A DNA stretch of 64,000 nucleotides from a virus, in IMG/VR virus record IMGVR_UViG_3300044612_003086, positions 1 through 64,000 of that record, one strand, 5' to 3'. Below the pieces are notes generated by a model. It had not been told where the DNA came from, did not search any database, and saw only the letters and a list, made by a program, of their open reading frames with translations. The translations under genes and the position numbers were made by a program. Within the stretch, counting starts at the first letter, position 1. Every line of letters begins with the position of its first letter. Of the stretch, positions 1 to 64,000 are shown one piece after another.

Positions 1-127
1 TAGCTCTGGTTGAATCGTGTTCGCCCCAGTTCTCGTACTCGATTCGAGACCGTTCCTGTCTGTCTCGTTTCTTGTTAGCGCGACGCTTGCCAGCTGAGTA
101 GATAATTGCTGCGCGTATCAGGCCCAT
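1..127 (-). CDS. Hypothetical basic protein, 3'-truncated by window edge
   Basis: An open frame starts with ATG at 127 and runs off the left edge; 42 codons are visible. The start is well supported by AAGGAGAT a few bases upstream. The visible part is basic (KRR, KKR) with a hydrophobic first ten residues. No family is recognised. It follows the small membrane protein at 138-464 in the same direction by 10 bp, so the two are probably co-transcribed. Confidence 0.6.
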   Translation of the reverse strand, partial: MGLIRAAIIYSAGKRRANKKRDRQERSRIEYENWGEHDSTRA

Positions 128-137
128 GTCTATCTCC

Positions 138-464
138 TTACGGTTCTAATATGCCCAAGGGGTCGTTTTGATTTATGTAATATTCGGTGTCTTTACAGTA
201 ATCGGAACTGCGTGTGCTAAATGATTTCTGTGAGCACCAATCCTCTTTGAAATCACCAACAAAAAACCAAAAAGCCCAATACAGCGGCAATGCAAAGAAA
301 AAGAAAAATATAAATATTGAATAAGTTCTTGTAGACGTTTGGTCAAGGGCTGAATCAATAATTCCGCGACCGCCTAGTGGGGTGTGGTTATAAAGCGCGC
401 TACCGCCACGCCAGCTTAATAGTGCAGCTACCACCAAGCACGAGCCAAAATACACAATGCCCAT
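138..464 (-). CDS. Small membrane protein, unknown function
   Basis: 108 residues. Two hydrophobic segments are visible, about residues 3-17 and 50-69 (the second Phe-rich), with a polar Cys-containing C-terminal third, so a two-pass inner-membrane protein is likely. The ATG directly abuts a copy of the 14-mer TGACGGTGGTGGAA on the coding strand, whose GGTGG/GGAAG would sit at ribosome-binding distance. No family recognised. Lies downstream of the DUF1599-like gene. Confidence 0.65.
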   Translation of the reverse strand: MGIVYFGSCLVVAALLSWRGGSALYNHTPLGGRGIIDSALDQTSTRTYSIFIFFFFFALPLYWAFWFFVGDFKEDWCSQKSFSTRSSDYCKDTEYYINQNDPLGILEP

Positions 465-465
465 C

Positions 466-479
466 TTCCACCACCGTCA
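466..479 (-). repeat. 14-mer TTCCACCACCGTCA, copy 1
   Basis: One of eight copies (466, 1218, 1898 variant, 2387, 6500, 9211, 10807, 13314). On the minus strand it reads TGACGGTGGTGGAA and here ends two bases before the start codon of the gene at 464. Elsewhere it sits 30-80 bp upstream of promoters or starts, so it may be a regulator site rather than only a ribosome-binding site. Confidence 0.7.
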
Positions 480-513
480 TCTTTCTAGTAACTTTTTTAA
501 ATTGCTTTTTTAT

Positions 514-1182
514 TTATACCGTGAGCTCGAGGTTAAACCAACCTCGTTCCCACATAATTCCAATTGCTGAGTAGCCGACAATATCGGTGTATGTGTCTGA
601 GATTGATTCGTTGTTAGGCGCAGCAGACTGCAGCATTAAGTTCTTTAATCTTGCAATTTTGTCATGCACGCGCACGAGGAGACCATGGCGTCCAAATCTT
701 GAAATATTATGGTGACCGTAGTCGTGCTGCTTGCGAATCAAAGTTTCGGTTATTTGTTCCCGAATCATCCAGCTGTCGAAGACTTCGGTACCGCTAGCAC
801 TCAAATTTTCCATTTTTTTGTAGTTGCTGCCGGCCGCAGCATCTGGCAAAAAACTTCCATTTTTCATTCCTCCAGAAGCAGCAATCGCCCCCAGCATTTT
901 CCACTCTTCTGCCCAATACATCTGGTCAGCTTCGAACCATTTCGAAGTATTAATCATTCCCTCGAATTGGATGTCGAGGTGACCTTGGAAAAGGAGGAAC
1001 GTCTCGAGCTCGGAATTCAATTTTTCATAATTTTCTGAGGAGATTAGTGTGATTCTGGATTCTCCGCGGTCGGCCATGATGGCTGCCGTTGAGTCAAAAA
1101 TCGAAGAAACACAAACCTTGGCAGCATCTTGCCATCTTCTGGGTTCAAATGGTCCCTCGGTATCAACAGCTGTGATTTGCAT
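514..1182 (-). CDS. DUF1599/Nmad1-like protein
   Basis: 222 residues. The C-terminal half (about residues 145-215) carries the pattern of the DUF1599 family (nucleotide-modification-associated domain 1): KQHDYG, a conserved FG..G, R..DK..RL and an acidic E-S..DT..D pair before a YSAIG helix. The family is found near modified-nucleotide metabolism in phages, but its reaction is not established. The N-terminal half is not recognised. The start has AAAGGGAAATT before ATG. A copy of the 14-mer lies 36 bp upstream. Family assignment is by motif recall. Confidence 0.6.
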   Translation of the reverse strand: MQITAVDTEGPFEPRRWQDAAKVCVSSIFDSTAAIMADRGESRITLISSENYEKLNSELETFLLFQGHLDIQFEGMINTSKWFEADQMYWAEEWKMLGAIAASGGMKNGSFLPDAAAGSNYKKMENLSASGTEVFDSWMIREQITETLIRKQHDYGHHNISRFGRHGLLVRVHDKIARLKNLMLQSAAPNNESISDTYTDIVGYSAIGIMWERGWFNLELTV

Positions 1183-1217
1183 AATTTCCCTTTTCTTTTA
1201 ATTTAAAACCAGGCGTC

Positions 1218-1231
1218 TTCCACCACCGTCA
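1218..1231 (-). repeat. 14-mer TTCCACCACCGTCA, copy 2
   Basis: Lies between the stop of the gene at 1229-1705 and the start of the gene at 514-1182, in the 5' leader of the latter. Confidence 0.7.
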
Positions 1232-1705
1232 TTCAGATTCATTGGAATCCAGCAATGATTCCCATTTATCTGGTGGGTTGGCTGCCAGCTCCAGCCTAAC
1301 AATTTCCACTAGCTTTTCCAATTCGTTCATCCAGGCAACATCACCGATACCAGTGAGCCCCGCGTTTTCTTCCAACAAATCAACTGTTTTAATCTTCGAG
1401 CGAATGAATTCATCAGAAAATGCCGCAATGATGTTCTTGTCATTTGCTCCCGGCATGAGGACAGGACCTTCCCGTCCATCGAGTGATGACTTTGGTGCAT
1501 GAATTGCGGTAATTGCATATGTGCCCTCAGTGAAGACGAAGATGACATTGTGTTGATTTTTTGTTGTTTCTTGGATTTGAGTCTGGAGCTCTTTGGCTAG
1601 CTCTGGGTCGACATTGTTTTTGGACAATACTTCGGCCAGCTCTTTCTTGCCCTTGTCCCCGTGTCCTAGTTCAATCCATTCCTTTTGATTCTTTTTCTCT
1701 TCCAT
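1229..1705 (-). CDS. Hypothetical acidic protein
   Basis: 158 residues from the ATG at 1705, preferred over an upstream in-frame start at 1744 because AAGGGGTG precedes it at normal spacing. Acidic, mixed alpha/beta composition, with a hydrophobic stretch around NVIFVFTEG and a helical C-terminus rich in Leu and Glu. No family recognised. Divergent from the SOS-box gene at 1999. Confidence 0.6.
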   Translation of the reverse strand: MEEKKNQKEWIELGHGDKGKKELAEVLSKNNVDPELAKELQTQIQETTKNQHNVIFVFTEGTYAITAIHAPKSSLDGREGPVLMPGANDKNIIAAFSDEFIRSKIKTVDLLEENAGLTGIGDVAWMNELEKLVEIVRLELAANPPDKWESLLDSNESE

Positions 1706-1897
1706 GGTGATGCACCCCTTGCTTGTTTGGTGCGTCAATGACATCGCAGGTTGCCATGGCGCTTTATATACAATTGTAGATATGGAAAAATTTGCCTGAT
1801 TTGCTCATGCATTTATCCACGTCGTATACGTTAGCCGCCACGTGGGATAAAAGCAAATCTATTTAAAAATATTTCCAAGATAAAAAAATCTTTTTTC

Positions 1898-1911
1898 TTC
1901 CACCACCGCGG
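1898..1911 (-). repeat. 14-mer variant, copy 3
   Basis: TTCCACCACCGCGG, last bases diverged, in the divergent region between the genes at 1705 and 1999. A GGCCGGCTGCAG stretch follows; a similar GGCCGGCTGC follows copy 5 near 6580. Confidence 0.5.
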
Positions 1912-1969
1912 CCGGCTGCAGCTCCGCGTTAATTGTAAAAAAATCAATTTATTTACTTGTCACCCCTGG

Positions 1970-1983
1970 CGAACATATGTTCG
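1970..1983. promoter_or_regulatory. LexA/SOS box
   Basis: A perfect 14-bp palindrome, CGAACATATGTTCG, matches the LexA (DinR) operator type known from Gram-positive bacteria and actinobacteria (CGAAC-N4-GTTCG). It lies 15 bp upstream of the ATG at 1999 and just upstream of a -10-like TATCGT (1986-1991). Bound host LexA would block this promoter, making the gene damage-inducible. The match is direct; regulation is inferred. Confidence 0.75.
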
Positions 1984-1985
1984 TC

Positions 1986-1991
1986 TATCGT
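1986..1991 (+). promoter_or_regulatory. -10 element for leaderless start of the SOS-box gene
   Basis: TATCGT, 7 bp before ATG 1999 and 2 bp after the LexA box. Confidence 0.55.
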
Positions 1992-1998
1992 TACAAGT

Positions 1999-2373
1999 AT
2001 GGACAACAACACCAAATTCAATACCTACATCAAGGCACTTGAGCAATACATTGCACGAGAAGGAAATTCAAAAGTTCCGGCAATTCATGTTGAAAATTTT
2101 GAAGAAAAAGATGTAACTCTTGGAGCTTGGGCTGGATACATTCGCCAGAGATTTCGCAAAGGTCAATTGAGTCAGGAAAGAATTGACATAATTTCACAAA
2201 TTTCCCAGTGGCAGTGGGGCCCGTTTCAACCGGGTCCAGCAACTGACTCAAAAAGAAATGAAGTAATTCGCAACATGCGGACCGAGGGTAAGTCCCTTCG
2301 GGAAATTGCAGATGAGTTTGATTTGAGCCGGCAGCGGGTCCATCAAATTGTTAAAAAATTAAAGATTTCTTAA
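1999..2373 (+). CDS. Helicase-associated-domain plus HTH regulator, probably SOS-controlled
   Basis: 124 residues. Residues about 41-75 resemble the short Helicase-Associated (HA) repeat (LG.W..YIR.R...G.L...R and a final W). Residues 95-122 form a helix-turn-helix like sigma-70 region 4: REIADEFDLSRQRVHQIVKK. This suggests a small DNA-binding regulator. An upstream in-frame TTG at 1957 would include the LexA box, so ATG 1999 is preferred; TATCGT ends exactly 7 bp before it, as in leaderless actinobacterial mRNAs, and no Shine-Dalgarno is seen. One of few plus-strand genes in this part. Confidence 0.65.
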   Translation: MDNNTKFNTYIKALEQYIAREGNSKVPAIHVENFEEKDVTLGAWAGYIRQRFRKGQLSQERIDIISQISQWQWGPFQPGPATDSKRNEVIRNMRTEGKSLREIADEFDLSRQRVHQIVKKLKIS

Positions 2374-2386
2374 ATCCAGGAAAGTC

Positions 2387-2400
2387 TTCCACCACCGTCA
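2387..2400 (-). repeat. 14-mer TTCCACCACCGTCA, copy 4
   Basis: Exact copy in the gap between the genes at 1999-2373 and 2424-2717. Unlike the others it is not upstream of a minus-strand gene. Confidence 0.6.
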
Positions 2401-2423
2401 AGTTCCTAGGAGCTCAGAAGAAC

Positions 2424-2717
2424 ATGCCTTCCAAAAATACTCAAAAAATTGGAAATTCTTTTCCTCGTCCGCTGCCGAACCCAATTTCTGGCGGGGCTCC
2501 AACGGTAAATGGGGGCATGAAGGCAATTCTTGCGATTCTGAATCTTGTGTTTGTGTCGGTCATGCTCGGCTCGGTTCTGTATCTTGCTCTGCGTGTCGTG
2601 AGCGTGGACGGCAGTGGAGTGAGTATCACACTCTCTCTGTGGCGTTGCGTGGTGCTGGCGTTGTTCTACACGCTGTGGCGACTTGTCGTTACTGCACTCT
2701 TGCGTGTGCGTGACTAA
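2424..2717 (+). CDS. Small membrane protein
   Basis: 97 residues with two strong hydrophobic segments (about 33-56 and 68-92) and a polar Pro-rich N-terminus, so probably a two-pass membrane protein. AGGAG lies about 13 bp upstream of the ATG. A minus-strand frame over the same bases (2406-2864) is Arg/His/Gln-rich and less protein-like. The first copy of the 11-mer ACTTATCTAGT follows 3 bp after the stop. Function unknown. Confidence 0.6.
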   Translation: MPSKNTQKIGNSFPRPLPNPISGGAPTVNGGMKAILAILNLVFVSVMLGSVLYLALRVVSVDGSGVSITLSLWRCVVLALFYTLWRLVVTALLRVRD

Positions 2718-2879
2718 CAACTTATCTAGTAAGTAGATACGAGCGAATCGCATGCACTTATCTAGTTCATGTGTATTGACTAGATAAGTACCAGTGGTGA
2801 TACTGACTAGATAAGTACCGAGTGTGATACACGCAATACAAGTAAGCAGAATCATTATCAGCACTTATCTAGTCCTTTC

Positions 2880-3101
2880 TCAAACAATTTCTAAGTCAAG
2901 TTCAGCGAGTGAACTCAACTGCGAAATGAAGTCAATACCTTCGTTCCACAGTAGATTCTCGTAGTCCTCACTTGCTTTCTTTGGTGTGTACGAGCCTGTC
3001 GTAATTTCGTCCAGTATTCCAGTCAAATAATGAATCGCATGTTTCAGGCTGTCTTGCAGTTCGCTCAATGCTTCCTGCACTGCTTCATCGGGTGTGTCCA
3101 C
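2880..3101 (-). CDS. Hypothetical small acidic protein
   Basis: 73 residues, helical and acidic. The GTG start lies inside a copy of the 11-mer: on the coding strand AAAGGA is followed by CTAGATAA and GTG, giving a good ribosome-binding site and spacing. The stop is followed by another AAAGGACTAGATAAGTG. No family recognised. Confidence 0.6.
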   Translation of the reverse strand: MDTPDEAVQEALSELQDSLKHAIHYLTGILDEITTGSYTPKKASEDYENLLWNEGIDFISQLSSLAELDLEIV

Positions 3102-3127
3102 TTATCTAGTCCTTTCACTTATCTAGT

Positions 3128-3297
3128 AGGTATTGGGAGTGCCTAGCCCTCTCGTAGAGCGTTAGAAACGGAAAGTGTATCGCTTGGTATTCAGAGCGAC
3201 ACACGCTCGCCGAGAGAGCGTAGGCAAGTCGTACACGGTTCTCCCCAACTGTGTACGCCAAGAGTGGGGGCTGGCTCTCACCAACCCCCACCCGAGG
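3128..3297. other. Structured intergenic segment with three hairpins
   Basis: No gene is seen. On the minus strand three stem-loops occur in a row: GTGGGGGTTGG/CCAGCCCCCAC (about 3262-3289, one G-U pair), GTACAC/GTGTAC with extended pairing (about 3231-3257), and ACGCTC/GAGCGT (about 3205-3226). The first, right after the stop of the vWA gene, is a plausible terminator without a U-run; the others could be part of an untranslated RNA. Confidence 0.45.
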
Positions 3298-3311
3298 ACT
3301 TATCTAGTCAC

Positions 3312-4853
3312 TCAAGCGAGTGGGATTTTGCCCATGTGTCTGCGCCACACATCACGGAACATCGCTGGATAGACACTCCGTGCCGTTCCACCGTTGCTCA
3401 ATGACTTGAGTTGCTTTATCGCTTCCTCAACATGAGGAACAACGATGTAGTTGTTCTTGCGAGCGTAGGTGAGACACTGCATAGCGAGTGAATCGTGGAA
3501 ACTGTCGTTCACGCCACACACTCCACCGTCTGTTACCCAAACAAGAGGAGTGCGAGAATCTTTGCGATTCTTTACGCCCCACTGAATTGCTGGATAGTCC
3601 ACGCCGTTGCCGTGTCCGTAGTCAATTCCTTCCACTGTCTCAACCATGCGTCCTTTGTCGCCAACGACCCATGCGTTATGACCACGACTACCTCTGTCGG
3701 AGTAGAGCAACACAGTAGCCCCAGGGGCATGCTCAATAATTTCGGCAATTTGTTCTGTCGTGAACGACATAGAACCACTTGCGTCAATAACGACCATGCC
3801 ACCACTGCCACGCACCTTTCGGTCAAACACTCGCATAGCAGGGTCGGTCATCATGCGTTGCATACGGCGAGGTCTGCGACCTGCGTTTGTTGCAATACGC
3901 TTCTTACCGATACCACCTTTGCTGTAGCGAGGCATTGGCATACGCTCAAGACGAAGTTCGCCCCATTTCGGAGTGCCAGTGGTGATAGCAGACGGAGTTA
4001 TGTCCTTGAGTGGATTTCCGTCCTTGTCGCCTTCACCTTCCTTGCCTTCACCTTCGTTGCTGTGGGCTTTGGACTTATCTAGTGAGTTACCTTCGCCCTC
4101 GCCACCAGCCTTGCTCTTGCTCGGCTTTGGTTGCTTCCGTTCCTTTGGTGGTGGGAACGAAGCGAGCCTGTCCACCCACTCGGCGAGTTGTTCCGTGTAG
4201 GTGAATCCGAACGGCGCAAGTCCGTTGTGAACTGTCGTGTTAGCCAAGTGACCAGTGCGATGAGCCTTCTTCATCTCACGCACGGCTCGCTTGCCAATGT
4301 CTAGCAGTTGGTCGCCCCATGCACGATTCACTCTGCGAACGCCGTTGAGAAATTGCTTGTGTCCAGCACTTCCAGCAGTTCCAACGCACATAGCAACTGC
4401 CATTGCCCAGTCGTTAGTTTCTGCGCAACGCTGTCCACTTGCGAGTTCGCTTCCGTCAGCAAGGTGTTTCTTTACATCTATCCCTGCCTGTTGGCAGAGA
4501 AAGTTCACACGAAGTTCCTCAACGACAGTGAGTGCTGTAGCCGAAGCCATTTCACGCTTGACCCACTCTGCCATTTGTGCCGAATCAGGCGACACCTTTG
4601 CGTGCATGAGTTCGTGCGCACGAATCGCCCGAGCCTTGTCGTCATTGTCCGTTGGTGCGAACATGATTTTGTTAGTCACATCGGTCATTGGCTCGCCACG
4701 CACGGCTTGGCAGTGTTCTACTGTCCAAACTCCGTGTGCTTGGTCACGCCGACCGAGAAGGGTTGCCTCGGCTTTGGCGTTACCCCGAGTGGACTTATCT
4801 AGTCCACTCGGGAACGCCTTGCCAGCAACATGCTTGCCAGCAGGTTGAGACAT
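3312..4853 (-). CDS. vWA-domain protein with HExxH motif (MoxR/CobT-type partner)
   Basis: 513 residues. N-terminal part has HELMH at 80-84, a zinc-metallopeptidase-like signature; a Lys/Gly/Glu-rich linker spans about 235-290; a von Willebrand A domain follows with the MIDAS motif DASGSMS at 357-363. This is the layout of vWA proteins that act with MoxR/CobS-type AAA+ ATPases, and the ATPase is the next gene upstream: its TAA overlaps this ATG (TAATG). Such pairs usually remodel or metallate a target protein; the target here is unknown. Two 11-mer copies lie in the coding sequence and are read as Leu-Asp-Lys. Confidence 0.8.
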   Translation of the reverse strand: MSQPAGKHVAGKAFPSGLDKSTRGNAKAEATLLGRRDQAHGVWTVEHCQAVRGEPMTDVTNKIMFAPTDNDDKARAIRAHELMHAKVSPDSAQMAEWVKREMASATALTVVEELRVNFLCQQAGIDVKKHLADGSELASGQRCAETNDWAMAVAMCVGTAGSAGHKQFLNGVRRVNRAWGDQLLDIGKRAVREMKKAHRTGHLANTTVHNGLAPFGFTYTEQLAEWVDRLASFPPPKERKQPKPSKSKAGGEGEGNSLDKSKAHSNEGEGKEGEGDKDGNPLKDITPSAITTGTPKWGELRLERMPMPRYSKGGIGKKRIATNAGRRPRRMQRMMTDPAMRVFDRKVRGSGGMVVIDASGSMSFTTEQIAEIIEHAPGATVLLYSDRGSRGHNAWVVGDKGRMVETVEGIDYGHGNGVDYPAIQWGVKNRKDSRTPLVWVTDGGVCGVNDSFHDSLAMQCLTYARKNNYIVVPHVEEAIKQLKSLSNGGTARSVYPAMFRDVWRRHMGKIPLA

Positions 4854-5581
4854 TATTTCACCCCGTCAATGGCGAGTGCGTCAAGAATCTGACGGGAACG
4901 GTCGCCGAAAGTGAGTGAGCATGCTCGTTCCATGCCAACGCTCGCACGGAGTTTGTCCAATGCGATGAACGCACGAAGTGAGATACGGTCGTCACCAGCG
5001 TCAGCCATGCGAACGGCGTACTTGCGCAAGTCAGGAGACAAGCGAAGCAGTGCGCTCGGGTGTGGCTCGTTGATACGAATACGAATCGGGAAACGGTCAG
5101 CGAGTGCTGTTGGCAACTCACCCATGTTCTCAATGTTCGTGGTCATAATTGCCGAGAATCCACCGAGAGGACGAATCACTTCGCCAGTTTCAGGATGCTC
5201 AAACGAAGCAGATTCAGGTGAATCCAACATCGCCAAGAGTGTTGCGAACACATCGCCCGAAGCCTTATCTACTTCGTCCACGATGAGTCGTCCACCCTCT
5301 GTTCCGTTGCCCTTCCATGCCTTGAGAGCCGAACCGTCCAGCCACATGAAGCCACCTTTGCCGTTCGGCATGAAGCCACCTGTAACATCCATGTTCGTCA
5401 TGTCCTCGGTGCAGACCAGTCGGAACGCACCAGCGTCCACTTTGCCGAGCGTCATGCCAGCGTAGGTCTTTCCGATACCTGATGGACCGTAGAGGATTAC
5501 TCGGTCTATCCCTGCGTTGAGGCAGTCCTCAAGTGCTTTCCAGCACTCGGGGAGAGCCGTTGTTTCTGTCTGTGCAACCAT
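4853..5581 (-). CDS. MoxR/CobS-type AAA+ ATPase
   Basis: 242 residues, a compact AAA+ module. Walker A is GPSGIGKT at 32-39, Walker B is IVDEVD ending at 105, and a sensor-1 TTN and an arginine-finger-like DRFPIRI follow. Similar to the MoxR/NorQ/CobS group, which power vWA-partner complexes. GGAGAA lies 6 bp before the ATG. It is the first gene of a two-gene unit with the vWA gene and is driven by the promoter at 5626-5654. Confidence 0.85.
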   Translation of the reverse strand: MVAQTETTALPECWKALEDCLNAGIDRVILYGPSGIGKTYAGMTLGKVDAGAFRLVCTEDMTNMDVTGGFMPNGKGGFMWLDGSALKAWKGNGTEGGRLIVDEVDKASGDVFATLLAMLDSPESASFEHPETGEVIRPLGGFSAIMTTNIENMGELPTALADRFPIRIRINEPHPSALLRLSPDLRKYAVRMADAGDDRISLRAFIALDKLRASVGMERACSLTFGDRSRQILDALAIDGVK

Positions 5582-5625
5582 TGGTATTTCTCCGTTTCTA
5601 GTAGTTGGGTTGGTTGTCGTGTACC

Positions 5626-5654
5626 ACTGTAGCGACCCGACAGCAGATTTATCT
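5626..5654 (-). promoter_or_regulatory. Promoter of the MoxR-vWA unit
   Basis: Minus-strand AGATAA, spacer of 17 bp beginning ATCTGC, then TACAGT. Member of the 21-promoter family with fixed spacing. Transcript would start about 38 bp before the ATG at 5581. Confidence 0.75.
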
Positions 5655-5888
5655 CGCCACTTATCTAGTTAGTTCATACCACTTATCTAGTCAGTCCACT
5701 TATCTAGTTAGTTTCACTCGGACACTTATCTAGTTAGTTCCAGCCACTCGGTAATCGTTCGGCAACTTGCACCCGACCACCCCGTGCCTCGCCAACTTAC
5801 ACCCGACCACCCCGAGCCTCGCTTCCTTTGGAAGCCCCGCGGACTTATCTAGTTAGATACAGAATTATTAGATTTTTGACTTATCTAG
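5655..5888. repeat. Intergenic module: four tandem 11-mers, tandem CCGACCACCCCG boxes
   Basis: No gene. From left to right: 11-mers at 5659, 5681, 5698 and 5724, each followed by NAGT in most cases; then a near-perfect 30-bp tandem repeat (5764-5793 and 5794-5823), each unit holding CTT-N4-CCGACCACCCCG; then a GCTTCC/GGAAGC hairpin with AGCCCCG; then 11-mers at 5843 and 5879. It separates the stop of the gene at 5889 from the promoter at 5626. Confidence 0.8.
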
Positions 5889-6368
5889 TTAGTCAGGTCG
5901 CTTGGCGATAGAGATTCGGTACAAGCCACGCTTGACCTTGATGAACTCTGGAGTTTCGTTCACGAACCCGAGTGTCGTCTGATACGAGAATCCACACTGC
6001 TCAACCAGTTGCTCGGTGGTGAACTCTTTACCGTCTTGGGTCTTTGCCCACTCCATAAACGCACCCCATTTGTCCTTGCGTTTTTCAGGCTTCTGCATTG
6101 CTTCCCTCTGGACTTCCTTGCCACAGTATGTCTGAATAATGTGGTCGGCGATGTGGGGAAGCACGGAGTAAGAGTTCAGGTAAGAAAGCACATTTTTGCT
6201 TCCACCTTCCCTTTGCCATAATTGCAGTACATGTAGCCCACGAATCAGTTCGCTGGCATTGGACGCTTGTTCTTTGGGAATCCGATACATCGTTCCGAAT
6301 TCTTTTTCCATTTCCTTCCACATCTCTTTGTGGATTCCGTCAATGAATTCATCAGTCAGTTTTTTCAT
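5889..6368 (-). CDS. Hypothetical protein with possible winged-helix C-terminus
   Basis: 159 residues. Mostly helical; the last 50 residues (EFTTEQLVEQCGFSYQTTLGF then a FIKVKRGLYRI strand pair) look like a winged helix, suggesting DNA binding. Family not recognised. The TAA stop is directly followed by an 11-mer. Transcribed from the promoter at 6414-6442; AAGGTAG precedes the ATG. Confidence 0.6.
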   Translation of the reverse strand: MKKLTDEFIDGIHKEMWKEMEKEFGTMYRIPKEQASNASELIRGLHVLQLWQREGGSKNVLSYLNSYSVLPHIADHIIQTYCGKEVQREAMQKPEKRKDKWGAFMEWAKTQDGKEFTTEQLVEQCGFSYQTTLGFVNETPEFIKVKRGLYRISIAKRPD

Positions 6369-6413
6369 GGCTACCTTTCTAGCGGAACTTTATCCCGACT
6401 TGCCCGTCACTCC

Positions 6414-6442
6414 AGATTATCTTTTGGTAGGCAGACTTATCT
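6414..6442 (-). promoter_or_regulatory. Promoter of gene 5889-6368
   Basis: AGATAA, 17-bp spacer beginning GTCTGC, then TAATCT. The overlapping 11-mer has one mismatch (ACTTATCTGGT). Confidence 0.7.
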
Positions 6443-6732
6443 GGTACGGCAACGCAAGAAAGTTATTTTTTTGACCACCTGACATCGAGGGCACTTCCTT
6501 TCCACCACCGTCAATTAGATTCACCACCCCCCGGGAATTAAATTTGTCAAATTTTTCATTTTTTTGCACGTTCTGGCGGCCGGCTGCGGCGGCTCTGGAT
6601 TTCTGGATTTTTTGGCAGCGAAACGCGGGGCTTACATGGTGAATCGGGTGCATAAAGAAAGAGGGTGGGTTTGACCCCACCCCCTGACTTATCTAGTTAG
6701 TTATCGGACTTATCTAGTAACTAGATAAGTGG
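6443..6732. repeat. Intergenic module with 14-mer and inverted 11-mers
   Basis: No gene supported. Holds the 14-mer at 6500-6513, a CGGGGCTTAC half-hairpin near 6626, a GGGTGGG/CCCACCC hairpin (6663-6682) that could end the transcript of gene 6733, an 11-mer at 6687, and an inverted pair of 11-mers (6708-6718 and 6720-6730) one base apart that would form an almost loopless 11-bp palindrome. Confidence 0.7.
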
Positions 6733-7131
6733 CTACTGGTTCTTGAGAAAATCCTCAATGTCGGGAATCGTCTCTTTGGCTATTTCCCGTGCTTCCGAAT
6801 AAGCCATAGCGTCCATAATCAAGTCGTCCAGCATGTCTGCCAATGCACGGTCGTCCTCTGTGAGCAATGGTCCATCAGGACTTGGCACAAGAAACTTTAG
6901 CGCCTCATCCTTCTCCTTGTCGGGGAGTTGTGCAATTTCTTGCACCTGCGAGAAACTGAATCCCATTCGGTGACCATGATTCTGATAAACAAACAGTGCC
7001 TCGGTCAATGTCTGCAATGCGTCAAATCCGAATCTGATAAACGGATTCTCGGTGGGAAACTCGGTGTTATCAGAGAACACTTTTTTCATTATTTCTTGCA
7101 TTTCTTCATCATGGTTTTGTTGTTCGCTCAT
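6733..7131 (-). CDS. Hypothetical acidic protein
   Basis: 132 residues, acidic and helical (Glu/Asp-rich at both ends). No family recognised. Last gene of a three-gene unit with 7128-7280 and 7285-7989; its ATG overlaps the TGA of the preceding small gene (ATGA), a sign of translational coupling. Same first residues (MSEQQ) as the product of 7285-7989. Confidence 0.65.
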   Translation of the reverse strand: MSEQQNHDEEMQEIMKKVFSDNTEFPTENPFIRFGFDALQTLTEALFVYQNHGHRMGFSFSQVQEIAQLPDKEKDEALKFLVPSPDGPLLTEDDRALADMLDDLIMDAMAYSEAREIAKETIPDIEDFLKNQ

Positions 7132-7280
7132 TTCACTTCCTCTTTCTGTTTGTCGTTGGTTATTAGCGAACGCAGGTCAAGCAACATGTCGGTCATTTCC
7201 GATGAAGCAACTAAGTCTCTGCCCGAGCAGTGACGAATCATTGTGTCCACCAGTTCGGTTGCTGTAAGTGTTTGGGTCAC
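7128..7280 (-). CDS. Hypothetical small protein (50 residues)
   Basis: A 50-residue frame with GTG start inside an 11-mer: AAGGGA, ACTAGATAA, then GTG on the coding strand. The upstream gene stops at the TAG of the same 11-mer, only 4 bp before this GTG, and the TGA overlaps the next ATG. Both junctions argue for a real, coupled gene. The product is helical with one Cys; family not recognised. Confidence 0.7.
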   Translation of the reverse strand: MTQTLTATELVDTMIRHCSGRDLVASSEMTDMLLDLRSLITNDKQKEEVK

Positions 7281-7284
7281 TTAT

Positions 7285-7989
7285 CTAGTTCCCTTCTTTG
7301 TCGTTGTCGGCTTCGGTGAGCAAGGTGTGAAACGCCTTTGCCTTTATTGCCATTTTCAGGTATGAAATCGTCTGAAGCATGGCATTGGTGAAACGAGCCT
7401 CAGCCATTTCGCTGTTCTCATCTGTCAGGTGAACAATGTCAGTGTCCACATCATCAAACATCGGTACACCTTGGTCGTCATAGGTGTAGGTGCTTGCGCT
7501 CATGTAAATCTTGTCCTGTTCCCAGTCCACGCCACTTACTACAAGACCCTCACGAACATCGGTGAAAGGGTTGTTTTGGAACTCATCTTTCAGCGATTCT
7601 CTTTCACTGTCACGGTCGGCTGGAGTCGTCAGGTCTGTGAAGCGACGCATGTAACCCTCAACAGCAACAAAGATGAAGTTCACTGGTGCTGTAGGCAAGT
7701 GACCAACAGCGTCAATGTAAGCGTCGTATGGGTCGCCTTTGTGAATCAGTGGAAGCATGGCAACATCGTATTGGCGTTCCAAGCCCAACTGCTTTGTGTA
7801 TTGACTTGCTGATTCAGCCAATTCATCATCTGTATCATCAGACTGGTGAATACGACCAATGATGAGCATTGGTGGGGTGTCGCTCATCGCAACCTCTTTG
7901 CACATTTCTTTTTTTGCATACTTGTTTCGGCGCATTACATCGCCGAGAATCTTTAGTATGTCGTTTGAGATTACTTGCTGTTCGCTCAT
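7285..7989 (-). CDS. Hypothetical protein
   Basis: 234 residues, mixed alpha/beta with several beta-strand-like stretches (VNFIFVAVEGY, LVVSGVDW, IYMSAST). Composition resembles a soluble enzyme or binding protein, but no family is recognised. AAAGGAG precedes the ATG. First gene of a three-gene unit driven by the promoter at 8020-8048. Its stop is the TAG within an 11-mer. Confidence 0.65.
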   Translation of the reverse strand: MSEQQVISNDILKILGDVMRRNKYAKKEMCKEVAMSDTPPMLIIGRIHQSDDTDDELAESASQYTKQLGLERQYDVAMLPLIHKGDPYDAYIDAVGHLPTAPVNFIFVAVEGYMRRFTDLTTPADRDSERESLKDEFQNNPFTDVREGLVVSGVDWEQDKIYMSASTYTYDDQGVPMFDDVDTDIVHLTDENSEMAEARFTNAMLQTISYLKMAIKAKAFHTLLTEADNDKEGN

Positions 7990-8019
7990 GGCGTTTCTCC
8001 TTTGGTGGTAAGTACCAAC

Positions 8020-8048
8020 ACTGTATCTATTAGTAAGCAGACTTATCT
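8020..8048 (-). promoter_or_regulatory. Promoter of unit 6733-7989
   Basis: AGATAA, 17-bp spacer beginning GTCTGC, TACAGT; an exact 11-mer (8041-8051) overlaps the -35-like element. Confidence 0.75.
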
Positions 8049-8055
8049 AGTGAGT

Positions 8056-8083
8056 ATGGGTGGGGTGTCCACTCCCCACCCAT
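8056..8083 (-). terminator. Hairpin terminator after the Xre gene
   Basis: Perfect 10-bp stem ATGGGTGGGG/CCCCACCCAT with an 8-base loop, 13 bp after the Xre stop codon and just before the next promoter. No U-run, so termination is inferred. Confidence 0.55.
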
Positions 8084-8096
8084 TTCACATCAGGCA

Positions 8097-8321
8097 TTAT
8101 TTTGCAATAATGTCTTGGGCGTTCACTTTCATCGCTTCGCACAACAATAGAAATGTCGTCATGCTTGGCGAGAAATGTCCGTTCTCAATGCGATTCACCG
8201 TTTTACGGTCAATGCCAGCCTTATTCGCCAGCGTTTCTTGTGACCACTCACGCTCAAGTCTTTCGTTCTTGAGTCGCTCTGCGATTCGCATTGTCTTTTT
8301 CTCAATGGCTGTAAGTGCCAT
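8097..8321 (-). CDS. Xre/Cro-CI-type HTH regulator
   Basis: 74 residues, a single HTH_3 domain: about residues 13-67 with the turn around ETLANKAGIDRKTVNRIENG. Such minimal proteins are phage or toxin-antitoxin repressors. AAAGGAGAAAGAC precedes the ATG. It is the second gene of a unit with the Api92-like gene. It is the clearest sequence-specific DNA-binding candidate among the 11-mer-bearing genes, so it could be the protein that reads one of the repeat families; this is inference only. Confidence 0.8.
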   Translation of the reverse strand: MALTAIEKKTMRIAERLKNERLEREWSQETLANKAGIDRKTVNRIENGHFSPSMTTFLLLCEAMKVNAQDIIAK

Positions 8322-8355
8322 GTCTTTCTCCTTTGTTTCTTGGTTGATTTTGGGT

Positions 8356-9123
8356 TTAGGACTTATCTAGTAAGTAATCGTCATACTGACTGAACGATAG
8401 TTTCTCCTTTCGCCTCTGATTAGAACGAATCCACGACACGATGAGTTGCATCGCCTTGTCGCACGAATCAACCATTTCATCGTCACGGTTTGCTCGCCAC
8501 TCACTCTGTGCTTCCCAGTATTCGTCCATTTGTTCATCGGTATCTTGGGGCATGCCCTCTATCTCCGAATCCATTTCGGTTACACCTTCGCCCTCAACAA
8601 TGAGTTCGCCATTGTGGATTACAACCCAACCAGCAAAGAACTCGGCTTCTTCCGTGAACACGACACCGAATACAAGTTTCGGGAACTGCTTTGAGATACG
8701 AGCGATAAGACCGTTACACGGCGACCATGCTGACTGGTAATACATTGAGACAGAACCCTTGTTGTAGTCGTCATCAGATACGCCAACATCACCTGCGCCC
8801 CACTTGCTTCCCCATACGGCGTTGGCATAGTCGTACCAGTCCTTGTAGCCGTACTTATCTAGGTTGTCTTGCATTTGCTTTTTGTGTTCAGCCTGTTTGT
8901 CCTCGGGAACTGAACCCGAAACCGTGTTCATCAACGCCTCGGGAATCGGGTCAAGGTGGTTGAGTGAATCAACTTCTACTTCTTTTTCACCAGTGGCTAC
9001 CCATTTGCCGTCTTGGATTTCTCCAGTCTTTTGCAATTCCTTTATCTTGAGTGATTTCAGGAATCGCTTGAGTTCAGGTTTCGGACCTGACACCTTCATT
9101 GTGTTACTGCACCAGTTTGGCAT
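8356..9123 (-). CDS. Api92-like ferredoxin-fold protein (DUF1281/YubB-like)
   Basis: 255 residues from ATG 9123, chosen because an upstream GTG at 9168 would lie in the promoter and AAAGGGCG precedes 9123. Starts MPNWCSN and continues K-V-S-G-P, the hallmark of the Api92/YubB family of plasmid and phage proteins; WGSKWGAGDV and YYQSAWSPCNGLI in the middle also fit. The C-terminal 90 residues are acidic then basic. Family function unknown. Transcribed before the Xre gene. Confidence 0.75.
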   Translation of the reverse strand: MPNWCSNTMKVSGPKPELKRFLKSLKIKELQKTGEIQDGKWVATGEKEVEVDSLNHLDPIPEALMNTVSGSVPEDKQAEHKKQMQDNLDKYGYKDWYDYANAVWGSKWGAGDVGVSDDDYNKGSVSMYYQSAWSPCNGLIARISKQFPKLVFGVVFTEEAEFFAGWVVIHNGELIVEGEGVTEMDSEIEGMPQDTDEQMDEYWEAQSEWRANRDDEMVDSCDKAMQLIVSWIRSNQRRKEKLSFSQYDDYLLDKS

Positions 9124-9155
9124 GCTCGCCCTTTCGTCTAGTAGTGGTACGACCC

Positions 9156-9184
9156 ACTCTAGCCCCACACCAGCAGATTTATCA
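9156..9184 (-). promoter_or_regulatory. Promoter of unit 8097-9123
   Basis: TGATAA, 17-bp spacer beginning ATCTGC, TAGAGT. An 11-mer sits 6 bp upstream (9190). Confidence 0.75.
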
Positions 9185-9401
9185 ACCTGACTTATCTAGT
9201 CAGCATGTTCTTCCACCACCGTCAATGTCTTGATGTGTTCTCAACCCGACCCGACTTTCACCCGACCCACCCGTGAGCCGACCCAACTTCTTGCCGACCA
9301 CCCCGAACCAGCCCCACCCCATCACTTACCGTGTAAGCCCCGCGTCCCACTGTTTAGCCGGGGCTCAAAGGGTCGAGCTGGTTTAATTTGGTTGGACTTA
9401 T
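9185..9401. repeat. Intergenic module: 11-mer, 14-mer, CCGACCACCCCG boxes, hairpin
   Basis: No gene. In minus-strand order: stop of gene 9402, 11-mer (9396), AGCCCCG/CGGGGCT hairpin (9336-9365), boxes of the CTT-N4-CCGACC type (two or three between about 9250 and 9305), the 14-mer (9211-9224), an 11-mer (9190), then the promoter. This order recurs in other modules. Confidence 0.8.
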
Positions 9402-9731
9402 CTAGTCAGTAATGATTTCGTCTGCGTAAACGAGTTGTGTTTCGCTGACACGCCAGCCGTTCTGATGGTCCGTCCATGCGTACTTGATAAGTGCCGTCCA
9501 CTTATCTAGGTAGTCATAAATCTCATCATCGGGAATCCCATAGTCGTCAAAATACGAAGTGTCGTTCGGGTCTGGCGAGAAAGAGAAATAGACAAATGAG
9601 CGACCCTCTGGAAACTCCACTCTGCACTTGCTGCCGATGAGAATCAGACCACGAGCCTTTATTGCGAGCATGGTCAGAAAGAGCCGAATCGTAACCCATA
9701 GGGGAACGAAGAACTTATCTAGTAGGTTCAT
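9402..9731 (-). CDS. Hypothetical protein
   Basis: 109 residues with a hydrophobic N-terminus (FFVPLWVTIRLFLTMLAI), then beta-rich and acidic. The 11-mer spans codons 3-6 (Leu-Leu-Asp-Lys). The ATG lies inside the end of the upstream gene, whose TAA is supplied by the same 11-mer. Possibly membrane-associated; family not recognised. Last of a four-gene unit. Confidence 0.6.
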   Translation of the reverse strand: MNLLDKFFVPLWVTIRLFLTMLAIKARGLILIGSKCRVEFPEGRSFVYFSFSPDPNDTSYFDDYGIPDDEIYDYLDKWTALIKYAWTDHQNGWRVSETQLVYADEIITD

Positions 9732-9957
9732 ACGCCATCTCGTTTACGTCTTTGCCGAGAAGTTGGTCTGTAGTCAGCCGAATTATTGAGCGCACAATGT
9801 CGTCACTTGTTATGCCCCACGAATCAAGAGCCCACGCCAATAAAGTTCCATTTGCTAAATCACCACAAATTGCTTCTATTGCTTGAGCCCGTGTCGTGGC
9901 AAGGAAGTAGTAGTTCTCCCACAAAATCTTGTCTAAATCTTCAGGCGTCAGAACCAT
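9715..9957 (-). CDS. Hypothetical protein
   Basis: 80 residues, helical, acidic. AAAGGAGAGAA precedes the ATG, which overlaps the end of the upstream gene by 10 bp. Stop TAA lies within an 11-mer and the next gene starts 17 bp inside this one. Family not recognised. Confidence 0.65.
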   Translation of the reverse strand: MVLTPEDLDKILWENYYFLATTRAQAIEAICGDLANGTLLAWALDSWGITSDDIVRSIIRLTTDQLLGKDVNEMAYEPTR

Positions 9958-10223
9958 TTCTCTCCTTTCACGGAAACAGTAGTCCGTACCACCCCAGTTT
10001 CGGTAGCAGAAACCACGACTGGAGTCAGCACCTTGTATGCGTTTATCCAGTACTTAGACCGTTCAGCAGACCTGACCCATTTCGCCCTTTCTTCATCGGT
10101 CATGTATTCCCACTCATCGGGCATTTCATTGGTGGGGATACTCCACTCCTCAATTATTTCTTCTTCTTCGTGTTTCACAATTTGTGCGCTCGCACGGACT
10201 GTGATGTGAACATGGGCAGTCAC
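9948..10223 (-). CDS. Hypothetical protein
   Basis: 91 residues; strands at both ends flank an acidic helical middle. The GTG start is the last part of an 11-mer preceded by AAAGGA, the same arrangement as the genes at 2880 and 7128. Overlaps the next gene by 10 bp. Family not recognised. Confidence 0.65.
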   Translation of the reverse strand: MTAHVHITVRASAQIVKHEEEEIIEEWSIPTNEMPDEWEYMTDEERAKWVRSAERSKYWINAYKVLTPVVVSATETGVVRTTVSVKGEKWF

Positions 10224-10236
10224 TTATCTAGTCCTT

Positions 10237-10737
10237 TCAGTACCAGCAGGTAGAGCCGTCTGCCTCATCGGCAGTCCAACGAAGCCACCAAATCGCATAA
10301 CGAATCTGAGGAATCAAATCCTCACCGTTCACGATGAACTCTGGAGAATCCTGAATCTTTTCGTTCAGAAACCATTCCATTTGGTTGGCAGTTGCTCGGC
10401 AACTCTCTGGAGACTTCTCCGTACCTTCCTCATTGTCGCCATAGAAATCGTATTCGCTAATGCCAAGAGCGTCAATGAGGTAGTTCCCCCACTTACCCCG
10501 ATACCAGCACGGAGTTCCGAACATGCCGTACACAGCACCTTCGGTCATGCCACTTGCCTTGACTGCTGTCTGATACGGGCATGCGTTGCGATTAGCAGTT
10601 TCCTCACAGGAAATGCTTTCCACGAACTCACCGTCTTGTCCACGAATCGGCTGACCTTCCTTGTCCAGTCGCCTCACCATTACTGCCGTGCCTTTGGACT
10701 TGCACGGGTAGTTCTTCGGTATGTTGTCTAATCCCAT
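10237..10737 (-). CDS. Hypothetical Cys-containing protein
   Basis: 166 residues with six Cys (C12, C44, C53, C77 and others) and many Trp, suggesting metal binding or a disulfide-rich fold. CACPYQ-like region and WWLRW near the end. AAAGGGGAAGAAA precedes the ATG. First gene of the unit 9402-10737; family not recognised. Confidence 0.65.
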   Translation of the reverse strand: MGLDNIPKNYPCKSKGTAVMVRRLDKEGQPIRGQDGEFVESISCEETANRNACPYQTAVKASGMTEGAVYGMFGTPCWYRGKWGNYLIDALGISEYDFYGDNEEGTEKSPESCRATANQMEWFLNEKIQDSPEFIVNGEDLIPQIRYAIWWLRWTADEADGSTCWY

Positions 10738-10768
10738 TTTCTTCCCCTTTGGTTTAGTAGGTGATTAC

Positions 10769-10797
10769 ACGATACATGTGTACGAGCAGACTTATCT
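10769..10797 (-). promoter_or_regulatory. Promoter of unit 9402-10737
   Basis: AGATAA, 17-bp spacer beginning GTCTGC, TATCGT; an exact 11-mer (10790-10800) covers the -35-like element. Confidence 0.75.
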
Positions 10798-11073
10798 AGT
10801 AATCCTTTCCACCACCGTCAAACAGTTAGAGCCAGCAAACGACATTCCCCCGACACGCCCGAACTTTGCGCACTTTTCCCCGACCACCCCCGTTGCTCGC
10901 AAAAAAATCCATTTTTTATCACTTCCCGTGTGAGCCCCGGCTCATGGTCGGGGCGCGGGGCTTCCATCGTCGGAAGCGAACTTATCTAGTAAGTATTCGG
11001 GTCGGCACTTATCTAGTAAGTATCCAGCCAGCCCGACCCACCGTTGGCAAGTGGGTCAGACTGACTAGATAAG
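10798..11073. repeat. Intergenic module with hairpins, boxes, 14-mer
   Basis: No gene. Holds the 14-mer (10807-10820), CTT-N4-CCGACCACCCC near 10875-10897, the AGCCCCG/CGGGGCT hairpin (10933-10962), 11-mers at 10980, 11007 and 11064 (inverted), and a GACCCAC/GTGGGTC hairpin (11035-11057) after the stop of gene 11074. Confidence 0.8.
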
Positions 11074-11385
11074 TCACTCGGCTTCGGCGATACCAGCCCT
11101 GCCCTCGTAGCCACGAACAGCGTTAGAGATTTGCCCGTAATAGTCACCGTTCTCGCAGTACCAGCCTTCGGGTCGTGCGATGAGTGTCCACACCACGAAC
11201 GGCGAGTAGGTGTCGTTCGGCAAGTGGCACAGCACTGTCCACGAAGCGTACAGACCGTCACCAGCGACATTACGCAAGTGATACGCAAGCACCAAACCGT
11301 CATTGGCGTTAGTAAGCACCAGCCCCACTTTGGGGGCTGGTGACTTATCTAGTGAGTTGATGTGGTGAATAGTTGCTTCACTCAT
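11074..11385 (-). CDS. Hypothetical protein
   Basis: 103 residues from ATG 11385, which overlaps the end of the upstream gene by 8 bp. Beta-rich middle (VGLVLTN, GLVLAYHL, PFVVWTLIA). The 11-mer is read as Leu-Asp-Lys near the N-terminus and is followed in the coding sequence by a CACCAGCCCC/GGGGCTGGTG hairpin (about 11319-11342). Family not recognised. Confidence 0.6.
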   Translation of the reverse strand: MSEATIHHINSLDKSPAPKVGLVLTNANDGLVLAYHLRNVAGDGLYASWTVLCHLPNDTYSPFVVWTLIARPEGWYCENGDYYGQISNAVRGYEGRAGIAEAE

Positions 11386-11848
11386 TGGGAAGTTCACCGT
11401 TGGCGAAGTAGTTATCCATTTGCTCATCGGTCATACCGATTACCTTTGGTGCGAAGTTCTCATCATCGCTCGCCCAGTCGGTGAGCCAATTTGCGTACTC
11501 ACCGTCAGTGCGAACGGTCTTGACGAGATTTGCGAATTGCTCACTCCATACGAACGCAGGAACATCGTGGTTCTCTCCGTCATACTCGCCCTGCTCGTTG
11601 AGCGCACCGATTACCACGCAGTCACCTGCCAGTGGTCTGCCGAACAGTGCCGAAGCGACTGCGTTCATTGGCAAGCCGATGAGCAAGCCTTCATCGTTGA
11701 TGTAACCAACAATGCCCAAGTTTCCCTCGTTCACGCTGTCAAACCAACCACCTACGATTTCGTTGATGGCGATGTGAGCCGTGTCCTCGTCAAGAAAGAG
11801 TGGCAAGCACTCTCCCTCGCTTGTGATGTGTAATGCCTTTGTTGCCAT
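11378..11848 (-). CDS. DUF3846-like protein
   Basis: 156 residues. IVGGWFDSV, a middle N.EGLLIGLP.N..A..LF and GDCVVIGA match the pattern of the DUF3846 family, a small domain frequent in actinobacteria, their phages and plasmids. Role unknown. The acidic C-terminus carries DEQMDNYF. First gene of a two-gene unit under the promoter at 11889-11917. Confidence 0.65.
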   Translation of the reverse strand: MATKALHITSEGECLPLFLDEDTAHIAINEIVGGWFDSVNEGNLGIVGYINDEGLLIGLPMNAVASALFGRPLAGDCVVIGALNEQGEYDGENHDVPAFVWSEQFANLVKTVRTDGEYANWLTDWASDDENFAPKVIGMTDEQMDNYFANGELPNE

Positions 11849-11888
11849 TGTTCTACCCCCTTCGGGTCTAGGTATTTATTACGATTTC

Positions 11889-11917
11889 ATCGTAATAGTG
11901 GGTGGGCAGACTTATCT
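11889..11917 (-). promoter_or_regulatory. Promoter of unit 11074-11848, inside a hairpin
   Basis: AGATAA, 17-bp spacer beginning GTCTGC, TACGAT, with an 11-mer at 11910-11920. Flanking AGTGGGTGGG and CCCACCCACT (about 11897-11938) can pair, so the -35-like element lies in the loop of a hairpin that would also end the upstream transcript. Confidence 0.75.
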
Positions 11918-11943
11918 AGTAAGTCCACCCACCCACTGAACGA

Positions 11944-12354
11944 CTAAGCGACTTTGCTCGCCTTGCTTGCTGGCTTGACTGCGCCCTTCGCTGGCTTCAC
12001 CAGCACTCGGACATAGTTCGTGATTTCCACGACTGACTTGATTACCTTGTTTGGTATTTCGCCCTTGTCCACTGCGCTATCCCACGCCTTCGTGTCCACG
12101 CTTGGCTTCGTCACCTTACGGAACAGAGCAGGACTGACTGACTTGCGCAACTTATCTAGTGAGAAAGACCTGCGCTCGCTCGGCGTGACCGAGAGAGTGA
12201 TTTCGTCTTGCGTGAAGTCGTTGATGCCGTTCTCGGCGAACACTGCGACAAGAGTTTCTCTTGCCACTTCGTGCGCCTGCTCGGCTTGTTCTTTCGCTGT
12301 GAGAGCGTTTAGGAACGCTTCCACTGCTTGCTTGACTTGGGTTTCTGTAGCCAT
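11944..12354 (-). CDS. Hypothetical Ala/Lys-rich protein
   Basis: 136 residues from ATG 12354, preceded by AAAGGAG; the longer frame to 12396 overlaps the promoter. N-terminal half is a predicted coiled coil (Ala, Glu, Gln), then a Val/Ile-rich core, then an AKGAVKPASKASK tail. The 11-mer is read as Leu-Asp-Lys in the middle. Family not recognised. Confidence 0.6.
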   Translation of the reverse strand: MATETQVKQAVEAFLNALTAKEQAEQAHEVARETLVAVFAENGINDFTQDEITLSVTPSERRSFSLDKLRKSVSPALFRKVTKPSVDTKAWDSAVDKGEIPNKVIKSVVEITNYVRVLVKPAKGAVKPASKASKVA

Positions 12355-12394
12355 TGGTTTAGTCTCCTTTGTGTTGGGTGGTGGCTTGCGCACC

Positions 12395-12423
12395 ACCCTA
12401 CACCCGTGAGAGCAGATTTACCA
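12395..12423 (-). promoter_or_regulatory. Promoter of gene 11944-12354
   Basis: TGGTAA, 17-bp spacer beginning ATCTGC, TAGGGT. One of the more diverged -35-like elements, without an overlapping 11-mer. Confidence 0.65.
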
Positions 12424-12785
12424 ACATCGCTAGACAGATTTCTGAACTTGCCCCCGACACGCCCGATTTCCACTTGCCCCCGACCACCCCGTGCGCCCAT
12501 TATTCTTGCCCTATGCGCCCTTTCCTTGTAAGCCCCGGCAGCCAGCCCTTCCAACGGGGCTCAGAAGGTTGGATAGAGGAAAGGCTGGCACTTATCTATG
12601 AAATGACAGCCGAAGCGAACAGACTGATAGCAATAGCCGAAGCAAGCAACGCCGAAGCGAAAGCCCTGCTCGCTCGTAGTCGCTTCTCGCTCGTCAGGGA
12701 CTTATCTAGTTAGATAAGTGAAACGGGTGGCTCACCATTTCTGGCAAGCCACCCGTTACTTTCGGTGGTTTAGTGGGAAAGGGGG
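12424..12785. repeat. Intergenic module with boxes and two hairpins
   Basis: CTT-N4-CCGAC boxes near 12445-12465 and 12470-12492, AGCCCCG/CGGGGCT hairpin (12531-12561), an 11-mer at 12701 next to an inverted variant, and a perfect 11-bp AACGGGTGGCT/AGCCACCCGTT hairpin (12722-12757) after the stop of gene 12786, a likely terminator. A 36-codon plus-strand frame at 12603 is not convincing. Confidence 0.75.
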
Positions 12786-13211
12786 TTAGAGATACTTCGC
12801 CACCGAGTTGTAGGTGCTTGCGCTCACCAACTGCTCGTCTGTGAGTTTCAGCACACGAATTGCCTGTGAGATTTCCTCTTTTTCACGCTTGAACTCGTGT
12901 TCGCTGTAACCCGTAGGGCGTTCAGGCTCGGCTGGGAGTGCGCCTGCTGGAAGCAGAACGCTGACGCTGAACGATACTTTGCCCTTGTGCTTGCGGTCAC
13001 GGGAGTACCAATAGTTCTTGCTGGCTTCCTCAATTTCGCCTTTTCCTGCTTTGATGAGTTTCAGGACAGCGAGGTTGTACGCCTCAACTGCCTTTTCGTA
13101 GGCAAGTTCCTCTTTCTCTTGGTTCTTGTACCGAGCCTCACGCTCGGCAAGAGCCTTCTCTAAGTGAGAGATGAGAACACTCACCTTCACCTTGACTTTG
13201 ACTGTGGACAT
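12786..13211 (-). CDS. Hypothetical coiled-coil protein
   Basis: 141 residues from ATG 13211, preceded by AAGGAGAGC. N-terminal VKVKVKVSV strand, then a Lys/Glu-rich coiled coil to about residue 65, then a SFSVSVLLPAG strand and a helical end. Family not recognised. Single-gene unit under the promoter at 13258-13286. Confidence 0.6.
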   Translation of the reverse strand: MSTVKVKVKVSVLISHLEKALAEREARYKNQEKEELAYEKAVEAYNLAVLKLIKAGKGEIEEASKNYWYSRDRKHKGKVSFSVSVLLPAGALPAEPERPTGYSEHEFKREKEEISQAIRVLKLTDEQLVSASTYNSVAKYL

Positions 13212-13257
13212 TATTGCTCTCCTTGTTCGGGGTCTAGTTGGTATCCGAACACCACCC

Positions 13258-13286
13258 ACGCTACGAACACGACAGCAGACTTATCT
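13258..13286 (-). promoter_or_regulatory. Promoter of gene 12786-13211
   Basis: AGATAA, 17-bp spacer beginning GTCTGC, TAGCGT. Confidence 0.75.
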
Positions 13287-13534
13287 CCACTTATCTAGTC
13301 AGTTCAGTTTCCTTTCCACCACCGTCAATAAGTTGAGGACAGATGTTGGTCGCCGTTTCTTTCAGCGCAAACTTTCGCCCGACCACCCCGAAGCGCACTC
13401 ACTTCGCTTCACTCGCCTGCTTACCGTGTAAGCCCCGTGGTTTTTTGTTTTATTGAGCGAAGCGGGGCTCAAACCGTTGAGTGAGTGTTTGGCAACTTAT
13501 CTAGTGAGTGTGTGTGGACTTCGGACTTATCTAG
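13287..13534. repeat. Intergenic module: 14-mer, box, hairpin, 11-mers
   Basis: No gene. 11-mer at 13289, 14-mer at 13314-13327, CTT-N4-CCGACCACCCCG at about 13371-13390, AGCCCCG/CGGGGCT hairpin (13431-13469, T-rich loop), 11-mers at 13495 and 13525. Confidence 0.8.
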
Positions 13535-13834
13535 TTAGTTATCGTCTATCGGCAGGTCTATCGCCTGTCCTGCGTGTATAGTCGTGCCGTACTTATCTAC
13601 TAAGTAATCGGCAACCTGCGTGATTTCGCCAGTACACTCTGTCTCTGCGATACTCCATAGCGTGTCACCCTCTCTAACGATTATCGTTGCTTCCGAGCAA
13701 GCGTAATCGGGCTGATTTGCTGTGTGAGTGGCAAGCAACGCAATGATAATAACTGCGATTATTGCGAACGCTCTGAACTTACGAGCAAGCATACGGTAGT
13801 GCTGGTCATACTTATCTAGTTCATTATTTCTCAT
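13535..13834 (-). CDS. LysM-domain membrane protein
   Basis: 99 residues. A transmembrane segment at about 22-40 is followed by a LysM domain (IVREGDTLWSIAE...YGTTIHAGQAIDLP) facing out of the cytoplasm, with two Cys (CSEA, ECTG) that may pair. LysM binds peptidoglycan. The product of 28226-28558 has the same design. Role unknown, possibly host cell-wall interaction or superinfection effects. An 11-mer encodes Leu-Asp-Lys near the start. Confidence 0.75.
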   Translation of the reverse strand: MRNNELDKYDQHYRMLARKFRAFAIIAVIIIALLATHTANQPDYACSEATIIVREGDTLWSIAETECTGEITQVADYLVDKYGTTIHAGQAIDLPIDDN

Positions 13835-13862
13835 CAGTAACCCCCTGTATTTGGTTTCTCCA

Positions 13863-13891
13863 ACTCTAACTCGTATCGGGCAGATTTATCT
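13863..13891 (-). promoter_or_regulatory. Promoter of the LysM gene
   Basis: AGATAA, 17-bp spacer beginning ATCTGC, TAGAGT. Confidence 0.75.
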
Positions 13892-14095
13892 GACTTTCTC
13901 CCGACCACCCCGACGCTCCAATAAACGCAATAAACGCAACGCTACGCAGGGAGCCCCGGCTCCTCGCAGGCCGTGCTCGCCACCATGCTCGCAGGACTTA
14001 TCTAGTTAGATAGATAAGTGTCGGCAATGGAATAAGCCCGACACACTCTCGCAAGTATGTCGGGCTCGTCCGTGTCGGATGAGACGTGCTAGGTA
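13892..14095. repeat. Intergenic module with box and terminator-like hairpin
   Basis: CTT-N4-CCGACCACCCCG at 13893-13912, GGAGCCCCGGCTCC palindrome (13951-13962), 11-mer at 13996 with a trailing inverted variant, and an AGCCCGACA/TGTCGGGCT hairpin (14035-14066) after the stop of gene 14096. Confidence 0.75.
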
Positions 14096-14392
14096 CTACT
14101 CGTTATCCTCGCCGTACAGTTCCAAGTGTGCTTGCCAGTCAATGAATTGGCTTAGGTGCAATCCCTCTACAAGCGCATGAGTTGGGCAGGTTGCCTGCCC
14201 ACGCCATAGGATGCCTGCAGGCAGGTCAATCTCCACGTCCCAGTCGGCTTGCTGTGCGTTTGCGATTGCAACCTTGCACGGCTCCACCATGACGGCTGGA
14301 ATTGCTGGATAGTGATTGCTTGCTAGGTGCCAGCGAAGTGCAGTATCCATGTCTGCCACTTCTAGCATCCCTTCTAGTGAGTATCGTCCCAT
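14096..14392 (-). CDS. Hypothetical protein
   Basis: 98 residues, four Cys/His-containing segments but no clear zinc motif; a DLPAGILWRGQATCPTHAL core suggests a beta-rich fold. GGGGG lies 6 bp before the ATG. Family not recognised. Single-gene unit. Confidence 0.65.
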   Translation of the reverse strand: MGRYSLEGMLEVADMDTALRWHLASNHYPAIPAVMVEPCKVAIANAQQADWDVEIDLPAGILWRGQATCPTHALVEGLHLSQFIDWQAHLELYGEDNE

Positions 14393-14431
14393 TAGTAACC
14401 CCCTGTGTGTTGTGTGATTAGGACAAGTACC

Positions 14432-14460
14432 ACGATAGTACCTGCCGTGCAGACTTATCT
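14432..14460 (-). promoter_or_regulatory. Promoter of gene 14096-14392
   Basis: AGATAA, 17-bp spacer beginning GTCTGC, TATCGT; exact 11-mer at 14453-14463. Confidence 0.75.
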
Positions 14461-14462
14461 AG

Positions 14463-14744
14463 TTAGTCTGGCAGTCCGTAATAAGTCTCGTACTGTGGCT
14501 CGCATACTGCCTGCCAGCAATCGTTGCACCATTCACGCTCGCCATCCTCGTCTATGCGCCAGTACGTGATTAGCGACATACCTTCACGCCAACCTATCTC
14601 CGTACTGCAACGCTCGCAGGTACGTTCACCTACTCGCAAGTCTTTACCCTCGTAGTCGGCGTAGTTCAGTTCGCTGATAAGTACGGGCTCGTATTCAGGG
14701 ATACGTGTTATCCAGTTATCCAGTGCCTGTGTATCTAGTCTCAT
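14463..14744 (-). CDS. Small zinc-ribbon-like protein
   Basis: 93 residues with two CxxC pairs, CERC near residue 43-46 and CNDC near 73-76, flanked by Trp, the layout of a zinc ribbon. Could bind nucleic acid or protein. Family not recognised. Its stop abuts the 11-mer of the next promoter. Confidence 0.65.
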   Translation of the reverse strand: MRLDTQALDNWITRIPEYEPVLISELNYADYEGKDLRVGERTCERCSTEIGWREGMSLITYWRIDEDGEREWCNDCWQAVCEPQYETYYGLPD

Positions 14745-14786
14745 AACTCTTACCTCGCTTAGTGATTGGATTAGTTCCTACTGATT

Positions 14787-14815
14787 ACGGTATGGCGCAG
14801 TGGGCAGACTTATCT
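14787..14815 (-). promoter_or_regulatory. Promoter of gene 14463-14744
   Basis: AGATAA, 17-bp spacer beginning GTCTGC, TACCGT; the overlapping 11-mer has one mismatch (ACTTATCTAAT). Confidence 0.75.
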
Positions 14816-15195
14816 AATTAGTTCCACCCTCACTCTCGGCACTTGCCCCCGACCACCCCGACGCTCCACACCTGCTCGCTTGCGTTGGAAGCCCCGGGTT
14901 TCGCCGACTTCTGCGGGGCTTACAAGGTGCGAGCCGTTGGCTGGCATACGGGTATGTCGGGGGGAAGTTCGGCTCTTGCTCGGAGTGACTTCGTGGCTAG
15001 CGCACACGGCTATCGCCGTGCTTGCTCTCGGAGTGAACGCCTGACCGTCACGGTGGAGTTCGGTGCTTGCGTGAACTGACTAGATAAGTCGTATCGCTTG
15101 CGTGACGATGAACTAACTAGATAAGTCCATAAACGACTAAGCCCACCACGCAGGGGGTGCGTGGTGGGCTAGTCGGCTTGACCGAACGAACTTAT
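14816..15195. repeat. Divergent intergenic module
   Basis: No gene supported. Left: CTT-N4-CCGACCACCCCG (14832-14851); centre: AGCCCCG/CGGGGCT hairpin (14890-14920); right: a GTCGG-N-AAGTT element near 14957 in the opposite sense; then inverted 11-mers at 15079 and 15116, and a perfect 12-bp hairpin AGCCCACCACGC/GCGTGGTGGGCT (15140-15170) after the stop of gene 15196. Opposite orientation of the right half suggests a plus-strand transcript or untranslated RNA. Confidence 0.65.
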
Positions 15196-15636
15196 CTAGT
15201 TCGTATTCTTTCGTGCCTTGGCGAACAAGTTGTGTACTGCGTCAGCGAGCGAGCCTCTCGCTTGACCTTCATCGGTAACAACGCTGTCTGGCTCATCGGA
15301 GAAACGAAGCACACTCGCCACACTTTGACGGCTTGCCAAGACGAACAAGCGAACACGCCTACGCTGTGGGTGCTGGCTCGGTGCTACTTCCTCATCATCG
15401 TCATCGGTGATAGGTGAAGCCCAACCACAAGTGACCAATGCGATGAAGTCCGAAGCATTGGCTACTGCCACGCTTTCGTCACTTTCTAGGAGTTCATACA
15501 CATCGCCGTGTGTTCCAGCAATAGCGTACTCGCCGTACTTCGTGACGGAGTAAAGTTGGGCTTGACTAATCTCATAGCCAAGTTTGGTGTCGTTGAGACT
15601 TTGCTCAACTTCGGTGGCTAGGTCTATGGCTTTCAT
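15196..15636 (-). CDS. Hypothetical protein
   Basis: 146 residues from ATG 15636, preceded by AAAGGGGAA; a longer frame to 15711 would cover the promoter. N-terminal alpha/beta segment, acidic TDDDDEE stretch, then basic and helical. Family not recognised. Confidence 0.6.
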   Translation of the reverse strand: MKAIDLATEVEQSLNDTKLGYEISQAQLYSVTKYGEYAIAGTHGDVYELLESDESVAVANASDFIALVTCGWASPITDDDDEEVAPSQHPQRRRVRLFVLASRQSVASVLRFSDEPDSVVTDEGQARGSLADAVHNLFAKARKNTN

Positions 15637-15671
15637 TGAGTTCCCCTTTCGTGGGATTAGTAGATACTCAT

Positions 15672-15700
15672 ACGATAACGGTGGGTGGGCAGACTTATCT
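15672..15700 (-). promoter_or_regulatory. Promoter of gene 15196-15636
   Basis: AGATAA, 17-bp spacer beginning GTCTGC, TATCGT; exact 11-mer at 15693-15703. Confidence 0.75.
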
Positions 15701-16146
15701 AGTGAGTTCACACTTATCTAGTTATTCCACACGCCACGAAGCCATTGACCGTTTGCGTTGCCTGCCACTTCCACCCGACCTACCCGTTGCGCCACGCCCA
15801 CCCCACCCCCCCGACGCTGGAAGCCCCGCAGGGGCTGACGCCCCCCGGGGCTCCCAAAGGGAGCGAGGGCTGGGTGGTCACGGGGTAGTCGGCGCGAAGT
15901 TCGCTTTCGGTTGCTCTCTCGTGGTCTATGCTTCGCTTCGTGGTGGGCAACATACGGCTCGTTGCGAGTGGGGCTTCTTATCCTTTCTGACCCTACCCTG
16001 CTCAACCGTAATGGGTCTTTCGCTCGTAACGGAGTGGTTTACCGAGACAGCCGAGACTGCTCACCACAACTAACTAGATAAGTGACTAGATAAGTGGGGG
16101 CGTGGTCTTATCTAGTCAGTCATAGAACTAACTAGATAAGTGTCGC
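15701..16146. repeat. Divergent intergenic module, about 450 bp without a gene
   Basis: Box on the left (CTT-N4-CCGACCTACCCG, about 15766-15785), AGCCCCG/CGGGGCT hairpin (15821-15851), mirrored box on the right (CGGGGTAGTCGG-N4-AAGTT, about 15880-15901), then 200 bp without clear coding, and three inverted 11-mers (16073, 16085, 16131) plus a variant at 16106. The mirror symmetry around the hairpin is the clearest in the window. Confidence 0.7.
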
Positions 16147-16449
16147 TCACTCGCTCTCGCAAGCACCACACAGAATGTCAGCACCTGCCCAGTCACCGAC
16201 ATAAGTACCGTGCTTGCAGTACAGGCTTTCCTCGTAGTCGTGTTGCAAGCGCACACGGGCTTCGTAGTTCGCTTCGTACTCGTCATAGTGCTTGTCACAA
16301 CGGGCGAACATAATCGCCGTGCCGTTGCTACGGAAACGCATGGGCAACGCATAGCGAAACTCAACGACACCTTCGCACGGGCTATTTGGGTGTTCGCCGA
16401 GACAGTCAAGGTGAGTGAGTTCAGGCGTGGTTACTTCGTGTTCGCTCAT
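16147..16449 (-). CDS. Hypothetical zinc-binding-type protein
   Basis: 100 residues with Cys at 16, 25, 51, 78, 94 and 97 and several His, including a final CGAC; probably binds zinc. ATG overlaps the TAA of the upstream gene (TAATG). Family not recognised. Confidence 0.65.
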   Translation of the reverse strand: MSEHEVTTPELTHLDCLGEHPNSPCEGVVEFRYALPMRFRSNGTAIMFARCDKHYDEYEANYEARVRLQHDYEESLYCKHGTYVGDWAGADILCGACESE

Positions 16450-16772
16450 TAGTAGTCGTCTCCTTCGTATGGGTTGTCGTCATAATTTGGCTCGCTGTAA
16501 TAATCTGCGTACCTATCCTCATACGCTTTGATAATTGGTGCTTCCTCGTTCCAATGCGAGTAGTCGCTAAGTGATGAATGACGCTCATTACTACGACCAC
16601 TGCTTTGCTTGCGCTCCTCGTAGTAGCACTTCTCGCACCACAGGTTGTCGTGCTTGTCCACAATGAAACCAAACGGCAAATCAGTTCGCTCATTCAGTTC
16701 TGACCAGTTTGCAGGCTCGTCACAATGCACACACTCGGTCATGCAGGTATCGGCTTCGTATTCAGTACTCAT
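16449..16772 (-). CDS. Small zinc-ribbon-like protein
   Basis: 107 residues. CVHC at about 14-17 and CEKC at about 46-49 form a likely zinc site; the rest is acidic and Tyr-rich. First gene of a two-gene unit. AAAGGGGAACT precedes the ATG. Family not recognised. Confidence 0.65.
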   Translation of the reverse strand: MSTEYEADTCMTECVHCDEPANWSELNERTDLPFGFIVDKHDNLWCEKCYYEERKQSSGRSNERHSSLSDYSHWNEEAPIIKAYEDRYADYYSEPNYDDNPYEGDDY

Positions 16773-16797
16773 AGTTCCCCTTTCGTTGGTACTGGTA

Positions 16798-16826
16798 ATG
16801 GTATCGGCGTGTTGGCAGACTTATCT
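16798..16826 (-). promoter_or_regulatory. Promoter of unit 16147-16772
   Basis: AGATAA, 17-bp spacer beginning GTCTGC, TACCAT; exact 11-mer at 16819-16829. Confidence 0.75.
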
Positions 16827-16832
16827 AGTTAG

Positions 16833-17315
16833 TTAGACACGCTTGGCGCACACGCTCCCGATACCTGCTCGCACGGACTTCTCGTTCGTTAGGTCTGCTC
16901 CACACACACAGCACACACCTGCGAGTGCCCCTATCTCTTGCGCTTGCTCAATGGTCATACGGTCACTTGCAGATAGTTCGTAAATAGCACCTGCTTCGTA
17001 CACGAAACGCTCGGACTTCGTGCTTGCTTCGGGAACGAAACGCATAGCGTAGAAACTTCCACGCTTGGACTGCTTCACACGAAACACACCTTGCGAATTG
17101 CGATACATACCGACTTCAGTTACAGGGTTCACACTTGCTCGCTTACCTGACTTGTCTTGCTCTATCTGTCGCAATACTGCCGAGAGTTGCTTCTCGGTAA
17201 TCACTCCGTGTCGCTCCCAGTAATTGAGAACGCTCGCAAGAAATTGGCTCTTATGCGAATTAGCAACAAGGTAATCCCTTGCTCTATCTGTATCGGTTGT
17301 TGGCACTTGGCTCAT
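16833..17315 (-). CDS. Zinc-finger protein with C-terminal CxxC...C module (DUF6011-like)
   Basis: 160 residues from ATG 17315 (AAGGGATA upstream); a longer frame to 17357 overlaps the promoter. Residues about 19-46 form a helical unit (FLASVLNYWERHG...KQLSAVLRQ) also seen in the product of 18597-19058. The end, CCVCGADLTN..S...GIGSVC, matches small zinc modules of the DUF6011 type. Probably nucleic-acid or protein binding; role unknown. Confidence 0.65.
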   Translation of the reverse strand: MSQVPTTDTDRARDYLVANSHKSQFLASVLNYWERHGVITEKQLSAVLRQIEQDKSGKRASVNPVTEVGMYRNSQGVFRVKQSKRGSFYAMRFVPEASTKSERFVYEAGAIYELSASDRMTIEQAQEIGALAGVCCVCGADLTNEKSVRAGIGSVCAKRV

Positions 17316-17345
17316 CAGTATCCCTTTCGTAGTATCCCTGTAATC

Positions 17346-17374
17346 AGCATAACCCACATCACGCAGACTTATCT
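17346..17374 (-). promoter_or_regulatory. Promoter of gene 16833-17315
   Basis: AGATAA, 17-bp spacer beginning GTCTGC, TATGCT; exact 11-mer at 17367-17377. Confidence 0.75.
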
Positions 17375-17654
17375 AGTATCTATTTACGCTTGCTCGCTCG
17401 CTGGACTTATCTAGTAAGTTCACGCCACCTTCACCTTGCGCCCTTCGCCTTCTCTCCCAGTCGCACTTCTCGCCCGACCCCACCCGACCCACCCACTTGC
17501 GCCCGACCCACCCGTTGCGCCTTCACTTCTCCCCCGACCCACCCCGTGTGGGAGCCCCGCTACCCGACCGGTCTTCCGGGTGACCTGACCGGTTTATACC
17601 GGGGCTTCTGTGGGCCATGGCCCGCAGGGGACTGAACCCCTGCGAGCTGCTGGC
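17375..17654. repeat. Intergenic module with three tandem boxes and long hairpin
   Basis: 11-mer at 17405; three CTT-N4-CCGAC boxes in a row between about 17468 and 17547; AGCCCCG/CGGGGCT (17553-17606) enclosing an inner GACCGGT-type inverted repeat. No gene. Confidence 0.75.
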
Positions 17655-17879
17655 TCAGCGAGCCTTGGCCTTCCGGCGTGTGTCGCTGTCGAGATACCAC
17701 CACAGCGAGCCATCGCTGTAGCCGAGCTGCTCAAGCTCTGCAGCAACTAAAGCCGAATTGGCCCGATGCCGCTGCAGCTCTTCGTCACCATCGCCGACTT
17801 GTGTCGGGCAGAAAATGATTGCTCGAAGGATTGCCTCTTTCTGAGCTTCTGTCAGCCTCCACACAATCTCTCTTTTCAC
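17655..17879 (-). CDS. Hypothetical small protein
   Basis: 74 residues, helical N-terminus (LTEAQKEAILRAIIF) and basic C-terminus. Not recognised. Single-gene unit; AAAGGGGACA precedes the ATG. Confidence 0.6.
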   Translation of the reverse strand: MKREIVWRLTEAQKEAILRAIIFCPTQVGDGDEELQRHRANSALVAAELEQLGYSDGSLWWYLDSDTRRKAKAR

Positions 17880-17914
17880 ATTGTCCCCTTTCGTTCGTGG
17901 CTTGCGCCAAGCGA

Positions 17915-17943
17915 AGCCTAGTAACAGGAGGGCAGAGTTATCT
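17915..17943 (-). promoter_or_regulatory. Promoter of gene 17655-17879
   Basis: AGATAA, 17-bp spacer beginning CTCTGC, TAGGCT; no overlapping 11-mer. Confidence 0.7.
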
Positions 17944-18114
17944 CGCGCGCAGCAGGAGCCCCGTGTTTTGTGTCTCGGTTATTCTCAACGGGGCTTCTTT
18001 GATGCGAGGAATGTTTTTCGCATCGGGGTGGTCGGCAAAAAGTTTGGCTGTTGTTGGAATGATGTTTGCTCTCGCTACGATGTTTGCAACCTACTAGAAA
18101 CGGAGAAATTGATA
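17944..18114 (+). repeat. Plus-strand intergenic module upstream of gene 18115
   Basis: AGCCCCG/CGGGGCT hairpin (17957-17995), a GCGAGGAATG/CATTCCTC-like region, then CGGGGTGGTCGG-N4-AAGTT (about 18025-18045), then TTGGAA-17 bp-TACGAT (about 18053-18081), a possible promoter of different type. Same part order as in the minus-strand modules, read on the plus strand. Confidence 0.6.
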
Positions 18115-18534
18115 ATGACCAAAACCACGACTTCGCTAATTGGAAAGCGTATTCGTCTTGTCCGAACGAATGACCCGTACACGAAACTTGTTGCTGGCGA
18201 CCTCGGAGTGATTACGAATGTGCGTGACGATTTATGGGGCGCCAGCATCGTGAGTGTTGATTGGGATAGTGGAAGCAGTCTCTCGCTAATTGAGGGTGAG
18301 GATTCTTTCACGATTATTAGTGAGCGTGAACAATTCGCAACAGCGTTAGAGAACTTCGTGCAATCCACACTGGAACTCTCGCTCGCTTGGGAGCGTCTTG
18401 ACGAACAATTCGCCGAGTATCTGAACACTTTGGACTGGGGTTTCACTTCATCGCTTGATGAGTATGTCCACGAACTCTCGCATCTGCGCCACAAGGTGCT
18501 GGACGCTATTCGTCAGTCTGCCAAAGAGAACTAG
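18115..18534 (+). CDS. Hypothetical protein
   Basis: 139 residues from ATG 18115, preceded by GGAGAAA. N-terminal part (KRIRLVRTNDPYTKL..GDLGVITNV...VSVDWDSGSSLSLI) looks like a small SH3/KOW-like beta barrel; the C-terminal half is helical. The TAG stop lies within an 11-mer in the same orientation. Function unknown. Confidence 0.65.
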   Translation: MTKTTTSLIGKRIRLVRTNDPYTKLVAGDLGVITNVRDDLWGASIVSVDWDSGSSLSLIEGEDSFTIISEREQFATALENFVQSTLELSLAWERLDEQFAEYLNTLDWGFTSSLDEYVHELSHLRHKVLDAIRQSAKEN

Positions 18535-18554
18535 ATAAGTCGGCAGAACAATAG

Positions 18555-18583
18555 TTCTCCCCCCGATTTCTCGGGGGGAGAGA
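18555..18583. terminator. Bidirectional hairpin between convergent genes
   Basis: CTCCCCCCGA/TCGGGGGGAG with a 4-base loop between the plus gene ending at 18534 and the minus gene ending at 18597, flanked by 11-mers at 18530 and 18587. Likely terminates both. Confidence 0.6.
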
Positions 18584-18596
18584 CTAACTAGATAAG

Positions 18597-19058
18597 TCAG
18601 TCACCAGAGTAATTTTTGGACTCTGTGGTTTCTCCATCTAGACCACACTTGGAGCACTTGTGGTAGTTCGTTGCCGAAAAAGTGCCCAACACCGTGTTGT
18701 AGTGATGGACGATGAAGCCGACTTGTTGCCAATTGTGACCAAGCAATGCTTGGCGTAGCCAGTAGTTCTTATCGGAGTATTTCCGATAGAGCCGACCTAC
18801 ATACCACAATTGCTTTTGACTTAGTTCGCCTTTCTTGGCGTACTGGTCGGCAAGGCTTTTGACGAACTCAGCGTCATTCCCCTCTATCGTTGAGAGACGA
18901 ACCAATTGCTCATCAAGTGTCGCTGACTGTGACCAAGCCTCTGGCGCTTCCACAGCGTGGCAATAGGTGTGTCTTGCCGAACGGCGTTGCTCGCTCGCTT
19001 GGTCGGAAAGGTCGGCAGGAATTTCCCCCGACCATCTGTCTGTAATGGTGCTCATCAT
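18597..19058 (-). CDS. Hypothetical protein with CxxC pair
   Basis: 153 residues; two adjacent ATG codons follow GGGGGAGC. A helical unit (EFVKSLADQYAKKGELSQKQLWYVGRLYRKY) resembles that in the product of 16833-17315, so the two probably share a domain. CSKC near the C-terminus suggests zinc binding. Role unknown. Confidence 0.65.
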   Translation of the reverse strand: MMSTITDRWSGEIPADLSDQASEQRRSARHTYCHAVEAPEAWSQSATLDEQLVRLSTIEGNDAEFVKSLADQYAKKGELSQKQLWYVGRLYRKYSDKNYWLRQALLGHNWQQVGFIVHHYNTVLGTFSATNYHKCSKCGLDGETTESKNYSGD

Positions 19059-19097
19059 GCTCCCCCTCTGGGGGAGACCATCTCCCCCGACAGAACC

Positions 19098-19126
19098 ATC
19101 GTACCCAATGTGGGGCAGACTTATCT
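19098..19126 (-). promoter_or_regulatory. Promoter of gene 18597-19058
   Basis: AGATAA, 17-bp spacer beginning GTCTGC, TACGAT; exact 11-mer at 19119-19129. Confidence 0.75.
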
Positions 19127-19415
19127 AGTCAGTTTAGATTTTGCTCACACTTATCTAGTCGGTTCATGGAACGACACGACACCGACAAAAGAACAGACAG
19201 AGAGAGCAGGTGCTCGGTCGGCAGACTTGCCCCCGACCCACCCGAACAGAAGGCGCAGCACACACTGTGTGAGCCCCGGCTAGGAACGCTTGCAGCGAAA
19301 GCTGCGGGGCTTACAGCGTTTTGGTGGCTGTCGAAACAGCCATGCCATCGGGGTAGTCGGCAGAAAGTGGAAAAAAGATTTGCTTTTTTATTGCAGTACC
19401 AGTAATGTGAAGAAC
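19127..19415. repeat. Divergent intergenic module
   Basis: 11-mer at 19149; box CTT-N4-CCGACCCACCCG (about 19206-19225); AGCCCCG/CGGGGCT hairpin (19272-19311); mirrored CGGGGTAGTCGG-N4-AAGT (about 19350-19370) before the plus-strand gene. Mirror-symmetric, between divergent genes. Confidence 0.7.
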
Positions 19416-20042
19416 ATGATTACTGAACTAAACCCTGAACTACTGGAATACACCGAGACGCATGATGTATTCGGAACGATTATTCGTCACCCATTGGTGA
19501 TGTGGATAGGACCAGTAACAGACATTGACCTAATAAATAATCTTCTTGATAACAAGCGCAAGGCAACGGAAGAAGCACTAGATAAGTGTGAATGGTCACG
19601 ATTTATTTATTTGCATGAGCGTCCATATCGTTTTGATGCTTTACACTTTGTTCTCAACACTTTTGATGAAATTACTGATGATGAGTATTGGTCACTTGTT
19701 TCGGATGTATGGATAGACACGGAGAACGCTTGGCAGAATGTTGGTTCGTGGACAGAACTATTCGGAAGTGACCGTGCTTCACAACACTCGCTGATGAATG
19801 AAGAAGAACTGAAACTATTCGCATCGCTTGACGACACGCTGACAATTTATCGTGGATGCCGTAAGGATGTAAACGAAGAAGGTTTATCGTGGACGCTTGA
19901 CAGAAGTAGGGCGAAGTGGTTCGCTGACCGTCACGGTCACGATGATAGGACGTTGCTTACGAGAGAGATAAGCAAGAGTGAAGTAATCGCAGTGTTTACA
20001 CGCAGAGGCGAAGAAGAAGTAATCGTACTTCCGTATTACTAA
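19416..20042 (+). CDS. Possible ADP-ribosyltransferase-fold protein
   Basis: 208 residues. The C-terminal third has the order of motifs expected for R-S-E type ADP-ribosyltransferases: YRG near 146, SWT near 157, a hydrophobic strand, and EEEVIV at the end, with a Tyr/His/Trp-rich N-terminal half. Phages use such enzymes to modify host proteins. Assignment is by motif order only. ATG 19416 has no strong Shine-Dalgarno. An 11-mer in the coding sequence is read as Leu-Asp-Lys and another follows the TAA stop. Confidence 0.5.
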   Translation: MITELNPELLEYTETHDVFGTIIRHPLVMWIGPVTDIDLINNLLDNKRKATEEALDKCEWSRFIYLHERPYRFDALHFVLNTFDEITDDEYWSLVSDVWIDTENAWQNVGSWTELFGSDRASQHSLMNEEELKLFASLDDTLTIYRGCRKDVNEEGLSWTLDRSRAKWFADRHGHDDRTLLTREISKSEVIAVFTRRGEEEVIVLPYY

Positions 20043-20056
20043 CTAGATAAGTGTCC

Positions 20057-20085
20057 AGATAAATCTGCTCGTCATTTATTACCAT
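20057..20085 (+). promoter_or_regulatory. Promoter of gene 20117-20539
   Basis: Plus-strand AGATAA, 17-bp spacer beginning ATCTGCTCG, TACCAT. Shows that the promoter type occurs on both strands. Confidence 0.75.
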
Positions 20086-20116
20086 TATTAGTACCTACTA
20101 CCGAAAAGGGGAAAAT

Positions 20117-20539
20117 ATGTTGGTAACAGATGTAATCGTGAGAAGCAGGGGAACAGCGTTCTCAATAGCGCACAAATTTCAGCAAGGCGAAAAAATTGCC
20201 TTTCGCCAAGAAGGCGACAAAGATGTATTTCTCGTAGATACCGTACTTGTTTCTAATGACGGCAATTCGGTTTATGTTGACGGCACTTGGCTTGATGCAG
20301 AGAACGATTATGAATTCGGTGGAGAGTGGGATAACGAATTTGATTCCCGTGATGCAATTTTTGTTTCGTTCGTAGAAGTAGTAAAGCGTGAGCCTCGCAA
20401 TTGGACGGAGTGCTTGCCTGCTGAATACAACAATGGCACTTACGCTTGGACGGAAGAAGTGGTCTGGGATGCAATTGCAGAATTTCACGGAGTAGATGTT
20501 TCCGAAATTGCTGACGGTGACCTTGCTTCTTATCTATGA
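20117..20539 (+). CDS. Hypothetical protein
   Basis: 140 residues, beta-rich first half (VFLVDTVLVSNDGNSVYVDG), Trp-rich acidic second half. AAAAGGGG precedes the ATG. An 11-mer in the same orientation starts at the base after the stop. Family not recognised. Confidence 0.65.
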   Translation: MLVTDVIVRSRGTAFSIAHKFQQGEKIAFRQEGDKDVFLVDTVLVSNDGNSVYVDGTWLDAENDYEFGGEWDNEFDSRDAIFVSFVEVVKREPRNWTECLPAEYNNGTYAWTEEVVWDAIAEFHGVDVSEIADGDLASYL

Positions 20540-20558
20540 ACTAGATAAGTAATGAAAG

Positions 20559-20598
20559 ACCCACTTATCTAGTGAATAACTAGGTGAGTGGGTTTTTT
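20559..20598 (+). terminator. Rho-independent terminator built from an 11-mer
   Basis: A 15-bp stem, ACCCACTTATCTAGT pairing with ACTAGGTGAGTGGGT (two G-U pairs), loop GAATA, then six T. The left arm contains an exact 11-mer. Ends the transcript of gene 20117. Confidence 0.8.
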
Positions 20599-20689
20599 CG
20601 TATGCGTAACTAACTAGATAAGTGCATTGAGTTGGTTACTGCTACCGCAGCCCCGCCTTTCGTCGGTTTTTATGACATTGACTTATCTA

Positions 20690-20736
20690 GTAAATAGAAA
20701 AGCCCCCATCAGTTCCTGCGAGGACCGATGGGGGCG
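20690..20736 (-). terminator. Rho-independent terminator after gene 20779
   Basis: Minus-strand GCCCCCATC/GATGGGGGC stem with further inner pairing, followed by CTTTTCTATTT. An 11-mer lies just beyond at 20681. Confidence 0.8.
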
Positions 20737-20778
20737 ATTCGTACTGGGTGGAAATCGGGGGAAATCACCCAGCGAGCT

Positions 20779-21705
20779 TTAGAGACGTATGTATCCAGTC
20801 TCTGCCGGCTGTGTAACTGGCTTGATTGCTGCAACTGTCGTGTTCGTAACACTCTCGCGACGCAGCTTCATTGAGTCACGCACCTGACGCTTCTGTTCGA
20901 GCACATCGACGAGAGCAGCGAGCGATGCGTTCATCTCGCCCTTGCTAGTCGGGGTGTACTGTCCGTAGAGGTTAAAGGTGCCGTCCGGCAAGGCTTCCTG
21001 GCTCGTAGTGAACTGCGAGAGGTCAAACCCGTAGCGAGTACTCCATTTCCAACGGAACGTAAAGAACTCCTCGTTAGCCTTTGCTCCACTGCGCAACAAG
21101 ACGCGAGAATTTGGGTGCTTGAGGACTTCGAGGAACAGCTCTTCAGTCTCGTTCATTGGGTACTTGATGACGTGATTCAGAGAGCCAGGCTTTGTTTTGG
21201 TTGCCTTCCCCATCCTGGTTGAGGTGACTGTCAACCCTGATTCGACAGCAGACTTGATGGTTTGCAGCTTCTCACGAATTTGCTTAACCTTGCGGCCACC
21301 AGGGATTGTCAGTGCTCCACCCGTGAAGCGTGCATAGTGCTCAATCTCGCCAGCCTCATTAGCGCGTGTGACGATTTCGATGCCTTTTGCAATGCTTCGC
21401 AGTGGGCCATTGCCACCACGCTTCTTTGACTTCTTGACGAGGAACCACTCATTCGGAGAATCGAGAAGTGTCATAATAACAACTTCGATGTTCGTCAATC
21501 GTGGGACTGCCTTGCTTGAGGTGCGACCAGTGGCCGACGATGGTGGTGCCATCTTTACTGGTAGTGGTGCCATCCCACTAATAACCTTTGCCATTTTGAC
21601 AATGGTTTGCTGGTCTACGTTAGAGGCACTCGATGTAAGTGTCTCAATGAGTTGTGCCTGTCCGGCACCGGACGGGGACTTACCCCGATGCTTTGTTGTC
21701 GCCAT
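20779..21705 (-). CDS. Hypothetical protein
   Basis: 308 residues, basic N-terminus (KHRGKSPSGAG), then a mostly alpha/beta body with Arg/Lys-rich loops (KKSKKRGGNGP, GGRKVKQI). Composition suggests nucleic-acid binding. AAGGAGCC precedes the ATG. No family recognised. Has its own strong terminator at 20690-20736. Confidence 0.65.
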   Translation of the reverse strand: MATTKHRGKSPSGAGQAQLIETLTSSASNVDQQTIVKMAKVISGMAPLPVKMAPPSSATGRTSSKAVPRLTNIEVVIMTLLDSPNEWFLVKKSKKRGGNGPLRSIAKGIEIVTRANEAGEIEHYARFTGGALTIPGGRKVKQIREKLQTIKSAVESGLTVTSTRMGKATKTKPGSLNHVIKYPMNETEELFLEVLKHPNSRVLLRSGAKANEEFFTFRWKWSTRYGFDLSQFTTSQEALPDGTFNLYGQYTPTSKGEMNASLAALVDVLEQKRQVRDSMKLRRESVTNTTVAAIKPVTQPAETGYIRL

Positions 21706-21811
21706 GGTTGGCTCCTTCTAGTTACTTGTCTCAGGTGGCTTATTGCCACTTGGGGACAGACTAGGGCTTGCCAATACGAGTTCACAACCTCCAACAAAGA
21801 TTTTTTTTATG

Positions 21812-21840
21812 TTGCATGGTGGCGTAAAGATGACTAATAT
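21812..21840 (+). promoter_or_regulatory. Sigma-70-type promoter of the H1-like gene
   Basis: TTGCAT, 17-bp spacer, TAATAT, about 58 bp before the ATG at 21899. Unlike the AGATAA promoters it has a normal -35. Confidence 0.6.
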
Positions 21841-21898
21841 TGCCTCCGACCGATGTGAAGCGCTCACAAAGGCAAACAAACAACTAGGAGATAGCTAA

Positions 21899-22177
21899 AT
21901 GGCTACAAAGAAAAAAGCTGCACCAAAGAAAGCAGCAAAGAAAAAGCCGGCCAAGAAAACTGCAAAGAAAGCAGTAAAGAAAGCAGTAAAGAAGAAGCCA
22001 GCAAAGAAAGCCGTCAAGAAGGCAACCAAGAAGACAGCAAAGAAAGCAAAGACGGTCAAGAAGGCTGCCAAGAAGGCAGTTCGGATGCCAGCTCCTGCTC
22101 GCAAGAAGCTAAAGAAAGCTATTGCTAATAACTCATCAATTATCGACGGTCCAATCGTCGACAACGCGCAGAAGTAA
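21899..22177 (+). CDS. Histone H1-like basic protein
   Basis: 92 residues; the first 70 are almost only Lys, Ala, Pro and Thr in KKAxKK and KKPAKK repeats, like bacterial and eukaryotic H1 tails, followed by a short acidic-polar end. Expected to bind DNA without sequence preference and compact or protect it. GGAGATAGCT precedes the ATG. A second protein with such a tail is at 48132-48419. Confidence 0.75.
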   Translation: MATKKKAAPKKAAKKKPAKKTAKKAVKKAVKKKPAKKAVKKATKKTAKKAKTVKKAAKKAVRMPAPARKKLKKAIANNSSIIDGPIVDNAQK

Positions 22178-22183
22178 TTACGC

Positions 22184-22489
22184 ATGTCTCGCCTGCGAAT
22201 AGAAAGAACAGAGATGTCTCAAATCGGTGAGCCCTCACAGCCTTCGTCAAAGGCGAAGACAAGCACAATCAGCTTCGACGAGTGGCTCCACATCGGTCTA
22301 GAAAATGACTGGTGTGGACCACCCGTATGCTCAATACATGACGGTATCCCAATGAGCGAAGCTGAAGAAGAGGAATTTCAGGAAGGTGACCCGTGTGTGC
22401 ACATCATTCGTTTGTACGAAGATGAAGAGCAAAAGAAGTTGGTAGAAGACTTCCACTCGCCATCCAATTGGCGTAAACCACTTATCTAG
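22184..22489 (+). CDS. Hypothetical protein with Cys/His motif
   Basis: 101 residues (an alternative ATG at 22214 gives 91). CGPPVCSIHDGIPMSEAEEEEF and a later DPCVHIIRLY resemble a motif set seen in many actinophage proteins of unknown role; Cys and His may bind a metal. Follows the H1-like gene by 6 bp, probably co-transcribed. Stop TAG lies in an 11-mer of opposite orientation. Confidence 0.65.
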   Translation: MSRLRIERTEMSQIGEPSQPSSKAKTSTISFDEWLHIGLENDWCGPPVCSIHDGIPMSEAEEEEFQEGDPCVHIIRLYEDEEQKKLVEDFHSPSNWRKPLI

Positions 22490-22495
22490 TTAAGT

Positions 22496-22624
22496 TCACC
22501 CACAGCACTTATAACGGCCACGACGAGGTGGTCTTTGGCTTGTTTTGGCTTCTGATACAGGAACAGCACGACGAGTGAAATTTGGTGCTTCTGTTTCCTG
22601 CTCTTGTTTTTTCTTTTTAGCCAT
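22496..22624 (-). CDS. Small basic protein (42 residues)
   Basis: Frame with ATG at 22624, KKKK start, Arg/Pro-rich RPPRRGRYKCCG end. TAGGG lies close before the ATG. On the coding strand its TGA is followed by an 11-mer, as for many genes here. Function unknown. Confidence 0.45.
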   Translation of the reverse strand: MAKKKKQEQETEAPNFTRRAVPVSEAKTSQRPPRRGRYKCCG

Positions 22625-22666
22625 ACCCTATTTTCTCATAGGGAAGCAGCTCTATGGTGGAAGCGC

Positions 22667-22873
22667 CTAGAACAGGGCTATTTGGATACCACCAGTATCT
22701 TCTACTTGTTTGCAGTAGTTGTGCTTGTATTCGTGAAGCTCGTCAATAACTTCGGAAATTGTTGTCCCCTTGGCTTTAAGCCAAACAACAGCTTTACGTT
22801 CGCTAATCGAATCTTGTGGGCGCAACGGTAGACCACATACGCAACACGTGAACAACGGTGGGAGTGAAGCCAT
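22667..22873 (-). CDS. Small zinc-finger-like protein
   Basis: 68 residues with CCVCGLPL near the N-terminus, a Cys and several His later; a likely small zinc binder. Follows the gene at 22880-23077 by 6 bp. Weak ribosome-binding site. Confidence 0.55.
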   Translation of the reverse strand: MASLPPLFTCCVCGLPLRPQDSISERKAVVWLKAKGTTISEVIDELHEYKHNYCKQVEDTGGIQIALF

Positions 22874-22879
22874 AATCTA

Positions 22880-23077
22880 TTACCACTTTCCTACTGGGCA
22901 TTCAGCCTCAATTAGTCTTGTTTTTAAATGCATGAAGCAACCACACACAGCGCACTGCTGCGTTTGGCGCAAGAATTCAGGGCATGCCTTGCAGATAGCG
23001 AAGCGCTCCTGTTGTTTCTTTTCGGTCGTGTAATTCTGTCGGCGCAGCAAGTGCCAGGGCATGTTTCGTCGTCTCAT
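22880..23077 (-). CDS. Small zinc-ribbon phage protein
   Basis: 65 residues. ICKACPEF, QCAVCGCFMHLK and ECPVGKW form a cysteine-rich zinc module recurring in phage small proteins of unknown role. ATG 23077 follows the stop of the tiny frame at 23081-23176. Confidence 0.65.
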   Translation of the reverse strand: MRRRNMPWHLLRRQNYTTEKKQQERFAICKACPEFLRQTQQCAVCGCFMHLKTRLIEAECPVGKW

Positions 23078-23080
23078 AAC

Positions 23081-23176
23081 TTAATCCCGACCACCCCGTG
23101 CCTTGCTATCAAATTTTAAAAATCCGTACAGAACTAGCAAGAGCAGCACGGAAACAATAACGCTGTTGGTATCCAT
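23081..23176 (-). CDS. Possible 31-residue membrane peptide
   Basis: ATG at 23176; residues 5-20 are strongly hydrophobic (VIVSVLLLLVLYGFL), the rest basic. It spans a CGGGGTGGTCGG box, which is otherwise non-coding in this window, so the call is uncertain. No clear ribosome-binding site. Confidence 0.35.
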   Translation of the reverse strand: MDTNSVIVSVLLLLVLYGFLKFDSKARGGRD

Positions 23177-23217
23177 GGACCCATGATAGCGATTTTCTCG
23201 CTTTTCATCAAGCTCAC

Positions 23218-23246
23218 TGATAAACCTGCTTTCCTCGACTTAGGAT
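23218..23246 (+). promoter_or_regulatory. Promoter of the SNF2-like helicase
   Basis: TGATAA, 17-bp spacer beginning ACCTGC, TAGGAT; about 85 bp before ATG 23332. The leader holds a GGCTCAC/GTGAGCC inverted repeat. Confidence 0.65.
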
Positions 23247-23331
23247 TCACATCGCAGACCGGCAGGGCTCACACTCTCCTTTCGGTATCCAACACACGTG
23301 AGCCTTGTCGGTCCTCATTTTTATCTGTACA

Positions 23332-25269
23332 ATGTCCATCGTGAAGTTATTTTTAGACCACAACGAAATAATTCTTGATTTTCCATTTGATGCCGGCCAG
23401 GTTGAGGAAATAAAACGCATATCAGGTGCAAGGTGGGACAAGATTGGCCGTGTGTGGCGCTTACCAATTACGGCTATCAATGAAGGTCGTGAGTTTGCAT
23501 TGCGTCATAACTTTGAGGTCACTGTCGATGCTCTAAAGTTCTCCGTACCAATACCTGCTATAGGGCGCACCGGTGCTCGTGTGTATGTCGATAATGGTAT
23601 GGCGGTTATCCGTGTGCCTTATGAGCGAGTAATCATTAAGGCTATTAAACAAATACCTGGCATTACATGGGATAGCAAAATGCTTGCATGGAAAGCCCCC
23701 CTTACATCGATTACAAATATCATTACGTGGGCCAAATCTTTCGGCGTTACCGTAGACAATGAGCTAATGGACATGGCTGTACAAGTAGAGACAGAGATGA
23801 CTGAATTGATACAGGCATCACGCTCGGTAGACGCAGAGATACAGATACCTGAACTACAAGGCGCACTGCTGCCGTATCAGAAAGCTGGAGTTTCGTACGC
23901 TGCAAGAGCCCGTAGGACATTTATCGCTGACGACATGGGTCTCGGAAAGACACTGCAGGCGATGTCCACGCTCGAATACGTTCACGACAGTTACCCAGCA
24001 GTCGTTGTATGTCCACCAAGTCTCGTGCTTAACTGGGCGAGTGAATATTCGAAGTGGTATCCACATCGCAAGGTGGCCACTGTGACGAACCGTAAGTCAT
24101 TCCCTGACGCAGGCACATATGACGTTGTGGTAGTTGGATACAGCAATATCGCTACATGGGAGAAGCAACTATCCAAACATCGCTCGTACGTATGGGATGA
24201 AAGCCACTATCTAAAAACGCCCACCTCGCAGAGAACGAAAGCAGCAGTCAAGATAGCTCGTAGCGCACCAAAAGAAGGTCTCGTATTGTGTCTCACGGGA
24301 ACACCCGTAACGAACAGGCCGAACGAATACGCAAGCCAACTTGATGTACTGGGTCGCCTCAAGGACTTTGGTGGGTTGTGGGGTTTCTATCGACGCTATT
24401 GCGCTGCATACCAAGACAGTTTTGGTCAGTGGAATATCAGTGGACACTCACACCTAGACGAACTCAATGACAGGCTTCGTGGCACTTGCTACATACGCCG
24501 TACGAAAGACCAAGTGTTATCGGAGTTGCCACCCGTAGTCCATAGCAAATTGCTGGTAGAGGGCTCATCACAAGCGATGAAAGAATACAAGAAAGCAGAG
24601 AACGACATTATTCTCTACATCGCAGAGCGAGCCCGACAACTCGCCATAGAGCAGGGCAAGTCACAGCACGGCGCTGCCATATCAGCAATGATTAGGGCAG
24701 AAGCGAACGAACATTTAGTCCGTCTGTCGGTGCTTCGCCGTCTTGCTGCGAAAGCAAAGATGGAAGTCGCTCATGAGTGGATTACTGAACGTATAGAGGC
24801 CGGCCGTAAGGTCGTTGTCGCTGCACACCATCGAGACATCGTTGACGAAATCGCCCGTAAGTATGGAGACCTACGTATTCAGGGTGGAATGAAGGTTGAG
24901 GAAGTAGAGGAGAATAAACGCAAGTTTCAGCAGTTAACCGTAGATAAAGCACCCGTAATCGTGTTATCTATCCAGGCTGCCAAAACTGGACACACACTCA
25001 CTGCGTCAGAGGAGTGTTTATTCATAGAACTTCCGTGGACACCAGCAGACGTAGACCAGACATACTCACGCCTACATCGCATCGGACAACAAGGAAGCGT
25101 GACGGCAACTTATCTATTAACTAAAGACACCATTGATGAGGAGATTTATCAACTCATCGAGCGAAAGCGTTCGGTGGTAAATGCGTCAGTAGAAGGTGGG
25201 GAGTTCGCTAACGAGGATAGTGCCGTGCAACTTATTCTGAATTTACTCGGTAAAGCAGAACAGAACTAA
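23332..25269 (+). CDS. SNF2-family helicase with HARP-like N-terminus
   Basis: 645 residues from ATG 23332. Two N-terminal HARP-like units (SGARWDKIGRVWRLP and PGITWDSKMLAWKAP) recall SMARCAL1/ZRANB3 annealing helicases. The ATPase follows: DDMGLGKT (Walker A, about residue 205), DESHYLK (motif II, about 290), LTGTPVTNRP (motif III), and a C-terminal lobe with QAAKTGHTLT and a DQTYSRLHRIGQ motif VI. Likely remodels or anneals phage DNA during replication or repair. Ends 4 bp into the convergent gene at 25266. Confidence 0.9.
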   Translation: MSIVKLFLDHNEIILDFPFDAGQVEEIKRISGARWDKIGRVWRLPITAINEGREFALRHNFEVTVDALKFSVPIPAIGRTGARVYVDNGMAVIRVPYERVIIKAIKQIPGITWDSKMLAWKAPLTSITNIITWAKSFGVTVDNELMDMAVQVETEMTELIQASRSVDAEIQIPELQGALLPYQKAGVSYAARARRTFIADDMGLGKTLQAMSTLEYVHDSYPAVVVCPPSLVLNWASEYSKWYPHRKVATVTNRKSFPDAGTYDVVVVGYSNIATWEKQLSKHRSYVWDESHYLKTPTSQRTKAAVKIARSAPKEGLVLCLTGTPVTNRPNEYASQLDVLGRLKDFGGLWGFYRRYCAAYQDSFGQWNISGHSHLDELNDRLRGTCYIRRTKDQVLSELPPVVHSKLLVEGSSQAMKEYKKAENDIILYIAERARQLAIEQGKSQHGAAISAMIRAEANEHLVRLSVLRRLAAKAKMEVAHEWITERIEAGRKVVVAAHHRDIVDEIARKYGDLRIQGGMKVEEVEENKRKFQQLTVDKAPVIVLSIQAAKTGHTLTASEECLFIELPWTPADVDQTYSRLHRIGQQGSVTATYLLTKDTIDEEIYQLIERKRSVVNASVEGGEFANEDSAVQLILNLLGKAEQN

Positions 25270-25733
25270 TCGGTTTCGGAACTTGTTTCCGACTTACCCG
25301 TGGCACCCTGGGTGCGACCGTAAAATATTTCCTCTGCAATTAGTTTGGAATATTTCTTACGCAAGCGCCATATTTTCTTGTTCATTTCAGTCATCTCTTG
25401 GCTCATTCGAGCTTTGATTATTGCTTTGTCGTCATACACGCCGTGCCCATTAAATAGTGCGTCATGGATATCTGCGTCCTCAATGATGATGTCTGATATC
25501 CAACCGGCACGTTTGTCTATTGCCATCATTAATTCACACAAACCCTCTACGCCGAATTCATCGTGAATTCGATTTGCGATTATTGAGCAGAAGTGTGAAC
25601 GATACATATTTCTCGCTTTCTGCGAGTTAGACATGAACTCGGATATGAACAGCGCAAGTTCTTCCTTTGTCGGCATTTCTTCGCCATCATCACCGGCAAA
25701 TTCGTAAAAATCGTCTGCGCCGTCGTTATTCAT
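25266..25733 (-). CDS. Hypothetical acidic protein
   Basis: 155 residues, very acidic N-terminus (first 20 residues), then helical. Tail-to-tail overlap of 4 bp with the helicase. GAGG precedes the ATG. Family not recognised. Confidence 0.6.
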   Translation of the reverse strand: MNNDGADDFYEFAGDDGEEMPTKEELALFISEFMSNSQKARNMYRSHFCSIIANRIHDEFGVEGLCELMMAIDKRAGWISDIIIEDADIHDALFNGHGVYDDKAIIKARMSQEMTEMNKKIWRLRKKYSKLIAEEIFYGRTQGATGKSETSSETD

Positions 25734-25781
25734 CTTGCCTCACTTTTCTATGGGCTTGACTAATAATACCCGTACTAGAAG

Positions 25782-26807
25782 TCAGACATTTGTTAATAGA
25801 TAAGTTTGAGTTTTTAGTTTTGTTCTCGTCACCCATGAGTTGTTGTCCATGGACGCGAGCGCGCGTTCATCGCGAGAAGCATCTCGGTAGTGGTCGAGAT
25901 ATTCGCCGATGGCGTTATAGATTGACCAGCCGTTGTACCCGTAGTTCTTTGCGTTGTTTTCGTTTTCATAAATAGCGCGAACTAGCGACAACACGTCATC
26001 ACGGTTCTTTCTCTGACGCTCTGTGCTATTTGGCTCTATCGGAAATGCTGTATTTAGGACTTTGTCAAGAACTTGTGTGCGTGCTGGAACTTTCACTGCC
26101 AGTAGTCGTTCGGCAGTAGCAGCAAAGTTGTTTGCCCATTCATTAGATATCGCAAGAACTTCATTCGCTTGCTCTATCGCTCTGTCTGCATTACGAGTGT
26201 GACGAGCAGTAAATACCCGTCGAGCGCTTTCTATGCCAAGCGTTACGGTATTTTGACATACGGCACGAATAGAAGTGTTGGCGAATGTAATTGCCGTCTT
26301 TCCATCGTGTCCATTGCGAACAAGTAAGTAGCGCGCTATTTGGTCATTCACGCCAGCAGGGTCTACGACTATCGCGCCCAAGTCAAGTGAAGCAAAGAAA
26401 CCTTTTCCATCGTGTAGAACACCGGCGGTATCTACAACTGCGTCTCCTTCGGAAGCACCCACGATGCTTAGCGCATAATCCAAACACTCTTTATTCTGCT
26501 GAACTACATAACGCGTTCCAACGGTGGCCAAACCGGTGAATGTGCCGTCAATGTTGACCCGTACGGTTGCACGACTGTCCGGCACGAGAATAGTTGTGCC
26601 ATCAGGGTTCCGTAGTGGTTCGCCATTGTCATCGCAAATTGCCACCCGTGTTGTGACTACATCGAAGTTCGCCTGTGAAGCTTCGAGCATTGCCTCTGCC
26701 GTTTGTAGCCCCTTCATTGGCGTTCCAAGCCTGTGCCACGGGATTTCTCTGTCGGCGTATGCCATTCTCGCTGTGCCGTCTTTATTGATTTCTAGTCCGT
26801 GTGCCAT
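25782..26807 (-). CDS. TIGR03299/DUF932 phage-plasmid protein
   Basis: 341 residues. The start MAHGLEIN, the IPWHRLG motif, YVVQQN and a FGIRA-like SIRAVCQNTV segment mark the DUF932 family (phage/plasmid-like TIGR03299 proteins), common in mobile DNA. Biochemical role is not established. AGAAGGAAAG precedes the ATG. Transcribed alone. Confidence 0.85.
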   Translation of the reverse strand: MAHGLEINKDGTARMAYADREIPWHRLGTPMKGLQTAEAMLEASQANFDVVTTRVAICDDNGEPLRNPDGTTILVPDSRATVRVNIDGTFTGLATVGTRYVVQQNKECLDYALSIVGASEGDAVVDTAGVLHDGKGFFASLDLGAIVVDPAGVNDQIARYLLVRNGHDGKTAITFANTSIRAVCQNTVTLGIESARRVFTARHTRNADRAIEQANEVLAISNEWANNFAATAERLLAVKVPARTQVLDKVLNTAFPIEPNSTERQRKNRDDVLSLVRAIYENENNAKNYGYNGWSIYNAIGEYLDHYRDASRDERALASMDNNSWVTRTKLKTQTYLLTNV

Positions 26808-27012
26808 TTCGTGTCTTTCCTTCTCTCTCTTTTAGATAAATCTAACCGAGTATTGCCTGGTTCATTGTACACCGGGGCTCCAGAGGCAGGGGCAGTGGTT
26901 GGGGTTCGGTCTGTGGCGAGGGCGCACGGGTGGGTCGGCAGAAAGTCGGATAATTCTGCTCGTCAATGGTTATGATTTATTCAGGAACTAACGCTCGTGA
27001 AAGGGGCAACTA
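26808..27012. other. Intergenic region with half module and promoter
   Basis: AGATTTATCT-like palindrome near 26835, a CGGGGCT half-hairpin (26873-26879), a GGGTGGGTCGG-N4-AAGT box (about 26928-26947) and then the promoter of gene 27013. No gene. Confidence 0.6.
26948..26976 (+). promoter_or_regulatory. Promoter of unit 27013-27992
   Basis: GGATAA, 17-bp spacer beginning TTCTGCTCG, TATGAT, followed by AAAGGGG before the ATG. Confidence 0.75.
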
Positions 27013-27291
27013 ATGAAGTTACTAGATAAGTGCGAAAACTGGTGTCAGGAACATTATCTCGGAACGATGAAGGCTCTGCTCGGCATTATCTCTGCCGTGC
27101 CGACTATCGGACTGTTCGGAGTGGTTCAGGCGTACTACAACAGCAACATCGGCGACCTGCTGACCTGTTTGTTCATCGTGGTAGGTGGAACGGTGATTAC
27201 CACCCTATTCGCTCTGACCGTGTACAACGAACATCAAGACGAACGCTACGGCTCTATTCGCCGTCACCCAGTCACGAAGCGAGTGCGCTAA
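27013..27291 (+). CDS. Small two-pass membrane protein
   Basis: 92 residues; hydrophobic segments about 20-41 and 49-68, basic C-terminus. The 11-mer encodes Leu-Leu-Asp-Lys in the first six codons. Strong AAAGGGG. Its TAA overlaps the next ATG (TAATG). Function unknown. Confidence 0.7.
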   Translation: MKLLDKCENWCQEHYLGTMKALLGIISAVPTIGLFGVVQAYYNSNIGDLLTCLFIVVGGTVITTLFALTVYNEHQDERYGSIRRHPVTKRVR

Positions 27292-27992
27292 TGACTACGA
27301 CAGCACTGGACACCCGTAGCGTGTTAGCAGAAATGCTAACAGAAAACACTGGAACGCACATCTTGGACAGTGGTGGCGCATACGGCAGGAACTGGGAACG
27401 AAACAATGGCAAGACGCTTGCCGATTTTGAGAACGAACCGACTGCGTGGGCTGACGGTTATGGCGTAGTGCTTTCAGTTTTTCACTTTCTTGCGAACCGT
27501 GTGGAGTTTCTGCCGAGTATCCAAGCCGAGTTAGATGATTTGGCACGGTGTATGCCTGATGAGGGCTGGTTGGCTATCGCCGAGACACTGGCTGAACGCT
27601 ACGACCCTAAGCCTCGTACTTGGAACACTTACAACGGCGAGGACAGTCTTTCGCAAACACTACAAGGCGTATCGTTCACCCGTAATGACGGTGAGACTGT
27701 GAGCCTTATTCAGATACACGGGGGCTGTGATGTTCGTGGTGGATACACGAAGCCTCGTGCTTTCCGTGTGACGGTGGAAATGGCTGACTGTTTCCCATAC
27801 GACCACAACTCTTATGAGTTGGAGTGTCCGACTGATAACGAACACTCTCTCTCGTATTTGGGTGAGTACATCGGTTGGCACGGGTCAAGCATTGACGCTG
27901 ATGAGTATCCGACATACGACAGCGAGAAGCGAACAGCGAACTGTGTGAAGTGTGGTTCGCCATTCATCGTTCACGCCTCTGAACCGTACTAG
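27291..27992 (+). CDS. Hypothetical protein
   Basis: 233 residues, acidic, alpha/beta; a C-terminal CVKCGSPF suggests a zinc site. Coupled to the preceding membrane protein by TAATG. Its TAG stop is inside an 11-mer. Family not recognised. Confidence 0.65.
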   Translation: MTTTALDTRSVLAEMLTENTGTHILDSGGAYGRNWERNNGKTLADFENEPTAWADGYGVVLSVFHFLANRVEFLPSIQAELDDLARCMPDEGWLAIAETLAERYDPKPRTWNTYNGEDSLSQTLQGVSFTRNDGETVSLIQIHGGCDVRGGYTKPRAFRVTVEMADCFPYDHNSYELECPTDNEHSLSYLGEYIGWHGSSIDADEYPTYDSEKRTANCVKCGSPFIVHASEPY

Positions 27993-27998
27993 ATAAGT

Positions 27999-28225
27999 CT
28001 CAACGGTCACCCGTAGCCTCTGCGCTCTTATCCCCAACCCCCTTTCATCAAGGGCGTAGGGGTTACGGGGTTTCACTTATCTAGTGAGCATTACTCTGCT
28101 ACGGCGAGACTATGACTTACTAGATAAGTGTTCATCACAAGTGAGGGCAAAGTGCGAAGCACTGCGCCAGCCGGGGCTCCGAGCGTTTGAGTGTGGTTTG
28201 TGTTGTAACTAGATAAGATGATGAG
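27999..28225. other. Intergenic region with hairpin and 11-mers
   Basis: AACCCC/GGGGTT hairpin (28036-28064), likely end of the 27013-27992 transcript; 11-mers at 28075 and 28119 and a variant at 28208 just before the LysM gene; CGGGGCT half-hairpin at 28172. No gene. Confidence 0.6.
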
Positions 28226-28558
28226 ATGAACGAGAACACCTATCGAACAGCAAAGACAATTCTCATCGCTATCGCAATAACACTTGCGTCAGTATTCGCA
28301 TTTGGGTATTTGGAAAGACAGCAAGCAAGAGACAGTGAGTTCTTTTGTGATGGCACACCAGTCACTATCAAAGAAGGCGACACTCTCTATTGGATAGCCC
28401 GAACAAAGTGTGAAGGCAACACTATGGAAGTGGTGGACAGACTTGTCGCCCTGTACGGCACGACATTGACTATCGGTGACACCATCTATCTGCCGACACA
28501 CAACTCCTGTGAGTTGCGTATGACAGACGGTGGTCAAGTAATGGAAGAGTGTGCGTGA
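28226..28558 (+). CDS. LysM-domain membrane protein
   Basis: 110 residues, paralogue in design of the product of 13535-13834: transmembrane segment at about 9-28, then a LysM domain (VTIKEGDTLYWIAR...YGTTLTIGDTIYLP) with Cys pairs (FCDG, KCEG, SCEL, ECA). Expected to reach the peptidoglycan from the membrane. Poor ribosome-binding site; a variant 11-mer lies just upstream. Confidence 0.75.
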   Translation: MNENTYRTAKTILIAIAITLASVFAFGYLERQQARDSEFFCDGTPVTIKEGDTLYWIARTKCEGNTMEVVDRLVALYGTTLTIGDTIYLPTHNSCELRMTDGGQVMEECA

Positions 28559-28567
28559 TGAACTTAT

Positions 28568-28771
28568 CTAGTTCAGTATCTGTCCAACACTGACAACGAA
28601 AACTTCTCCACAGTAAAGCACACGGGCGTACTGTTTATCTGTGTCGTGGTATGAGATGAACTCTGCTTCCACAGCACCCGTAGTCATTCGGCGTGCCTTG
28701 TCTGAAACGATGTGACCGAACGACACTGGTATCAACAGCGTCTGACCTACGGTAAGTCCTTTGGTAATCAC
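28568..28771 (-). CDS. Hypothetical protein
   Basis: 67 residues, beta-rich; begins with LTVGQTLLIPVS. GTG start overlaps the TAG of the upstream gene (TAGTG). Ends in an 11-mer shared with the convergent LysM gene. Family not recognised. Confidence 0.55.
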   Translation of the reverse strand: MITKGLTVGQTLLIPVSFGHIVSDKARRMTTGAVEAEFISYHDTDKQYARVLYCGEVFVVSVGQILN

Positions 28772-28956
28772 TAGATGCCGTATGTTCCGAGTTGAGTGCG
28801 CTCTGCTTGGCGCAAGACTTCGTAGATTTCGGAAACATGCGCTTCCGTGTGTTCATCATCAGCGAACAACCTGACTATCTGTAAGACACACTCCAAGCGA
28901 GCAACCTGCTGTGCCGTAAGTGTGATAGTGAGTTCTGCGTTTCGTGCTATTCCCAT
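28771..28956 (-). CDS. Hypothetical small protein
   Basis: 61 residues, two helices. AAAGGGGAAC precedes the ATG. First of a two-gene unit under the promoter at 28978-29006. Family not recognised. Confidence 0.6.
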   Translation of the reverse strand: MGIARNAELTITLTAQQVARLECVLQIVRLFADDEHTEAHVSEIYEVLRQAERTQLGTYGI

Positions 28957-28977
28957 TGTGTTCCCCTTTCGGTATTG

Positions 28978-29006
28978 ACCTTAGGGTAGGGCGAGCAGAC
29001 TTATCT
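28978..29006 (-). promoter_or_regulatory. Promoter of unit 28568-28956
   Basis: AGATAA, 17-bp spacer beginning GTCTGC, TAAGGT; one-mismatch 11-mer overlaps. Confidence 0.75.
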
Positions 29007-29412
29007 ATTTACTATCTGTGACATCACGCCACTGACCATCAACGACCACCTGATAGTGCGCCCCCGACACTGGCACGAGTTCGCCATTAGCATTGCGTTC
29101 ATACTTGCCGAAGTTCTCAGTGGAACGCCATGCCCACTCACAGCACGGTGTTTCACTATCGCAGGGGTGTGTCCCCTTACCTATCGTCTCTGCCAATGCT
29201 GGGAACAGAGTAAGGAACTTCACTATGCAGTCGTGACACAGTATCCAACTACGGCTACGGCGATTACTAAACAGTACATCTACCTCATCAGTGAAGCCAC
29301 CATAGTAACCAAATAGGTCAAATGGTAAATCCCAACCGTTACTAGGTAGGTGCTTTTGTTCATCGCACTGGACATCGTAGTCACAACCTGAACAGCGAAC
29401 ATGGTTACTCAT
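29005..29412 (-). CDS. Hypothetical zinc-binding-type protein
   Basis: 135 residues with CSGC, CHDC and CDSETPCC segments, likely zinc-stabilised; Trp- and Tyr-rich middle. Family not recognised. Single-gene unit. Confidence 0.6.
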   Translation of the reverse strand: MSNHVRCSGCDYDVQCDEQKHLPSNGWDLPFDLFGYYGGFTDEVDVLFSNRRSRSWILCHDCIVKFLTLFPALAETIGKGTHPCDSETPCCEWAWRSTENFGKYERNANGELVPVSGAHYQVVVDGQWRDVTDSK

Positions 29413-29421
29413 AACATCTCA

Positions 29422-29450
29422 ACGATAGTCGTATGCGAGCAGACTTATCT
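29422..29450 (-). promoter_or_regulatory. Promoter of gene 29005-29412
   Basis: AGATAA, 17-bp spacer beginning GTCTGC, TATCGT; exact 11-mer at 29443-29453. Confidence 0.75.
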
Positions 29451-29474
29451 AGTACCCGTAGCACTTGGCGACTT

Positions 29475-29888
29475 CTATGACTGGCGTGTGTTGAGGCGAA
29501 GGTAGGCAGAGTAGGCGTAGTTGCGTTGGCGTTGGCGTTCGGCGTGTGCCCTCTCTGCGTCTGCTGGGGGCATACGGTCTATCTCATCATCAGTGGGTGC
29601 GAAGCCTATCTCCCTCTCTGCTTCTAGCATCAGTGACACAAGGCTAAGCGTGTGGGTGTCTGCGTACTCACCCGTAGCGATGTGGCAACCTTGTTCATCT
29701 AAGTCAAGTGCCAACAGTTCGCTTGCTACCTTTGAGATGAATACACCTGTGAGTTTCATCTGCGACAGGCGTTGGTGTGTGGTCAGGTGTTCGTTCGCTG
29801 TCCTCTTAGACCGAAGCAACTGTGTGTACATACTGTTGCTTGGAACGAAAGCGACAAACTCTGATGGGGTTGGCTCTTGTGTTGTCAT
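29475..29888 (-). CDS. Hypothetical protein
   Basis: 137 residues, helical, with a long Ala/Glu/Arg-rich C-terminal helix (ADAERAHAERQRQRN). GAGAGATGAG precedes the ATG. Family not recognised. Confidence 0.55.
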   Translation of the reverse strand: MTTQEPTPSEFVAFVPSNSMYTQLLRSKRTANEHLTTHQRLSQMKLTGVFISKVASELLALDLDEQGCHIATGEYADTHTLSLVSLMLEAEREIGFAPTDDEIDRMPPADAERAHAERQRQRNYAYSAYLRLNTRQS

Positions 29889-30375
29889 CTCATCTCTCTC
29901 TTGTGTTTGTGTGTGTCGTGTGTATGCGATGTGTATGAGCGAGGCTCTGCGTGGCTAAGCCCACACCAGACCCGAAACCCGACAGACCCGACAGTGCTGT
30001 TGGTTTTGTTGGCGTGTCGTGTTGCGTGTTGGATTACATCGGGTGTGTGGTCTCTCTCTCGGCGTGTGTCTTACTGAAACACTTGGATAAATCGTCTTGC
30101 TGTTTTTTGGGGTGTCGTATTCGGGTCGTGACTTATCTAGTGAGTTGTGTCGTTTTGTAATCAGCCAGAAACCATCGGCACACACTGCGAGAGACTGCTG
30201 TGTGTCCTCTGCGTGTGTGGACTTGTTGCCGACTACCCCGAGTACCGACACAAATTGCGAAAAATTGTTCGCAGTGTCGCCTCGCAGCACCTGTCTCTTG
30301 TAGCCCCGCGAAACTTTCTCGGTTGAGGCAGGGTGGGTGGGGGAGCAAAATCGCAAAAAATTCATCCCAGGTTTT
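29889..30375. other. Intergenic region, last of the repeat-bearing arm
   Basis: About 490 bp with no convincing gene. Contains CCCGAC-rich sequence (29965-29995), the last 11-mer (30131), a CTT-N4-CCGACTACCCCG box (about 30222-30241) and an AGCCCCG half-hairpin (30302). Confidence 0.6.
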
Positions 30376-30570
30376 TCACTTAAATTTATCCAATGCATAC
30401 AGCTCGGCCGCCAGTTTGCGGACTTTCTTCCAGTGTCTTGATTGTCTCCCATTTGCCCCCAGACAGCATGGGATGAGCCCTGTGAAGGACAAATGCATGA
30501 ATGCCCTGTCTTCGTATGCTTCAATCACGTCCGGTGAATCCGAGTACAAAGCGTCCTGTGTTTCTTTCAC
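30376..30570 (-). CDS. Hypothetical small protein
   Basis: 64 residues with a GTG start; basic, ends with a Lys-rich helix, two adjacent Cys in the middle. No clear ribosome-binding site. Divergent from the gene at 30594. Confidence 0.45.
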   Translation of the reverse strand: MKETQDALYSDSPDVIEAYEDRAFMHLSFTGLIPCCLGANGRQSRHWKKVRKLAAELYALDKFK

Positions 30571-30593
30571 GGTTCAAGCGTATACTGAAATTC

Positions 30594-30824
30594 ATGCAAA
30601 CCCAATACCTGTCGTTTAATGATTTTCTTGCTGATGTCAGCATTAAGTATGAGCACCAGAAGAACGATAAATACCCACTTCGCTATGGGCAAATGTACTT
30701 CAACCTTCTGGAAGAATTCAGGCCGGCACTTGCTATCAAACTACGGGAATCACCATATGACCCGTACTACTCAGTACATGAGGAGATTCCAGAGACTCAC
30801 GCATTTGTTGAGTCGAACTGGTAA
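30594..30824 (+). CDS. Hypothetical small phage protein
   Basis: 76 residues with YPLRYGQMYFNLLEEFRPALA and DPYYSV, a pattern shared by small phage proteins of unknown role. TATACT ends exactly 7 bp before the ATG and there is no Shine-Dalgarno, so a leaderless mRNA is likely. Confidence 0.65.
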   Translation: MQTQYLSFNDFLADVSIKYEHQKNDKYPLRYGQMYFNLLEEFRPALAIKLRESPYDPYYSVHEEIPETHAFVESNW

Positions 30825-30992
30825 CTAGCTGTTTGATTTCTTTTTTGCTAGTTGTGTTATTTGTATAACCTCAAACATTGAGCCCTTTTCCAGCAGCGAC
30901 TTAATCAGCGACTCACTAGAGAATCGTGCTATGTCGCCTCCTGTTGACTTCCTTACTGAAATCATAAAGCTCTCTTCGTTATTGGTTGTCAC
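30825..30992 (-). CDS. Hypothetical small protein (55 residues)
   Basis: GTG start at 30992 with AGGAGG about 10 bp upstream. Product is alpha/beta (FMISVRKSTGGD..., FEVIQITQLAKKK). Convergent with and abutting gene 30594. Function unknown. Confidence 0.5.
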   Translation of the reverse strand: MTTNNEESFMISVRKSTGGDIARFSSESLIKSLLEKGSMFEVIQITQLAKKKSNS

Positions 30993-31111
30993 TTCTACTG
31001 TTCCTCCTATTAGTTCTCCGTGAATGGAGATTATTAAAGAGTGCCGGCATTTTTATTAGCATTTTCGGCACCCTAGATATATATAAAACATGTTCCGCAT
31101 TTAGGATAAAT

Positions 31112-31579
31112 TTATCTAATAAATATGTCAGCGCAGCATTTTTCACCGACATTAATTGTGAGTAATCCATAACCAATTGGTATTGATATCTCTACAAATT
31201 CCCGGGAAATTATTCCGCACAAATCACAGTCTGTGCTTTTCATCTGCTCGTGCAGCAGGGGCATGAAGTCCGGCAAACACATTGAACAGCATGCAACCTG
31301 AATTGCTGGCAGCAGTAAATGGTCAATTGTTGGTGGCACCGTATTGATGTGCGGACAGAATTTTTCTATTCTTTGGAGTAAGTCATCTAGTGCTTCGGCA
31401 ACTGCATCAGGCACATTGTCTCTTTGTACTGATTGGAATCCTCTTGGCAGCAGTTCTTCGTTGAGTTTGTCGGCTTGTTCAGCCTGTTTCTGTGTCAGCT
31501 CGGAGATGAATTTGTTCATTTCCTTTTCGCTGTCGAAATGTTTTCCATCGGGTGCGGATTTTCTAAAACGTGGGTCCAT
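31112..31579 (-). CDS. Hypothetical Cys-rich protein
   Basis: 155 residues. N-terminal coiled coil, then Cys clusters (FCPH, CCSMC, DCDLC, KCC) consistent with zinc binding. Family not recognised. ATG overlaps the TAA of the tiny frame upstream. Confidence 0.6.
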   Translation of the reverse strand: MDPRFRKSAPDGKHFDSEKEMNKFISELTQKQAEQADKLNEELLPRGFQSVQRDNVPDAVAEALDDLLQRIEKFCPHINTVPPTIDHLLLPAIQVACCSMCLPDFMPLLHEQMKSTDCDLCGIISREFVEISIPIGYGLLTINVGEKCCADIFIR

Positions 31580-31698
31580 TAGTGGATAAATCTATCTGAA
31601 GTAAATGCCATTTTCAAAAAAAAATTTTGGAGTGTTGCTATAGCAGTGATTGTATTTTTCATTACTTTTTGTTGGAAGTACCCGCGCCGGTCGCTCAT
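31579..31698 (-). CDS. Possible 39-residue basic peptide
   Basis: Frame between tRNA-Lys and gene 31112; its TAA overlaps the next ATG (TAATG), typical of coupled genes here, but no ribosome-binding site is seen. Confidence 0.35.
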   Translation of the reverse strand: MSDRRGYFQQKVMKNTITAIATLQNFFLKMAFTSDRFIH

Positions 31699-31718
31699 AT
31701 TTTGAGTTTTCTTTGGCG

Positions 31719-31791
31719 TGCGCCCTCTGGGGTTCGAACCCAGGACCAACGGATTAAAAGTCCGGTGCTCTACCGGCTGAGCTAAAGGCGC
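31719..31791 (-). tRNA. tRNA-Lys(TTT)
   Basis: 73 bases, complete cloverleaf: acceptor GCGCCTT/AGGGCGC, anticodon loop CTTTTAA, T-loop TTCGAAC. No encoded CCA. Confidence 0.9.
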
Positions 31792-31805
31792 GAAAAACAC
31801 GCTAT

Positions 31806-31931
31806 TTATTTCTTTTTCTTTTTCTTTTTTGATTGTTTCTGTATCTTGCGCGTAACAGAAAAAATATACACCCACATAGCAAAGCTCAAAACGAGCACAA
31901 TCTGCCAAGCTATAAAAAGAAAATTAGGCAT
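31806..31931 (-). CDS. Single-pass membrane protein (41 residues)
   Basis: One transmembrane segment (about residues 3-26) and a tail of ten Lys-rich residues. GGAGAAGTA before the ATG is an excellent ribosome-binding site; ATG overlaps the upstream TAA (TAATG). Function unknown. Confidence 0.6.
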   Translation of the reverse strand: MPNFLFIAWQIVLVLSFAMWVYIFSVTRKIQKQSKKKKKKK

Positions 31932-32080
31932 TACTTCTCCAGTTTTTTAAGTTGGTTTTCCCTCAGCAGTCTATATGTGTCTGGGGATATGTCAAGCACC
32001 CATTTTCTTGTCGGATACTTGCGTGTCAGCCACGCCTTGTAGTCGGCCAGGGTTGGCGGAATGTCTGGGTGGGTGTTCAT
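31931..32080 (-). CDS. Hypothetical small protein (49 residues)
   Basis: AAATGGAGAAAA precedes the ATG, which overlaps the upstream TGA (ATGA). Product: a Trp/Lys-rich helical peptide. Part of a tightly coupled cluster 31806-33012. Confidence 0.65.
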   Translation of the reverse strand: MNTHPDIPPTLADYKAWLTRKYPTRKWVLDISPDTYRLLRENQLKKLEK

Positions 32081-32283
32081 TTTTCTCCATTTATAAATGA
32101 TGCGTTGTATTCAGCATTTTTGTGGCGCCTTTGATACGAACAGTCTTCATGTTCGAGCTCGCAGTAACAGTCATAGTACGGAAACTTGGTTAAACACGTA
32201 TTACATACGGTCACATTTCCGTAATACGTGAATCCAGGTGGCTTTGTGGCGCTACAGCAGTAGTCGTCCTGTTCAGTAGTCAT
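32077..32283 (-). CDS. Small Cys-rich protein
   Basis: 68 residues; CC, CNTC, CYC and a late Cys suggest zinc binding. Overlaps neighbours by 4 and 11 bp. Function unknown. Confidence 0.6.
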   Translation of the reverse strand: MTTEQDDYCCSATKPPGFTYYGNVTVCNTCLTKFPYYDCYCELEHEDCSYQRRHKNAEYNASFINGEK

Positions 32284-32602
32284 GTCCCTCTAGGTCTATG
32301 TTGAATGCTTCATTTTCAAACGCTGTATAAGCATCTTTCCAAGTCTGCGGAACAGCGAAGTCTGGGTTTATCCTATCGCTGATTTGATTATTGTACAAAC
32401 ATTCTTCGGCGTAGTAGTTCCTGATTATCTTCTTTAGTCTATGTATTTCGTACGCCTGTTCAGCGATAATTCCCATAAGTTCATCGTTGACAGAGTCATT
32501 TGCTTTTATCACTTCTGCGGCTTTGGAGATTATTGACCCACCTCTACCATGTTGGAGTTTGCGAGCAATTGACTCAAGCTGTTCGATTATTTCATTAGCC
32601 AT
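32273..32602 (-). CDS. Hypothetical protein
   Basis: 109 residues; helical first two-thirds, acidic end. Overlaps both neighbours. Function unknown. Confidence 0.6.
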   Translation of the reverse strand: MANEIIEQLESIARKLQHGRGGSIISKAAEVIKANDSVNDELMGIIAEQAYEIHRLKKIIRNYYAEECLYNNQISDRINPDFAVPQTWKDAYTAFENEAFNIDLEGHDY

Positions 32603-32750
32603 TAGCGGCTTTCTTTTCGTCCAGAATTTTTCCGCATACAGAACAGAAGATTACACCGCCTTTTTCGTTGCCAAGAAAGTGTTGCCAATTACCGCAGCGA
32701 TGAGGCATGCGAGATGTCAGCCAAATCCAGAAGTATCTAATTTGTTCCAT
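32595..32750 (-). CDS. Small zinc-finger-like protein (51 residues)
   Basis: RCGNW near residue 19 and CSVCGK near 37, a likely zinc ribbon. GGGGGAAG lies 0-2 bp before the ATG. Overlaps the genes on both sides by 8-14 bp. Function unknown. Confidence 0.65.
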   Translation of the reverse strand: MEQIRYFWIWLTSRMPHRCGNWQHFLGNEKGGVIFCSVCGKILDEKKAANG

Positions 32751-33012
32751 CTTCCCCCCAGTGTTGCTTGTCCAGCGTGGACATTAACTCATCGATTGCA
32801 CGCCACAGCTCTGGCCAGTCTCTGCGGAGCTTGGCCATCATGCGCCTGTGTCGCCTCGTATCATCGTCAATCCATGTGATTGCCATGCGAAATGCAAATA
32901 CTTTATGCAATAGCTCATGGTATTTTTCCTCAAGGTCGTCATACGCGAACATCAGAAGCTCATGTTCTGACTCAAACCCCTTGATTATGTTTTTCATTTT
33001 TTCTTTTTTCAT
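32737..33012 (-). CDS. Hypothetical helical protein
   Basis: 91 residues, almost all helix. GAGGAGGAAAA precedes the ATG. First gene of the cluster, directly after tRNA-Met. Function unknown. Confidence 0.65.
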   Translation of the reverse strand: MKKEKMKNIIKGFESEHELLMFAYDDLEEKYHELLHKVFAFRMAITWIDDDTRRHRRMMAKLRRDWPELWRAIDELMSTLDKQHWGEDGTN

Positions 33013-33024
33013 TTTTCCTCCTCG

Positions 33025-33097
<73 letters not shown>

Positions 33098-33102
33098 TTT
33101 GA

Positions 33103-33384
33103 TTATAAATCTCTTGGCGGTATCGGTATTCCGCCTCCAGCCATTCTGAGGAATGTTTTTTCGTCAATAACCTCAAACGACCATGCGTCTTGAGTGAATC
33201 CATTATTTATTTCGTGCGGTCTTCTGTCAATCAACGAAATCAGTCTGCACCTAGCGATATTCCCGTCAATTTTAGTGTTTACGTACCATGTTTTTACTGG
33301 GTCTCTTGTTTGCCAAATAACATAAATGCAGTCATCGGTTTGGCCTGTTTTTGTTATTTTTCCAATTGTCCCTTTTTGTGACAT
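33103..33384 (-). CDS. Hypothetical protein
   Basis: 93 residues, beta-rich (IYVIWQTRDPVKTWYVNTKI). 13 bp after the gene at 33398. Weak ribosome-binding site. Function unknown. Confidence 0.6.
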   Translation of the reverse strand: MSQKGTIGKITKTGQTDDCIYVIWQTRDPVKTWYVNTKIDGNIARCRLISLIDRRPHEINNGFTQDAWSFEVIDEKTFLRMAGGGIPIPPRDL

Positions 33385-33397
33385 GTTATTACCATTC

Positions 33398-33787
33398 TTA
33401 TTTCTCGACTACTTTATATTTTGCATAGTGCAGACTTTTTTCAGCATACTCGGGATTTAGCGTTTTACGCCATCCGCCGATAGATTCCATGAGCACACCA
33501 GGCTGTCCTGTTGCCTCGCACGTGCGAGCCGCAATCTCCTCATGTTTGGTGATTATTTCACTAAGCCTGACTGGCTCATGACATGACTCCGACACCTCGA
33601 TGTAATATCTCAACCCACCAAATTTTTGTTTCACTTGAAGGATTGTGTAATTTGGGTCTATCGCGAGAAGTTCTTTGTCGCAGTCAAGGACAATCTTGTA
33701 CCACCCCTCATCGACGTCGATGTTCTTCCACCACCCATCTTTTATTCTTTGGGCTAGTTCTCTTATTTCTATGCTTATGTTGTTCAT
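33398..33787 (-). CDS. Hypothetical phage protein
   Basis: 129 residues with GWYKIVLDCDKELLAIDPNY followed by QVKQKFGGLRYYIEV, a pattern seen in many phage proteins of unknown function. Adjacent to tRNA-Val. Confidence 0.65.
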   Translation of the reverse strand: MNNISIEIRELAQRIKDGWWKNIDVDEGWYKIVLDCDKELLAIDPNYTILQVKQKFGGLRYYIEVSESCHEPVRLSEIITKHEEIAARTCEATGQPGVLMESIGGWRKTLNPEYAEKSLHYAKYKVVEK

Positions 33788-33790
33788 AGT

Positions 33791-33861
33791 GGGAGCCGAG
33801 GGTCTCGAACCCTCCGCCTACTCGATGTAAACGAGTTGCTCTACCGCTGAGCTAGGCACCC
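33791..33861 (-). tRNA. tRNA-Val(TAC)
   Basis: 71 bases; anticodon stem ACTCG/CGAGT with loop TTTACAT, T-loop TTCGAGA, acceptor GGGTGCC/GGCTCCC with one T-T mismatch. Confidence 0.8.
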
Positions 33862-33877
33862 TGCGTGTTCACCTTAG

Positions 33878-33952
33878 TGCCCCTGGTTGGAATTGAACCA
33901 ACGTGGACCGCTACGGTTTCTACACCTTATAAGAGTGAGCCGATACAGGGGC
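33878..33952 (-). tRNA. Atypical tRNA, probable Ile(TAT)
   Basis: Acceptor GCCCCTG/CAGGGGC and T-arm GTTGG-TTCAATT-CCAAC are perfect. Between them the best anticodon arm is TCACT-CTTATAA-GGTGT (T33, TAT, A37), leaving only about 7 bases for the D-arm and an ACCG/CGGT stem as a long variable arm. Could be a degenerate or D-arm-reduced tRNA. Confidence 0.6.
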
Positions 33953-33957
33953 CAGTT

Positions 33958-34284
33958 TCACTTGAATAGCTCCACTGCCTCGGTTATTCGTTCACGCAAA
34001 GCACTCACGCTTCCAGACGACGACATTTTCCCTTGGAAAACACCTTTGTGGAAAAGAAGCAATGAAGGAATAGACATAATTTCGAAGTCCTTCGCTGTCG
34101 CCATATTGTCGTCTGTGTTGATTTTAACAAAATCTACTTTCTCACTGAATTCACCAGATAGTTCATCAAGAATTGGGGAAAGTTTTAAGCACGGTCCGCA
34201 CCATGGTGCCCAAAAATCTACAAGAACCAGCTTGTCTGATGAGTTGATAAATTCACTAAATGTTTGGTCGGTAAGTTCTAACAT
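33958..34284 (-). CDS. Thioredoxin
   Basis: 108 residues. WCGPC at 28-32 is the classical active site, with DFWAPW before it and the cis-Pro loop SIPSLL around 75-80. Reduces disulfides, and is the likely electron donor to the NrdJ reductase encoded at 49611. TTAAATC precedes the ATG, without a strong ribosome-binding site; the gene follows 34295-34753 by 10 bp. Confidence 0.92.
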   Translation of the reverse strand: MLELTDQTFSEFINSSDKLVLVDFWAPWCGPCLKLSPILDELSGEFSEKVDFVKINTDDNMATAKDFEIMSIPSLLLFHKGVFQGKMSSSGSVSALRERITEAVELFK

Positions 34285-34294
34285 GATTTAAATA

Positions 34295-34753
34295 CTACTC
34301 CGTTTCATCGTAATTTTTGTCGTACATCATCTTAATTACATCTTCTGGGTAGATAAGAAAACCCTTTGCCGGGTTGTCATCTCCACCAAAATTTCTTTTT
34401 GTCTCAGGATTGAATTTATCAGGATGTTTCCTGAGAAAACGCTTTAGACGGGCTACCGATATTATTACGAACGAACCGTCCATTGCGTAAATGTATACCC
34501 ACCATTTTGCGGTTGTTACATTTATTCCGCTTGCTACCCAAACTTGCTCACCGTTTTCATCACGCGCACCGCGTGGATTTTGTTGCGTTTCCACAACCAT
34601 TCTGCCATTGCGATATCTATCGCTTTTTACTTCAAATTCCCCACCGGAGAGTGATTCAAGAAACTGAGAAATCAGTTTCTCTCCTTCCTGCCCATACGCC
34701 AGGTCGGATTTAAAATCAAATGTTCTAGCTGGTAAATCCCAAGAGTCTTTCAT
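34295..34753 (-). CDS. PD-(D/E)XK nuclease-like protein
   Basis: 152 residues. FDFKSDLAYGQEGEKLI, then GEFEVKSDRYRNGRMVVE: a helix followed by an ExK-containing strand and a further E, the order of the restriction-endonuclease-like fold. Similar proteins in phages are thought to be resolvases or exonucleases. Acidic residues D16 or E23 and E42-x-K44 would be catalytic. By motif only. Confidence 0.55.
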   Translation of the reverse strand: MKDSWDLPARTFDFKSDLAYGQEGEKLISQFLESLSGGEFEVKSDRYRNGRMVVETQQNPRGARDENGEQVWVASGINVTTAKWWVYIYAMDGSFVIISVARLKRFLRKHPDKFNPETKRNFGGDDNPAKGFLIYPEDVIKMMYDKNYDETE

Positions 34754-34795
34754 TCCTGAAAGAATACTAATTCAGCGATGGAATAACAACCGTTA

Positions 34796-35398
34796 CTACA
34801 TTCTCCAGTTGGCTAATCCGCCCTTACTATTGTTCATAATGTAACGAGCCATCATTAAATTGCAGTGCACTGTCTTAAGCCCTTGCATTCGGTTTTCGAC
34901 AGCATTGTCCCCGCATACATTTTTTACTGCCGAGTACCAACTGGAATTGATTTGCAACAATCCCGTATCGTATGAGCCGTCCTTGTTTAGAGCGTAGGTC
35001 ATGTTGCCAGCGGCATCCCACTTCGCATTTTGTGCTTTCGGGCGACAACCCGACTCCCTCCACGCAATGTATGACCATGTTTGTATTGGGTAAAGACCAT
35101 AAGCTTCGAAAACTGGCTCAAGCTTTGGGCAGCGCTTACTCGGGTCGCTTGGAACTTCTTTCCTGTGCCCCTCGTGGTCGCTTTTCACTGGTGGGAACTG
35201 CGGCAAGCTTCGCTTGGCCCTAAACCCTGGGTCGGCTTCCCTGACCTCTTGGTTTGCGGCCCACACCGGATTTTCAACTAACACCTCCTCAACCGATAAA
35301 TTGACCGAAGTGTTTGCTGTTTCCGTTGTGTTTGTCGGAATTCCAACTCCAGCTATAAAAAGGAGTATAGAAAATCCCCATCCAATAAATGTGTTCAA
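34796..35398 (-). CDS. Secreted lysozyme/transglycosylase-like protein
   Basis: 200 residues. Residues 4-21 are a signal peptide or anchor. The C-terminal 110 residues have IAWRESGC (catalytic Glu of the lysozyme superfamily), YDTGLLQINSSWY and Cys residues that may pair, typical of SLT/C-type-lysozyme-like muralytic domains in actinobacterial and phage proteins. Probably cleaves peptidoglycan, as an exported lysin or cell-wall enzyme. Confidence 0.75.
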   Translation of the reverse strand: MNTFIGWGFSILLFIAGVGIPTNTTETANTSVNLSVEEVLVENPVWAANQEVREADPGFRAKRSLPQFPPVKSDHEGHRKEVPSDPSKRCPKLEPVFEAYGLYPIQTWSYIAWRESGCRPKAQNAKWDAAGNMTYALNKDGSYDTGLLQINSSWYSAVKNVCGDNAVENRMQGLKTVHCNLMMARYIMNNSKGGLANWRM

Positions 35399-35552
35399 TT
35401 GCTTCTCCTGTTGTCGGCGGATAAGACGTGGCGTTTAGTAAAAAGCCAATATTTGGTTTGCTTTGGTCACCCCGCCAGGGGCACTATTAATTATAACAGT
35501 TTGATTACGCCAGCTGCAACCGCGTAGCAACCAATAAAAATAAGGGTTTTAT

Positions 35553-35786
35553 CTATTGAAAGTTATCTGGTCCAAGAATCTCAAAAACAGCAAGCACTTT
35601 ACCCTGTGGCGTCGGACCGATAATAATTTCAAATTGCATTGACCGAAGTATCAGTTCGGCTATGTCTTCCGCTTGTCGTTTTGCGTCTGCAGCATCTTGC
35701 TCATCATTTTGTTTAACGGAAATATAATTTAAAATCACTTCCGCTAAATGGTCAATGACCGTGAGTCTAGATACTGGTTCTGACAT
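35553..35786 (-). CDS. Hypothetical small protein
   Basis: 77 residues, acidic helix then a beta-hairpin (FEIIIGPTPQGKVLAVFEI). Divergent from ssb. Function unknown. Confidence 0.6.
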   Translation of the reverse strand: MSEPVSRLTVIDHLAEVILNYISVKQNDEQDAADAKRQAEDIAELILRSMQFEIIIGPTPQGKVLAVFEILGPDNFQ

Positions 35787-35788
35787 GG

Positions 35789-35817
35789 TTGACAGGCTAC
35801 ACCAGTTGGGCTAGGGT
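35789..35817 (+). promoter_or_regulatory. ssb promoter
   Basis: TTGACA, 17-bp spacer, TAGGGT: a consensus host-type promoter, 31 bp before ATG 35849. Confidence 0.8.
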
Positions 35818-35848
35818 GACACGCAATATCAACCCAGTAGGAGAAGAA

Positions 35849-36331
35849 ATGAACCTAGCGCCAATAACAGTAATTGGGAACGTCACGGCGGACCCAGAGC
35901 TCACCTACACGCAAAGCGAGCAGGCCCGCCTGTCGTTTTCTGTAGCAGTTAACCACATCTGGTACGACCAGAAAAACGAAAAGCAGGAAAAGGTCAGCTA
36001 CCACAACGTAACAGCGTGGAGATACCTTGCTGAAAACACTGCACGAGTAATCGAAAAGGGCATCGGCGTCGTTGTTTATGGACGACTAGAGCAGCGCTCA
36101 TATGATGACAAGGACGGCAACAAGCGTTCAATCACGGAGATTGTCGCAGAAGACATTGGCGTACTGACTCGCTCAATTGAGACGATTACTCGTCGTGTTG
36201 GAAAGAATTCTGGTGAGGGCCAGCCTCAGCAGTCTGGCTCGCGTCAGTCGTCTCAGCAGACTGGAGCACGTCGCGCGCGACCAGCAACCGCCGCAGTGGG
36301 CGCCCCATCGGACGAACCAGAGCCATTCTGA
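35849..36331 (+). CDS. ssb: Single-stranded DNA-binding protein
   Basis: 160 residues from ATG 35849, preceded by AGGAGAAGAA. OB-fold with ITVIGNVTADPELTYT, VSYHNVTAWRYLAENTARVIEKG and VVVYGRLEQRSY, followed by a Gln/Ser-rich linker and the acidic tip DEPEPF used to recruit repair and replication proteins. Own promoter and terminator. Confidence 0.92.
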   Translation: MNLAPITVIGNVTADPELTYTQSEQARLSFSVAVNHIWYDQKNEKQEKVSYHNVTAWRYLAENTARVIEKGIGVVVYGRLEQRSYDDKDGNKRSITEIVAEDIGVLTRSIETITRRVGKNSGEGQPQQSGSRQSSQQTGARRARPATAAVGAPSDEPEPF

Positions 36332-36360
36332 GCCCAACCCCGAGATTCGGGGAAAAGTTT

Positions 36361-36406
36361 AAGCGCCTGTTAATTTGCGCCAGGGAGCGTAAAACAGGCG
36401 CTTTTT
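36361..36406 (+). terminator. Rho-independent terminator of ssb
   Basis: AAGCGCCTGTT/AACAGGCGCTT stem followed by TTTTT; a small CCCCGA/TCGGGG hairpin precedes it at 36338-36352. Confidence 0.85.
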
Positions 36407-36455
36407 CTATGCCCAAAATCAGTTTCTGACTCTAGAAAAAATAGTCAGAAAAAGG

Positions 36456-36484
36456 TTGCAATCTTAAAAATCAGACATTAAGTT
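36456..36484 (+). promoter_or_regulatory. Promoter of gene 36521
   Basis: TTGCAA, 17-bp spacer, TAAGTT; about 37 bp before the ATG. Confidence 0.65.
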
Positions 36485-36520
36485 TGTTGCCACCTAGACC
36501 ACAGCCAAGGAGGTAGTGGA

Positions 36521-36760
36521 ATGTCAGAATACAGCAAGCTCAAAGAAAAAGGAATGGGACGCGGTCGTCCACGTCACACAGAAGAGCAGAAAGTTCAGTC
36601 AGCAGCATTGAATACAATGCGTCAGGAAGCACGTCGACGTGCGCATTTGGTTCTCAAAAGTCGTCATATCGATGAATATAACGATATCTACGAGGCTGAA
36701 TTGGGCGCGATGCAGTCAACTGAAACTACATCACGTCGCGTAAAGCGCACGCGCAAATAA
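36521..36760 (+). CDS. Small basic protein
   Basis: 79 residues, Arg/Lys-rich (GRGRPRHT, RQEARRRAH, RRVKRTRK), likely nucleic-acid binding. AAGGAGGTAGTG precedes the ATG, the best ribosome-binding site in the window, so high expression is likely. Family not recognised. Confidence 0.7.
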   Translation: MSEYSKLKEKGMGRGRPRHTEEQKVQSAALNTMRQEARRRAHLVLKSRHIDEYNDIYEAELGAMQSTETTSRRVKRTRK

Positions 36761-36781
36761 GTTTGAGCTGAGTTGGTGGGG

Positions 36782-36940
36782 CTAAATTTGCTCGTCCAAC
36801 TCAGCTTTTCTTATTCTTTTTTCAGCGTTTGGACTAAGGTCAAGTAGAAACCTTCTTGCCCAGGTTCTTTTTTCGTTATCAGTCATTTCCCAGAAGTTCT
36901 CTGGCAACTTTTTAATTCGTTGAAGAGGTGCATCAGCCAT
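36782..36940 (-). CDS. Hypothetical small protein (52 residues)
   Basis: Start ATG 36940 overlaps the upstream gene by 8 bp and follows GAAGAAGA. Contains LPENFWEMTDNEKRTWARRFL, a helical motif of small phage proteins. Function unknown. Confidence 0.6.
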   Translation of the reverse strand: MADAPLQRIKKLPENFWEMTDNEKRTWARRFLLDLSPNAEKRIRKAELDEQI

Positions 36941-37124
36941 TATCTTCTTCGCCTTTATCGTCATTGACTAATTCGCCAGTTTTAAAACGCTTGTTTTTTG
37001 ACATATGTTCCATGATTGCTACAAGGTCCATGTGGTTTTCATAACTTGATGTCCTCATGCGGCCGTCAGCGTCTGCTATTTGGGCAAGCTGCTCTATCGA
37101 TGCTTCAAATCCAGGTGTCGTCAT
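36933..37124 (-). CDS. Hypothetical small protein
   Basis: 63 residues, helical, acidic end. GGGATGGAAGA precedes the ATG. Function unknown. Confidence 0.6.
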   Translation of the reverse strand: MTTPGFEASIEQLAQIADADGRMRTSSYENHMDLVAIMEHMSKNKRFKTGELVNDDKGEEDNG

Positions 37125-37316
37125 TTATCTTCCATCCCTAATCTTGTTAATCCTAGTTGATGAATGTTTATGTGTTTTTTTCTTTGCTGAACCATACTCT
37201 ATTTCTAGCCATTCATCAAAATCTTCGTACGCACCGGGGGTGTCCCTGATGTAGCGCTCGTACTCTTTAAGCAATTCGACGTATTCATCGTCGTCTTCAT
37301 CAAATCTTCTACCCAT
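37125..37316 (-). CDS. Hypothetical small protein
   Basis: 63 residues from ATG 37316; acidic first half, basic second half (KKKTHKHSSTR). Directly abuts the next gene. Function unknown. Confidence 0.6.
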   Translation of the reverse strand: MGRRFDEDDDEYVELLKEYERYIRDTPGAYEDFDEWLEIEYGSAKKKTHKHSSTRINKIRDGR

Positions 37317-37324
37317 AACTAAAA

Positions 37325-37828
37325 TCAATCAGCCTTCGATGACCTTGCGCGTTTTCCCGCAGATGAAGCGGCTTCTGTGTTTTTTACAAATTGTCGGCCA
37401 GAACGACTGCCTAATAGCTTTTTTCTATTTGTTGCTGCTCGCTGAGCTGGGGTAAGTCTTGACCACGCTTTTGCTGGGAGATATCTACGCATTCCACCAG
37501 GACGATTTGCTGGTTTTCCGTCTGATGTTCTCCATTTTTCTTTAGTCCATTTCTTTAGAGAGCGTTGACGTTTTTTAAGTCCACCCCTGTATCCGCCACC
37601 GGCTTTTTCATACTCAATGGCAAGTAGTTGGGCTTTACGCGCAGACCACTGTCCTGGTTTCCCGCCTTTTGAGCCGGCCATAATTCTGTTTTTTATTTTT
37701 TCGCGGAGTTGCGGTTTTGTGTAAGACATGTTTGCAGCCTTAGCCAAGATGACAGGAGCTTCGCCGACAAATGTATTGATTGACTCTTCCACCCACGCAG
37801 CTGTTGAATCTGAATTTCGCGTTCTCAT
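37325..37828 (-). CDS. DUF5872-like basic protein
   Basis: 167 residues (an internal ATG at 37729 is possible). MAGSKGGKPGQWSARKAQLLA, KWTKEKWRTSDGKPA and RYLPAKAWSRLTPAQ with a final GRQFV match the DUF5872 pattern of aquatic phages and some bacteria. Very basic; a head-associated or DNA-binding role is conceivable. Immediately downstream of the giant gene. Confidence 0.65.
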   Translation of the reverse strand: MRTRNSDSTAAWVEESINTFVGEAPVILAKAANMSYTKPQLREKIKNRIMAGSKGGKPGQWSARKAQLLAIEYEKAGGGYRGGLKKRQRSLKKWTKEKWRTSDGKPANRPGGMRRYLPAKAWSRLTPAQRAATNRKKLLGSRSGRQFVKNTEAASSAGKRARSSKAD

Positions 37829-37853
37829 ATCGATACCTATATTATTGCACTTT

Positions 37854-40800
37854 TTATGAAGATTTTTTCTTAGTGTTTTTTATGGGCAATCGTGGCTGTC
37901 CTTCATCGCCTGACTCAAAAGCAAGTAGGGCCTTTCTGAACCGTTCAATTGTTTCCCTAGTAATTGTTTGGCCGCCATCGCCGCCGGTATCAATAAAGGC
38001 AGGACTCAGGTCATCTGCCCCAGACTCGAGCAACTCCCACAGAACGTTCAGGTTGGTTACGGCTTTTTGGTTTTCCTGCCCACCCAAATCCCTGGCTCGC
38101 GGAAGGAATTGCGCTGTTGGGTAAATATCGGTTACATCAAGATAAAGAGTTCCGTCATCCACCCATCCGCCGATAGCGACTCTTTCTGCTCCATCCGATG
38201 GGTTGTTGAATACTTCAGGTCCGTGAAAGTCCAGCCATGCAACGAATGTGTCAATAAGTTCTTCTGTTGGCTCTCCATCCGGAGTGAAGTCTGCAGAAGC
38301 TGGAAAAATCATTCCTTTTTTATTTCTTGCTACTGCTATACCATTTTTTATGTCGTCCATTGTGTCTAGCTCGACAGTAAAACCGCCTTGGAATCCTTTT
38401 TGCAGAGTCTTTCTTGCCAGTAGGCGTTTCTCTGGGGTTTCAGCATATTTGACCTCAACCTGTGATGCTATTTGCCGTATCTGCTCTGGAGAGTACTTAA
38501 CTCTTTTTTTCTTCACAGTAGCTCCAGATGAAAGGCGTGGCGCACTGCTTGAATTTCGTTCCTGAGATTTTTCTGCCAGATTTCCCCACGGTTCTGTATT
38601 GCCGTCAACAAACAGTATTGAATAAACATCTTCACGCAGTTTTTTATTTAGCGCATATGTCTTCAACTTATCATTTGGGTGAAGTATCGCAACTACTGCC
38701 TCAGCAAATGCTTCAGCTTTATTTGTATTACCGTAAGAAGAGAGCGTCATCGGACTATCTGTAACCGAATTTATGTCAACCCCGTCAGAGAATCTGGCCA
38801 TCATGTCAGGATTCATAATTACATCGTTATACTCGGACGCAACCTGCAGCGCTTGCGCGTAACGCTTATCCTGAGGGTCACCAGAACCAAAATAATGGCG
38901 ATTTTTTGGCTTGCCAGCTAGTTCGACGTCTTTTAGTGCTCGGAAATGCAACCAATGTCCCCACTCATGGGTTATGACTCCAGCTATTGATTTGTCAATA
39001 GTGTTATCACGGCTCGTTACGAGTCTCGTCGGGTCCATGGTCACGTTTTCGCGTGCTGTGTCTAGCGAATTTGATTCCCTGTCGATAATCAGTCTTCGGT
39101 TAAAGGATACGGAATTAAGGAATGGAGTTGTCCTGGCGCGAACATATGGGTCTTTTGAACCGATTCCGCGAACACTCTTTATTTGTTCAAGTTTTGACGA
39201 AACCTGAGGCAAGCTTTCATACGCCCTCGAAGCATCAGCTGTTTGCATGTAGAAAACGGGAGCACCGTGTGTCTCAAATGCCCACTTTAGTTTTGGATTT
39301 GATTCGACAGCTTGCTCAACAGCGTTACGCACAGCTTCAACTGCTTCGGGGGAGAAATCTATATCATCCCATGGATTGTTTTTAAAATACTCGTCATGGA
39401 CGGCGTTGAATTTTTTTACGTATTCTTCAGAGTCTCGTCCTCCTGGCGCAAAATCATCAATAAGCATTTCAAAGTATTGCTCTTTTGATGTTGGGACGAG
39501 CAATTCAGACATTTGTCTTGGAGTCATGCCCTTTAGCCAGTTCGACTTGCTTCTGCGAACATTTCCGCCAAGTTCACTTTGGTCTCCGTATTTATATTTT
39601 TTCAATTGATGCGCTTTTATATCTGGCTGATTCATTTTGAGTATTGGACGCTCGCCTCCAGACGAAAGACGGTTAGAGGTTCGTCTATTTTTCCTGCCAC
39701 CACGCGATAGGAGGCGATTAACCACAGTCCTTGGAGCTGACTGCTGGCTCTTGCGCTTGATGTCACGCTTCATTAAAATAGTGACGCCTTCTCCGGCTCT
39801 AAATAGCTCATCGGCTTCTTCAAAATCAACAAGCTGTTCTGCTGTTGCATTTGTTTTGAATTTTCCGTTTTTTGATTTTTCGTAGAGCGATGTTATTCTC
39901 TTCTTTTCTTCGTCCGTAAACCAGTTTCGTGATGAATCATTTACCGCATTATCTATTACTTCTATAAATTTTTGCTGCTCGCCCTGCGACGCCCATGTAA
40001 AGCCATTTCTAGCCCAGTGTGTTGCGCCCATATAGTCGCCTTGTTTCCCAGACTGAGCGGAAGCCAATATTGTTTCTGCATCAATCTCTCTGTAAACAGC
40101 CTCGTTTCTGGCGTTGAAAATGCTCGCTATTCCATTGCCTCGAGCTGGGGCACCGACGGATAGTGAATCATGGACAATTATCTTATTTCTTCCATTGATT
40201 ACAATTGTTCTGATTGAATCAGCAATTACCAGTTGGCCTTCGTTTTGCCCTTTTTCGAAGTCCTCCATATCTCCAATTCCGTCCCAACGTTCCCGCCGTG
40301 GAATTCCTGCTTGAGTAAGTCGTTTTACCGCGTCCTTGTCTTTTGTTTCAATGGTGAATTTCAAGCTCACGCTTGTGGATGGCCGCTTTTTCACGCCTTC
40401 CATAATTCCATCGACCCCAAGGGCTTCACTTGCTTCTTCGAATTCTTCTTCGTCCATTTTCTGTACGACGACGTCTGTCGGTGAAACAACAACATCAAAT
40501 GTTCTACCAAGATTTATTTTTTCTCCGTTTGTTGCCGTGACTATAACGTCGTTTCTTGTCGTTATTTCACCAGAAAACATATCTTTCGCTGCTGACTTTA
40601 TTGATTCTTTGAGGGCTTTTCTTTCTTCGCTATCCGCGAGAACCTCTTCTTCGAATACATCGTATTCAATACCCTGAATTTTCTGAAATGAGGAATATCT
40701 TGGGTCATCTTTGGTAATCCACTCATCTTCTTTTTGGAGTTCGTCATTCAGCATCAGCGCAGAGAAACTCTCTACTCCTGCTCGCTGTTCGTTTGATAGG

Positions 40801-43800
40801 TAATTTTCCTCACTTACGACTGAATCGTAAATTTTACCTGAAGACAAACCGCGTATTTCATTAATTCTTTCCAACAAGCGATTATCTTCATTGATGTCAT
40901 ATTCTTCTGCAAGAATTTTACGAATTTTTCGTGCGTAGTTGTATCTCCTTCTAAATAAAGCACGAAGTTGTTTATCTTTTTCTTCATCACTTCTTCTAAG
41001 TGAGTTCGTACTAATATCCCGTATTGAGTCATATGCCAAAATAGGATTGTGAACTTCTATTTCATAAGAATAAGTTGTACGCGTATTGCCATCTCTGTCT
41101 TTGACTTCTTTTTGTATATCCCTGAGTACGTATCCAAATTCTTTAATTGAATCATCATCGCTAATCGCTTGAAATAAAATCCCACTGTCAGGTTTGAGTG
41201 AGGTCTCAATCCGCCCGCCATCATATTCAACTGCAGCTTTTGGAAGTTTGAATGTTTTTGGCTGAATTGCTCCGTCTTGCCCAGATGACAAGGAGTTGCG
41301 TTTATCTGGGTCATAACCCCACTCGAGCCATGAGTCACCGTTGGTGTAGATGTCTTTTGCTTTGACGCGTTTTTTGATTATTTCATAGTCCCCACGAAGA
41401 ACTCCCTCACCGTGCTCAACTGCATACTGTCGTACGGGGGTCACCCAGTCACCTGGATTTATTGATACAAGCTCAGATTCTTCCTGATTGCGTAGAGCAT
41501 CTAGCTCAGATGCAAGTTTGTCGTAATAGTCGCTGTGATGGAGGTTTGTTGATACACCACGAGGTACCCGACCATATTGGAGAATGTATTTCTGCTGTTT
41601 TTCGAGTCTTAGTATTTGCTCATCCCTCGATATCGGAACAGCCCTATACACGGTCACATCGGCATTCGGTTTATTTCTGAAACGACGAACCACATCTACT
41701 GCGGCTGCGTCAAAACTGTCATTACCCGTTCCGTAGTAGCGGATACTTGAGGAGGAATAAACATCATCTGGGTAAACACCAGTCAAATTGTGAAGTGGTG
41801 CTCCAGAATCTGCATCTGGGGCCATATGCATTCCTCTGTAGTCGCCATCATCTCCAGATGAAAGACGGCGATACTCAGCGACATCTTGTTCGAATTTATC
41901 TACCGCTGCTGCAAATTTTGCATTATTTGAATTGAACTTTGCATCCCTTTTGTCTTTGTCCAAAACGTCAGTTGACCAACCATTAATGATGGCTCCATCG
42001 ATAATCGCCGACATGACAAGACCGGTTGCTTCAGCATCTGCATCTGCCGTATGGTGTTTTTCACCTAAATCAACATTGAGGTATTTGGTTATGGCGGCAA
42101 GTCCATTGGACGGCTTCTTGTTCCCGTCTGCATCAAGAACGAATGGGCCGTCGTCTGTTTCTGGCGTCCAACGAGGAAGGGCCATATCTGAAATTTCTTT
42201 AGTGTCTAGGTAGCCCTTGGGTCTCCATGTAATGCCTGATTGAGATAGTGCCAGTTCGAGGACGTCTTTGTCAAATGATGCGTTTTGTACGCCGAATATT
42301 GCATCATCTCCAGCAAACTCGGCAAGTCGTTCATGTGCCTTTTTGATAGATGTTTGGGTTTTTAACCACTCATCTGTCAGCGGATTGCCATCTATGTCCT
42401 TGAGGTTCGCGCGAGACCATTCACCAAGAGATTCTTCTGGGTCCATGAAAATATTGATGCTGTCAATTATTTTTCCGTCTTTCATCTTCACAGCACCAAA
42501 CTGTGTTGGTTGGCCATTGGAAGAAGGTTTGCGGAATTCATCAAATACCAGACCAGTCGTCTCGTAATCAAAGAAAATTATTTCTCGATTTTTGTACTTG
42601 TCCTTAAATTCCTGCCATGTTTTAGCATCGCCAAATTCTTGCTCTGCTCCGCCAATAAAAGCACCGTATGTTGGTTTTCTAGGATAAGAAGGCCTGTCTG
42701 AGCCGCTAGACAAACGCTTTGAGTAGTCAATCGGTTCGTTTATGTCAGCTAGAAGCTCATCAATGTCTACATATCCCCTTTCATCATGCATTTTGACAAT
42801 TCTTGGAGTCATCGCAAACAATATGTCGTCATAATCAGTCTGGCTGAAACCCTGAGGCTTCGAGAGTCCGGCAATCGGCTTGTTTTTTCCTAGTACTTGC
42901 CACTCCCCACCAGGACCAAGGATGTCGGTAATGTCATGACCCCATTTTCCTACACCAAACCATGATGTGCCTCTACGATGTCGTGCTGTTGCTAAATCCT
43001 GCAACCATAATGTGCGTATTTCCTTTATCATCGAGGAAAAGGCTTCAGTTGGATATCTGTCGAGATATCCAGAATATTTTGTAGCAGCTTGATACAGACC
43101 AGAGTGAGTAGACATAAAGTTCTTGTCATCACCAAGTGCAGCCAATACCGACTGCATCTCTGATGCTGCTTTTTCTTCGACTCCTAGATTTAACTCGACC
43201 TCACTGATAATCCCGTCAAGATTAAATGCATTGCCTTTTCTGGCATTTATGTCAGATATTCTCAGGCTGTCACCAACTTCCCAGCCTTTTGTAAATTTAT
43301 CGTCAGAAGCAAATGCCACGTACGGACTACCAATGATGTTCGCAATAGCTCTAACTTCGTCTTGATTCTCAATTACTGAAGACTCATCATTTGCGCGAAG
43401 CTTTTGCAATAATGAGCGATATGCTTTGACTTTGACTGACGTTGAAGCAAAATCACGGCGTAAATTTCGTGACTGTGTCTCATTTAGCTCGCGTGTATTA
43501 CCTAGTATCTGTCCAGAGCCAATTCCTCCACCTTTTGTGCGTTCAGGTATGAATATTCCATCATCTAGTTCTGCTACTCCATGATGAATAAAGTACGCGT
43601 TAGTTGGTGTTGGTGAAATAAAAAGGTTATCTTGTTCTTGCTGACTCAGAGACCTTATCGAATCAGCTTCGCTTTTAAGAACTGCAATTTTTTCTTTTGG
43701 TATTTCTTCAACATCTAGAACATTTTGTTCATCTCGTATTTTTTTGCGATTTTCTTCAAATTCTTGAATTCGTAGGCTTTCTTCAGCAAGATAAAGTTTT

Positions 43801-44471
43801 TCTTTTGCTTCCGTAACCCTACTTGACAGGGCTTTTTTAATTTCGCTTTCCCGTTGCGCAGGGTCGTTAATGTTTCTACTATCGAGGTCTTGCTCGATGA
43901 GTGCTACGTGTTCTTCACGTGTTTGATTTGCTGGATTTATTCCAGGTTTATCAATATCGATGGTGTCGACTGGCTCGTTGCTTCTTGAATTACCGCTAAG
44001 AACGACACCGTTATCTTTTCCTGTCCAATTCCCGGACCGCTCTAATTCGGCAATTGCAGCCCTTAGCCCTTCAACTCTTTTACGAGCCACAGCAACTCTT
44101 TCTTCTACTGGGCTGGTTTGTTCTGTTGTGTTTGCCTGCCCAGAAGAGAGTCGCACGGCTTGTCGAACCGCCTGGGTTTCATCGTTTGTGCCTATAAACC
44201 TTGGACGCGTTGTGCCCTCATCGACCCACCCGTCTGCATCCGGGTCGAAATTACTGCCGGTTGGTTTTCTGCTTCCTGGCACCCCTCCTGTTGGAACATC
44301 AATGTCTCCACGACGACGCCTACGTCCGCCTCCAACATTTGGCCTATCAATAAGACGACTGCCCACATACGAGGCAAGGCGACGACCAATGGCCTTGGTT
44401 TCCTGCTCTAGCTCTCTACCTTTTCGGGAAAGCTCAAACGGAATCTCAAATTCCTCATCTGCGTTAGACAT
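37854..44471 (-). CDS. Giant multidomain protein with LSSG-separated modules
   Basis: 2205 residues. The motif LSSG, usually RLSSG, occurs seven times (ending at 111, 590, 873, 1064, 1212, 1605, 1983) and splits the chain into modules. 590-873: DEDDh exonuclease (FDYETTG with D635/E637; D734; H807, D812). 873-1064: possible ADP-ribosyltransferase (VYRAVP at 941-946). 1212-1605: GNAT-like ARGNGIA at 1443-1449. 1605-1983: zinc peptidase HEWGH at 1834-1838. An EF-hand-like DPDADGWVDEGT is at 76-87. This fits the polyvalent proteins of phages, which may be packaged and injected. TATCAT ends 7 bp before the ATG, so a leaderless start is likely. Confidence 0.75.
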   Translation of the reverse strand: MSNADEEFEIPFELSRKGRELEQETKAIGRRLASYVGSRLIDRPNVGGGRRRRRGDIDVPTGGVPGSRKPTGSNFDPDADGWVDEGTTRPRFIGTNDETQAVRQAVRLSSGQANTTEQTSPVEERVAVARKRVEGLRAAIAELERSGNWTGKDNGVVLSGNSRSNEPVDTIDIDKPGINPANQTREEHVALIEQDLDSRNINDPAQRESEIKKALSSRVTEAKEKLYLAEESLRIQEFEENRKKIRDEQNVLDVEEIPKEKIAVLKSEADSIRSLSQQEQDNLFISPTPTNAYFIHHGVAELDDGIFIPERTKGGGIGSGQILGNTRELNETQSRNLRRDFASTSVKVKAYRSLLQKLRANDESSVIENQDEVRAIANIIGSPYVAFASDDKFTKGWEVGDSLRISDINARKGNAFNLDGIISEVELNLGVEEKAASEMQSVLAALGDDKNFMSTHSGLYQAATKYSGYLDRYPTEAFSSMIKEIRTLWLQDLATARHRRGTSWFGVGKWGHDITDILGPGGEWQVLGKNKPIAGLSKPQGFSQTDYDDILFAMTPRIVKMHDERGYVDIDELLADINEPIDYSKRLSSGSDRPSYPRKPTYGAFIGGAEQEFGDAKTWQEFKDKYKNREIIFFDYETTGLVFDEFRKPSSNGQPTQFGAVKMKDGKIIDSINIFMDPEESLGEWSRANLKDIDGNPLTDEWLKTQTSIKKAHERLAEFAGDDAIFGVQNASFDKDVLELALSQSGITWRPKGYLDTKEISDMALPRWTPETDDGPFVLDADGNKKPSNGLAAITKYLNVDLGEKHHTADADAEATGLVMSAIIDGAIINGWSTDVLDKDKRDAKFNSNNAKFAAAVDKFEQDVAEYRRLSSGDDGDYRGMHMAPDADSGAPLHNLTGVYPDDVYSSSSIRYYGTGNDSFDAAAVDVVRRFRNKPNADVTVYRAVPISRDEQILRLEKQQKYILQYGRVPRGVSTNLHHSDYYDKLASELDALRNQEESELVSINPGDWVTPVRQYAVEHGEGVLRGDYEIIKKRVKAKDIYTNGDSWLEWGYDPDKRNSLSSGQDGAIQPKTFKLPKAAVEYDGGRIETSLKPDSGILFQAISDDDSIKEFGYVLRDIQKEVKDRDGNTRTTYSYEIEVHNPILAYDSIRDISTNSLRRSDEEKDKQLRALFRRRYNYARKIRKILAEEYDINEDNRLLERINEIRGLSSGKIYDSVVSEENYLSNEQRAGVESFSALMLNDELQKEDEWITKDDPRYSSFQKIQGIEYDVFEEEVLADSEERKALKESIKSAAKDMFSGEITTRNDVIVTATNGEKINLGRTFDVVVSPTDVVVQKMDEEEFEEASEALGVDGIMEGVKKRPSTSVSLKFTIETKDKDAVKRLTQAGIPRRERWDGIGDMEDFEKGQNEGQLVIADSIRTIVINGRNKIIVHDSLSVGAPARGNGIASIFNARNEAVYREIDAETILASAQSGKQGDYMGATHWARNGFTWASQGEQQKFIEVIDNAVNDSSRNWFTDEEKKRITSLYEKSKNGKFKTNATAEQLVDFEEADELFRAGEGVTILMKRDIKRKSQQSAPRTVVNRLLSRGGRKNRRTSNRLSSGGERPILKMNQPDIKAHQLKKYKYGDQSELGGNVRRSKSNWLKGMTPRQMSELLVPTSKEQYFEMLIDDFAPGGRDSEEYVKKFNAVHDEYFKNNPWDDIDFSPEAVEAVRNAVEQAVESNPKLKWAFETHGAPVFYMQTADASRAYESLPQVSSKLEQIKSVRGIGSKDPYVRARTTPFLNSVSFNRRLIIDRESNSLDTARENVTMDPTRLVTSRDNTIDKSIAGVITHEWGHWLHFRALKDVELAGKPKNRHYFGSGDPQDKRYAQALQVASEYNDVIMNPDMMARFSDGVDINSVTDSPMTLSSYGNTNKAEAFAEAVVAILHPNDKLKTYALNKKLREDVYSILFVDGNTEPWGNLAEKSQERNSSSAPRLSSGATVKKKRVKYSPEQIRQIASQVEVKYAETPEKRLLARKTLQKGFQGGFTVELDTMDDIKNGIAVARNKKGMIFPASADFTPDGEPTEELIDTFVAWLDFHGPEVFNNPSDGAERVAIGGWVDDGTLYLDVTDIYPTAQFLPRARDLGGQENQKAVTNLNVLWELLESGADDLSPAFIDTGGDGGQTITRETIERFRKALLAFESGDEGQPRLPIKNTKKKSS

Positions 44472-44478
44472 CTACAAA

Positions 44479-44484
44479 ATGATA
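44479..44484 (-). promoter_or_regulatory. -10 element for leaderless start of the giant gene
   Basis: Minus-strand TATCAT exactly 7 bp before the ATG at 44471, no Shine-Dalgarno. Confidence 0.55.
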
Positions 44485-44532
44485 CCACTTACATAAAACT
44501 CAATAAAAATGAATTTACGTGGTGTTAAGACT

Positions 44533-44874
44533 TTACTGAAGTCTTGTGTTGCATTTTGTGCAGGTTACGGACCATGGATACCGCTTAACCATACTTGGCG
44601 GGTGCTGGCAATCCAGGGCTCGTGTGGCGCGCTCGTTAAGGCAGTTTCGTATCCACGCAGAAAGGGATAGTTGCTCCTCGGATGAGGCTTGTTTCCAGCG
44701 CTCTCTTTCTGCTTCTGTGGTTCGGATGAGAACGGACTTATCGATTGGGGCGTCGTCTTCTTTTGCAACAGGAGCAATAGTTGGACTGATTGTGTCAGCA
44801 ACTTTTTTCATTGCCGCCATCATATTTGAAGCGCTTATATCTTCACTCGTCAAAATCTTTATCTGCTTCTTCAC
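44533..44874 (-). CDS. Ribbon-helix-helix-like protein with Cys pair
   Basis: 113 residues from GTG 44874, which has AGGAGG at ideal spacing, though it overlaps the upstream gene by 32 bp; ATG 44895 or 44826 are alternatives. KSVLIRTTEAERERWKQASSEE followed by SLSAWIRNCLNE is the strand-helix-helix layout of RHH regulators. C-terminal CQH...CTKC could bind zinc. Possibly a DNA-binding regulator. Confidence 0.55.
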   Translation of the reverse strand: MKKQIKILTSEDISASNMMAAMKKVADTISPTIAPVAKEDDAPIDKSVLIRTTEAERERWKQASSEEQLSLSAWIRNCLNERATRALDCQHPPSMVKRYPWSVTCTKCNTRLQ

Positions 44875-45511
44875 CGTAATCCTCCTCGGATTCATCCAGA
44901 CCTGAAAGCTCGACTAATTCGGCATCAATTATGTCCGAACTATCTGTCCCTAGAAGAGACTTTACTGTACTTTCGGGCAACACGCCGGATATAGCCATCA
45001 GTTCCAAAAGTTTTTTTGCTTCGGACTCTGGGTCAAAACCAATCGCCGGTCTTTCAACTCCTGGCTGGCCGGCAATAACTGCTCGTATATTCGTATTGTT
45101 GTTGACATCCATTTGCACATTGACGTTCGTCTGTTCCATGCCAAGGAGTTTTGTCCTCCTGTCCATGATTGATAAAACCTGCTGAATAGCCTTGAGGTCT
45201 GGCTCAATTTGAATTTCCGTGCCATCCTCCTGAACCTCCCTGCGATGTTGCGTCATTGGCCAAATCGCCTGCTGTAGGTTGTCCAGCCGCTCGAGCTCAA
45301 GCCGAAGAACTTCGGGGTAAGCAAGAATTGCTTCCTTGTTCATTTTTTCCAATTGGCGCTGAACTGAACGAGTGACAGATGATGTGGATACCCCGAATCT
45401 TCTGGCTATTTCCTGCACTGACGTTCCAGCCTGGCGCATCTTAAAGATGCGTATATCGCGCTCGTTCAGAAATTCACGAGTCGTTATCGGCTTTGTTTTA
45501 TCATCACTCAT
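44843..45511 (-). CDS. HTH protein resembling terminase small subunits
   Basis: 222 residues from ATG 45511 (ATGA overlap with the upstream stop). Helix-turn-helix at about 20-42 (GTSVQEIARRFGVSTSSVTRSV), then a helical region with RLDNLQQAIW and IMDRRTKLLG typical of small-terminase-type phage proteins, then an acidic tail. Either a DNA-packaging recognition subunit or a regulator; the large subunit is not in the window. Confidence 0.5.
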   Translation of the reverse strand: MSDDKTKPITTREFLNERDIRIFKMRQAGTSVQEIARRFGVSTSSVTRSVQRQLEKMNKEAILAYPEVLRLELERLDNLQQAIWPMTQHRREVQEDGTEIQIEPDLKAIQQVLSIMDRRTKLLGMEQTNVNVQMDVNNNTNIRAVIAGQPGVERPAIGFDPESEAKKLLELMAISGVLPESTVKSLLGTDSSDIIDAELVELSGLDESEEDYGEEADKDFDE

Positions 45512-47304
45512 GTTGTTGTCTTCATCCACTCTATCACTTCGAATGGGAAGCGTTTTCCGCGTTTCATCTTCAGCGGCCAGTGGCGTTCATCGCGAGCACC
45601 TCTAAAGTGCTTAACGTCATAGACGTAATCGCCACCAGCAGTTGGGTCTGGTTGCAGGGACAAGCCAAATTCTGGCCAGCGCGACCAAACTGCAGAACCG
45701 AATGGACGCAAATCCCTTGACGTAGAACTTGTACCAAGTGGGGCATGGTGCTCAATCCATAGAGCGCAACCATAAACAACGCGAATTGTGTCCAAGTATT
45801 TAGCCACTTCAATGGCGATTGATTCAGAAGTTCTCCCACCTGGGTCAAGAAATGCCTTATATAGCGGCCCTATCACGAGAAGCTGTGGCCTAACTTGGTC
45901 TAGCGCATCTTCAAGGATTGCCCTGTCTGCTGCCTTGAGCAAGTCCATTCCTGATGGTTTGGAAAGCAGGTGTGCGTCGATGCTGTCAGTTCCTGCGTGG
46001 GACATGGCCTGGAGAGCAATTGAGCGTGATGTTCTTCGGATGATTCGTTCTGGGTTTTCTAGGTCAACGGTAAGCGTTGTGATTCTTGGCATTTGCTGAA
46101 AAGAAAAAGGATTTATTCCAGCAGCCGTAAGAATTCCAACCTGACGTGCAAGCATGGTTTTACCAACACCTTCTGCGGCTACGACTATCACTCTTTCGCT
46201 TTTTTCTAATAACCCAGGAATAACCCATTCATATGTGTCGCCAGTGGTTTCACTAAGAAATTCATTCCACTGAACAAGACGACCAGTATCCAGAACAAAG
46301 GACACAGTTGAAGAAGCAATGATTAGATTGCTCTTTGCAATTTTTTGTTTTGCATTTAGGTCGGTTCGCGCAATCAGTTCGCTTAGCTTCTCAATTGCGG
46401 CATCTTCTGGAGTTTGGGGCGACTCAACTTCAACCTCTTCAAAATCAATTTGCTCAAAATCTTGATTTTCCGCGTCCTCGAAAATTGGCAGCAATCCATC
46501 GATTGAGCCACCACTCGACATGTGGTCAGTAATATCCTTGTGTGATGGGCAAACCCATGCCTGCGCGCTGCATCCAGCTGCAGAAAGTGTCTCCACTACT
46601 TCATTGGCGTGTTTTACCCCAATTTCATCATTGTCGGCGATGACCTCTACAACGGCTCCAGCCAGTGCCTCTGTGTGGATGTCGAGCCATTTACCAGCAC
46701 CGCCAGGCATTGTTGTTGCAACAATCCCCATGTCAATGAGCGTGTTGGCATCCTTTTCCCCCTCAACAACCCAAATTGGCACACCATTTTTCTTGGCTTC
46801 AAGAACTGCTGGCAAATTGTAAAGAACTTTCGGCGTATCGCCGAGAGCATAAACCCAGCCATTTCGCCCATCTGGCTTTCTCTGACTGAATGACTTCTTG
46901 CCATTTTCATCGACGTATCTAACTTTTTGAAATAGCAACTGATGATTTTCATCAACAAAGTCATACGACTCGACAAAAGTCAACTTCGGTTTCTGTGTGG
47001 GTATTGGTTTTTTTTCTGTCTTTATTGGCTTGTCTGTTGCAGCATTTCTGATGACGGGTTTTGAATCCTGCGGCATTAAGTCCGAAACGCGCAAACCAAC
47101 CGAACTGCAAATTTCATCAACATTGCACGACATTGCGCGGTGGCAAGTAACTAGAACACGGCCGTCGTTCCCCTCCGAGACAGATAAGGACGGGTTTGAG
47201 TCGTCGTTTCTGCACGGACAGCGAGCAACCCATCCGGTGCTTGTTTTACGGACGCCATCAAGCAGTCCGAGAAAATTTTCTACTGGGTCGGATATTTGGG
47301 TCAT
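45508..47304 (-). CDS. Primase-helicase (zinc-ribbon, TOPRIM, RecA-like domains)
   Basis: 598 residues. N-terminal CPCRNDDSNPSLSV and following Cys/His form a primase zinc-binding domain; about 170-265 is a TOPRIM domain (WVVEGEKDA, EVIADND); about 350-560 is an AAA_25/RecA-like ATPase with AAEGVGKT (Walker A, near 375), LLVIGPLYK (Walker B) and WIEHHAPLG. Expected to prime and unwind DNA at the phage fork. Coupled by ATGA to the HTH gene. Confidence 0.85.
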   Translation of the reverse strand: MTQISDPVENFLGLLDGVRKTSTGWVARCPCRNDDSNPSLSVSEGNDGRVLVTCHRAMSCNVDEICSSVGLRVSDLMPQDSKPVIRNAATDKPIKTEKKPIPTQKPKLTFVESYDFVDENHQLLFQKVRYVDENGKKSFSQRKPDGRNGWVYALGDTPKVLYNLPAVLEAKKNGVPIWVVEGEKDANTLIDMGIVATTMPGGAGKWLDIHTEALAGAVVEVIADNDEIGVKHANEVVETLSAAGCSAQAWVCPSHKDITDHMSSGGSIDGLLPIFEDAENQDFEQIDFEEVEVESPQTPEDAAIEKLSELIARTDLNAKQKIAKSNLIIASSTVSFVLDTGRLVQWNEFLSETTGDTYEWVIPGLLEKSERVIVVAAEGVGKTMLARQVGILTAAGINPFSFQQMPRITTLTVDLENPERIIRRTSRSIALQAMSHAGTDSIDAHLLSKPSGMDLLKAADRAILEDALDQVRPQLLVIGPLYKAFLDPGGRTSESIAIEVAKYLDTIRVVYGCALWIEHHAPLGTSSTSRDLRPFGSAVWSRWPEFGLSLQPDPTAGGDYVYDVKHFRGARDERHWPLKMKRGKRFPFEVIEWMKTTT

Positions 47305-47308
47305 TTGG

Positions 47309-47677
47309 TCACTTGAGATTCATTCCTGGAATAAGAATTATCGGTTCACGCGGAACCAATTGTATTTTCATTCTACGTCGCAAAGTCTTCCGTTGTCGCT
47401 CGGTTGTACCAGCCCAGATACCGTACTTTTCGTGGTAAATGCTGTATGCAAAACACTGTTCTATTTTTGCGCATTCATTGCAAATTTCAATAGCGAGCTT
47501 GGTGTTGTCTCGAGACTCGATATAGCTTTCCTTGAAATCATCGCTCTCTCGGTCAGCGTGTGGAAAGAAAATGTTTGGGCTGTAATTTTTGCATGCGCCA
47601 TCAGTCGGCGGTCTATCCACTCGTACTGGAATTTCACTTTGCGTATATGGATAGCTTGGCACTGTTCCCCCAATCAT
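47309..47677 (-). CDS. WhiB-family iron-sulfur regulator
   Basis: 122 residues. Four Cys at 29, 66, 69 and 75 in the C-x(n)-C-x2-C-x5-C order that binds a [4Fe-4S] cluster, then GIWAGTTERQRKTLRRR, the G(V/I)WGG-like turn and basic tail that contacts DNA. WhiB proteins occur only in actinobacteria and their phages and act with the principal sigma factor. May redirect host transcription. Confidence 0.88.
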   Translation of the reverse strand: MIGGTVPSYPYTQSEIPVRVDRPPTDGACKNYSPNIFFPHADRESDDFKESYIESRDNTKLAIEICNECAKIEQCFAYSIYHEKYGIWAGTTERQRKTLRRRMKIQLVPREPIILIPGMNLK

Positions 47678-47702
47678 GAACTATAAATTGATGGGAGTGA
47701 TG

Positions 47703-48113
47703 TTAGCGGGTGTCAACCAATCTTGTCACGTCTCTGGCGGAAAGAAATATTGTCGCACTGCGAATAACCAGTTGACCAGATATATCTTCTGAAAGAACAT
47801 CTACAGCGTCTACGGGAATCGAGAATCTTGTTGCTAGCGCGGCTCGCGTGCGTTCAATTTTTACTTCGTCGTCAGCAAGGGCTTCATCTTCGGTTCTTAT
47901 CACCCGAGGTCCGACGAGCGCGCGAATCTCACTGGCTTTTTGTTCAGCGCGCAAACACCACGCACAAGCTAATTCTCCAGTTGATGCTGCACGTTTACGT
48001 ATCTCAGTATGACCACATACTAGGACGTGATGATACGAAACATGACCCCAAGCACCGACTCTTTTTATTTCGGCTATTTTGCGTCTTGGTGAGCGCCTAC
48101 GCTCGGATGTCAT
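47703..48113 (-). CDS. Hypothetical basic protein with zinc-type motif
   Basis: 136 residues; Arg-rich start, CGHTE and CAWC may bind zinc, and the rest is alpha/beta. Function unknown. Confidence 0.6.
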   Translation of the reverse strand: MTSERRRSPRRKIAEIKRVGAWGHVSYHHVLVCGHTEIRKRAASTGELACAWCLRAEQKASEIRALVGPRVIRTEDEALADDEVKIERTRAALATRFSIPVDAVDVLSEDISGQLVIRSATIFLSARDVTRLVDTR

Positions 48114-48131
48114 TAAGACTCGGTCTGAAAA

Positions 48132-48419
48132 TTATTTAAAAAGCTTTCGCAAGAAGCTCTTTAGCCAATTTTTTGCCTTAGTTGTATCGACTTCAACCTT
48201 GTCTGGAACTGACTGTTCAATTTTTTCTTCAATGGCATCCCATGCCTTCATGAATTCATCTGTGTCAGCAAGATACGAGGAGGCAGAATCCTTTATCTTG
48301 ACTGCAGCTTTCGATGCTGACGTCTTTTTCGCCGCAGGCTTTTTGGCTGCTGGCTTTTTCTTGGCCGGAGCCTTCTTAGCTGCGGCTTTTTTTGCTGTTG
48401 GTTTTTTGTTCGTTGTCAT
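48132..48419 (-). CDS. Protein with histone H1-like N-terminus
   Basis: 95 residues. First 45 are KKAAAKK/KKPAAKK-type repeats; the rest is a helical domain ending in a basic WLKSFLRKLFK. Unlike 21899-22177 it has a folded part, so it may tether DNA to a partner. Confidence 0.7.
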   Translation of the reverse strand: MTTNKKPTAKKAAAKKAPAKKKPAAKKPAAKKTSASKAAVKIKDSASSYLADTDEFMKAWDAIEEKIEQSVPDKVEVDTTKAKNWLKSFLRKLFK

Positions 48420-48521
48420 GGAACAGACTCTAGTGCATAAATCGAGTCCGCGGTGAAAGGGGTATTTTATTCAAAAAACATATTTACGGTTCAACTTTTT
48501 AATAATGATTAGTATTTCGAT

Positions 48522-49160
48522 GTGGAGCAATACGTTGACGATTTCGGCAAGATGGCCTTAGCCCTGACGTCGGCCCAGTTGGCTAAAGATGTTGCCATTT
48601 CCGAGCACGGAATCGGAGAGGACGTGGCTACACACTTTCTTGGATGGTCTCCAAAGTACTTAATGCTTATTGCCCAGATGAAGCAGTCTGTCACCAATCT
48701 CCCACACGAAATAAAATTTGAAAAGTGTAAAGAATTATGCGAGTTAATGCGAAAATACTGGGGTATTGCGTCGCTGACGATGGTGGCTGAGGGGTACTGC
48801 TCCTACGACGCAGCACAGACCAAAGGGTCCAGTCTTGCAGCCGCATTCGTGGACAGGGACAACTCTGTGTCTGAGTGCATAACGATAAGCCATGCCTCTA
48901 TTGACGATTCAGACTCGGTAACGCCGGTTTCGATGGTCGCCGCACCATATTCCGTTTCAATAGGTAAAAAAGTTGATTGGGCAGAAATGCTCTTTTACCC
49001 AGAAAAAGCAGACAAATACCTAAAACAGGCGAAATATCCGCAGATGATAAGAAATTCGTTAATGGGGAACGTGGTCGATGAAGTGAGCCAGGGGCAAATC
49101 ATGCGGGTTAGGGATGAAATAGACGAACTTGGCTTTTTAATTCAAGATTTTACTGTTTAA
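48522..49160 (+). CDS. Hypothetical protein
   Basis: 212 residues with a GTG start at 48522 (ATG 48552 is the alternative). N-terminal helical repeat (ALTSAQLAKDVAISEHGIGEDVATHFLGW) suggests an HTH-like fold. Function unknown. First gene of the plus-strand block 48.5-54.7 kb. Confidence 0.55.
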   Translation: MEQYVDDFGKMALALTSAQLAKDVAISEHGIGEDVATHFLGWSPKYLMLIAQMKQSVTNLPHEIKFEKCKELCELMRKYWGIASLTMVAEGYCSYDAAQTKGSSLAAAFVDRDNSVSECITISHASIDDSDSVTPVSMVAAPYSVSIGKKVDWAEMLFYPEKADKYLKQAKYPQMIRNSLMGNVVDEVSQGQIMRVRDEIDELGFLIQDFTV

Positions 49161-49168
49161 ATATTAGG

Positions 49169-49174
49169 TATAAT
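49169..49174 (+). promoter_or_regulatory. -10 element for a leaderless start
   Basis: TATAAT, 8 bp before ATG 49183, without a Shine-Dalgarno between; transcription would begin at or within two bases of the start codon. Confidence 0.6.
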
Positions 49175-49182
49175 TAAATATT

Positions 49183-49512
49183 ATGGGAGCTTTTTACGAT
49201 AGTCCTGCATTTGGAGACGGCTCCAAGGGGGAAGTAGAAATAATTGCAGGCGTAAAGATTCACCGAGCGAGCCGTCAACCATGCCCAGTTTGTGGTCATC
49301 CGACCGGTGATTGTAGTGGAGAATCTGGGCCACCAAAAACTATTTTTGGTTACAACACGAATTCATCACTAGATGACAATTTGACTTTTTATGTTGAAGA
49401 AGATTATGTTGAGGAACACGAAATAGCACCAGGCGTTACAACGAAAACAATAATTTATCGAGCTGGACAACACATTCCATTAAATACAGCAAAAGAGCTC
49501 GGACTAATTTAA
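49183..49512 (+). CDS. Hypothetical protein with CPVCGHPTGDC motif
   Basis: 109 residues; CPVCGHPTGDC near residue 33 is a likely zinc knuckle, the rest is beta-rich and acidic. Precedes nrdJ by about 100 bp. Function unknown. Confidence 0.65.
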   Translation: MGAFYDSPAFGDGSKGEVEIIAGVKIHRASRQPCPVCGHPTGDCSGESGPPKTIFGYNTNSSLDDNLTFYVEEDYVEEHEIAPGVTTKTIIYRAGQHIPLNTAKELGLI

Positions 49513-49610
49513 TTTTTTCCACGACGCTGGACCATTTCAGTATTTTTTTTTCGGCTACACTCTTTTCTCTTATACGCTCACCGCACCACACAGTAAGGAA
49601 TTAAATTAAA

Positions 49611-51539
49611 ATGTCTATTCTTGACCCATCTTTCATCGCAAGTTACGCAGATAAAAAAACACCATGGGGTTTCGGTGGTTTGGGCGAGGTTGTATACCTG
49701 CGCACATACAGCCGCCCAGTCGATGGAACTGGTCGCAATGAGACGTGGACCGAAACAATTACCCGCGCAATTAATGGCGCAATTGAAATTGGCGTTCCAT
49801 TTACGCCAGAGGAAGCAGAAAAGCTTTTTGACCACATGTTCAACCTGCGTTGCTCGCTTTCTGGGCGTGCTCTTTGGCAACTTGGCACACCGCTTGTCAA
49901 GAAGTTCAATGCAACTTCTTTGAATAATTGTTACTTCACAAATATTGAATCGATTGAAGATTTTGAATTGCTGTTTGAATACCTGATGCTGGGTGGCGGC
50001 GTTGGATTCTCGGTAGAGCGCTCGAAGATTCACGAGCTACCAAAAGTTAAGCCAGGCGTCGTCATCACTCACGAGCGGTCAAATGACGCAGACATTATCG
50101 TTCCTGACTCTCGTCAAGGATGGAAGCGACTCCTTCATGCAGTTCTTAAGTCATACTTTGATACTGGCAAGTCTTTTTCATACTCGACAATTTTAATTCG
50201 TGAATATGGCGCGCCATTGAAGACGTTCGGCGGTACCGCATCTGGTCCAGGCGCATTAATTGACGGAGTTGCCGACATATGCAAGGTAATGCAGAATCGC
50301 GAGGGCAAGAAGCTTCGTTCAATTGACGTGCTCGACATTTGCAACATCATTGGTCGCATCGTTGTTTCTGGTTCATCACGTCGTTCAGCACAGATTGCAA
50401 TTGGTGACCCAGACGACGTTCTGTTTATTCGAGCAAAGAACTGGTCAACTGGCAGCGTTCCAGCGTGGCGTGCTAACTCCAACAACTCCATCTATGCAGA
50501 TGCGTACGAAGAAATCATGACAGAACTCTGGAAGGGTTACGACGGCTCAGGCGAGCCATACGGTCTTGTTAATCGCAAGCTTGCAAGGAATTATGGCCGA
50601 CTAGGCGAAAGAATGGTCGACAATAGCATTGAGGGCTTCAATCCGTGTGCGGAAATTGCCCTCGCAGATGGCGAGTCATGCAATCTAGCCACAATATTTT
50701 TGCCAAATGTCGAATCACTTGAACAGCTAAAAGAAATATCAATGTTGCTATACAAGGTGCAGAAACAGATAACCAGGCTTGACTACCCATACGCAAAGAC
50801 AACCGAGATTGTTCGCAAGAACGCAAGACTCGGCCAGAGCGTCACTGGAATCTTGCAGGTGGAGCAGGAAAAGATTGAGTGGCTTGATAAGGCGTATATA
50901 AATCTCCGTGAATTTGATAAAAAGTACTCGGCAGAAAATAATTGGCCAGAATCGGTTCGCCTTACAACAGTTCAGCCATCTGGTACCTTGGCGCTGCTCC
51001 CAGGCAACACGCCTGGTATACATCCAGGATTTGCGCAGTACTACATCCGACGTGTGCGCTTTGGTTCATCAGACCCATTGGTCGATGGTTGCCGTAAGCG
51101 CGGTTATAAAGTTCAGTGGGATATCGGAATTGACGGTCGCGAAGACCACACTAAATATGTGGTTGATTTTCCGTGCGAATCGCCAGAGGGCGCAGTTCTT
51201 GCCGCAAGCATGACAGCAGTTGAGCAGCTTGAATGGGTGAAGAAGATGCAAACCGTATGGGCAGACAACGCTGTGTCCGTAACCGTCTACTATCGCAAGG
51301 AAGAGCTCGATTCAATCAAAGAATGGTTATCCAAGAACTACGACAAGGGCGTCAAATCGGTGTCGTTTCTTTTGCACAGCGACCACAACTTCCCGCTTCC
51401 GCCATACGAAGAAATCACCAAAGAGGAATACCAAAAACTGATATCAAAAATAGATTTTTCAATTCCTTTGGTGCAAAATTCCTTTGACGGACTGCTTGCG
51501 CTTGATGATTGTGCTACTGGTGCTTGTCCTGTAAAGTAA
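49611..51539 (+). CDS. nrdJ: Class II (adenosylcobalamin-dependent) ribonucleotide reductase
   Basis: 642 residues. Ten-stranded barrel landmarks: LNNCYF near 105 (N-terminal redox Cys), GGGVGFSVERS, RRSAQIAIGDP, NPCAEIAL near 345 (finger-loop Cys), PSGTLALLPGNTPG, and a C-terminal CATGACPVK redox pair. Length and motifs fit the monomeric B12-dependent type. Makes deoxyribonucleotides without oxygen dependence; the encoded thioredoxin can reduce its Cys tail. Confidence 0.92.
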   Translation: MSILDPSFIASYADKKTPWGFGGLGEVVYLRTYSRPVDGTGRNETWTETITRAINGAIEIGVPFTPEEAEKLFDHMFNLRCSLSGRALWQLGTPLVKKFNATSLNNCYFTNIESIEDFELLFEYLMLGGGVGFSVERSKIHELPKVKPGVVITHERSNDADIIVPDSRQGWKRLLHAVLKSYFDTGKSFSYSTILIREYGAPLKTFGGTASGPGALIDGVADICKVMQNREGKKLRSIDVLDICNIIGRIVVSGSSRRSAQIAIGDPDDVLFIRAKNWSTGSVPAWRANSNNSIYADAYEEIMTELWKGYDGSGEPYGLVNRKLARNYGRLGERMVDNSIEGFNPCAEIALADGESCNLATIFLPNVESLEQLKEISMLLYKVQKQITRLDYPYAKTTEIVRKNARLGQSVTGILQVEQEKIEWLDKAYINLREFDKKYSAENNWPESVRLTTVQPSGTLALLPGNTPGIHPGFAQYYIRRVRFGSSDPLVDGCRKRGYKVQWDIGIDGREDHTKYVVDFPCESPEGAVLAASMTAVEQLEWVKKMQTVWADNAVSVTVYYRKEELDSIKEWLSKNYDKGVKSVSFLLHSDHNFPLPPYEEITKEEYQKLISKIDFSIPLVQNSFDGLLALDDCATGACPVK

Positions 51540-51551
51540 TAGGCCACGCAG

Positions 51552-51628
51552 GCGTTGGTAGCTCAATCGGATAGAGCAACAGACTTCTAATCTGTAGGTT
51601 GTAGGTTCGAGTCCTACCCGACGCGCCA
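51552..51628 (+). tRNA. tRNA-Arg(TCT)
   Basis: Complete cloverleaf, anticodon loop CTTCTAA, T-loop TTCGAGT, discriminator G and an encoded CCA (51626-51628). Confidence 0.92.
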
Positions 51629-51655
51629 TCAAACACATCAATCATGGAGGCTGCA

Positions 51656-52342
51656 ATGGAAGTGAAAGAAAGAAAAATTGATGAGTTTGGGTTTGTGCGT
51701 CTAGACGCACATATGGCCGACGATATGTCGGTTGTCAATGCAGCACGTGTATCTTTTGCACGACACCAAGAGGAGCTTGATGAAGCAGCAAAAGGATTGA
51801 TAAATTTCTTAATGCGCGAAAGACATGGCACTCCTTTTGAGCACAATGCATTTAGATTCCATATTAAGTGTCCAATATTTGTTGCTAGGGAATGGTTTAG
51901 GCACAGAATAGGTTCATTTAATGAATTTTCAGCTCGATACAGTATGGTCAACGATGAGTTTTTCGTTCCTGCAGAGCACGATGTGAGAACTCAGGTTGGA
52001 AAACCGGGCGCATACCACTTTGACCCCGTTGAAAAAGATGTCGCCGATAGAACTATTGAAAGAATTAAAAATATAAACGAAATGGCGTACGGCACCTACA
52101 AGGAATTGATTAATGACGGCGTTGCAAAAGAGCTTGCACGAACAGTTTTGCCAATGGGAATGTACACACAGTTTTATTGGACGGTAAATGCTCGCTCGTT
52201 AATGAATTTTTTATCTCTTCGTCTAGACAAGTCTGCACAGGTGGACATTCGCCGATATGCAACATGTGTTGAAATTGTTTTGGCTCAAACTATGCCTGTC
52301 ACGTATAAGGCATGGGTTGAAAATGGAATGGTATGTCCATAG
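51656..52342 (+). CDS. thyX: Flavin-dependent thymidylate synthase
   Basis: 228 residues from ATG 51656, preceded by ATGGAGGCTGCA, where GGAGG serves as ribosome-binding site. The ThyX signature RHR-x2-S-x4-S-x-R is at 82-94 (RHRIGSFNEFSAR). Converts dUMP to dTMP with FAD and methylenetetrahydrofolate. Placed with nrdJ in a nucleotide-supply block. Confidence 0.95.
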   Translation: MEVKERKIDEFGFVRLDAHMADDMSVVNAARVSFARHQEELDEAAKGLINFLMRERHGTPFEHNAFRFHIKCPIFVAREWFRHRIGSFNEFSARYSMVNDEFFVPAEHDVRTQVGKPGAYHFDPVEKDVADRTIERIKNINEMAYGTYKELINDGVAKELARTVLPMGMYTQFYWTVNARSLMNFLSLRLDKSAQVDIRRYATCVEIVLAQTMPVTYKAWVENGMVCP

Positions 52343-52374
52343 TTGATTGAAGGTGTAAAAATTAACCATATTTT

Positions 52375-52450
52375 TGGCGAGTAGCTCAGTTGGCAGAGCA
52401 AGGGACTGTTAATCCCTGGGTCGTAGGTTCGAGCCCTACCTCGCCAGCCA
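52375..52450 (+). tRNA. tRNA-Asn(GTT)
   Basis: Acceptor TGGCGAG/CTCGCCA, anticodon loop CTGTTAA, T-loop TTCGAGC, discriminator G, encoded CCA (52448-52450). Confidence 0.92.
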
Positions 52451-52513
52451 TTATGTGGATTATTTAATTGTTTCCGATAGGGTACATCTAAACCACAAAT
52501 TTAAAGGAAAATC

Positions 52514-53290
52514 ATGAGAAACATGAAGAAGATAGTTGTAGTTGCCGCCCTTTTGTTTGCAACGCTCGGCTCTAGTGAGGCAACCGCTCAAGATTGCGGC
52601 GAATACACAGAAGCTCCATCATCATTGGCCCCCTCAATGATTACGATTATTGATACAGAAGTTGGAACCGATGCATATCAACGATTGGTTGCTTACAGTA
52701 ATGGTGGGCACAAGGCTCTGGGAATGGCGATTGCTGGTTTCTATAACTACCTTGATAAGTGCCAGTACGTAGGCATTGGCATCGGAGACGGAAGTGGTGG
52801 TAATGGCTTTCGCCCGAATTACACACTAGCTATTTGGTACGAAGGTATTGATTTGTCCGTGGCTCGTTCTGCTATTTACTCCCTTATTGGAGCCAGCGCG
52901 AATCCAGTTGTGAGTAATGGTGATTGCAATATCTCATGTGACGGAACGACTGGTCGTCAGTTTGATGGCACCATTGCTACTTCCACCACTACGACGAACA
53001 TTCCCGAGACGACCACCACTACGACGACAATTATTCCGCAAGTTATTGTGCCCGTTGCTCCTCCAAGGCCAGCAGAAGAATTAGATGTTGCTCCAGTTGA
53101 AGTACCAACAGTCCCAAGTGAAGCACCAGTAATCGTTGAAACAACGACAACCACCTCCCTTGCTTCCATGCAAGTAATTGAGTCTGTTTCATTGAGTGTT
53201 GCTACTGCAAACAAGGAAGTTGCCAGCAATAAGAAGACTTTGCCCCCTAAGAAGAAGGCAAAGAAGGTGGTTGTTCAGCGCCGAAAATAA
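52514..53290 (+). CDS. Secreted protein with Thr-rich linkers
   Basis: 258 residues. Signal peptide 1-26 (KKIVVVAALLFATLGSSEATA). Residues 27-150 form a Cys-containing domain; then two Thr tracts (about 156-172 and 213-218), Pro/Val-rich linker, and a strongly basic C-terminus. Thr-tract secreted proteins are frequent in Acidimicrobiia; a surface or virion role is possible. AAAGGAAAATC precedes the ATG. Confidence 0.65.
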   Translation: MRNMKKIVVVAALLFATLGSSEATAQDCGEYTEAPSSLAPSMITIIDTEVGTDAYQRLVAYSNGGHKALGMAIAGFYNYLDKCQYVGIGIGDGSGGNGFRPNYTLAIWYEGIDLSVARSAIYSLIGASANPVVSNGDCNISCDGTTGRQFDGTIATSTTTTNIPETTTTTTTIIPQVIVPVAPPRPAEELDVAPVEVPTVPSEAPVIVETTTTTSLASMQVIESVSLSVATANKEVASNKKTLPPKKKAKKVVVQRRK

Positions 53291-53300
53291 CATAGGCGTC

Positions 53301-53390
53301 GGAGCGGTGGCAGAGAGGCTTATTGCACCTGTCTTGAAAACAGGAGTCCGTTTGCGCGGACCGGGGGTTCAAATCCCTCCCGCTCCTCCA
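53301..53390 (+). tRNA. tRNA-Ser(TGA)
   Basis: Class II tRNA, 87 bases plus CCA; acceptor GGAGCGG/CCGCTCC, anticodon loop CTTGAAA, long variable arm GTCCG/CGGAC, encoded CCA. Confidence 0.92.
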
Positions 53391-53396
53391 TATCCA

Positions 53397-53469
53397 GTCT
53401 GGGTAGCCCAATGGCAGAGGCACGGCGCTTAGGACGCCGCCAGTGAGAGTTCGAGTCTCTCTCCAGACA
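53397..53469 (+). tRNA. tRNA with TAG anticodon (Leu CUA) and short variable arm
   Basis: Acceptor GTCTGGG/TCCAGAC, anticodon stem CGGCG/CGCCG with loop CTTAGGA, T-loop TTCGAGT. The anticodon reads CUA (Leu), but the variable region is only about 5 bases whereas Leu tRNAs normally are class II. Confidence 0.75.
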
Positions 53470-53486
53470 CTATATTTTTAAGGGCT

Positions 53487-53558
53487 GCCCTTGTAGCTCA
53501 GTGGTAGAGCACCTCACTTGTAATGAGGTGGCCGTGGGTTCGACTCCCACCGAGGGCT
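53487..53558 (+). tRNA. tRNA-Thr(TGT)
   Basis: Acceptor GCCCTTG/CGAGGGC, anticodon loop CTTGTAA, T-loop TTCGACT; no encoded CCA. Confidence 0.92.
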
Positions 53559-53581
53559 CTACTTTTTGCTAGGTTCTATTT

Positions 53582-54364
53582 ATGTCCGTAAAAATCATCA
53601 AAAATGTCGATATCGGCAATATTCCGCCTACCCCGGCGATTCCGATTATTGATGATGCTCGGACCCCGGAAGCCACATCCAACCTTATTGAAATCGCTGG
53701 ATTCCACGGATATCCAGTAAGTTACCGACAAGAACAGGGTGGGCGACTGATTCAGAATATTGTCCCTGTGCATAAAAACGAAAACCAACAAATATCTACG
53801 TCGTCAAAAGTTGAATTATATCTTCATACCGAGACGGCTTTTCACCCGTATAAGCCAACACATGTAATTTTGATGTGTTTACGCGGCGACGAAACAGCAC
53901 TGACAACATACTCCTCCCTTGACGACATAGTCTCCGAGCTTTCTGAAGAGCAGATAAATGTTCTCCGAACTCCAAACTTCACAACTTCATTGGATGACAG
54001 CTTCATGATGGATGGGGAACCGGATTTTACTCTCGGAATAACTCCTCTTTCTCGCGACAAAGCCGGCCATGATGTATTCACATTTGATTGGGCGTTAATG
54101 AGAGGTAAGACCACAGAAGCGCAATCGACTCTTTCCGCTGTTCGTGATGCAATATCAAAGACCACAAAAGAAGTGGCGCTCAAGTCTGGTGAAGTTATGG
54201 TTATAGACAACAGAGTTGCTGTACATGGCAGAAAGCCGTTTCAACCAAAATATGATGGGAGCGATAGGTGGGTGAAGCGAATCCTAACCATAGATAGACT
54301 TCCGCCAAGAAAATACATGGACGAACATGTAATTGATTTCGATTTTGAAGAGGAGGCGATGTGA
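53582..54364 (+). CDS. Fe(II)/2-oxoglutarate dioxygenase, AsnO/VioC-like
   Basis: 260 residues. LYLHTETAFHPYKP carries the H82-x-E84 iron ligands in the form used by amino-acid beta-hydroxylases of the clavaminate synthase/AsnO/VioC group; the distal His and Arg are in VAVHGRKPF (about 213-217) and the following RWVKR. TSL and CLRGD motifs fit too. Substrate unknown: a free amino acid, peptide or modified nucleotide precursor is possible. Starts right after tRNA-Thr. Confidence 0.75.
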   Translation: MSVKIIKNVDIGNIPPTPAIPIIDDARTPEATSNLIEIAGFHGYPVSYRQEQGGRLIQNIVPVHKNENQQISTSSKVELYLHTETAFHPYKPTHVILMCLRGDETALTTYSSLDDIVSELSEEQINVLRTPNFTTSLDDSFMMDGEPDFTLGITPLSRDKAGHDVFTFDWALMRGKTTEAQSTLSAVRDAISKTTKEVALKSGEVMVIDNRVAVHGRKPFQPKYDGSDRWVKRILTIDRLPPRKYMDEHVIDFDFEEEAM

Positions 54365-54450
54365 GCCTTAAAGAAATAGGTCTCTCCGAAGATTTCGATT
54401 TTTTGCGCACACGTTTTTCAGCATGGACCAGAAGACTACGGGTTTATTAG
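54361..54450 (+). CDS. Possible 29-residue peptide coupled to the dioxygenase
   Basis: GTG at 54361 overlaps the dioxygenase TGA and is preceded by AGGAGGCGAT, a strong ribosome-binding site. Product SLKEIGLSEDFDFLRTRFSA... helical. Could be real or a by-product of an EEE-coding stretch. Confidence 0.4.
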   Translation: MSLKEIGLSEDFDFLRTRFSAWTRRLRVY

Positions 54451-54725
54451 TGCATCCACAATATACCACTAGCATGTATCCAATAACGATAAGGCAATCT
54501 CGTTATGGTGGGACATATGAGGGCGGCGAGTGGTATGCGTATCACGGAGACATAGAGCTCGCACAGGGGTATTACGACTACATTGACGGCGATGACTGCG
54601 ACGCTCTGGATTTTTGGGATTCGGACGACTCAAAATTTTTTGGTATTGGCGACACGCCGAACCAGGCACTCGAGGATATGTTGGACAGAAATCCAGTTAT
54701 TCGTACATCTCCCGATTGGGAATAG
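54423..54725 (+). CDS. Hypothetical acidic phage protein
   Basis: 100 residues (ATG 54474 would give 83 and a start MYPITIRQSRYGG more like known small phage proteins). Tyr/Asp-rich with ALDFWDSDDSKFFGIGDTP. No ribosome-binding site for either start. Function unknown. Confidence 0.55.
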   Translation: MDQKTTGLLVHPQYTTSMYPITIRQSRYGGTYEGGEWYAYHGDIELAQGYYDYIDGDDCDALDFWDSDDSKFFGIGDTPNQALEDMLDRNPVIRTSPDWE

Positions 54726-54827
54726 ACAGGTCTTTTCTCATTCTGAGAAATGTTTTTAGCATTACCGCGACTATTACCGGAGCAAATACAACTGCAGAAA
54801 CAAACCGGCAGCCCTTCTTGATGTCAA

Positions 54828-55154
54828 TCACCTAAAATCACCACTCCCACTTATCGCCCCACGCTCTTTCCTGTCGGCAAGTTTCGCAAGATTCTCATGA
54901 GCTACATTATCCAGCGTGACATTTAGCTCAAGCGCTAATTGAGAAACATACCAAAGAACATCCCCTAGCTCTGATGCTAATTCAAACCGCTTTTCTTCCG
55001 TCAGGTGTGAATCATAATCACGAATGACTTTCTTTAGTTTTCCCGCTACTTCCCCAGCCTCGGAGCAGAGACCAAGAGCTAAGTATTCGAGTGCTTTGCC
55101 CTTTGGGTAGATTGCAGTAGAGCTGGTTCGATGTTGGTAGTCGTTAAAATCCAT
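54828..55154 (-). CDS. MazG-like nucleotide pyrophosphohydrolase
   Basis: 108 residues. LCSEAGEVAGKLKKV (E-x-x-E) and ELGDVLWYVSQLA (E-x-x-D) are the Mg-binding helix pair of the all-alpha NTP pyrophosphatase fold. Hydrolyses non-canonical or regulatory nucleotides; in phages it supports dNTP supply or lowers ppGpp. Confidence 0.88.
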   Translation of the reverse strand: MDFNDYQHRTSSTAIYPKGKALEYLALGLCSEAGEVAGKLKKVIRDYDSHLTEEKRFELASELGDVLWYVSQLALELNVTLDNVAHENLAKLADRKERGAISGSGDFR

Positions 55155-55221
55155 GATGGGGCCTATCTATTTTTATGATACTTAACTTTGTTGTATTCAT
55201 TTTAGTGATTGCAATGCAATA

Positions 55222-55383
55222 ATGATTGCCATGACAGCACTAATAATACTTGGGTTTTTGGGCATTGTTGCCGGAATATTTCACCTTTTTCTAGTTAGGT
55301 CGGTAGACCAGTACACCGCCTATGGTCAGGGCGGCACATTCCGCGAGTGGAATGAATTCGAGCGACAGAAGCTCAATTTCTAG
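55222..55383 (+). CDS. Single-pass membrane protein (about 50 residues)
   Basis: ATG at 55222 or 55231. Residues 4-22 hydrophobic, then a polar tail with FREWNEFERQKL. Convergent with gene 55385. Function unknown. Confidence 0.5.
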   Translation: MIAMTALIILGFLGIVAGIFHLFLVRSVDQYTAYGQGGTFREWNEFERQKLNF

Positions 55384-55384
55384 A

Positions 55385-55993
55385 CTACTTAACGTATATT
55401 CCAAGTCTTTCCAGCTCTGTGCCCTCATCGCTAATAAACCTATAACCATCTGGCTTTGGGTCTGGCTCGTCTTTCCATACAGGAATCATTGAATTGTTCC
55501 CATATGCAAAGTCCGGATTTTCTCGCAGGTGAATTTCGATTAGTTTGCCGCCAATAAACTCGCAGTTGATTGTTCTGTACTGAAGCGGGATTAACCCTAT
55601 GAACTGCGGCAGAGGGTGCCATTTATCTGTTTTTTCCCATTTGGTGAATCTCTGATAGGGGCGCTCTGAATGCTTTGTCCCAACTGTTTTGAGGATTGGC
55701 TGATATCCCTTGTAGTCGATGCTTAGATGTTCTCCCTCAAAAACCTCACACCAGAACTCGCCTGGATGAAGAAGTTCTGTGGTTTTTTCTTCTATGTATA
55801 TTTTTCTTGCTTTTTCGCCCATACCCTCGATGTTCATCACGGGCTTCACGAAGTACTCACCCGGCTTCGGAACGGGGGTTCCACGTGGGCCACAGATATG
55901 TCCGGAGAGCCTGGAAACAATTAACTTGTCAAATACCCAGAGGTGTTTTGGGTCGCAGTTAAGCCATGCTTTTGCTTCTAGTGATTGCTCCAC
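55385..55993 (-). CDS. Hypothetical conserved phage protein
   Basis: 202 residues. CGPRGTPVPKPGEYFVKPVMNIEGMGEKA and HPGEFWCEVFEGEHLSIDY are a motif set I recall from aquatic phage proteins of unknown function; the charged clusters look enzymatic. GTG start follows the ferredoxin stop by 2 bp. Confidence 0.65.
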   Translation of the reverse strand: MEQSLEAKAWLNCDPKHLWVFDKLIVSRLSGHICGPRGTPVPKPGEYFVKPVMNIEGMGEKARKIYIEEKTTELLHPGEFWCEVFEGEHLSIDYKGYQPILKTVGTKHSERPYQRFTKWEKTDKWHPLPQFIGLIPLQYRTINCEFIGGKLIEIHLRENPDFAYGNNSMIPVWKDEPDPKPDGYRFISDEGTELERLGIYVK

Positions 55994-55995
55994 AT

Positions 55996-56241
55996 TTACG
56001 GCTCAATAAAGATGCACTCACCAGGGCACTCTTCGGCAGCTTCAATTACGTCAGATAGTCTTTCGTCTGCGAAAGAAGCCATTCCTTCCGCTCCTTCCGG
56101 GTTCCCCACAGCGGCCGCATAAATCTTGTCCCCTTCGCGCACATACGCAAGACCGTCTGGCATCATGTGAAAAACATCTGGGGCTATCTCTGCGCATAGT
56201 CCATCTCCAGTACATAGGTCTTGGTCAATCCATACTCTCAT
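55996..56241 (-). CDS. Ferredoxin, [3Fe-4S]/[4Fe-4S] type
   Basis: 81 residues. C10-TGDGLC16 near the N-terminus, then Cys-Pro in EECPGECIF near the C-terminus, the set-up of single-cluster ferredoxins like those serving actinobacterial P450s, with Asp/Gly in place of one Cys. No oxidoreductase partner is seen in the window. Overlaps the upstream gene by 4 bp (ATGA). Confidence 0.85.
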   Translation of the reverse strand: MRVWIDQDLCTGDGLCAEIAPDVFHMMPDGLAYVREGDKIYAAAVGNPEGAEGMASFADERLSDVIEAAEECPGECIFIEP

Positions 56242-56570
56242 TGCGCAGTTTCTTGTCCGCAGTAAATCTTTGCTTCATGGAGAACTTCGAACCACTTCTC
56301 ATCTATGTTCGCGCCGAATTGACTCAGTTCCATGAACAGTCGGTCACCAAGGCCCTTGTCTGACATGTCCTTAAACAATGCAAAGAACTCATGACTCTTC
56401 GTGCTTAGGTGTATATCCTTGCGCGTGAATGGATGTGTAATTCTTATGTGCGCAGCATTAAGCATTGGAGTGCAAATGTTGTATTCAGAGTTTTTTGCAG
56501 TTGTAAATGCAATCTCTTCGCTGTTCTTTTCCTCACGAACAACTTTTTTCTTCGGGGGTGCTCCAGCCAT
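56238..56570 (-). CDS. Hypothetical protein
   Basis: 110 residues; basic N-terminus (PPKKKVVRE), alpha/beta body. Coupled by ATGA to the ferredoxin gene. Function unknown. Confidence 0.6.
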   Translation of the reverse strand: MAGAPPKKKVVREEKNSEEIAFTTAKNSEYNICTPMLNAAHIRITHPFTRKDIHLSTKSHEFFALFKDMSDKGLGDRLFMELSQFGANIDEKWFEVLHEAKIYCGQETAQ

Positions 56571-56628
56571 TACTTATCCTCCGTAATCGGTCCGCCGGTA
56601 ACCCATGCCCGGCATGATGTTTCACTTT

Positions 56629-56916
56629 TCACAGTTGCTCCTCGCTATCTGGGATGCCATTGCCGTTTTTGTCTTCAGCATTTCTTCCAGTGGAAATCAT
56701 CAGTCCTGCAAGTGTTCCAGTTATGAAAGTCGCGACGCTCGAAAGCACGCTAAAAAACATTTTATCGTTTTCTGCTTGAGCTCCTATCGGCTGCGTAACG
56801 AATACGAGAGCGTACAAAACACCTATAGTTGTTAGTGTTAAAACTGCAGCAAGTACGCACCCAACAACAAACTTAAGACGAGCATCAAGGTCCGCTGGTG
56901 TGAGTCGTGGTTTCAT
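56629..56916 (-). CDS. Holin-like membrane protein
   Basis: 95 residues, two transmembrane segments (about 15-40 and 53-74) and a short acidic C-terminus with a Ca-binding-like DKNGNGIPD. Size and topology match class II holins of actinophages, and it lies in the structural/lysis block. AGGAGG-like GGAGGGTTAATTA precedes the ATG. Confidence 0.6.
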   Translation of the reverse strand: MKPRLTPADLDARLKFVVGCVLAAVLTLTTIGVLYALVFVTQPIGAQAENDKMFFSVLSSVATFITGTLAGLMISTGRNAEDKNGNGIPDSEEQL

Positions 56917-56936
56917 ATTTTAATTAACCCTCCTGA

Positions 56937-57467
56937 TTAATCAAGGTTGGAAAAAGAACGGACTGGGCGCACAAAGTACAATTGGTCCTTACTAACGTTG
57001 TAGCCACTAGACCCACTAGCACCAAAAATCTGCACATGTGCGGTTTCGTATGTGAAGTTCATTCCTGGAACACCTTGGGTTGAACTCCAGTATGCGCTAC
57101 CATCATCAAAGCCTCCAACCATGTCTCGATGGGCGTATAGCTGGGCCATCTCGTCATCGGAAGGCAGGAACCAATCTGTAAATCCATTCCATGAATAACT
57201 AGTGCAATATGCTGCTGCGCAGTTGTCCTTTGTATTTCCACTCATTGACGCAATAAGTTTTGTATTGCTTTCTCCTGTGCCAATTTTGTTTCCCGAAGCA
57301 CCAGAATCTCCGTATCCAGAAGACCAGGGTATTTGGACGAAATCGGGATTTCTGCATGGACCTGCTTCAAACCACAAACCAGTAGTATTTCCATGTGTGG
57401 TCGGATTGATAAAAATAACTCCACCCGCAGGTCCTTTATCACCGATTCTTAAATGTTCTATTTTCAT
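56937..57467 (-). CDS. Lcl-like/DUF1566 C-type lectin-fold protein
   Basis: 176 residues from ATG 57467, which overlaps the lipoprotein stop (ATGA). GDKGPAGGVIF, GFTDWFLPSDDEM and YWSSTQ with a final FVRPVRSF are typical of the Lcl/DUF1566 domain, a C-type lectin fold in adhesins. May bind host surface glycans as a virion decoration. Confidence 0.75.
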   Translation of the reverse strand: MKIEHLRIGDKGPAGGVIFINPTTHGNTTGLWFEAGPCRNPDFVQIPWSSGYGDSGASGNKIGTGESNTKLIASMSGNTKDNCAAAYCTSYSWNGFTDWFLPSDDEMAQLYAHRDMVGGFDDGSAYWSSTQGVPGMNFTYETAHVQIFGASGSSGYNVSKDQLYFVRPVRSFSNLD

Positions 57468-57682
57468 GGCGCCGTTGTTACCTCTGGTGAAATCGTATCT
57501 ACGCTTATTTCGTTCGGGTCCCATCCAAGCAGCGTTTTTGTGCACGCTCCATCTACCTCGCATATTGGCGGCTTACATTCACTCTTGCCCCAGTTTTCAG
57601 GGTCTTGACATTCATATCGGTACTTACCGTCATAGCCGCAAGAAGCAATAAGAAGTGCAGAAACAAGAATTAACCTTTTCAT
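57464..57682 (-). CDS. Small lipoprotein with Cys pairs
   Basis: 72 residues. Signal peptide with lipobox LIASC (Cys 15), then four more Cys. Overlaps the thermonuclease stop by ATGA. Possible superinfection-exclusion or lysis role; not established. Confidence 0.65.
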   Translation of the reverse strand: MKRLILVSALLIASCGYDGKYRYECQDPENWGKSECKPPICEVDGACTKTLLGWDPNEISVDTISPEVTTAP

Positions 57683-58080
57683 TTTGTCTTGAATTCATTC
57701 CAGGTTTTGTCACCCACACCAAAATATTCACGAGCAAAACCAGATTGGATAATGTCTTTGTTTAAACAAGCAGTTGTGGGGTCATCTATTTTGTCTGATG
57801 AGTAAATTCTTGCCAAAACTCTTCCATATTTATCATTTTTGTCTGGAATAGTGTTTACAAAAACCCATTTATGACCATCAAGCCAGTCCTTGGTAAAAGA
57901 CTTTGCCTTAAGCCCAAGTTCTTTTTCCTTGAGGTCTTTGGTGCGTGACTCTGGTGTATTAACGCCATATAGACGAACACGAATTTTATGATGGACACTA
58001 AATCCAAGGTCAATCATTAGGTCGACCGTGTCTCCATCAACTACATTGAGTACCGTTGCCCCATACCAGAATCGTTCCAC
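57679..58080 (-). CDS. Thermonuclease-like (SNase) protein
   Basis: 133 residues. VVDGDTVDL at 13-21, VRLYGVNTPESR and DKYGRVLARI are the staphylococcal nuclease signature residues (Asp, Arg, Glu, Arg). No signal peptide in the chosen frame (GTG start). Cleaves DNA or RNA; placed between capsid and lysis genes. Confidence 0.88.
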   Translation of the reverse strand: MERFWYGATVLNVVDGDTVDLMIDLGFSVHHKIRVRLYGVNTPESRTKDLKEKELGLKAKSFTKDWLDGHKWVFVNTIPDKNDKYGRVLARIYSSDKIDDPTTACLNKDIIQSGFAREYFGVGDKTWNEFKTK

Positions 58081-58092
58081 GACAAGTTATCC

Positions 58093-59496
58093 CTACTTGC
58101 TGTTCTTTGGATTTAGGCGATTCATTATCGCATCTTGGCCCGGAAACTTGGGACCCATAACGCGTCCTGTTTCTGGCTTCTTTTCTACTCGCGGACCTGG
58201 TGCGATTGTTGGTGGCTGTGGCCTATCAGCTCCTGGTCTTTTTGATGAAGGAGTTCCAGGATTTGGTTTTTGTCCTGGTGGGTACTTCTTTCCAGGACTC
58301 GGAATACGGTCTGCTGGCTTGCTTGGTTGAGGCCTACTTGGGCTTGGGTATCTGTCGGCTGGCTTGGTGTCTTTTGGCTCCGGTTTTTGCCCAGGAGGAT
58401 ACTTTTTCCCTGGACTTGGATATCTGTCGGCAGGCTTCTGGTCCCTTGGTTTGGATGGTGACGGCTTTTGCCCTGGTGGGTATTTCTTTGGCGGGTCTGG
58501 ATACCTATCTGCAGGCTTCTGGTCACGTGGTTTTGAAGGAGATGGCTTCTGTCCCGGAGGTGATGATGGTCCCTTTGGAAGACCGTCAGCAGATGGCTTA
58601 CCATCTGCCCCTCTTAGAACCTTGTCGAAAGCTGCTCTAGCTCTTGCACGAGCATCTCTTTCTTCCTTGCTTCTATCCTCAACACGTCGATTCATTTTTA
58701 TTCCCTGAAGCTTTAGCTGCTGACGAACAAATTTTCTTCTCTGCGCTTCATAGTTCGCATCGCTTGAGCGTTGATATGGTTTTCTTTGCTCTTGTGGAGT
58801 GCCATCGAAAATCATTCCATCGCTGTCGTGGTCTACGGCTTCCGCTGGATTTGTTCCGGTAGGAGCAGCGCCGCCAGCGCGTTGGCCAATTGACATTCCA
58901 AGAGCGGCTTTGTACTCATAATCTTCAAGTTCATCTGACTTCTTCTTTGAGTTTTGGTAACGCTCAAGAAGTCTTTTCCCTTTTGCAGCAAGCGCTGCTG
59001 CATCTTCCATATTTTTGGGAACTGGTTCCCCCCATGCTGCAGCAGAAAGAGCAAGTCTTGTTGCTCTTCCTTTTTCGTCTTTCATTGGTCCACGTGGGTT
59101 GGTGAAAAATCTAGTAAGGAATGAACCCTTGCGACGCATTTTTTCCGGTGTATCAGCTGGGCCTCTTACTCCTGGCTTTAGATTTGCGCCTTCTGTTCTC
59201 TTGAAGAACGCTCTACCAGCAGCTGTCAAACCACCCTTTGGGTCTTTGAGTGGTTTTTTCCCGCCCTTTGTTTTTATGTATTCAGGAATTGCCGAGATTT
59301 GTTCCTCGGATGGGAATTCGAATTGACCGACACGATTAGAACCGTAATACTCATCGAATATCGGCATGAAATCTTCTGATTTAAGTTCGATTAGCGTTTC
59401 ATCAATTAGCTGCTCGAGCTCATCTTGTTCTTGGATATTGTTCGCTATTTGCTCTAATTCGGCAAAAAGCTCTTCATCGCTTTTGATTTGTGACAT
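58093..59496 (-). CDS. DUF6321-like protein with Pro-rich C-terminal repeats
   Basis: 467 residues from ATG 59496 (GGAAGATGCG upstream). GGLTAAGRAFFKRTEGANLKP, RRKGSFLTRFF and AAWGEPVP around 85-165 match the DUF6321 pattern of aquatic phages. HDSDGMIFDGTP near 225 is an EF-hand-like loop, as in the giant protein. About 310-440 consists of four to five Pro/Lys repeats of the type KPADRYPSPGKKYPPGQ. Directly downstream of the capsid gene; head-associated role likely. Confidence 0.7.
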   Translation of the reverse strand: MSQIKSDEELFAELEQIANNIQEQDELEQLIDETLIELKSEDFMPIFDEYYGSNRVGQFEFPSEEQISAIPEYIKTKGGKKPLKDPKGGLTAAGRAFFKRTEGANLKPGVRGPADTPEKMRRKGSFLTRFFTNPRGPMKDEKGRATRLALSAAAWGEPVPKNMEDAAALAAKGKRLLERYQNSKKKSDELEDYEYKAALGMSIGQRAGGAAPTGTNPAEAVDHDSDGMIFDGTPQEQRKPYQRSSDANYEAQRRKFVRQQLKLQGIKMNRRVEDRSKEERDARARARAAFDKVLRGADGKPSADGLPKGPSSPPGQKPSPSKPRDQKPADRYPDPPKKYPPGQKPSPSKPRDQKPADRYPSPGKKYPPGQKPEPKDTKPADRYPSPSRPQPSKPADRIPSPGKKYPPGQKPNPGTPSSKRPGADRPQPPTIAPGPRVEKKPETGRVMGPKFPGQDAIMNRLNPKNSK

Positions 59497-59534
59497 CGCA
59501 TCTTCCATGGTTCAATTTTCGCACAGATATGAAA

Positions 59535-59588
59535 CTATAAAAGAAACAACCCCCGGTTTCACCGTTTTCACGATTACTCCCGGGGGTT
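59535..59588 (-). terminator. Terminator after the capsid gene
   Basis: AACCCCCGG/CCGGGGGTT stem, followed on the minus strand by GTTTCTTTTATAG. Confidence 0.75.
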
Positions 59589-59625
59589 ATTTCAACTCAA
59601 ACTGGATAACCAGTTATTGGATTAA

Positions 59626-60975
59626 TCAGCTTGGCTCGTTGTCGAAGTCAACTTTGACGAATGCTTCTGGACGCTTGACAGCAAGGGCGAGTCTCTGCTC
59701 GGCCAAGATGACGATTGCGTTGCGCACGAAGAAGTCTGAGTGCTGTTCCGAAATTCGGATTGAAGCCTCTTCTCTGTCGTACAGCTGAGCACCGGTACCG
59801 AATGCACCGACCAGGGCTGTTCCCTCAGCGATTGCCGGGGTGTCAACGACTGGCATTCTCCAAACGCGTGGCTCGCCACCCATTGCCACTGACACAGCGA
59901 CCAAGTACTGGCCGTTTGTATCCTTGGTCAATTCGATGTCTTCCCAGTCGTTCGGGTGCAACACGATGCCGGATGGCTCGTAGTAAGCAAGGAACGAGAG
60001 GGTTGCGGCACGACGAATTGCATCAGCCTTTGTGTCTGGAACTGGTGTGTCTGCACCGTCTGACCATGCGTACTCCTGAATGTTTGGAGTCTGAAGAACA
60101 CCAAGAAGGTTTTCGCCAGTTCCATCGCCATTCAAAATCTGCGAGTCTTCTAGGAGACGCAGACCGTACATGAGTTCGTTGTCGATGATTGAACGTAGCT
60201 GTGGCTCATCGGCGAGGACGTTGCGGTGTGCAGCTTCCCAGTGTGCCAATGTGCGAACAGGAGCCTGCTCACCAACGAATGCGAACGATGACTGCGGCTT
60301 GATACCGAAGTTGCCACCAGAACGCTCAGCAACTGAAGATGCCGAGTTAACACCATGGCCAGCCTGAAGGGTTGTGAAACCGAGCTGACGGAAGTATTCG
60401 ATTACTGCTGCAGATGTTCTGCGAACTGGGAACAGGTCGCGAACACGCTTTGTACGCATTGGAGGAAGAACCATGGCATCGCGCTGAACGTTTCCGAAGC
60501 TGCCGAGGCGGCTGTCTGTAACTAGCGTTGTTGGCAATGCTGAGTAAACGTCCTTTACGTTGTAAGCGGTCAATGAAGCAGCGACTTGCCATGGTGCAAC
60601 CATGTTTGCGCCGTTACGGCCACCATTGAGTGTCTTGAACTCAGGTGACTCGATAAACATTTGACCGATTGACTTGATTTCGCGTGAGCTCAATTGACTG
60701 AGGTCTGCAGCTGCTGCAGCATAGCTTGAAGCTACTGCTTCTCCCTGTGGCTGTGATGACCATGAGTCAACATCGCCCATTGTCTGAAGGTCAGCGAGCA
60801 GTGACTTAATTGACTTAATGTCCTGCATGTTCTTGTCGAATGCTGACTTCTGCTCAGAAGAAACAACTACTGTGCCTTCCTCGATTTTGAATGAGTCCGC
60901 AATGGCTTTATTGTCTGCCATTTTGGTGCGAAGAGCTGACTGCAGCTCTTCAATTCTTGCTTTGTCTTGTGACAT
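59626..60975 (-). CDS. Major capsid protein, HK97 fold
   Basis: 449 residues. N-terminal helical delta-like region to about 75, then SSREIKSIGQMFIESPEF, VRDLFPVRRTSAAVIEYFRQ, EQAPVRTLAHWEAAHRNVLADEPQLRSIIDNELMYGL (E-loop to spine helix) and GIVLHPNDWEDIEL, all hallmarks of HK97 major capsid proteins. Strong ribosome-binding site (GGAGC) and own terminator. Confidence 0.92.
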   Translation of the reverse strand: MSQDKARIEELQSALRTKMADNKAIADSFKIEEGTVVVSSEQKSAFDKNMQDIKSIKSLLADLQTMGDVDSWSSQPQGEAVASSYAAAAADLSQLSSREIKSIGQMFIESPEFKTLNGGRNGANMVAPWQVAASLTAYNVKDVYSALPTTLVTDSRLGSFGNVQRDAMVLPPMRTKRVRDLFPVRRTSAAVIEYFRQLGFTTLQAGHGVNSASSVAERSGGNFGIKPQSSFAFVGEQAPVRTLAHWEAAHRNVLADEPQLRSIIDNELMYGLRLLEDSQILNGDGTGENLLGVLQTPNIQEYAWSDGADTPVPDTKADAIRRAATLSFLAYYEPSGIVLHPNDWEDIELTKDTNGQYLVAVSVAMGGEPRVWRMPVVDTPAIAEGTALVGAFGTGAQLYDREEASIRISEQHSDFFVRNAIVILAEQRLALAVKRPEAFVKVDFDNEPS

Positions 60976-61133
60976 GATTTGCTCCGTATTGGAATTTGAA
61001 GGGTTGAATTACTGCTTACGTCGTGGCTTAGGTAAGCACCCAGCCCTCGTAATATCAAAAATAACAGATGGTTTACATTCTTTAGTGCAACTAATAAAGT
61101 TTTATACAAAAGTGTGTAAATAGTAATTGCTAT

Positions 61134-61874
61134 TTATTTTTGACTGAGTTCCTCAGAAATTGCGTGCTTTTTCTTTAGGTTGCTCTTGCCACCGGAACGA
61201 AAAACAGTACGAACGGCGTTCATTATTTCTCGGCTTCTGGTTCTCTCCGCATTTCTTCTTCCCAGCGAAGTTGAGCCGGTTCTATTTGCGTAATCGGTCA
61301 TATTTGTGCAAGGCATCCAAACTGTTCTTCCGTTTTTGCTAACTCTCCTGCTTACGCCAATGCAACCGATTTGCCTAGCTCTTGACCGAGCTGAGTCTGG
61401 GTCCATGAACACATCTGTGTCATCTTCCCTTACGTATTGAGGGCCCTGAAGAGCTTTGCCGCTTACCGGGACACAGTTTGGGACCATGCTCCCATTTTTC
61501 CCAGGTTTCATTCCAACCTGTTTGTATCCAGGCCAACATGGACTGGATTCCGCTTTTCCAGCAAAATTCCCAGACACCAATCCACCGCCGTCGATTGTTT
61601 CTATTCCTCGAATCGGCATCTCGTTCAAGTTTTCCCAATTATCTATTCTTCGTTTTTTCTTTTTCTTTCCAGTGCTTCTTCCGGCAGCTTTTCTTTCTCC
61701 GGCAACAACGGTTCTCCATTTACTTGTTTCAGCAATATCTGATAGACGCTCAAGCTCACCCATTGATGCACATGGCATCCAGTTGCCATCTTTATCCTTG
61801 TGCGCCCCAAAGCAACCCATTTCACGCGCAATTGCAAGTGCGTCAAGCTTCTTGACCAAGTCTGGTTTTTTCAT
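61134..61874 (-). CDS. Hypothetical head-region protein with duplicated GC-G..WMPC motif
   Basis: 246 residues. Two similar segments, AREMGCFGAHKDKDGNWMPC near 17-36 and ARQIGCIGVSRRVSKNGRTVWMPC near 166-189, suggest an internal duplication. The middle PCWPGYKQVGMKPGKNGSMVPNCVP is a motif recurring in aquatic phage virion genes. Cys pairs may bind metal. Basic linkers. Confidence 0.6.
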   Translation of the reverse strand: MKKPDLVKKLDALAIAREMGCFGAHKDKDGNWMPCASMGELERLSDIAETSKWRTVVAGERKAAGRSTGKKKKKRRIDNWENLNEMPIRGIETIDGGGLVSGNFAGKAESSPCWPGYKQVGMKPGKNGSMVPNCVPVSGKALQGPQYVREDDTDVFMDPDSARSRARQIGCIGVSRRVSKNGRTVWMPCTNMTDYANRTGSTSLGRRNAERTRSREIMNAVRTVFRSGGKSNLKKKHAISEELSQK

Positions 61875-62614
61875 ATCTTCCTGCCAAGTTTTGACTGCAG
61901 TGCAGCGATGAGTCTTTGATTTCCCTCTGGGACTATTGGCTCGCGCTTTGATTCAACAAGGAATTCAGCGTGCCTATTTGCGCGCCGTGAAGGTGATTCT
62001 GGATTTGCCGTTTTTTCGGCAACGTGTGCTCTCACTATTGCTTTTTGTCCGATTCTTTCAACTATCCGATTGATTGCAATAGACGCAAGACTATTAGCCT
62101 CTCTTGAAATTAGTTGTCCAGATTTTTTATCAAATCCAATTTTTTGATTATTTTTTATAGAACTAAATACTTCTGAGCGCCTAGCTGAAGATGAGAACAA
62201 CCTTGCCTTGAAGTCAACTATGTTGATTTTTTCAATAGGGCTCTTGAATTTATCAATCCCCCTGCTAGACGGGGAACGAAATCCATTGGTTTTTGTCTCT
62301 GATGGAAATCTTGAAGCGTTCAGTATTTTCTTCTGTGATGTCACGATTGGGGTAGATGGAACGATTACTTCTGGAGAATCAAAATTTATTCCATCAACTA
62401 TTCTCTGTACCGAAGAGTTAATTTCCTTGAAATCAGTTGCAACAAATCCAGCAGGAAGTGATTTTGTTGCGTACGACTCACGCGAAACAACACCATCTAT
62501 TAGGCTGTTTCCGAATTCGGTTAGTGATTTAACAATAAACTTTGAATCATCATCAATAGCTATGGCATGCGGCATATTGCGCAGCGCATCTTTTATTATG
62601 GAAATACGTTTCAC
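61871..62614 (-). CDS. Hypothetical head-region protein
   Basis: 247 residues, helical N-terminus, Ser/Lys-rich middle, Arg-rich end. Coupled by ATGA on both sides. No family recognised; scaffold, protease or connector could lie here by position. Confidence 0.5.
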   Translation of the reverse strand: MKRISIIKDALRNMPHAIAIDDDSKFIVKSLTEFGNSLIDGVVSRESYATKSLPAGFVATDFKEINSSVQRIVDGINFDSPEVIVPSTPIVTSQKKILNASRFPSETKTNGFRSPSSRGIDKFKSPIEKINIVDFKARLFSSSARRSEVFSSIKNNQKIGFDKKSGQLISREANSLASIAINRIVERIGQKAIVRAHVAEKTANPESPSRRANRHAEFLVESKREPIVPEGNQRLIAALQSKLGRKI

Positions 62615-64000
62615 TTGCCACCTCCGGAAATGAGACTTCGAAGTACTTGTTTTTGATTTTGTAGTACGTCAAGTCTTGAATTGAACAGTTTAGAAATAAT
62701 GTTTAAGTGAATTTTTTCCCCATCAGACATCCCATACCCATTCATGTCGGATACAAATTTTTTTGAGTTAAAACTTCTTGCCCGATTAATCATTTGTGAC
62801 AAAAGTTTCATAAAAAGAACTCTTTGCTCTGCTCTTAGTTTTTGATAATAGTCAGAATATGCTGGAGTGAGTTGTGCGCCATAAAAATCATTGAGACGCA
62901 TCTTCATTCTTTTTGTTATTTCTATTTTTGAGAGGTCAATCAATCCTGATGTGGTGTTATCTGCCAATACCGCCCTGGTTCCATCAGCTGTATCTATTGG
63001 ATAAATTGAGGATGCTGGTCTTGAGCGCTGGTCTGTCAAGAAGTCGCTTACAAGCATTCTTGCAACATCCGCAATATCAAGGTTTTCAAATTTTTGATTC
63101 GGGTTGAATACGCCACCAGGCACAGCAGACTCCACGTCCTGTCTCAGATACATTCTTTTATCGTTTGGTTTTCCAACAAATATCACATCCGGAGACTCCA
63201 TGCCCAGATGCTGCTGGAGGTCTGACGCAAATCTCTCCGCTAGGTGCTGATAGTTTTTTGGCTTTTCGTAAACGAAATACTTTTGAGCCCCAGACTCAAC
63301 CGCTGATATTGAATTTGATATTTTCTCCTTGCGGACTAATTGTTGATTTGCTAGAAGTTTTGCGAGAACGATAGGTGTAATTCGTGAAAAACTACCTCCG
63401 TCTGCAATGAAACTTATTGCATCATCAAGATTGTTTATTAGCTTTCCTCTCCCGGAAAGTGAAACCGTAGTTCGCGAGGTGCCCTGTTCTTCTTTTGGCA
63501 ATTTCTGTAGTTTTCGCTTACCAAATAGCTTCTTTGCCCAGGCTGTTGTCCCATCAATTATTTCATTAGGATTTTTGATTCCATCAAACGATTCGGAATA
63601 CTGAATACCATCGCCTATTTCGTCGGCAACATTTCTCAGCCTTGCTCCTGGGTCTTTGCTGTTATTTATTTTTTGTGCTGAATTGACTACTCTTCCAAGT
63701 TTTCTTCTCTCGCCAACAGAGAGATTTCTGGCCTTAGACAGGCTTATTGTTGAACCACCAGGTAGAACATAAATCAAACTTTTAATTCCAGTATTGGAAA
63801 GAAGTCCAAGCTCTTCTCCGCCGAGGTCGGATGAAGAAAGAGTCGACATAAGGTAGTAGGCGCCTTCCATGTCCCTGTTATCCGGGATAGCTCTCAGCAC
63901 CTTCGTTGGAACTACTGGTTCCAGAACGAATCCATCACGCCTAACCATTCTCCTGGCTTTAGTGTTGGACGACAGGTTGAATTGACCGATTTCTTTTATG
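62611..64000 (-). CDS. Large protein, 5'-truncated; possible kinase-like domain
   Basis: The frame is open to the right edge; at least 463 codons are visible, beyond an internal ATG at 63948. FVYEKPKNYQHLAERFASDLQQHLGM followed by VSDFLTDQRSRPAS and LADNTTSGL resembles the HipA/PI-kinase-like order (lysine strand, ExxA helix, catalytic D-x4-R, second D). This is motif inference only. Position upstream of the capsid gene would also allow a portal or head protein. Confidence 0.4.
   Translation of the reverse strand, partial: IKEIGQFNLSSNTKARRMVRRDGFVLEPVVPTKVLRAIPDNRDMEGAYYLMSTLSSSDLGGEELGLLSNTGIKSLIYVLPGGSTISLSKARNLSVGERRKLGRVVNSAQKINNSKDPGARLRNVADEIGDGIQYSESFDGIKNPNEIIDGTTAWAKKLFGKRKLQKLPKEEQGTSRTTVSLSGRGKLINNLDDAISFIADGGSFSRITPIVLAKLLANQQLVRKEKISNSISAVESGAQKYFVYEKPKNYQHLAERFASDLQQHLGMESPDVIFVGKPNDKRMYLRQDVESAVPGGVFNPNQKFENLDIADVARMLVSDFLTDQRSRPASSIYPIDTADGTRAVLADNTTSGLIDLSKIEITKRMKMRLNDFYGAQLTPAYSDYYQKLRAEQRVLFMKLLSQMINRARSFNSKKFVSDMNGYGMSDGEKIHLNIISKLFNSRLDVLQNQKQVLRSLISGGGK

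Follow-up and report, generated by a model that had tools for sequence, protein, structure and literature searches.

Why should one short word recur dozens of times in a single arm of a phage genome? In the window, the 64,000-nucleotide stretch of viral DNA analysed here, the first-pass annotation had described about 70 exact copies of ACTTATCTAGT, likened them to the stoperators of mycobacteriophage L5 and named an Xre protein as a candidate reader. We examined the number, placement and orientation of the copies, their fate in related phages and the proteins that might bind them. The features discussed are collected in Table 1.

An oriented array confined to one arm

Scanning of the whole 133,891-bp phage record detected 69 exact copies of ACTTATCTAGT (51 on the plus strand and 18 on the minus strand), all between positions 2720 and 30141 and none elsewhere, in agreement with the number and confinement first described. 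With at most one mismatch, 80 matches were found over the same span (69 exact and 11 with one mismatch), whereas 100 dinucleotide shuffles gave 0.64 on average and never more than 3; a reversed control word had no copy in the record. The term arm has to be refined, as it designates part of a circularly permuted map: in a 153.9-kb relative, the array covers both ends of the record. Bases upstream of the site were biased (A.80, C.65 and T.74 at positions -4 to -2), and the longer form to which copies were said often to extend, ACTTATCTAGTNAGT, was complete in 34 of the 69 sites (sum of the four ACTN 4-mers at -4).

All placement counts rest on gene calls made with our own script. Orientation with transcription holds for the reverse complement ACTAGATAAGT, which is ACTTATCTAGT as read along the genes, and not for ACTTATCTAGT as written, because most genes here lie on the minus strand. 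The nearest gene was on the strand reading ACTAGATAAGT for 54 of the 69 sites (300 random draws gave 42.1 on average and at most 52), and the other 15 do not follow the nearest called gene. The location at gene boundaries was borne out: 61 of 69 sites are intergenic (22.4 at random), the corresponding counts in four genomes being 61/69, 47/53, 72/78 and 61/69, and 25 of 69 lie within -12 to +45 of the 3' end of a same-strand gene (random mean 3.5, maximum 9), with 20-29 such sites per genome in four genomes against about 3 at random. In many cases the TAG of the site is the stop codon itself (a peak at d = -5). Sites within genes of four genomes were same-sense in 26 cases and opposite in 2. 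Array-type genomes carry 55-79 sites, of which 12-21 are at promoters; in the window phage, 26 of the 69 belong to no placement class.

Promoters of the arm were predicted from sequence in the form A(A/G)TCTG-N12-TANNNT, which gave 18 in the window phage. An exact site overlaps the -35 region of nine of them in one fixed register, as expected from the claim that sites cover a -35-like element in many promoters, and four more have an exact site 7-10 bp upstream. The remaining five lack one within 100 bp upstream, three of these overlapping a one-mismatch copy (6435, 14808 and 28999); the corresponding fractions without an exact site were 8/21 in G013, 6/21 in G020 and 9/24 in G024. Among 114 promoters with a gene start in six genomes, 92 nearby sites were in promoter orientation and none was opposite. 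Site start and TANNNT were most often 26 apart in G000 and G044, 35 in G020, 35 or 39 in G024, 38-39 in G013 and 22 or 34 in G043, and the nearest-site distance to the box in G024 ranged from 4 to 39 bp, plus one at 72. The spacing within the promoter was constant: AGTCTG and TANNNT at a gap of 12 were found 14 times in G000, 11 in G020, 19 in G024 and 9 in G025, against 0-4 at the other gaps from 8 to 19, and G013 had only 3 exact boxes at this gap and 9 of a looser form. TGG also precedes the -10 in several lineages, and hexamers TTGGGA, TTGTAG (TTGnnn) or AGATAA recur 17-18 bp from it, so that an ordinary -35 element may be present. The exact promoter word of the window was absent from G013, G024 and G029 and matched once, off-gap, in G020, because the sequence around the -35 differs in the relatives. 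Like the window phage, G013, G020 and G024 carry several sites upstream of the promoter of the operon of the AAA ATPase and gene 3312-4853.

Table 1 Positions of the array, selected sites and promoters, and candidate proteins in the window
Feature	Position	Strand	Basis
Array of 69 exact ACTAGATAAGT sites	2720-30141	51 read on minus, 18 on plus	exact word scan
HA-HTH protein (helicase-associated domain, sigma region 4-like HTH), adjoining the array	1999-2373	+	
Site within gene 3312-4853, codon 257	4073-4083	-	
Site within gene 3312-4853, codon 17	4793-4803	-	
AAA ATPase, family marker	4853-5581	-	
Predicted promoter AATCTG-N12-TANNNT, site 9 bp upstream	5626-5649	-	
Four tandem sites upstream of the AAA ATPase/gene 3312-4853 operon promoter	5659-5734	-	
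Stoperator-like site at 3' end of gene 5889-6368	5879-5889	-	
Candidate reader (159 aa; winged helix predicted at the C terminus)	5889-6368	-	
Site overlapping -35 region, with predicted promoter AGTCTG-N12-TANNNT	8020-8051	-	
Candidate reader, Xre/Cro-type HTH protein	8097-8321	-	
Site supplying the TAG stop codon of gene 9402-9671	9396-9406	-	
Site overlapping promoter	10769-10800	-	
Site overlapping promoter	11889-11920	-	
Site overlapping promoter and 3' end of gene 14463-14744	14432-14463	-	
Site overlapping promoter; second site 15712-15722	15672-15703	-	
Site overlapping promoter	16798-16829	-	
Site overlapping promoter; second site at 17405; upstream called gene divergent	17346-17377	-	
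Site supplying the TAG stop codon of gene 18115-18534	18530-18540	+	
Site overlapping promoter; second site at 19149	19098-19129	-	
Site supplying the TAG stop codon of gene 27291-27992	27988-27998	+	
Site overlapping promoter	29422-29453	-	

Site versions specific to each lineage

A scan of IMG/VR yielded relatives, at least as many as are listed here, with equally dense arrays of the variants AATAGATAAGT, AATAGATAACT, AGTAGATAA(G/C)T, GGTAGATAAGT and TGTAGGTAAGT. Each lineage uses its own variant throughout its array, and most variants share the core GATAA; those of L312, L315, L318 and L338 are each based on 6-10 copies, the L318 word occurring independently 15 times in L416. Of 80 arms, 42 were classed as array-type and 38 as other, the criterion being GATAA or GGTAA in the enriched word, with L338 and L341 (GATA) added by eye. 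In a tree of the 58 arms that were complete and non-identical, the array-bearing lineages formed one clade (28/28 tips). For G006 and G045 the sequence examined lacked the last 485 and 449 bases, respectively; for G004 it comprised only 1-20000 and 120001-153913. The eight array-type records measure 134-170 kb. Megablast of positions 20000-44000 of the window (24 kb) found no match among 50,697 phage records, and none of the 1145 records matched by TerL reached 60% identity. Two relatives gave blastn pieces of 65-77% identity; in these, 13 of 29 and 10 of 17 sites were exactly kept at aligned positions, the 30-bp flanks having a mean identity of 41% and 46%.

Sites inside gene 3312-4853 followed the same rule. 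Both strands of this gene were searched in 15 array-type and 3 sister arms, each with the arm's own word only, and 22 sites were found in 13 of the 15 array-type arms, all on the coding strand and all at codons 9-19 or 246-265; L312 and L320 lacked their own word in this gene. The first position carries the lineage's variant in 8 and the second in 12 of the 14 other array-type arms. These sites are maintained as DNA words within coding sequence, in the variant of the lineage.

Candidate readers of the site

The proposal that the Xre protein reads the sites found no support: RKTVNRIEN, its recognition helix, hardly changes between lineages while the site ranges from ACTAGATAAGT to TGTAGGTAAGT to AAAGGATAATG. 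The helix SRQRVHQI of the HA-HTH protein is likewise invariant or nearly so across site variants, and its HTH is invariant in 7 aligned sequences, making it an unlikely setter of variable specificity. As these helices hardly vary with the site, neither protein is favoured in that role. Xre may nonetheless act as reader, since one flanking residue tracks the site in the arms tested: the residue after IEN is Gly in 6/6 arms with C or G at site position 2 and Leu, Gln or Glu in 5/5 arms with A. This pattern is broken by arm L341, left out of the column test, which has Gly after IEN and a word starting with AA. Covarying columns numbered seven in gene 3312-4853, five in HA-HTH, five in gene 7285-7989 and four in Xre; with equal or larger signals in other genes, the Xre residue is not a specific indicator.

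The predicted winged-helix protein is an equally unproven candidate. Lys or Arg accompanies G at site position 2, a pattern discarded because arm L318 breaks it and Lys also occurs in array-free lineages. The fold search essentially covered the winged helix (residues 94-158), the first part of the protein being barely covered, and returned many winged-helix chains at Z 6-7, none distinctive; no solved L5-type repressor chain was among the best 50 matches listed. Against a viral library, the single match at E <= 0.001 was an uncharacterized phage protein. The Trixie repressor gp75 matched none of 12 records at E <= 1 in a search run without a positive control, and hhalign of gp75 with the winged-helix family gave a probability of 0.2. 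Gene 7285-7989 occurs almost only in array-type arms (34/42, against 2/38 others, the array-free homologues being in L376 and L360), but was dropped as its model (pLDDT 77.5) has an alpha/beta fold with no HTH and a best PDB match at Z 5.3. A partial distance-matrix test of 16 families (14 partial values) gave no positive value for an HTH protein (winged helix -0.19, Xre -0.36, HA-HTH -0.22), so that none of them covaries with the site more than general divergence would explain; the only low permutation values, those of the 50-aa ORF 7128-7280 (15/500) and gene 11378-11848 (21/500), were not significant after 14 tests.

Probable silencing of the early arm and its alternatives

We consider it probable that a single sequence-specific protein, encoded by the phage, binds the sites and thereby silences the early arm. 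Where a site lies at a promoter, the protein would cover or abut the -35 region and prevent initiation; bound at a gene end or within a gene, it would lie in the path of RNA polymerase and stop elongation. Both steps would thus be blocked, as by the L5 repressor, and sites would point the same way relative to transcription because the bound protein stops elongation, as at cluster A stoperators. The group consists of uncultured bacterial viruses, and lineage-specific versions of the site are as expected if a viral protein reads them to switch early genes off.

The promoter geometry could also suggest activator boxes, at which a phage protein bound at or upstream of the -35 region would bring in RNA polymerase at early or middle promoters, in the manner of MotA in T4, the extra copies being relics or weak promoters. 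T4 middle promoters have the MotA box 12 +/- 1 bp from the -10 element, centred at -30 (PMC2988021), and the fixed AGTCTG exactly 12 bp from TANNNT reproduces this geometry. The strict orientation of sites at promoters fits as well, and in three sister genomes the arm repeat is the promoter box only (23/23, 10/11 and 10/10), although two of them, G029 and G046, are apparent near copies with identical distance lists that were counted separately. The constant box, however, is AGTCTG, an element separate from the array site; the distance between site and box depends on the lineage, which fits occlusion better than contact with an activator; and most sites lie away from promoters, many at stop codons. 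We regard activation as unlikely.

Still less likely is an action in RNA, where ACUAGAUAAGU would serve as a processing, termination or stop-codon context signal at gene ends. The strong 3'-end placement and the frequent coincidence of TAG with the stop codon argue for it, as do hairpins after sites, commoner than at random in G000 (11 vs 4.1), G020 (13 vs 5.0), G013 (7 vs 2.5) and G043 (5 vs 1.0). This association is weak: the excess was small in G024 (6 vs 3.9) and G044 (6 vs 2.9), hairpins follow only 5-13 of 46-69 sites per genome, and in G020, G024 and G043 they were about equally frequent upstream and downstream. Sites that overlap or precede a promoter are absent from its transcript, and a site is kept at 10 promoters whose called upstream neighbour is divergent (six genomes), where it therefore acts as DNA. 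A role in DNA maintenance, with parS- or Chi-like sites for partition, replication, recombination or packaging and a secondary link to genes, appears the most improbable. It would account for oriented sites confined to one part of the genome, and a ParA-like ATPase (PF13614) was found in 4 of 18 related records, some possibly fragments, the window's record having none. Site orientation agrees with the local gene more often than at random and is strict at promoters, and the sites in gene 3312-4853 are all same-sense, which argues against it.

If the sites silence the early arm, they may do so for a prophage state or for a switch from early to late expression. Integrase (PF00589) was detected in 0 of 18 records and resolvase (PF00239) in 0 of 14, some possibly fragments; with neither of these nor a ParA-like ATPase in the window's record, a lysogenic role is without support here. 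A more specific proposal is tentative, and we hold it somewhat below an even chance: stoperator-type silencing would have had a second, single origin in a clade of large phages, probably of actinobacteria, with no detected integrase, as an early-arm shut-off (or superinfection block) in lytic growth and not as prophage immunity, all 55-79 sites of an array having drifted together, time and again, along with a putative monomeric reader, so that about a dozen specificities arose.

In the literature found, cluster A and its close relatives are the only phages with established arrays of oriented sites that block transcription. A search of titles and starts of abstracts returned no report of the present array, and one with four site words returned none on phages by title among the matches listed. 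If the silencing reading is true, this would be a second, apparently independent case with more sites, pointing to a more general regulatory strategy. How a regulator changes specificity when dozens of sites must follow is a long-standing question, and one clade with about a dozen natural variants, each copied array-wide and even within a protein-coding gene, makes it directly testable. The variant sets indicate which residues to seek in the putative reader and would supply orthogonal operators.

Start-associated sequences of cluster K mycobacteriophages are also short repeats at gene boundaries, located at translation starts; the sites described here lie instead at promoters, at 3' ends and inside genes. 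Nostoc cyanophage A-1 has an intergenic motif (logo from 43 sequences) for which its describers suggest stoperators as one possibility (PMC4916379); it is not consistently oriented with flanking genes, whereas the present array is strict at promoters.

The closest likeness is to cluster A (L5 clade), whose sites are short, asymmetric and multicopy, have one orientation relative to transcription, are intergenic or overlap gene termini with some at promoters, and combine a constant with a lineage-variable part, related systems being those of Gordonia subcluster A15 and Rhodococcus cluster CA (PMC6550527, PMC9283540, PMC5559632, PMC13313380). The 20-30 stoperators reported there for cluster A (PMC6550527) compare with 55-79 per array-type genome, as anticipated by the first-pass annotation. 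In Trixie, with a word chosen after a prior result had been inspected, 23 of 24 stoperators had the same orientation and 13 of 24 were at 3' ends (1.4 at random). The array shares an asymmetric short site (here an 11-bp core), promoter and in-gene orientation (92:0 and 26:2), gene-end placement, overlap of the -35 region and a consensus that is partly constant and otherwise differs by lineage. Overall orientation is less strict in the window phage (54:15 by nearest called gene, against 23:1 in Trixie), the core is mostly GATAA and not TGTCAAG, the array of the window phage is confined to the early arm, and the terminase is unrelated (no phage record at 60% TerL identity or above), so that neither megablast nor TerL places these phages in the cluster A family. 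The stoperator analogy thus stood for every anatomical feature tested, with Xre as reader not supported: the architecture resembles that of stoperators, asymmetric, oriented, intergenic or gene-terminal and in part on promoters, built on a different, lineage-specific sequence.

Organisation of the site array

The 11-bp site ACTTATCTAGT occurred in 69 exact and 11 one-mismatch copies within a single stretch of the early arm (the gene region holding the array; see Table), so that 80 copies with at most one mismatch compared with a mean of 0.64 in shuffled sequence. The first-pass annotation had reported about 70 copies confined to one region; this observation proved right and stronger than stated. 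No exact copy lay elsewhere in the whole 133,891-bp record. The arm genes are mostly on the minus strand, and the site therefore reads ACTAGATAAGT along transcription. ACTN directly preceded the site in 34 of the 69 copies, and the base following it was often C or G.

All placement counts relied on gene calls made with our own script. The annotation's description of copies sitting at gene boundaries, mostly oriented with transcription, agreed with these counts: 61 of the 69 sites were intergenic, 25 lay between -12 and +45 bp of a same-strand gene 3' end (3.5 for random placement), and orientation by nearest called gene was 54 to 15 (random 42.1). In many cases the gene stop codon was the TAG of the site. 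Among the related genomes, 3'-end sites numbered 20 of 53 in G013, 29 of 78 in G020 and 24 of 69 in G024, with 2.8-3.8 at random. Sites inside genes of these three genomes and the window phage were same-sense in 26 cases and opposite in two. At 114 predicted promoters with a gene start in six genomes, 92 close-upstream sites had the same orientation and none the opposite one; a divergent called gene lay upstream at ten of these promoters. Orientation is a strong preference overall and is strict only at promoters.

Predicted promoters of the arm

The predicted promoter class of the window-phage arm was TAANTCTGC-N11-TANNNT, with 20 matches at a gap of 11 and only one, at gap 8, at the other gaps from 7 to 15; several relatives showed the more general form AGTCTG-N12-TANNNT. 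The site had been described as covering the -35-like element in many promoters. This applied to nine of 18 predicted window-arm promoters, where an exact site overlapped the -35 region in a single register; at four it lay 7-10 bp upstream, and five had no exact site within 100 bp upstream. A one-mismatch copy overlapped three of these five. Lineages differed in the distance most often seen between site and -10 element.

The placement of AGTCTG exactly 12 bp from TANNNT, in window 2000-31000 and in the arms of relatives, corresponds to T4 middle promoter geometry; as a guess, the HA-HTH protein (helicase-associated domain and HTH) might read this box. A second intergenic element, TTGACGGTGGTGGAA(A/G), was constant in sequence between lineages and was present in or adjoining the arm in nine of nine genomes checked, at 7-10 copies per genome (at most one mismatch), some of them 7-77 bp upstream of predicted arm promoters.

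Features and lineage site words (window positions unless a genome is named; G000 is the record containing the window)
Feature	Positions	Strand	Copies	Remarks
Site array	2720-30141			
TTGACGGTGGTGGAA(A/G)	479, 1231, 2400, 6513, 9224, 10820, 13327	-		
HA-HTH protein	1999-2373			sigma region 4-like HTH
Gene with internal sites	3312-4853			two sites in window phage
159-aa protein	5889-6368			predicted winged helix, residues 94-158, pLDDT 90.7
234-aa protein	7285-7989	-		fast-evolving; alpha/beta model, no clear PDB relative
Xre protein	8097-8321			HTH_3
Histone H1-like protein	21899-22177	+		lysine- and alanine-rich (MATKKKAAPKKA...), judged by eye from translation
TauD-type dioxygenase	53582-54364			Pfam-confirmed
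Run of small proteins	G000 117,790-129,252			resemble 2-oxoglutarate/iron hydroxylases, judged by eye
ParA-like ATPase gene	G020:117302-117904			inside array arm
ParA-like ATPase gene	G024:33060-33680			inside array arm
Lineage word AATAGATAAGT			55	
Lineage word AGTAGATAA(G/C)T			79	
Lineage word TGTAGGTAA(G/C)T			69	
Lineage word AATAGATAACT			56	
Lineage word (A/G)GTAGATAAGT			61	

Lineage variants and origin of the array

Searching related phage genomes revealed same-arm arrays, each lineage having its own variant. In two fragments (blastn pieces 65-77% identical), 13 of 29 and 10 of 17 sites were unchanged at aligned positions, while the flanks of aligned sites had a mean identity of only 41% and 46%. 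Distant relatives (terminase 84-88%) carried similarly dense arrays in the same arm, with one word per lineage (Table). Among the best 80 of 130 arms from a profile scan for the AAA ATPase family marker, 42 had words with a GATA(A) or GGTAA core. These words fall into about twelve consensus forms, of which four are based on at most ten copies.

A midpoint-rooted tree built from two arm proteins had 58 tips, and its 28 array-type tips fell into one group (support 0.988). In three sister genomes, two of which look like near copies of each other, the repeat had TANNNT at one fixed distance in 23/23, 10/11 and 10/10 copies; here the repeated word is a promoter box only. Promoter-coupled sites in six array-type genomes made up 12-21 of 55-79. 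Given one array-type clade and sister repeats that are promoter boxes only, the array looks like a single invention followed by repeated specificity change.

The repeated promoter box of this arm differed among sister genomes G029, G045 and G046 and arms L352, L362 and L363 (such as TTTGGAAATTTGGTAT, TTGTCGGTTAG and TTGAGATAGG; a palindrome in L352), indicating that promoter boxes too change by lineage.

Gene 3312-4853 was searched on both strands in 15 array-type arms, each with its own word. Thirteen contained one or two sites, 22 in total; all of these read along the coding strand and fell within codons 9-19 or 246-265. L312 and L320 contained none, and no copies were found in three sister arms searched with their own repeat words. 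The encoded peptides mostly tracked the DNA word (LDKS, IDNS, IDKS, VDKS, VDNS, VGKS), with other peptides in L315 and L341. The kept feature appears to be the DNA word, not the peptide.

Candidate readers, life style and comparison with stoperators

The recognition helices of the Xre and HA-HTH proteins were nearly invariant across site variants. No covariation of HTH candidates with the site beyond general divergence was found, and a residue-column test of candidates against site variants gave a signal that was not specific. The Xre protein, suggested earlier as the reader (the protein binding the site), remains a candidate, with its nearly invariant helix and the lack of covariation counting against it. 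The gene of the 159-aa protein adjoins the densest sites; the protein is present in array-free lineages too. The repressor of Trixie, a cluster A mycobacteriophage, had no match in 12 records when used as a query without a positive control. Of the 42 array-type arms, 34 encoded the 234-aa protein, as did two of the 38 others.

The phage encodes a terminase large subunit, a major head protein, a ribonucleotide reductase and a WhiB protein. Metagenome-assembled genomes with the label Actinomycetota contained relatives among their contigs, and the related arm L415 had 16 copies of the site; an actinobacterial host is therefore likely, probably a freshwater one. An arm of the same phage family with a GGGGTAGATAA variant array, L416, came from a contig assigned to a Gammaproteobacteria bin, probably by mistake. 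No tyrosine integrase was found in 18 records and no resolvase-type recombinase in 14, records that may be fragments, and the ParA-like ATPase present in four of 18 records (G020, G024, G044 and G051) had no match in the window's record. A prophage role is thus possible but unsupported, and an early-to-late switch or the blocking of superinfection during lytic growth is no less likely.

Cluster A phages are described as having 20-30 stoperator sites that follow the direction of transcription; some lie at promoters, most block elongation, and the consensus is lineage-specific (PMC6550527). Their repressor is reported as a monomeric, two-domain protein binding an asymmetric site, repression being lost when the site is reversed (PMC9283540). 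Sites overlapping termini are described in Rhodococcus cluster CA (PMC13313380), and Gordonia A15 sites are described as having some positions that are invariant and others that vary (PMC5559632). Our positive control, Trixie, had 24 copies of CTTGACANNNACC, 23 in nearest-gene orientation and 13 at gene 3' ends (1.4 at random). On the basis of this control and the features in common with cluster A, we propose that a phage-encoded reader would bind the early-arm sites, preventing initiation where they lie at promoters and elongation at the other sites. Both anatomy and evolution support this stoperator reading well, binding and repression being the putative steps. The L5-like architecture proposed initially stands in both these respects, but the phage family is not that of cluster A, and the repressor function of the sites is putative. 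The two systems share the orientation of their sites, the positions at promoters and gene ends, and a drift that takes in the whole array. The array would represent a variant of the cluster A-type stoperator anatomy in another phage family.

Follow-up and report, generated by a model that had tools for sequence, protein, structure and literature searches.

What purpose might a short peptide serve that recurs between unrelated enzymatic modules of a single giant phage protein? The 64,000-nucleotide window analysed here, part of a 133,891-bp IMG/VR virus record, encodes on its minus strand a 2205-residue protein (positions 37854..44471; an open reading frame with homologues, hereafter C) in which LSSG is the commonest 4-mer. 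The seven copies (0.065 expected from composition, so that chance can be discarded as their origin) start at residues 108, 587, 870, 1061, 1209, 1602 and 1980 and are preceded by R in five cases, S in one and G in one, exactly as the first-pass annotation had recorded. Because synonymous codons vary from copy to copy, the signal acts at the protein level.

The tags divide C into an N-terminal element and seven modules, all on the minus strand. Residues 1-107 (KAIGRRLASYVGSRLIDRP...DPDADGWVDEGTTRPR; 44151..44471), with a stretch common to C and a protease polyprotein of the same virus, form a targeting-like element that ends at tag 1 (residues 108-111; 44139..44150). Module 1 (112-586; 42714..44138) has distant, tag-bounded homologues in the related phages G004 and G022, and tag 2, at a module border (587-590; 42702..42713), leads into module 2 (591-869; 41865..42701), where the DEDDh 3'-5' exonuclease label given earlier is borne out by Pfam RNase_T (3.1e-8), a PolC profile match (6e-15) and eight homologues at 49-67% identity. 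Beyond tag 3, again at a module border (870-873; 41853..41864), lies module 3 (874-1060; 41292..41852), which has tag-flanked homologues and, going by sequence pattern only, may have an ADP-ribosyltransferase-like fold; its sole family match is to the PHROG 'ParB C-terminal domain' (phrog_2579, 7e-32), and an AlphaFold model of residues 850-1240 had a pLDDT of 43. Tag 4 (1061-1064; 41280..41291), with LSSG at the matching border in G022 and G017, precedes module 4 (1065-1208; 40848..41279), for which family searches gave no convincing match. Tag 5 (1209-1212; 40836..40847), with [LF]SSG at the matching border in four other phages, opens onto module 5 (1213-1601; 39669..40835), which is probably GNAT-like to judge from its homologues, its model and Foldseek, where acetyltransferases make up nearly all top matches but the best E is 0.015, a weak backing for the earlier label. 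PDB profile searches gave nothing useful for modules 3 and 5 and weak matches alone, to a bacterial zincin-type protease, for module 6 (1606-1979; 38535..39656), which follows tag 6 (1602-1605; 39657..39668). Module 6 contains HEWGH (residues 1835-1839; 38955..38969), and H234, E235, H238 and downstream E residues are invariant in ten homologues, which together with the model confirms the HExxH module as a conserved zincin-type peptidase module. After tag 7 (1980-1983; 38523..38534), module 7 (1984-2205; 37857..38522; containing GGWVDDGTLYLDV) has tag-preceded homologues in G006 and G021.

C is not the only tagged giant of this virus, since LSSG also recurs in a 2458-aa protein, B (65789-73165), and a 2954-aa protein, A (74948-83812). 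The N-terminus of A is a head-maturation protease (Pfam Peptidase_S78, PF04586, 1.2e-10, 42.2 bits against a Pfam cut-off of 21; PHROG phrog_80, 5e-27), with His69 and Ser133 of the S78 domain invariant in relatives, and its gene adjoins the portal gene directly upstream (83919-85985; Phage_portal, 1.3e-51); the major capsid protein (MCP; Phage_capsid, 2.5e-41) is encoded at 59626..60975 on the minus strand and has a conserved L[ST]S[RHS]E ahead of its N-arm. An element of about 80 residues, positioned like a targeting propeptide, is common to A (537-619) and C (22-102) at 71% identity, which suggests that residues 1-107 of C could target it to the head.

The modules of C are exchanged between phages as a mosaic. 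Searched against 27 related records, C found matches in 26; the matched segments end at tags (587-868, 870-1068, 1204-1605, 1595-1987 and 1966-2188), their order differs along the proteins of other phages (2, 6, 5, 3 in G015), and aligned modules of different phages carry [LFM]SSG at their start or end. Borders of high-scoring segment pairs fell within 12 aa of a tag in 27.5% of cases for C, 15.9% for A and 19.8% for B, compared with 7.0%, 6.1% and 3.4% of random sites, although such borders are a minority of all. The tags also have a linker-like context: hydrophobic residues within 20 aa of a tag make up a fraction of 0.209 versus 0.282 at random sites (sd 0.004), and when residues 1195-2000 were modelled with AlphaFold, each of the three tags there, 6 and 7 among them, fell in a linker of pLDDT below 50; module 6, which two of them enclose, reaches 80-97 over most of its length.

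To see how far the tag extends, we scanned IMG/VR with the A N-terminus, obtained 315 relatives and kept 80. All sequences of the tag family are metagenomic, and because the relatives were retrieved through the S78 domain, the presence of S78 in every one of them, partly a matter of ascertainment, is not evidence for a link with the tag. Many of the A proteins kept have 2-16 LSSG each (about 0.1 expected). In 16 phage records, including the window's own and read complete or to the contig end, the giants were grouped by motif count, and the genes so grouped are of the types A, B and C together with one that resembles a tape-measure gene. They contain 216 LSSG against 4.1 expected, and the non-giant genes hold 12 against 11.2, which is chance level; a de novo 4-mer search likewise returned LSSG as the most over-represented. 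The first-pass annotation had proposed a search for LSSG-separated proteins in related phages and had staked its reading on conservation of the tag among homologues; in these phages LSSG is both conserved and multiplied. The 206 instances in related giants comprise 139 distinct 12-mers (171 expected from codon usage), indicating that selection acts on the LSSG peptide. A recombination hotspot or repeat at the DNA level that encodes LSSG by accident would place tags at shuffled borders and would suit the slight preference for TCT as codon of the second Ser (0.49 versus 0.23), but the diversity of the 12-mers, conservation that tracks the peptide and a -1 residue that changes by amino-acid class within phages make it highly improbable.

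We next asked whether the tags of one phage vary as a set. Excluding sites in cross-type homologous stretches, non-homologous giants within a phage agreed at tag positions -2 (z 6.2), -1 (4.3), 0 (3.1), +4 (3.4) and +5 (2.7), agreement that 0-19 of 2000 shuffles reached, and no agreement beyond shuffling was seen at -5, -4, -3, +6 or +7. The phages in this test share ancestry and are not phylogenetically independent; with G014-G017 removed, agreement remains at -2 and -1 alone, at about 1 in 100. In G021, for instance, all 18 sites, spread across three proteins, have R at -1 (RLSSG); SLSSG occurs in G014-G016, with S at -1 in most sites of G015 and G016, and G017 uses FSSG in A and B and for the larger part of C. 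The co-varying footprint of about eight residues is what would be expected of a protease cleft.

The tag also switches between clades. In sister clades LSSG is mostly absent, and GLAS, GFAS, GLRS, GFSS or G[LF]xS[RH] is repeated instead, in several giants per phage where whole records were read. In the A protein of G040, G[LF][ASR]S occurs nine times, and a 3112-aa giant of that phage has 11 copies; neither protein contains any [LFM]SSG. G035 and G041 resemble G040 with the tag GF[AS]S. A more distant relative (52% identity over the A region) lacks LSSG and carries seven G[LF]xS[RH] (0.15 expected, 0 of 5000 shuffles). Co-variation within phages and clade-wide switching together fit one trans-acting recogniser per phage, since a passive tag would be free to differ between A and the B or C protein of one phage, yet the variants match. 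We considered that the tag might instead stay uncut and serve as a linker or docking site, easing the exchange of modules or binding part of the scaffold or portal, with co-variation arising through co-evolution with that partner. Tags in linkers and at the borders of exchanged modules agree with such a role, and any trans binding partner predicts the same co-variation; a mere linker, however, requires neither a specific sequence nor clade-wide switching, the obvious partner for a docking tag is the maturation protease that one of the tagged proteins carries, and the tape-measure-like protein is tagged too, so that we hold this explanation to be quite unlikely. The first-pass annotation had read C as a polyprotein with a common cleavage or linker signal; the common signal is upheld by its conservation, by its place at shuffled borders and in linkers predicted to be unstructured, and by its variation as a set in each phage, and cleavage is what these features suggest. 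As [LF]xS is the sole core kept constant in all tags, we place the putative scissile bond after LSS (L-S-S|G), and cuts there would give eight products of 110, 479, 283, 191, 148, 393, 378 and 223 aa.

The most likely cutter of the tags is the S78 protease, the best candidate because it is a maturation protease, lies in cis on A and is encoded beside portal and capsid genes. The first-pass annotation had instead proposed the HExxH module as the processing enzyme. An HExxH metallopeptidase inside the polyproteins, acting before packaging or after injection, would be in keeping with the occurrence of HExxH modules in giants of most of these phages, among them all examined LSSG-clade polyproteins of types A, B and C, and with the proposal that P1 DdrB and other proteins are autoprocessed by their metallopeptidases (PMC5512222), and would also account for tags in a tail protein. 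Its sequence contexts are nevertheless unlike (HExxHWT in A, ArdC-like by eye, and different ones in B and C), yet each phage has one tag, and in the GLAS/GFAS clade the S78 polyproteins of G035, G039, G040 and G041 contain 5-9 strict tags and no HExxH, although other giants of these phages do have it. We thus regard HExxH as an unlikely cutter and the S78 domain fused to the neighbouring LSSG polyprotein as the better candidate. The classic substrate of such a protease, the MCP, has in the LSSG clade only a partial tag, L[ST]S[RHS], and L[ST]S[RHS]E stands directly before the MCP N-arm in 13 of 13 proteins of this clade, a possible cut site compatible with cleavage at [LF]xS; in sister-clade MCPs the junction is mixed, with no uniform tag. 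In most phages the tape-measure-like protein has [LF][SA]SG near residue 36 and at residues 560-600, and a tag in a tail protein is harder to reconcile with a protease confined to the head, which suggests that the recogniser might be active elsewhere.

We consider it probable that C is a phage cargo polyprotein cut at LSSG, likely by S78, whose enzymes are ejected with the DNA. The N-terminal element (residues 1-107) would recruit C into the assembling head of a tailed phage, LSSG would act as recognition and cut site between the enzyme modules, the S78 protease fused N-terminally to A would cut in cis and in trans, and the freed enzymes (DEDDh nuclease, GNAT-like protein, zincin and others) would be ejected alongside the DNA. 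The wider proposal of a modular cargo system, in which a targeting element plus tags let phages add, drop or re-order injected enzymes as cassettes, tag and protease co-evolve by clade and cut specificity is a phage-specific code common to all cargo chains, has in our estimate about an even chance of being right.

In eukaryotic RNA virus polyproteins the protease also lies within the chain, with repeated cut sites between functional domains. Here, by contrast, the virus is a DNA phage in which at least three separate giants are apparently processed as a set, and the cargo looks like effectors for injection, not replication machinery. Closer at hand are the polyvalent proteins of phages and conjugative elements, for which processing by peptidases has already been proposed (Iyer et al., 2017, PMC5512222); as far as the portion of that paper used here goes, the two systems have in common a multi-enzyme chain, a late or structural gene setting, metallopeptidase modules and proposed processing with co-injection. 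Some polyvalent proteins carry assemblin-like peptidases, which that portion describes as always C-terminal, whereas here S78 is N-terminal and several giants share a lineage-specific tag and an N-terminal element; the same portion mentions no repeated cut tag (PMC5512222). The T4 internal proteins and Alt and the SPN3US and phiKZ ejection proteins are cut by the prohead protease and have N-terminal targeting propeptides, and in SPN3US the head protease recognises the short motif AXE (PMC7411985, PMC10052503, PMC3012670). The counterparts here would be the targeting-like element, the short motif of the giants as a putative head-protease site and cargo predicted to enter with the DNA; the T4, SPN3US and phiKZ cargos, however, are separate proteins that usually lose an N-terminal propeptide, whereas ours are concatenated, with up to 16 tags per chain. 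A homologous Peptidase_S78 is found in cultured actinophages (Gordonia GMA6, Gray and DalanDe, Brevibacterium Cantare and Streptomyces Gilgamesh), where its gene, an ORF of 417-1635 aa, immediately precedes the one for the major capsid protein, compared with a tagged cargo chain of about 3000 aa here, and no repeated tag was found in these five relatives.

Polyvalent proteins and protease-trimmed internal head proteins are thus already known, and the open-access literature we searched yielded no prior description of the LSSG tag, of a shared lineage-specific tag or of repeated cut sites in any phage polyprotein; the first-pass annotation, too, knew of no description of a repeated inter-domain motif that could be a cleavage site. 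As far as that literature shows, three features are new: a cargo chain with its own S78 protease at the N-terminus, tags repeated between modules across several giants, and clade-wide tag switching. If our reading is true, genuine polyproteins cut at many sites exist in tailed DNA phages, a sequence-level cut code becomes available for assigning injected proteins in hundreds of uncultured aquatic phages, and the targeting element plus tag would offer a simple route for loading foreign proteins into phage heads and releasing them. Clades with different tags amount to a natural experiment on the co-evolution of maturation protease and substrate, and each tag allele (RLSSG, SLSSG, KLSSG, FSSG, GLAS, GFSS and GLRS) yields a direct prediction. 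The alternative tag itself came to light in a genome scan for a host, whose only yield was a marine MAG contig that is probably misbinned.

In the phage from which the window derives (G000), the minus strand encodes an acidic protein at 73183-74805, and a counterpart lies at 18028-19830 of L223 (JASLZV010000001.1), a contig assigned to a Phycisphaerae MAG; these proteins, of 540-600 aa, carry at their C-terminus FGRAKDKxAAKxHIxxRA. In Gordonia phage DalanDe the protease ORF has a matching C-terminal tail. Judged from this match, it is as if the cargo had been placed between protease and scaffold by insertion. L223 bears phage head genes of this family of tagged-giant phages and is probably a viral contig misbinned into the MAG.

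Inspection by eye of giant A (2954 aa, G000 74948-83812) revealed SF1-helicase-like motifs, GAGAGKTTT and FFFDEAQD, between copies of the inter-module LSSG tag, which suggests that its cargo includes an injected helicase. Across all giants, LSSG codon use departs from background, with TCT at 0.49 versus 0.23 for the second serine and CTT at 0.47 versus 0.33 for leucine. Tag-like motifs also occur in tape-measure-like proteins starting with MADE (G000 101817-106529, plus strand, and orthologues in other records), where [LF][SA]SG is found at approximately residue 36 and again at approximately 560-600, inside a low-complexity linker. With a broad pattern, 36 matches were found in 11 such proteins (7 expected), suggesting from sequence that this tail protein may also be a target of cutting.

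The polyprotein B (G000 65789-73165, minus strand) and a neighbouring protein of 664-727 aa (G000 62611-64662, minus strand, partly inside the window) have in common, in four phages, the cysteine-containing motif RCPxGxxxxxxFTDxxxxxC, which may act as a second signal, for targeting or for assembly. Adjoining the capsid gene, a 471-aa protein (window 58093-59508, minus strand) contains a DxDxDGxxxDGT stretch similar to DPDxDGWxDEGT in the N-terminal targeting-like element.
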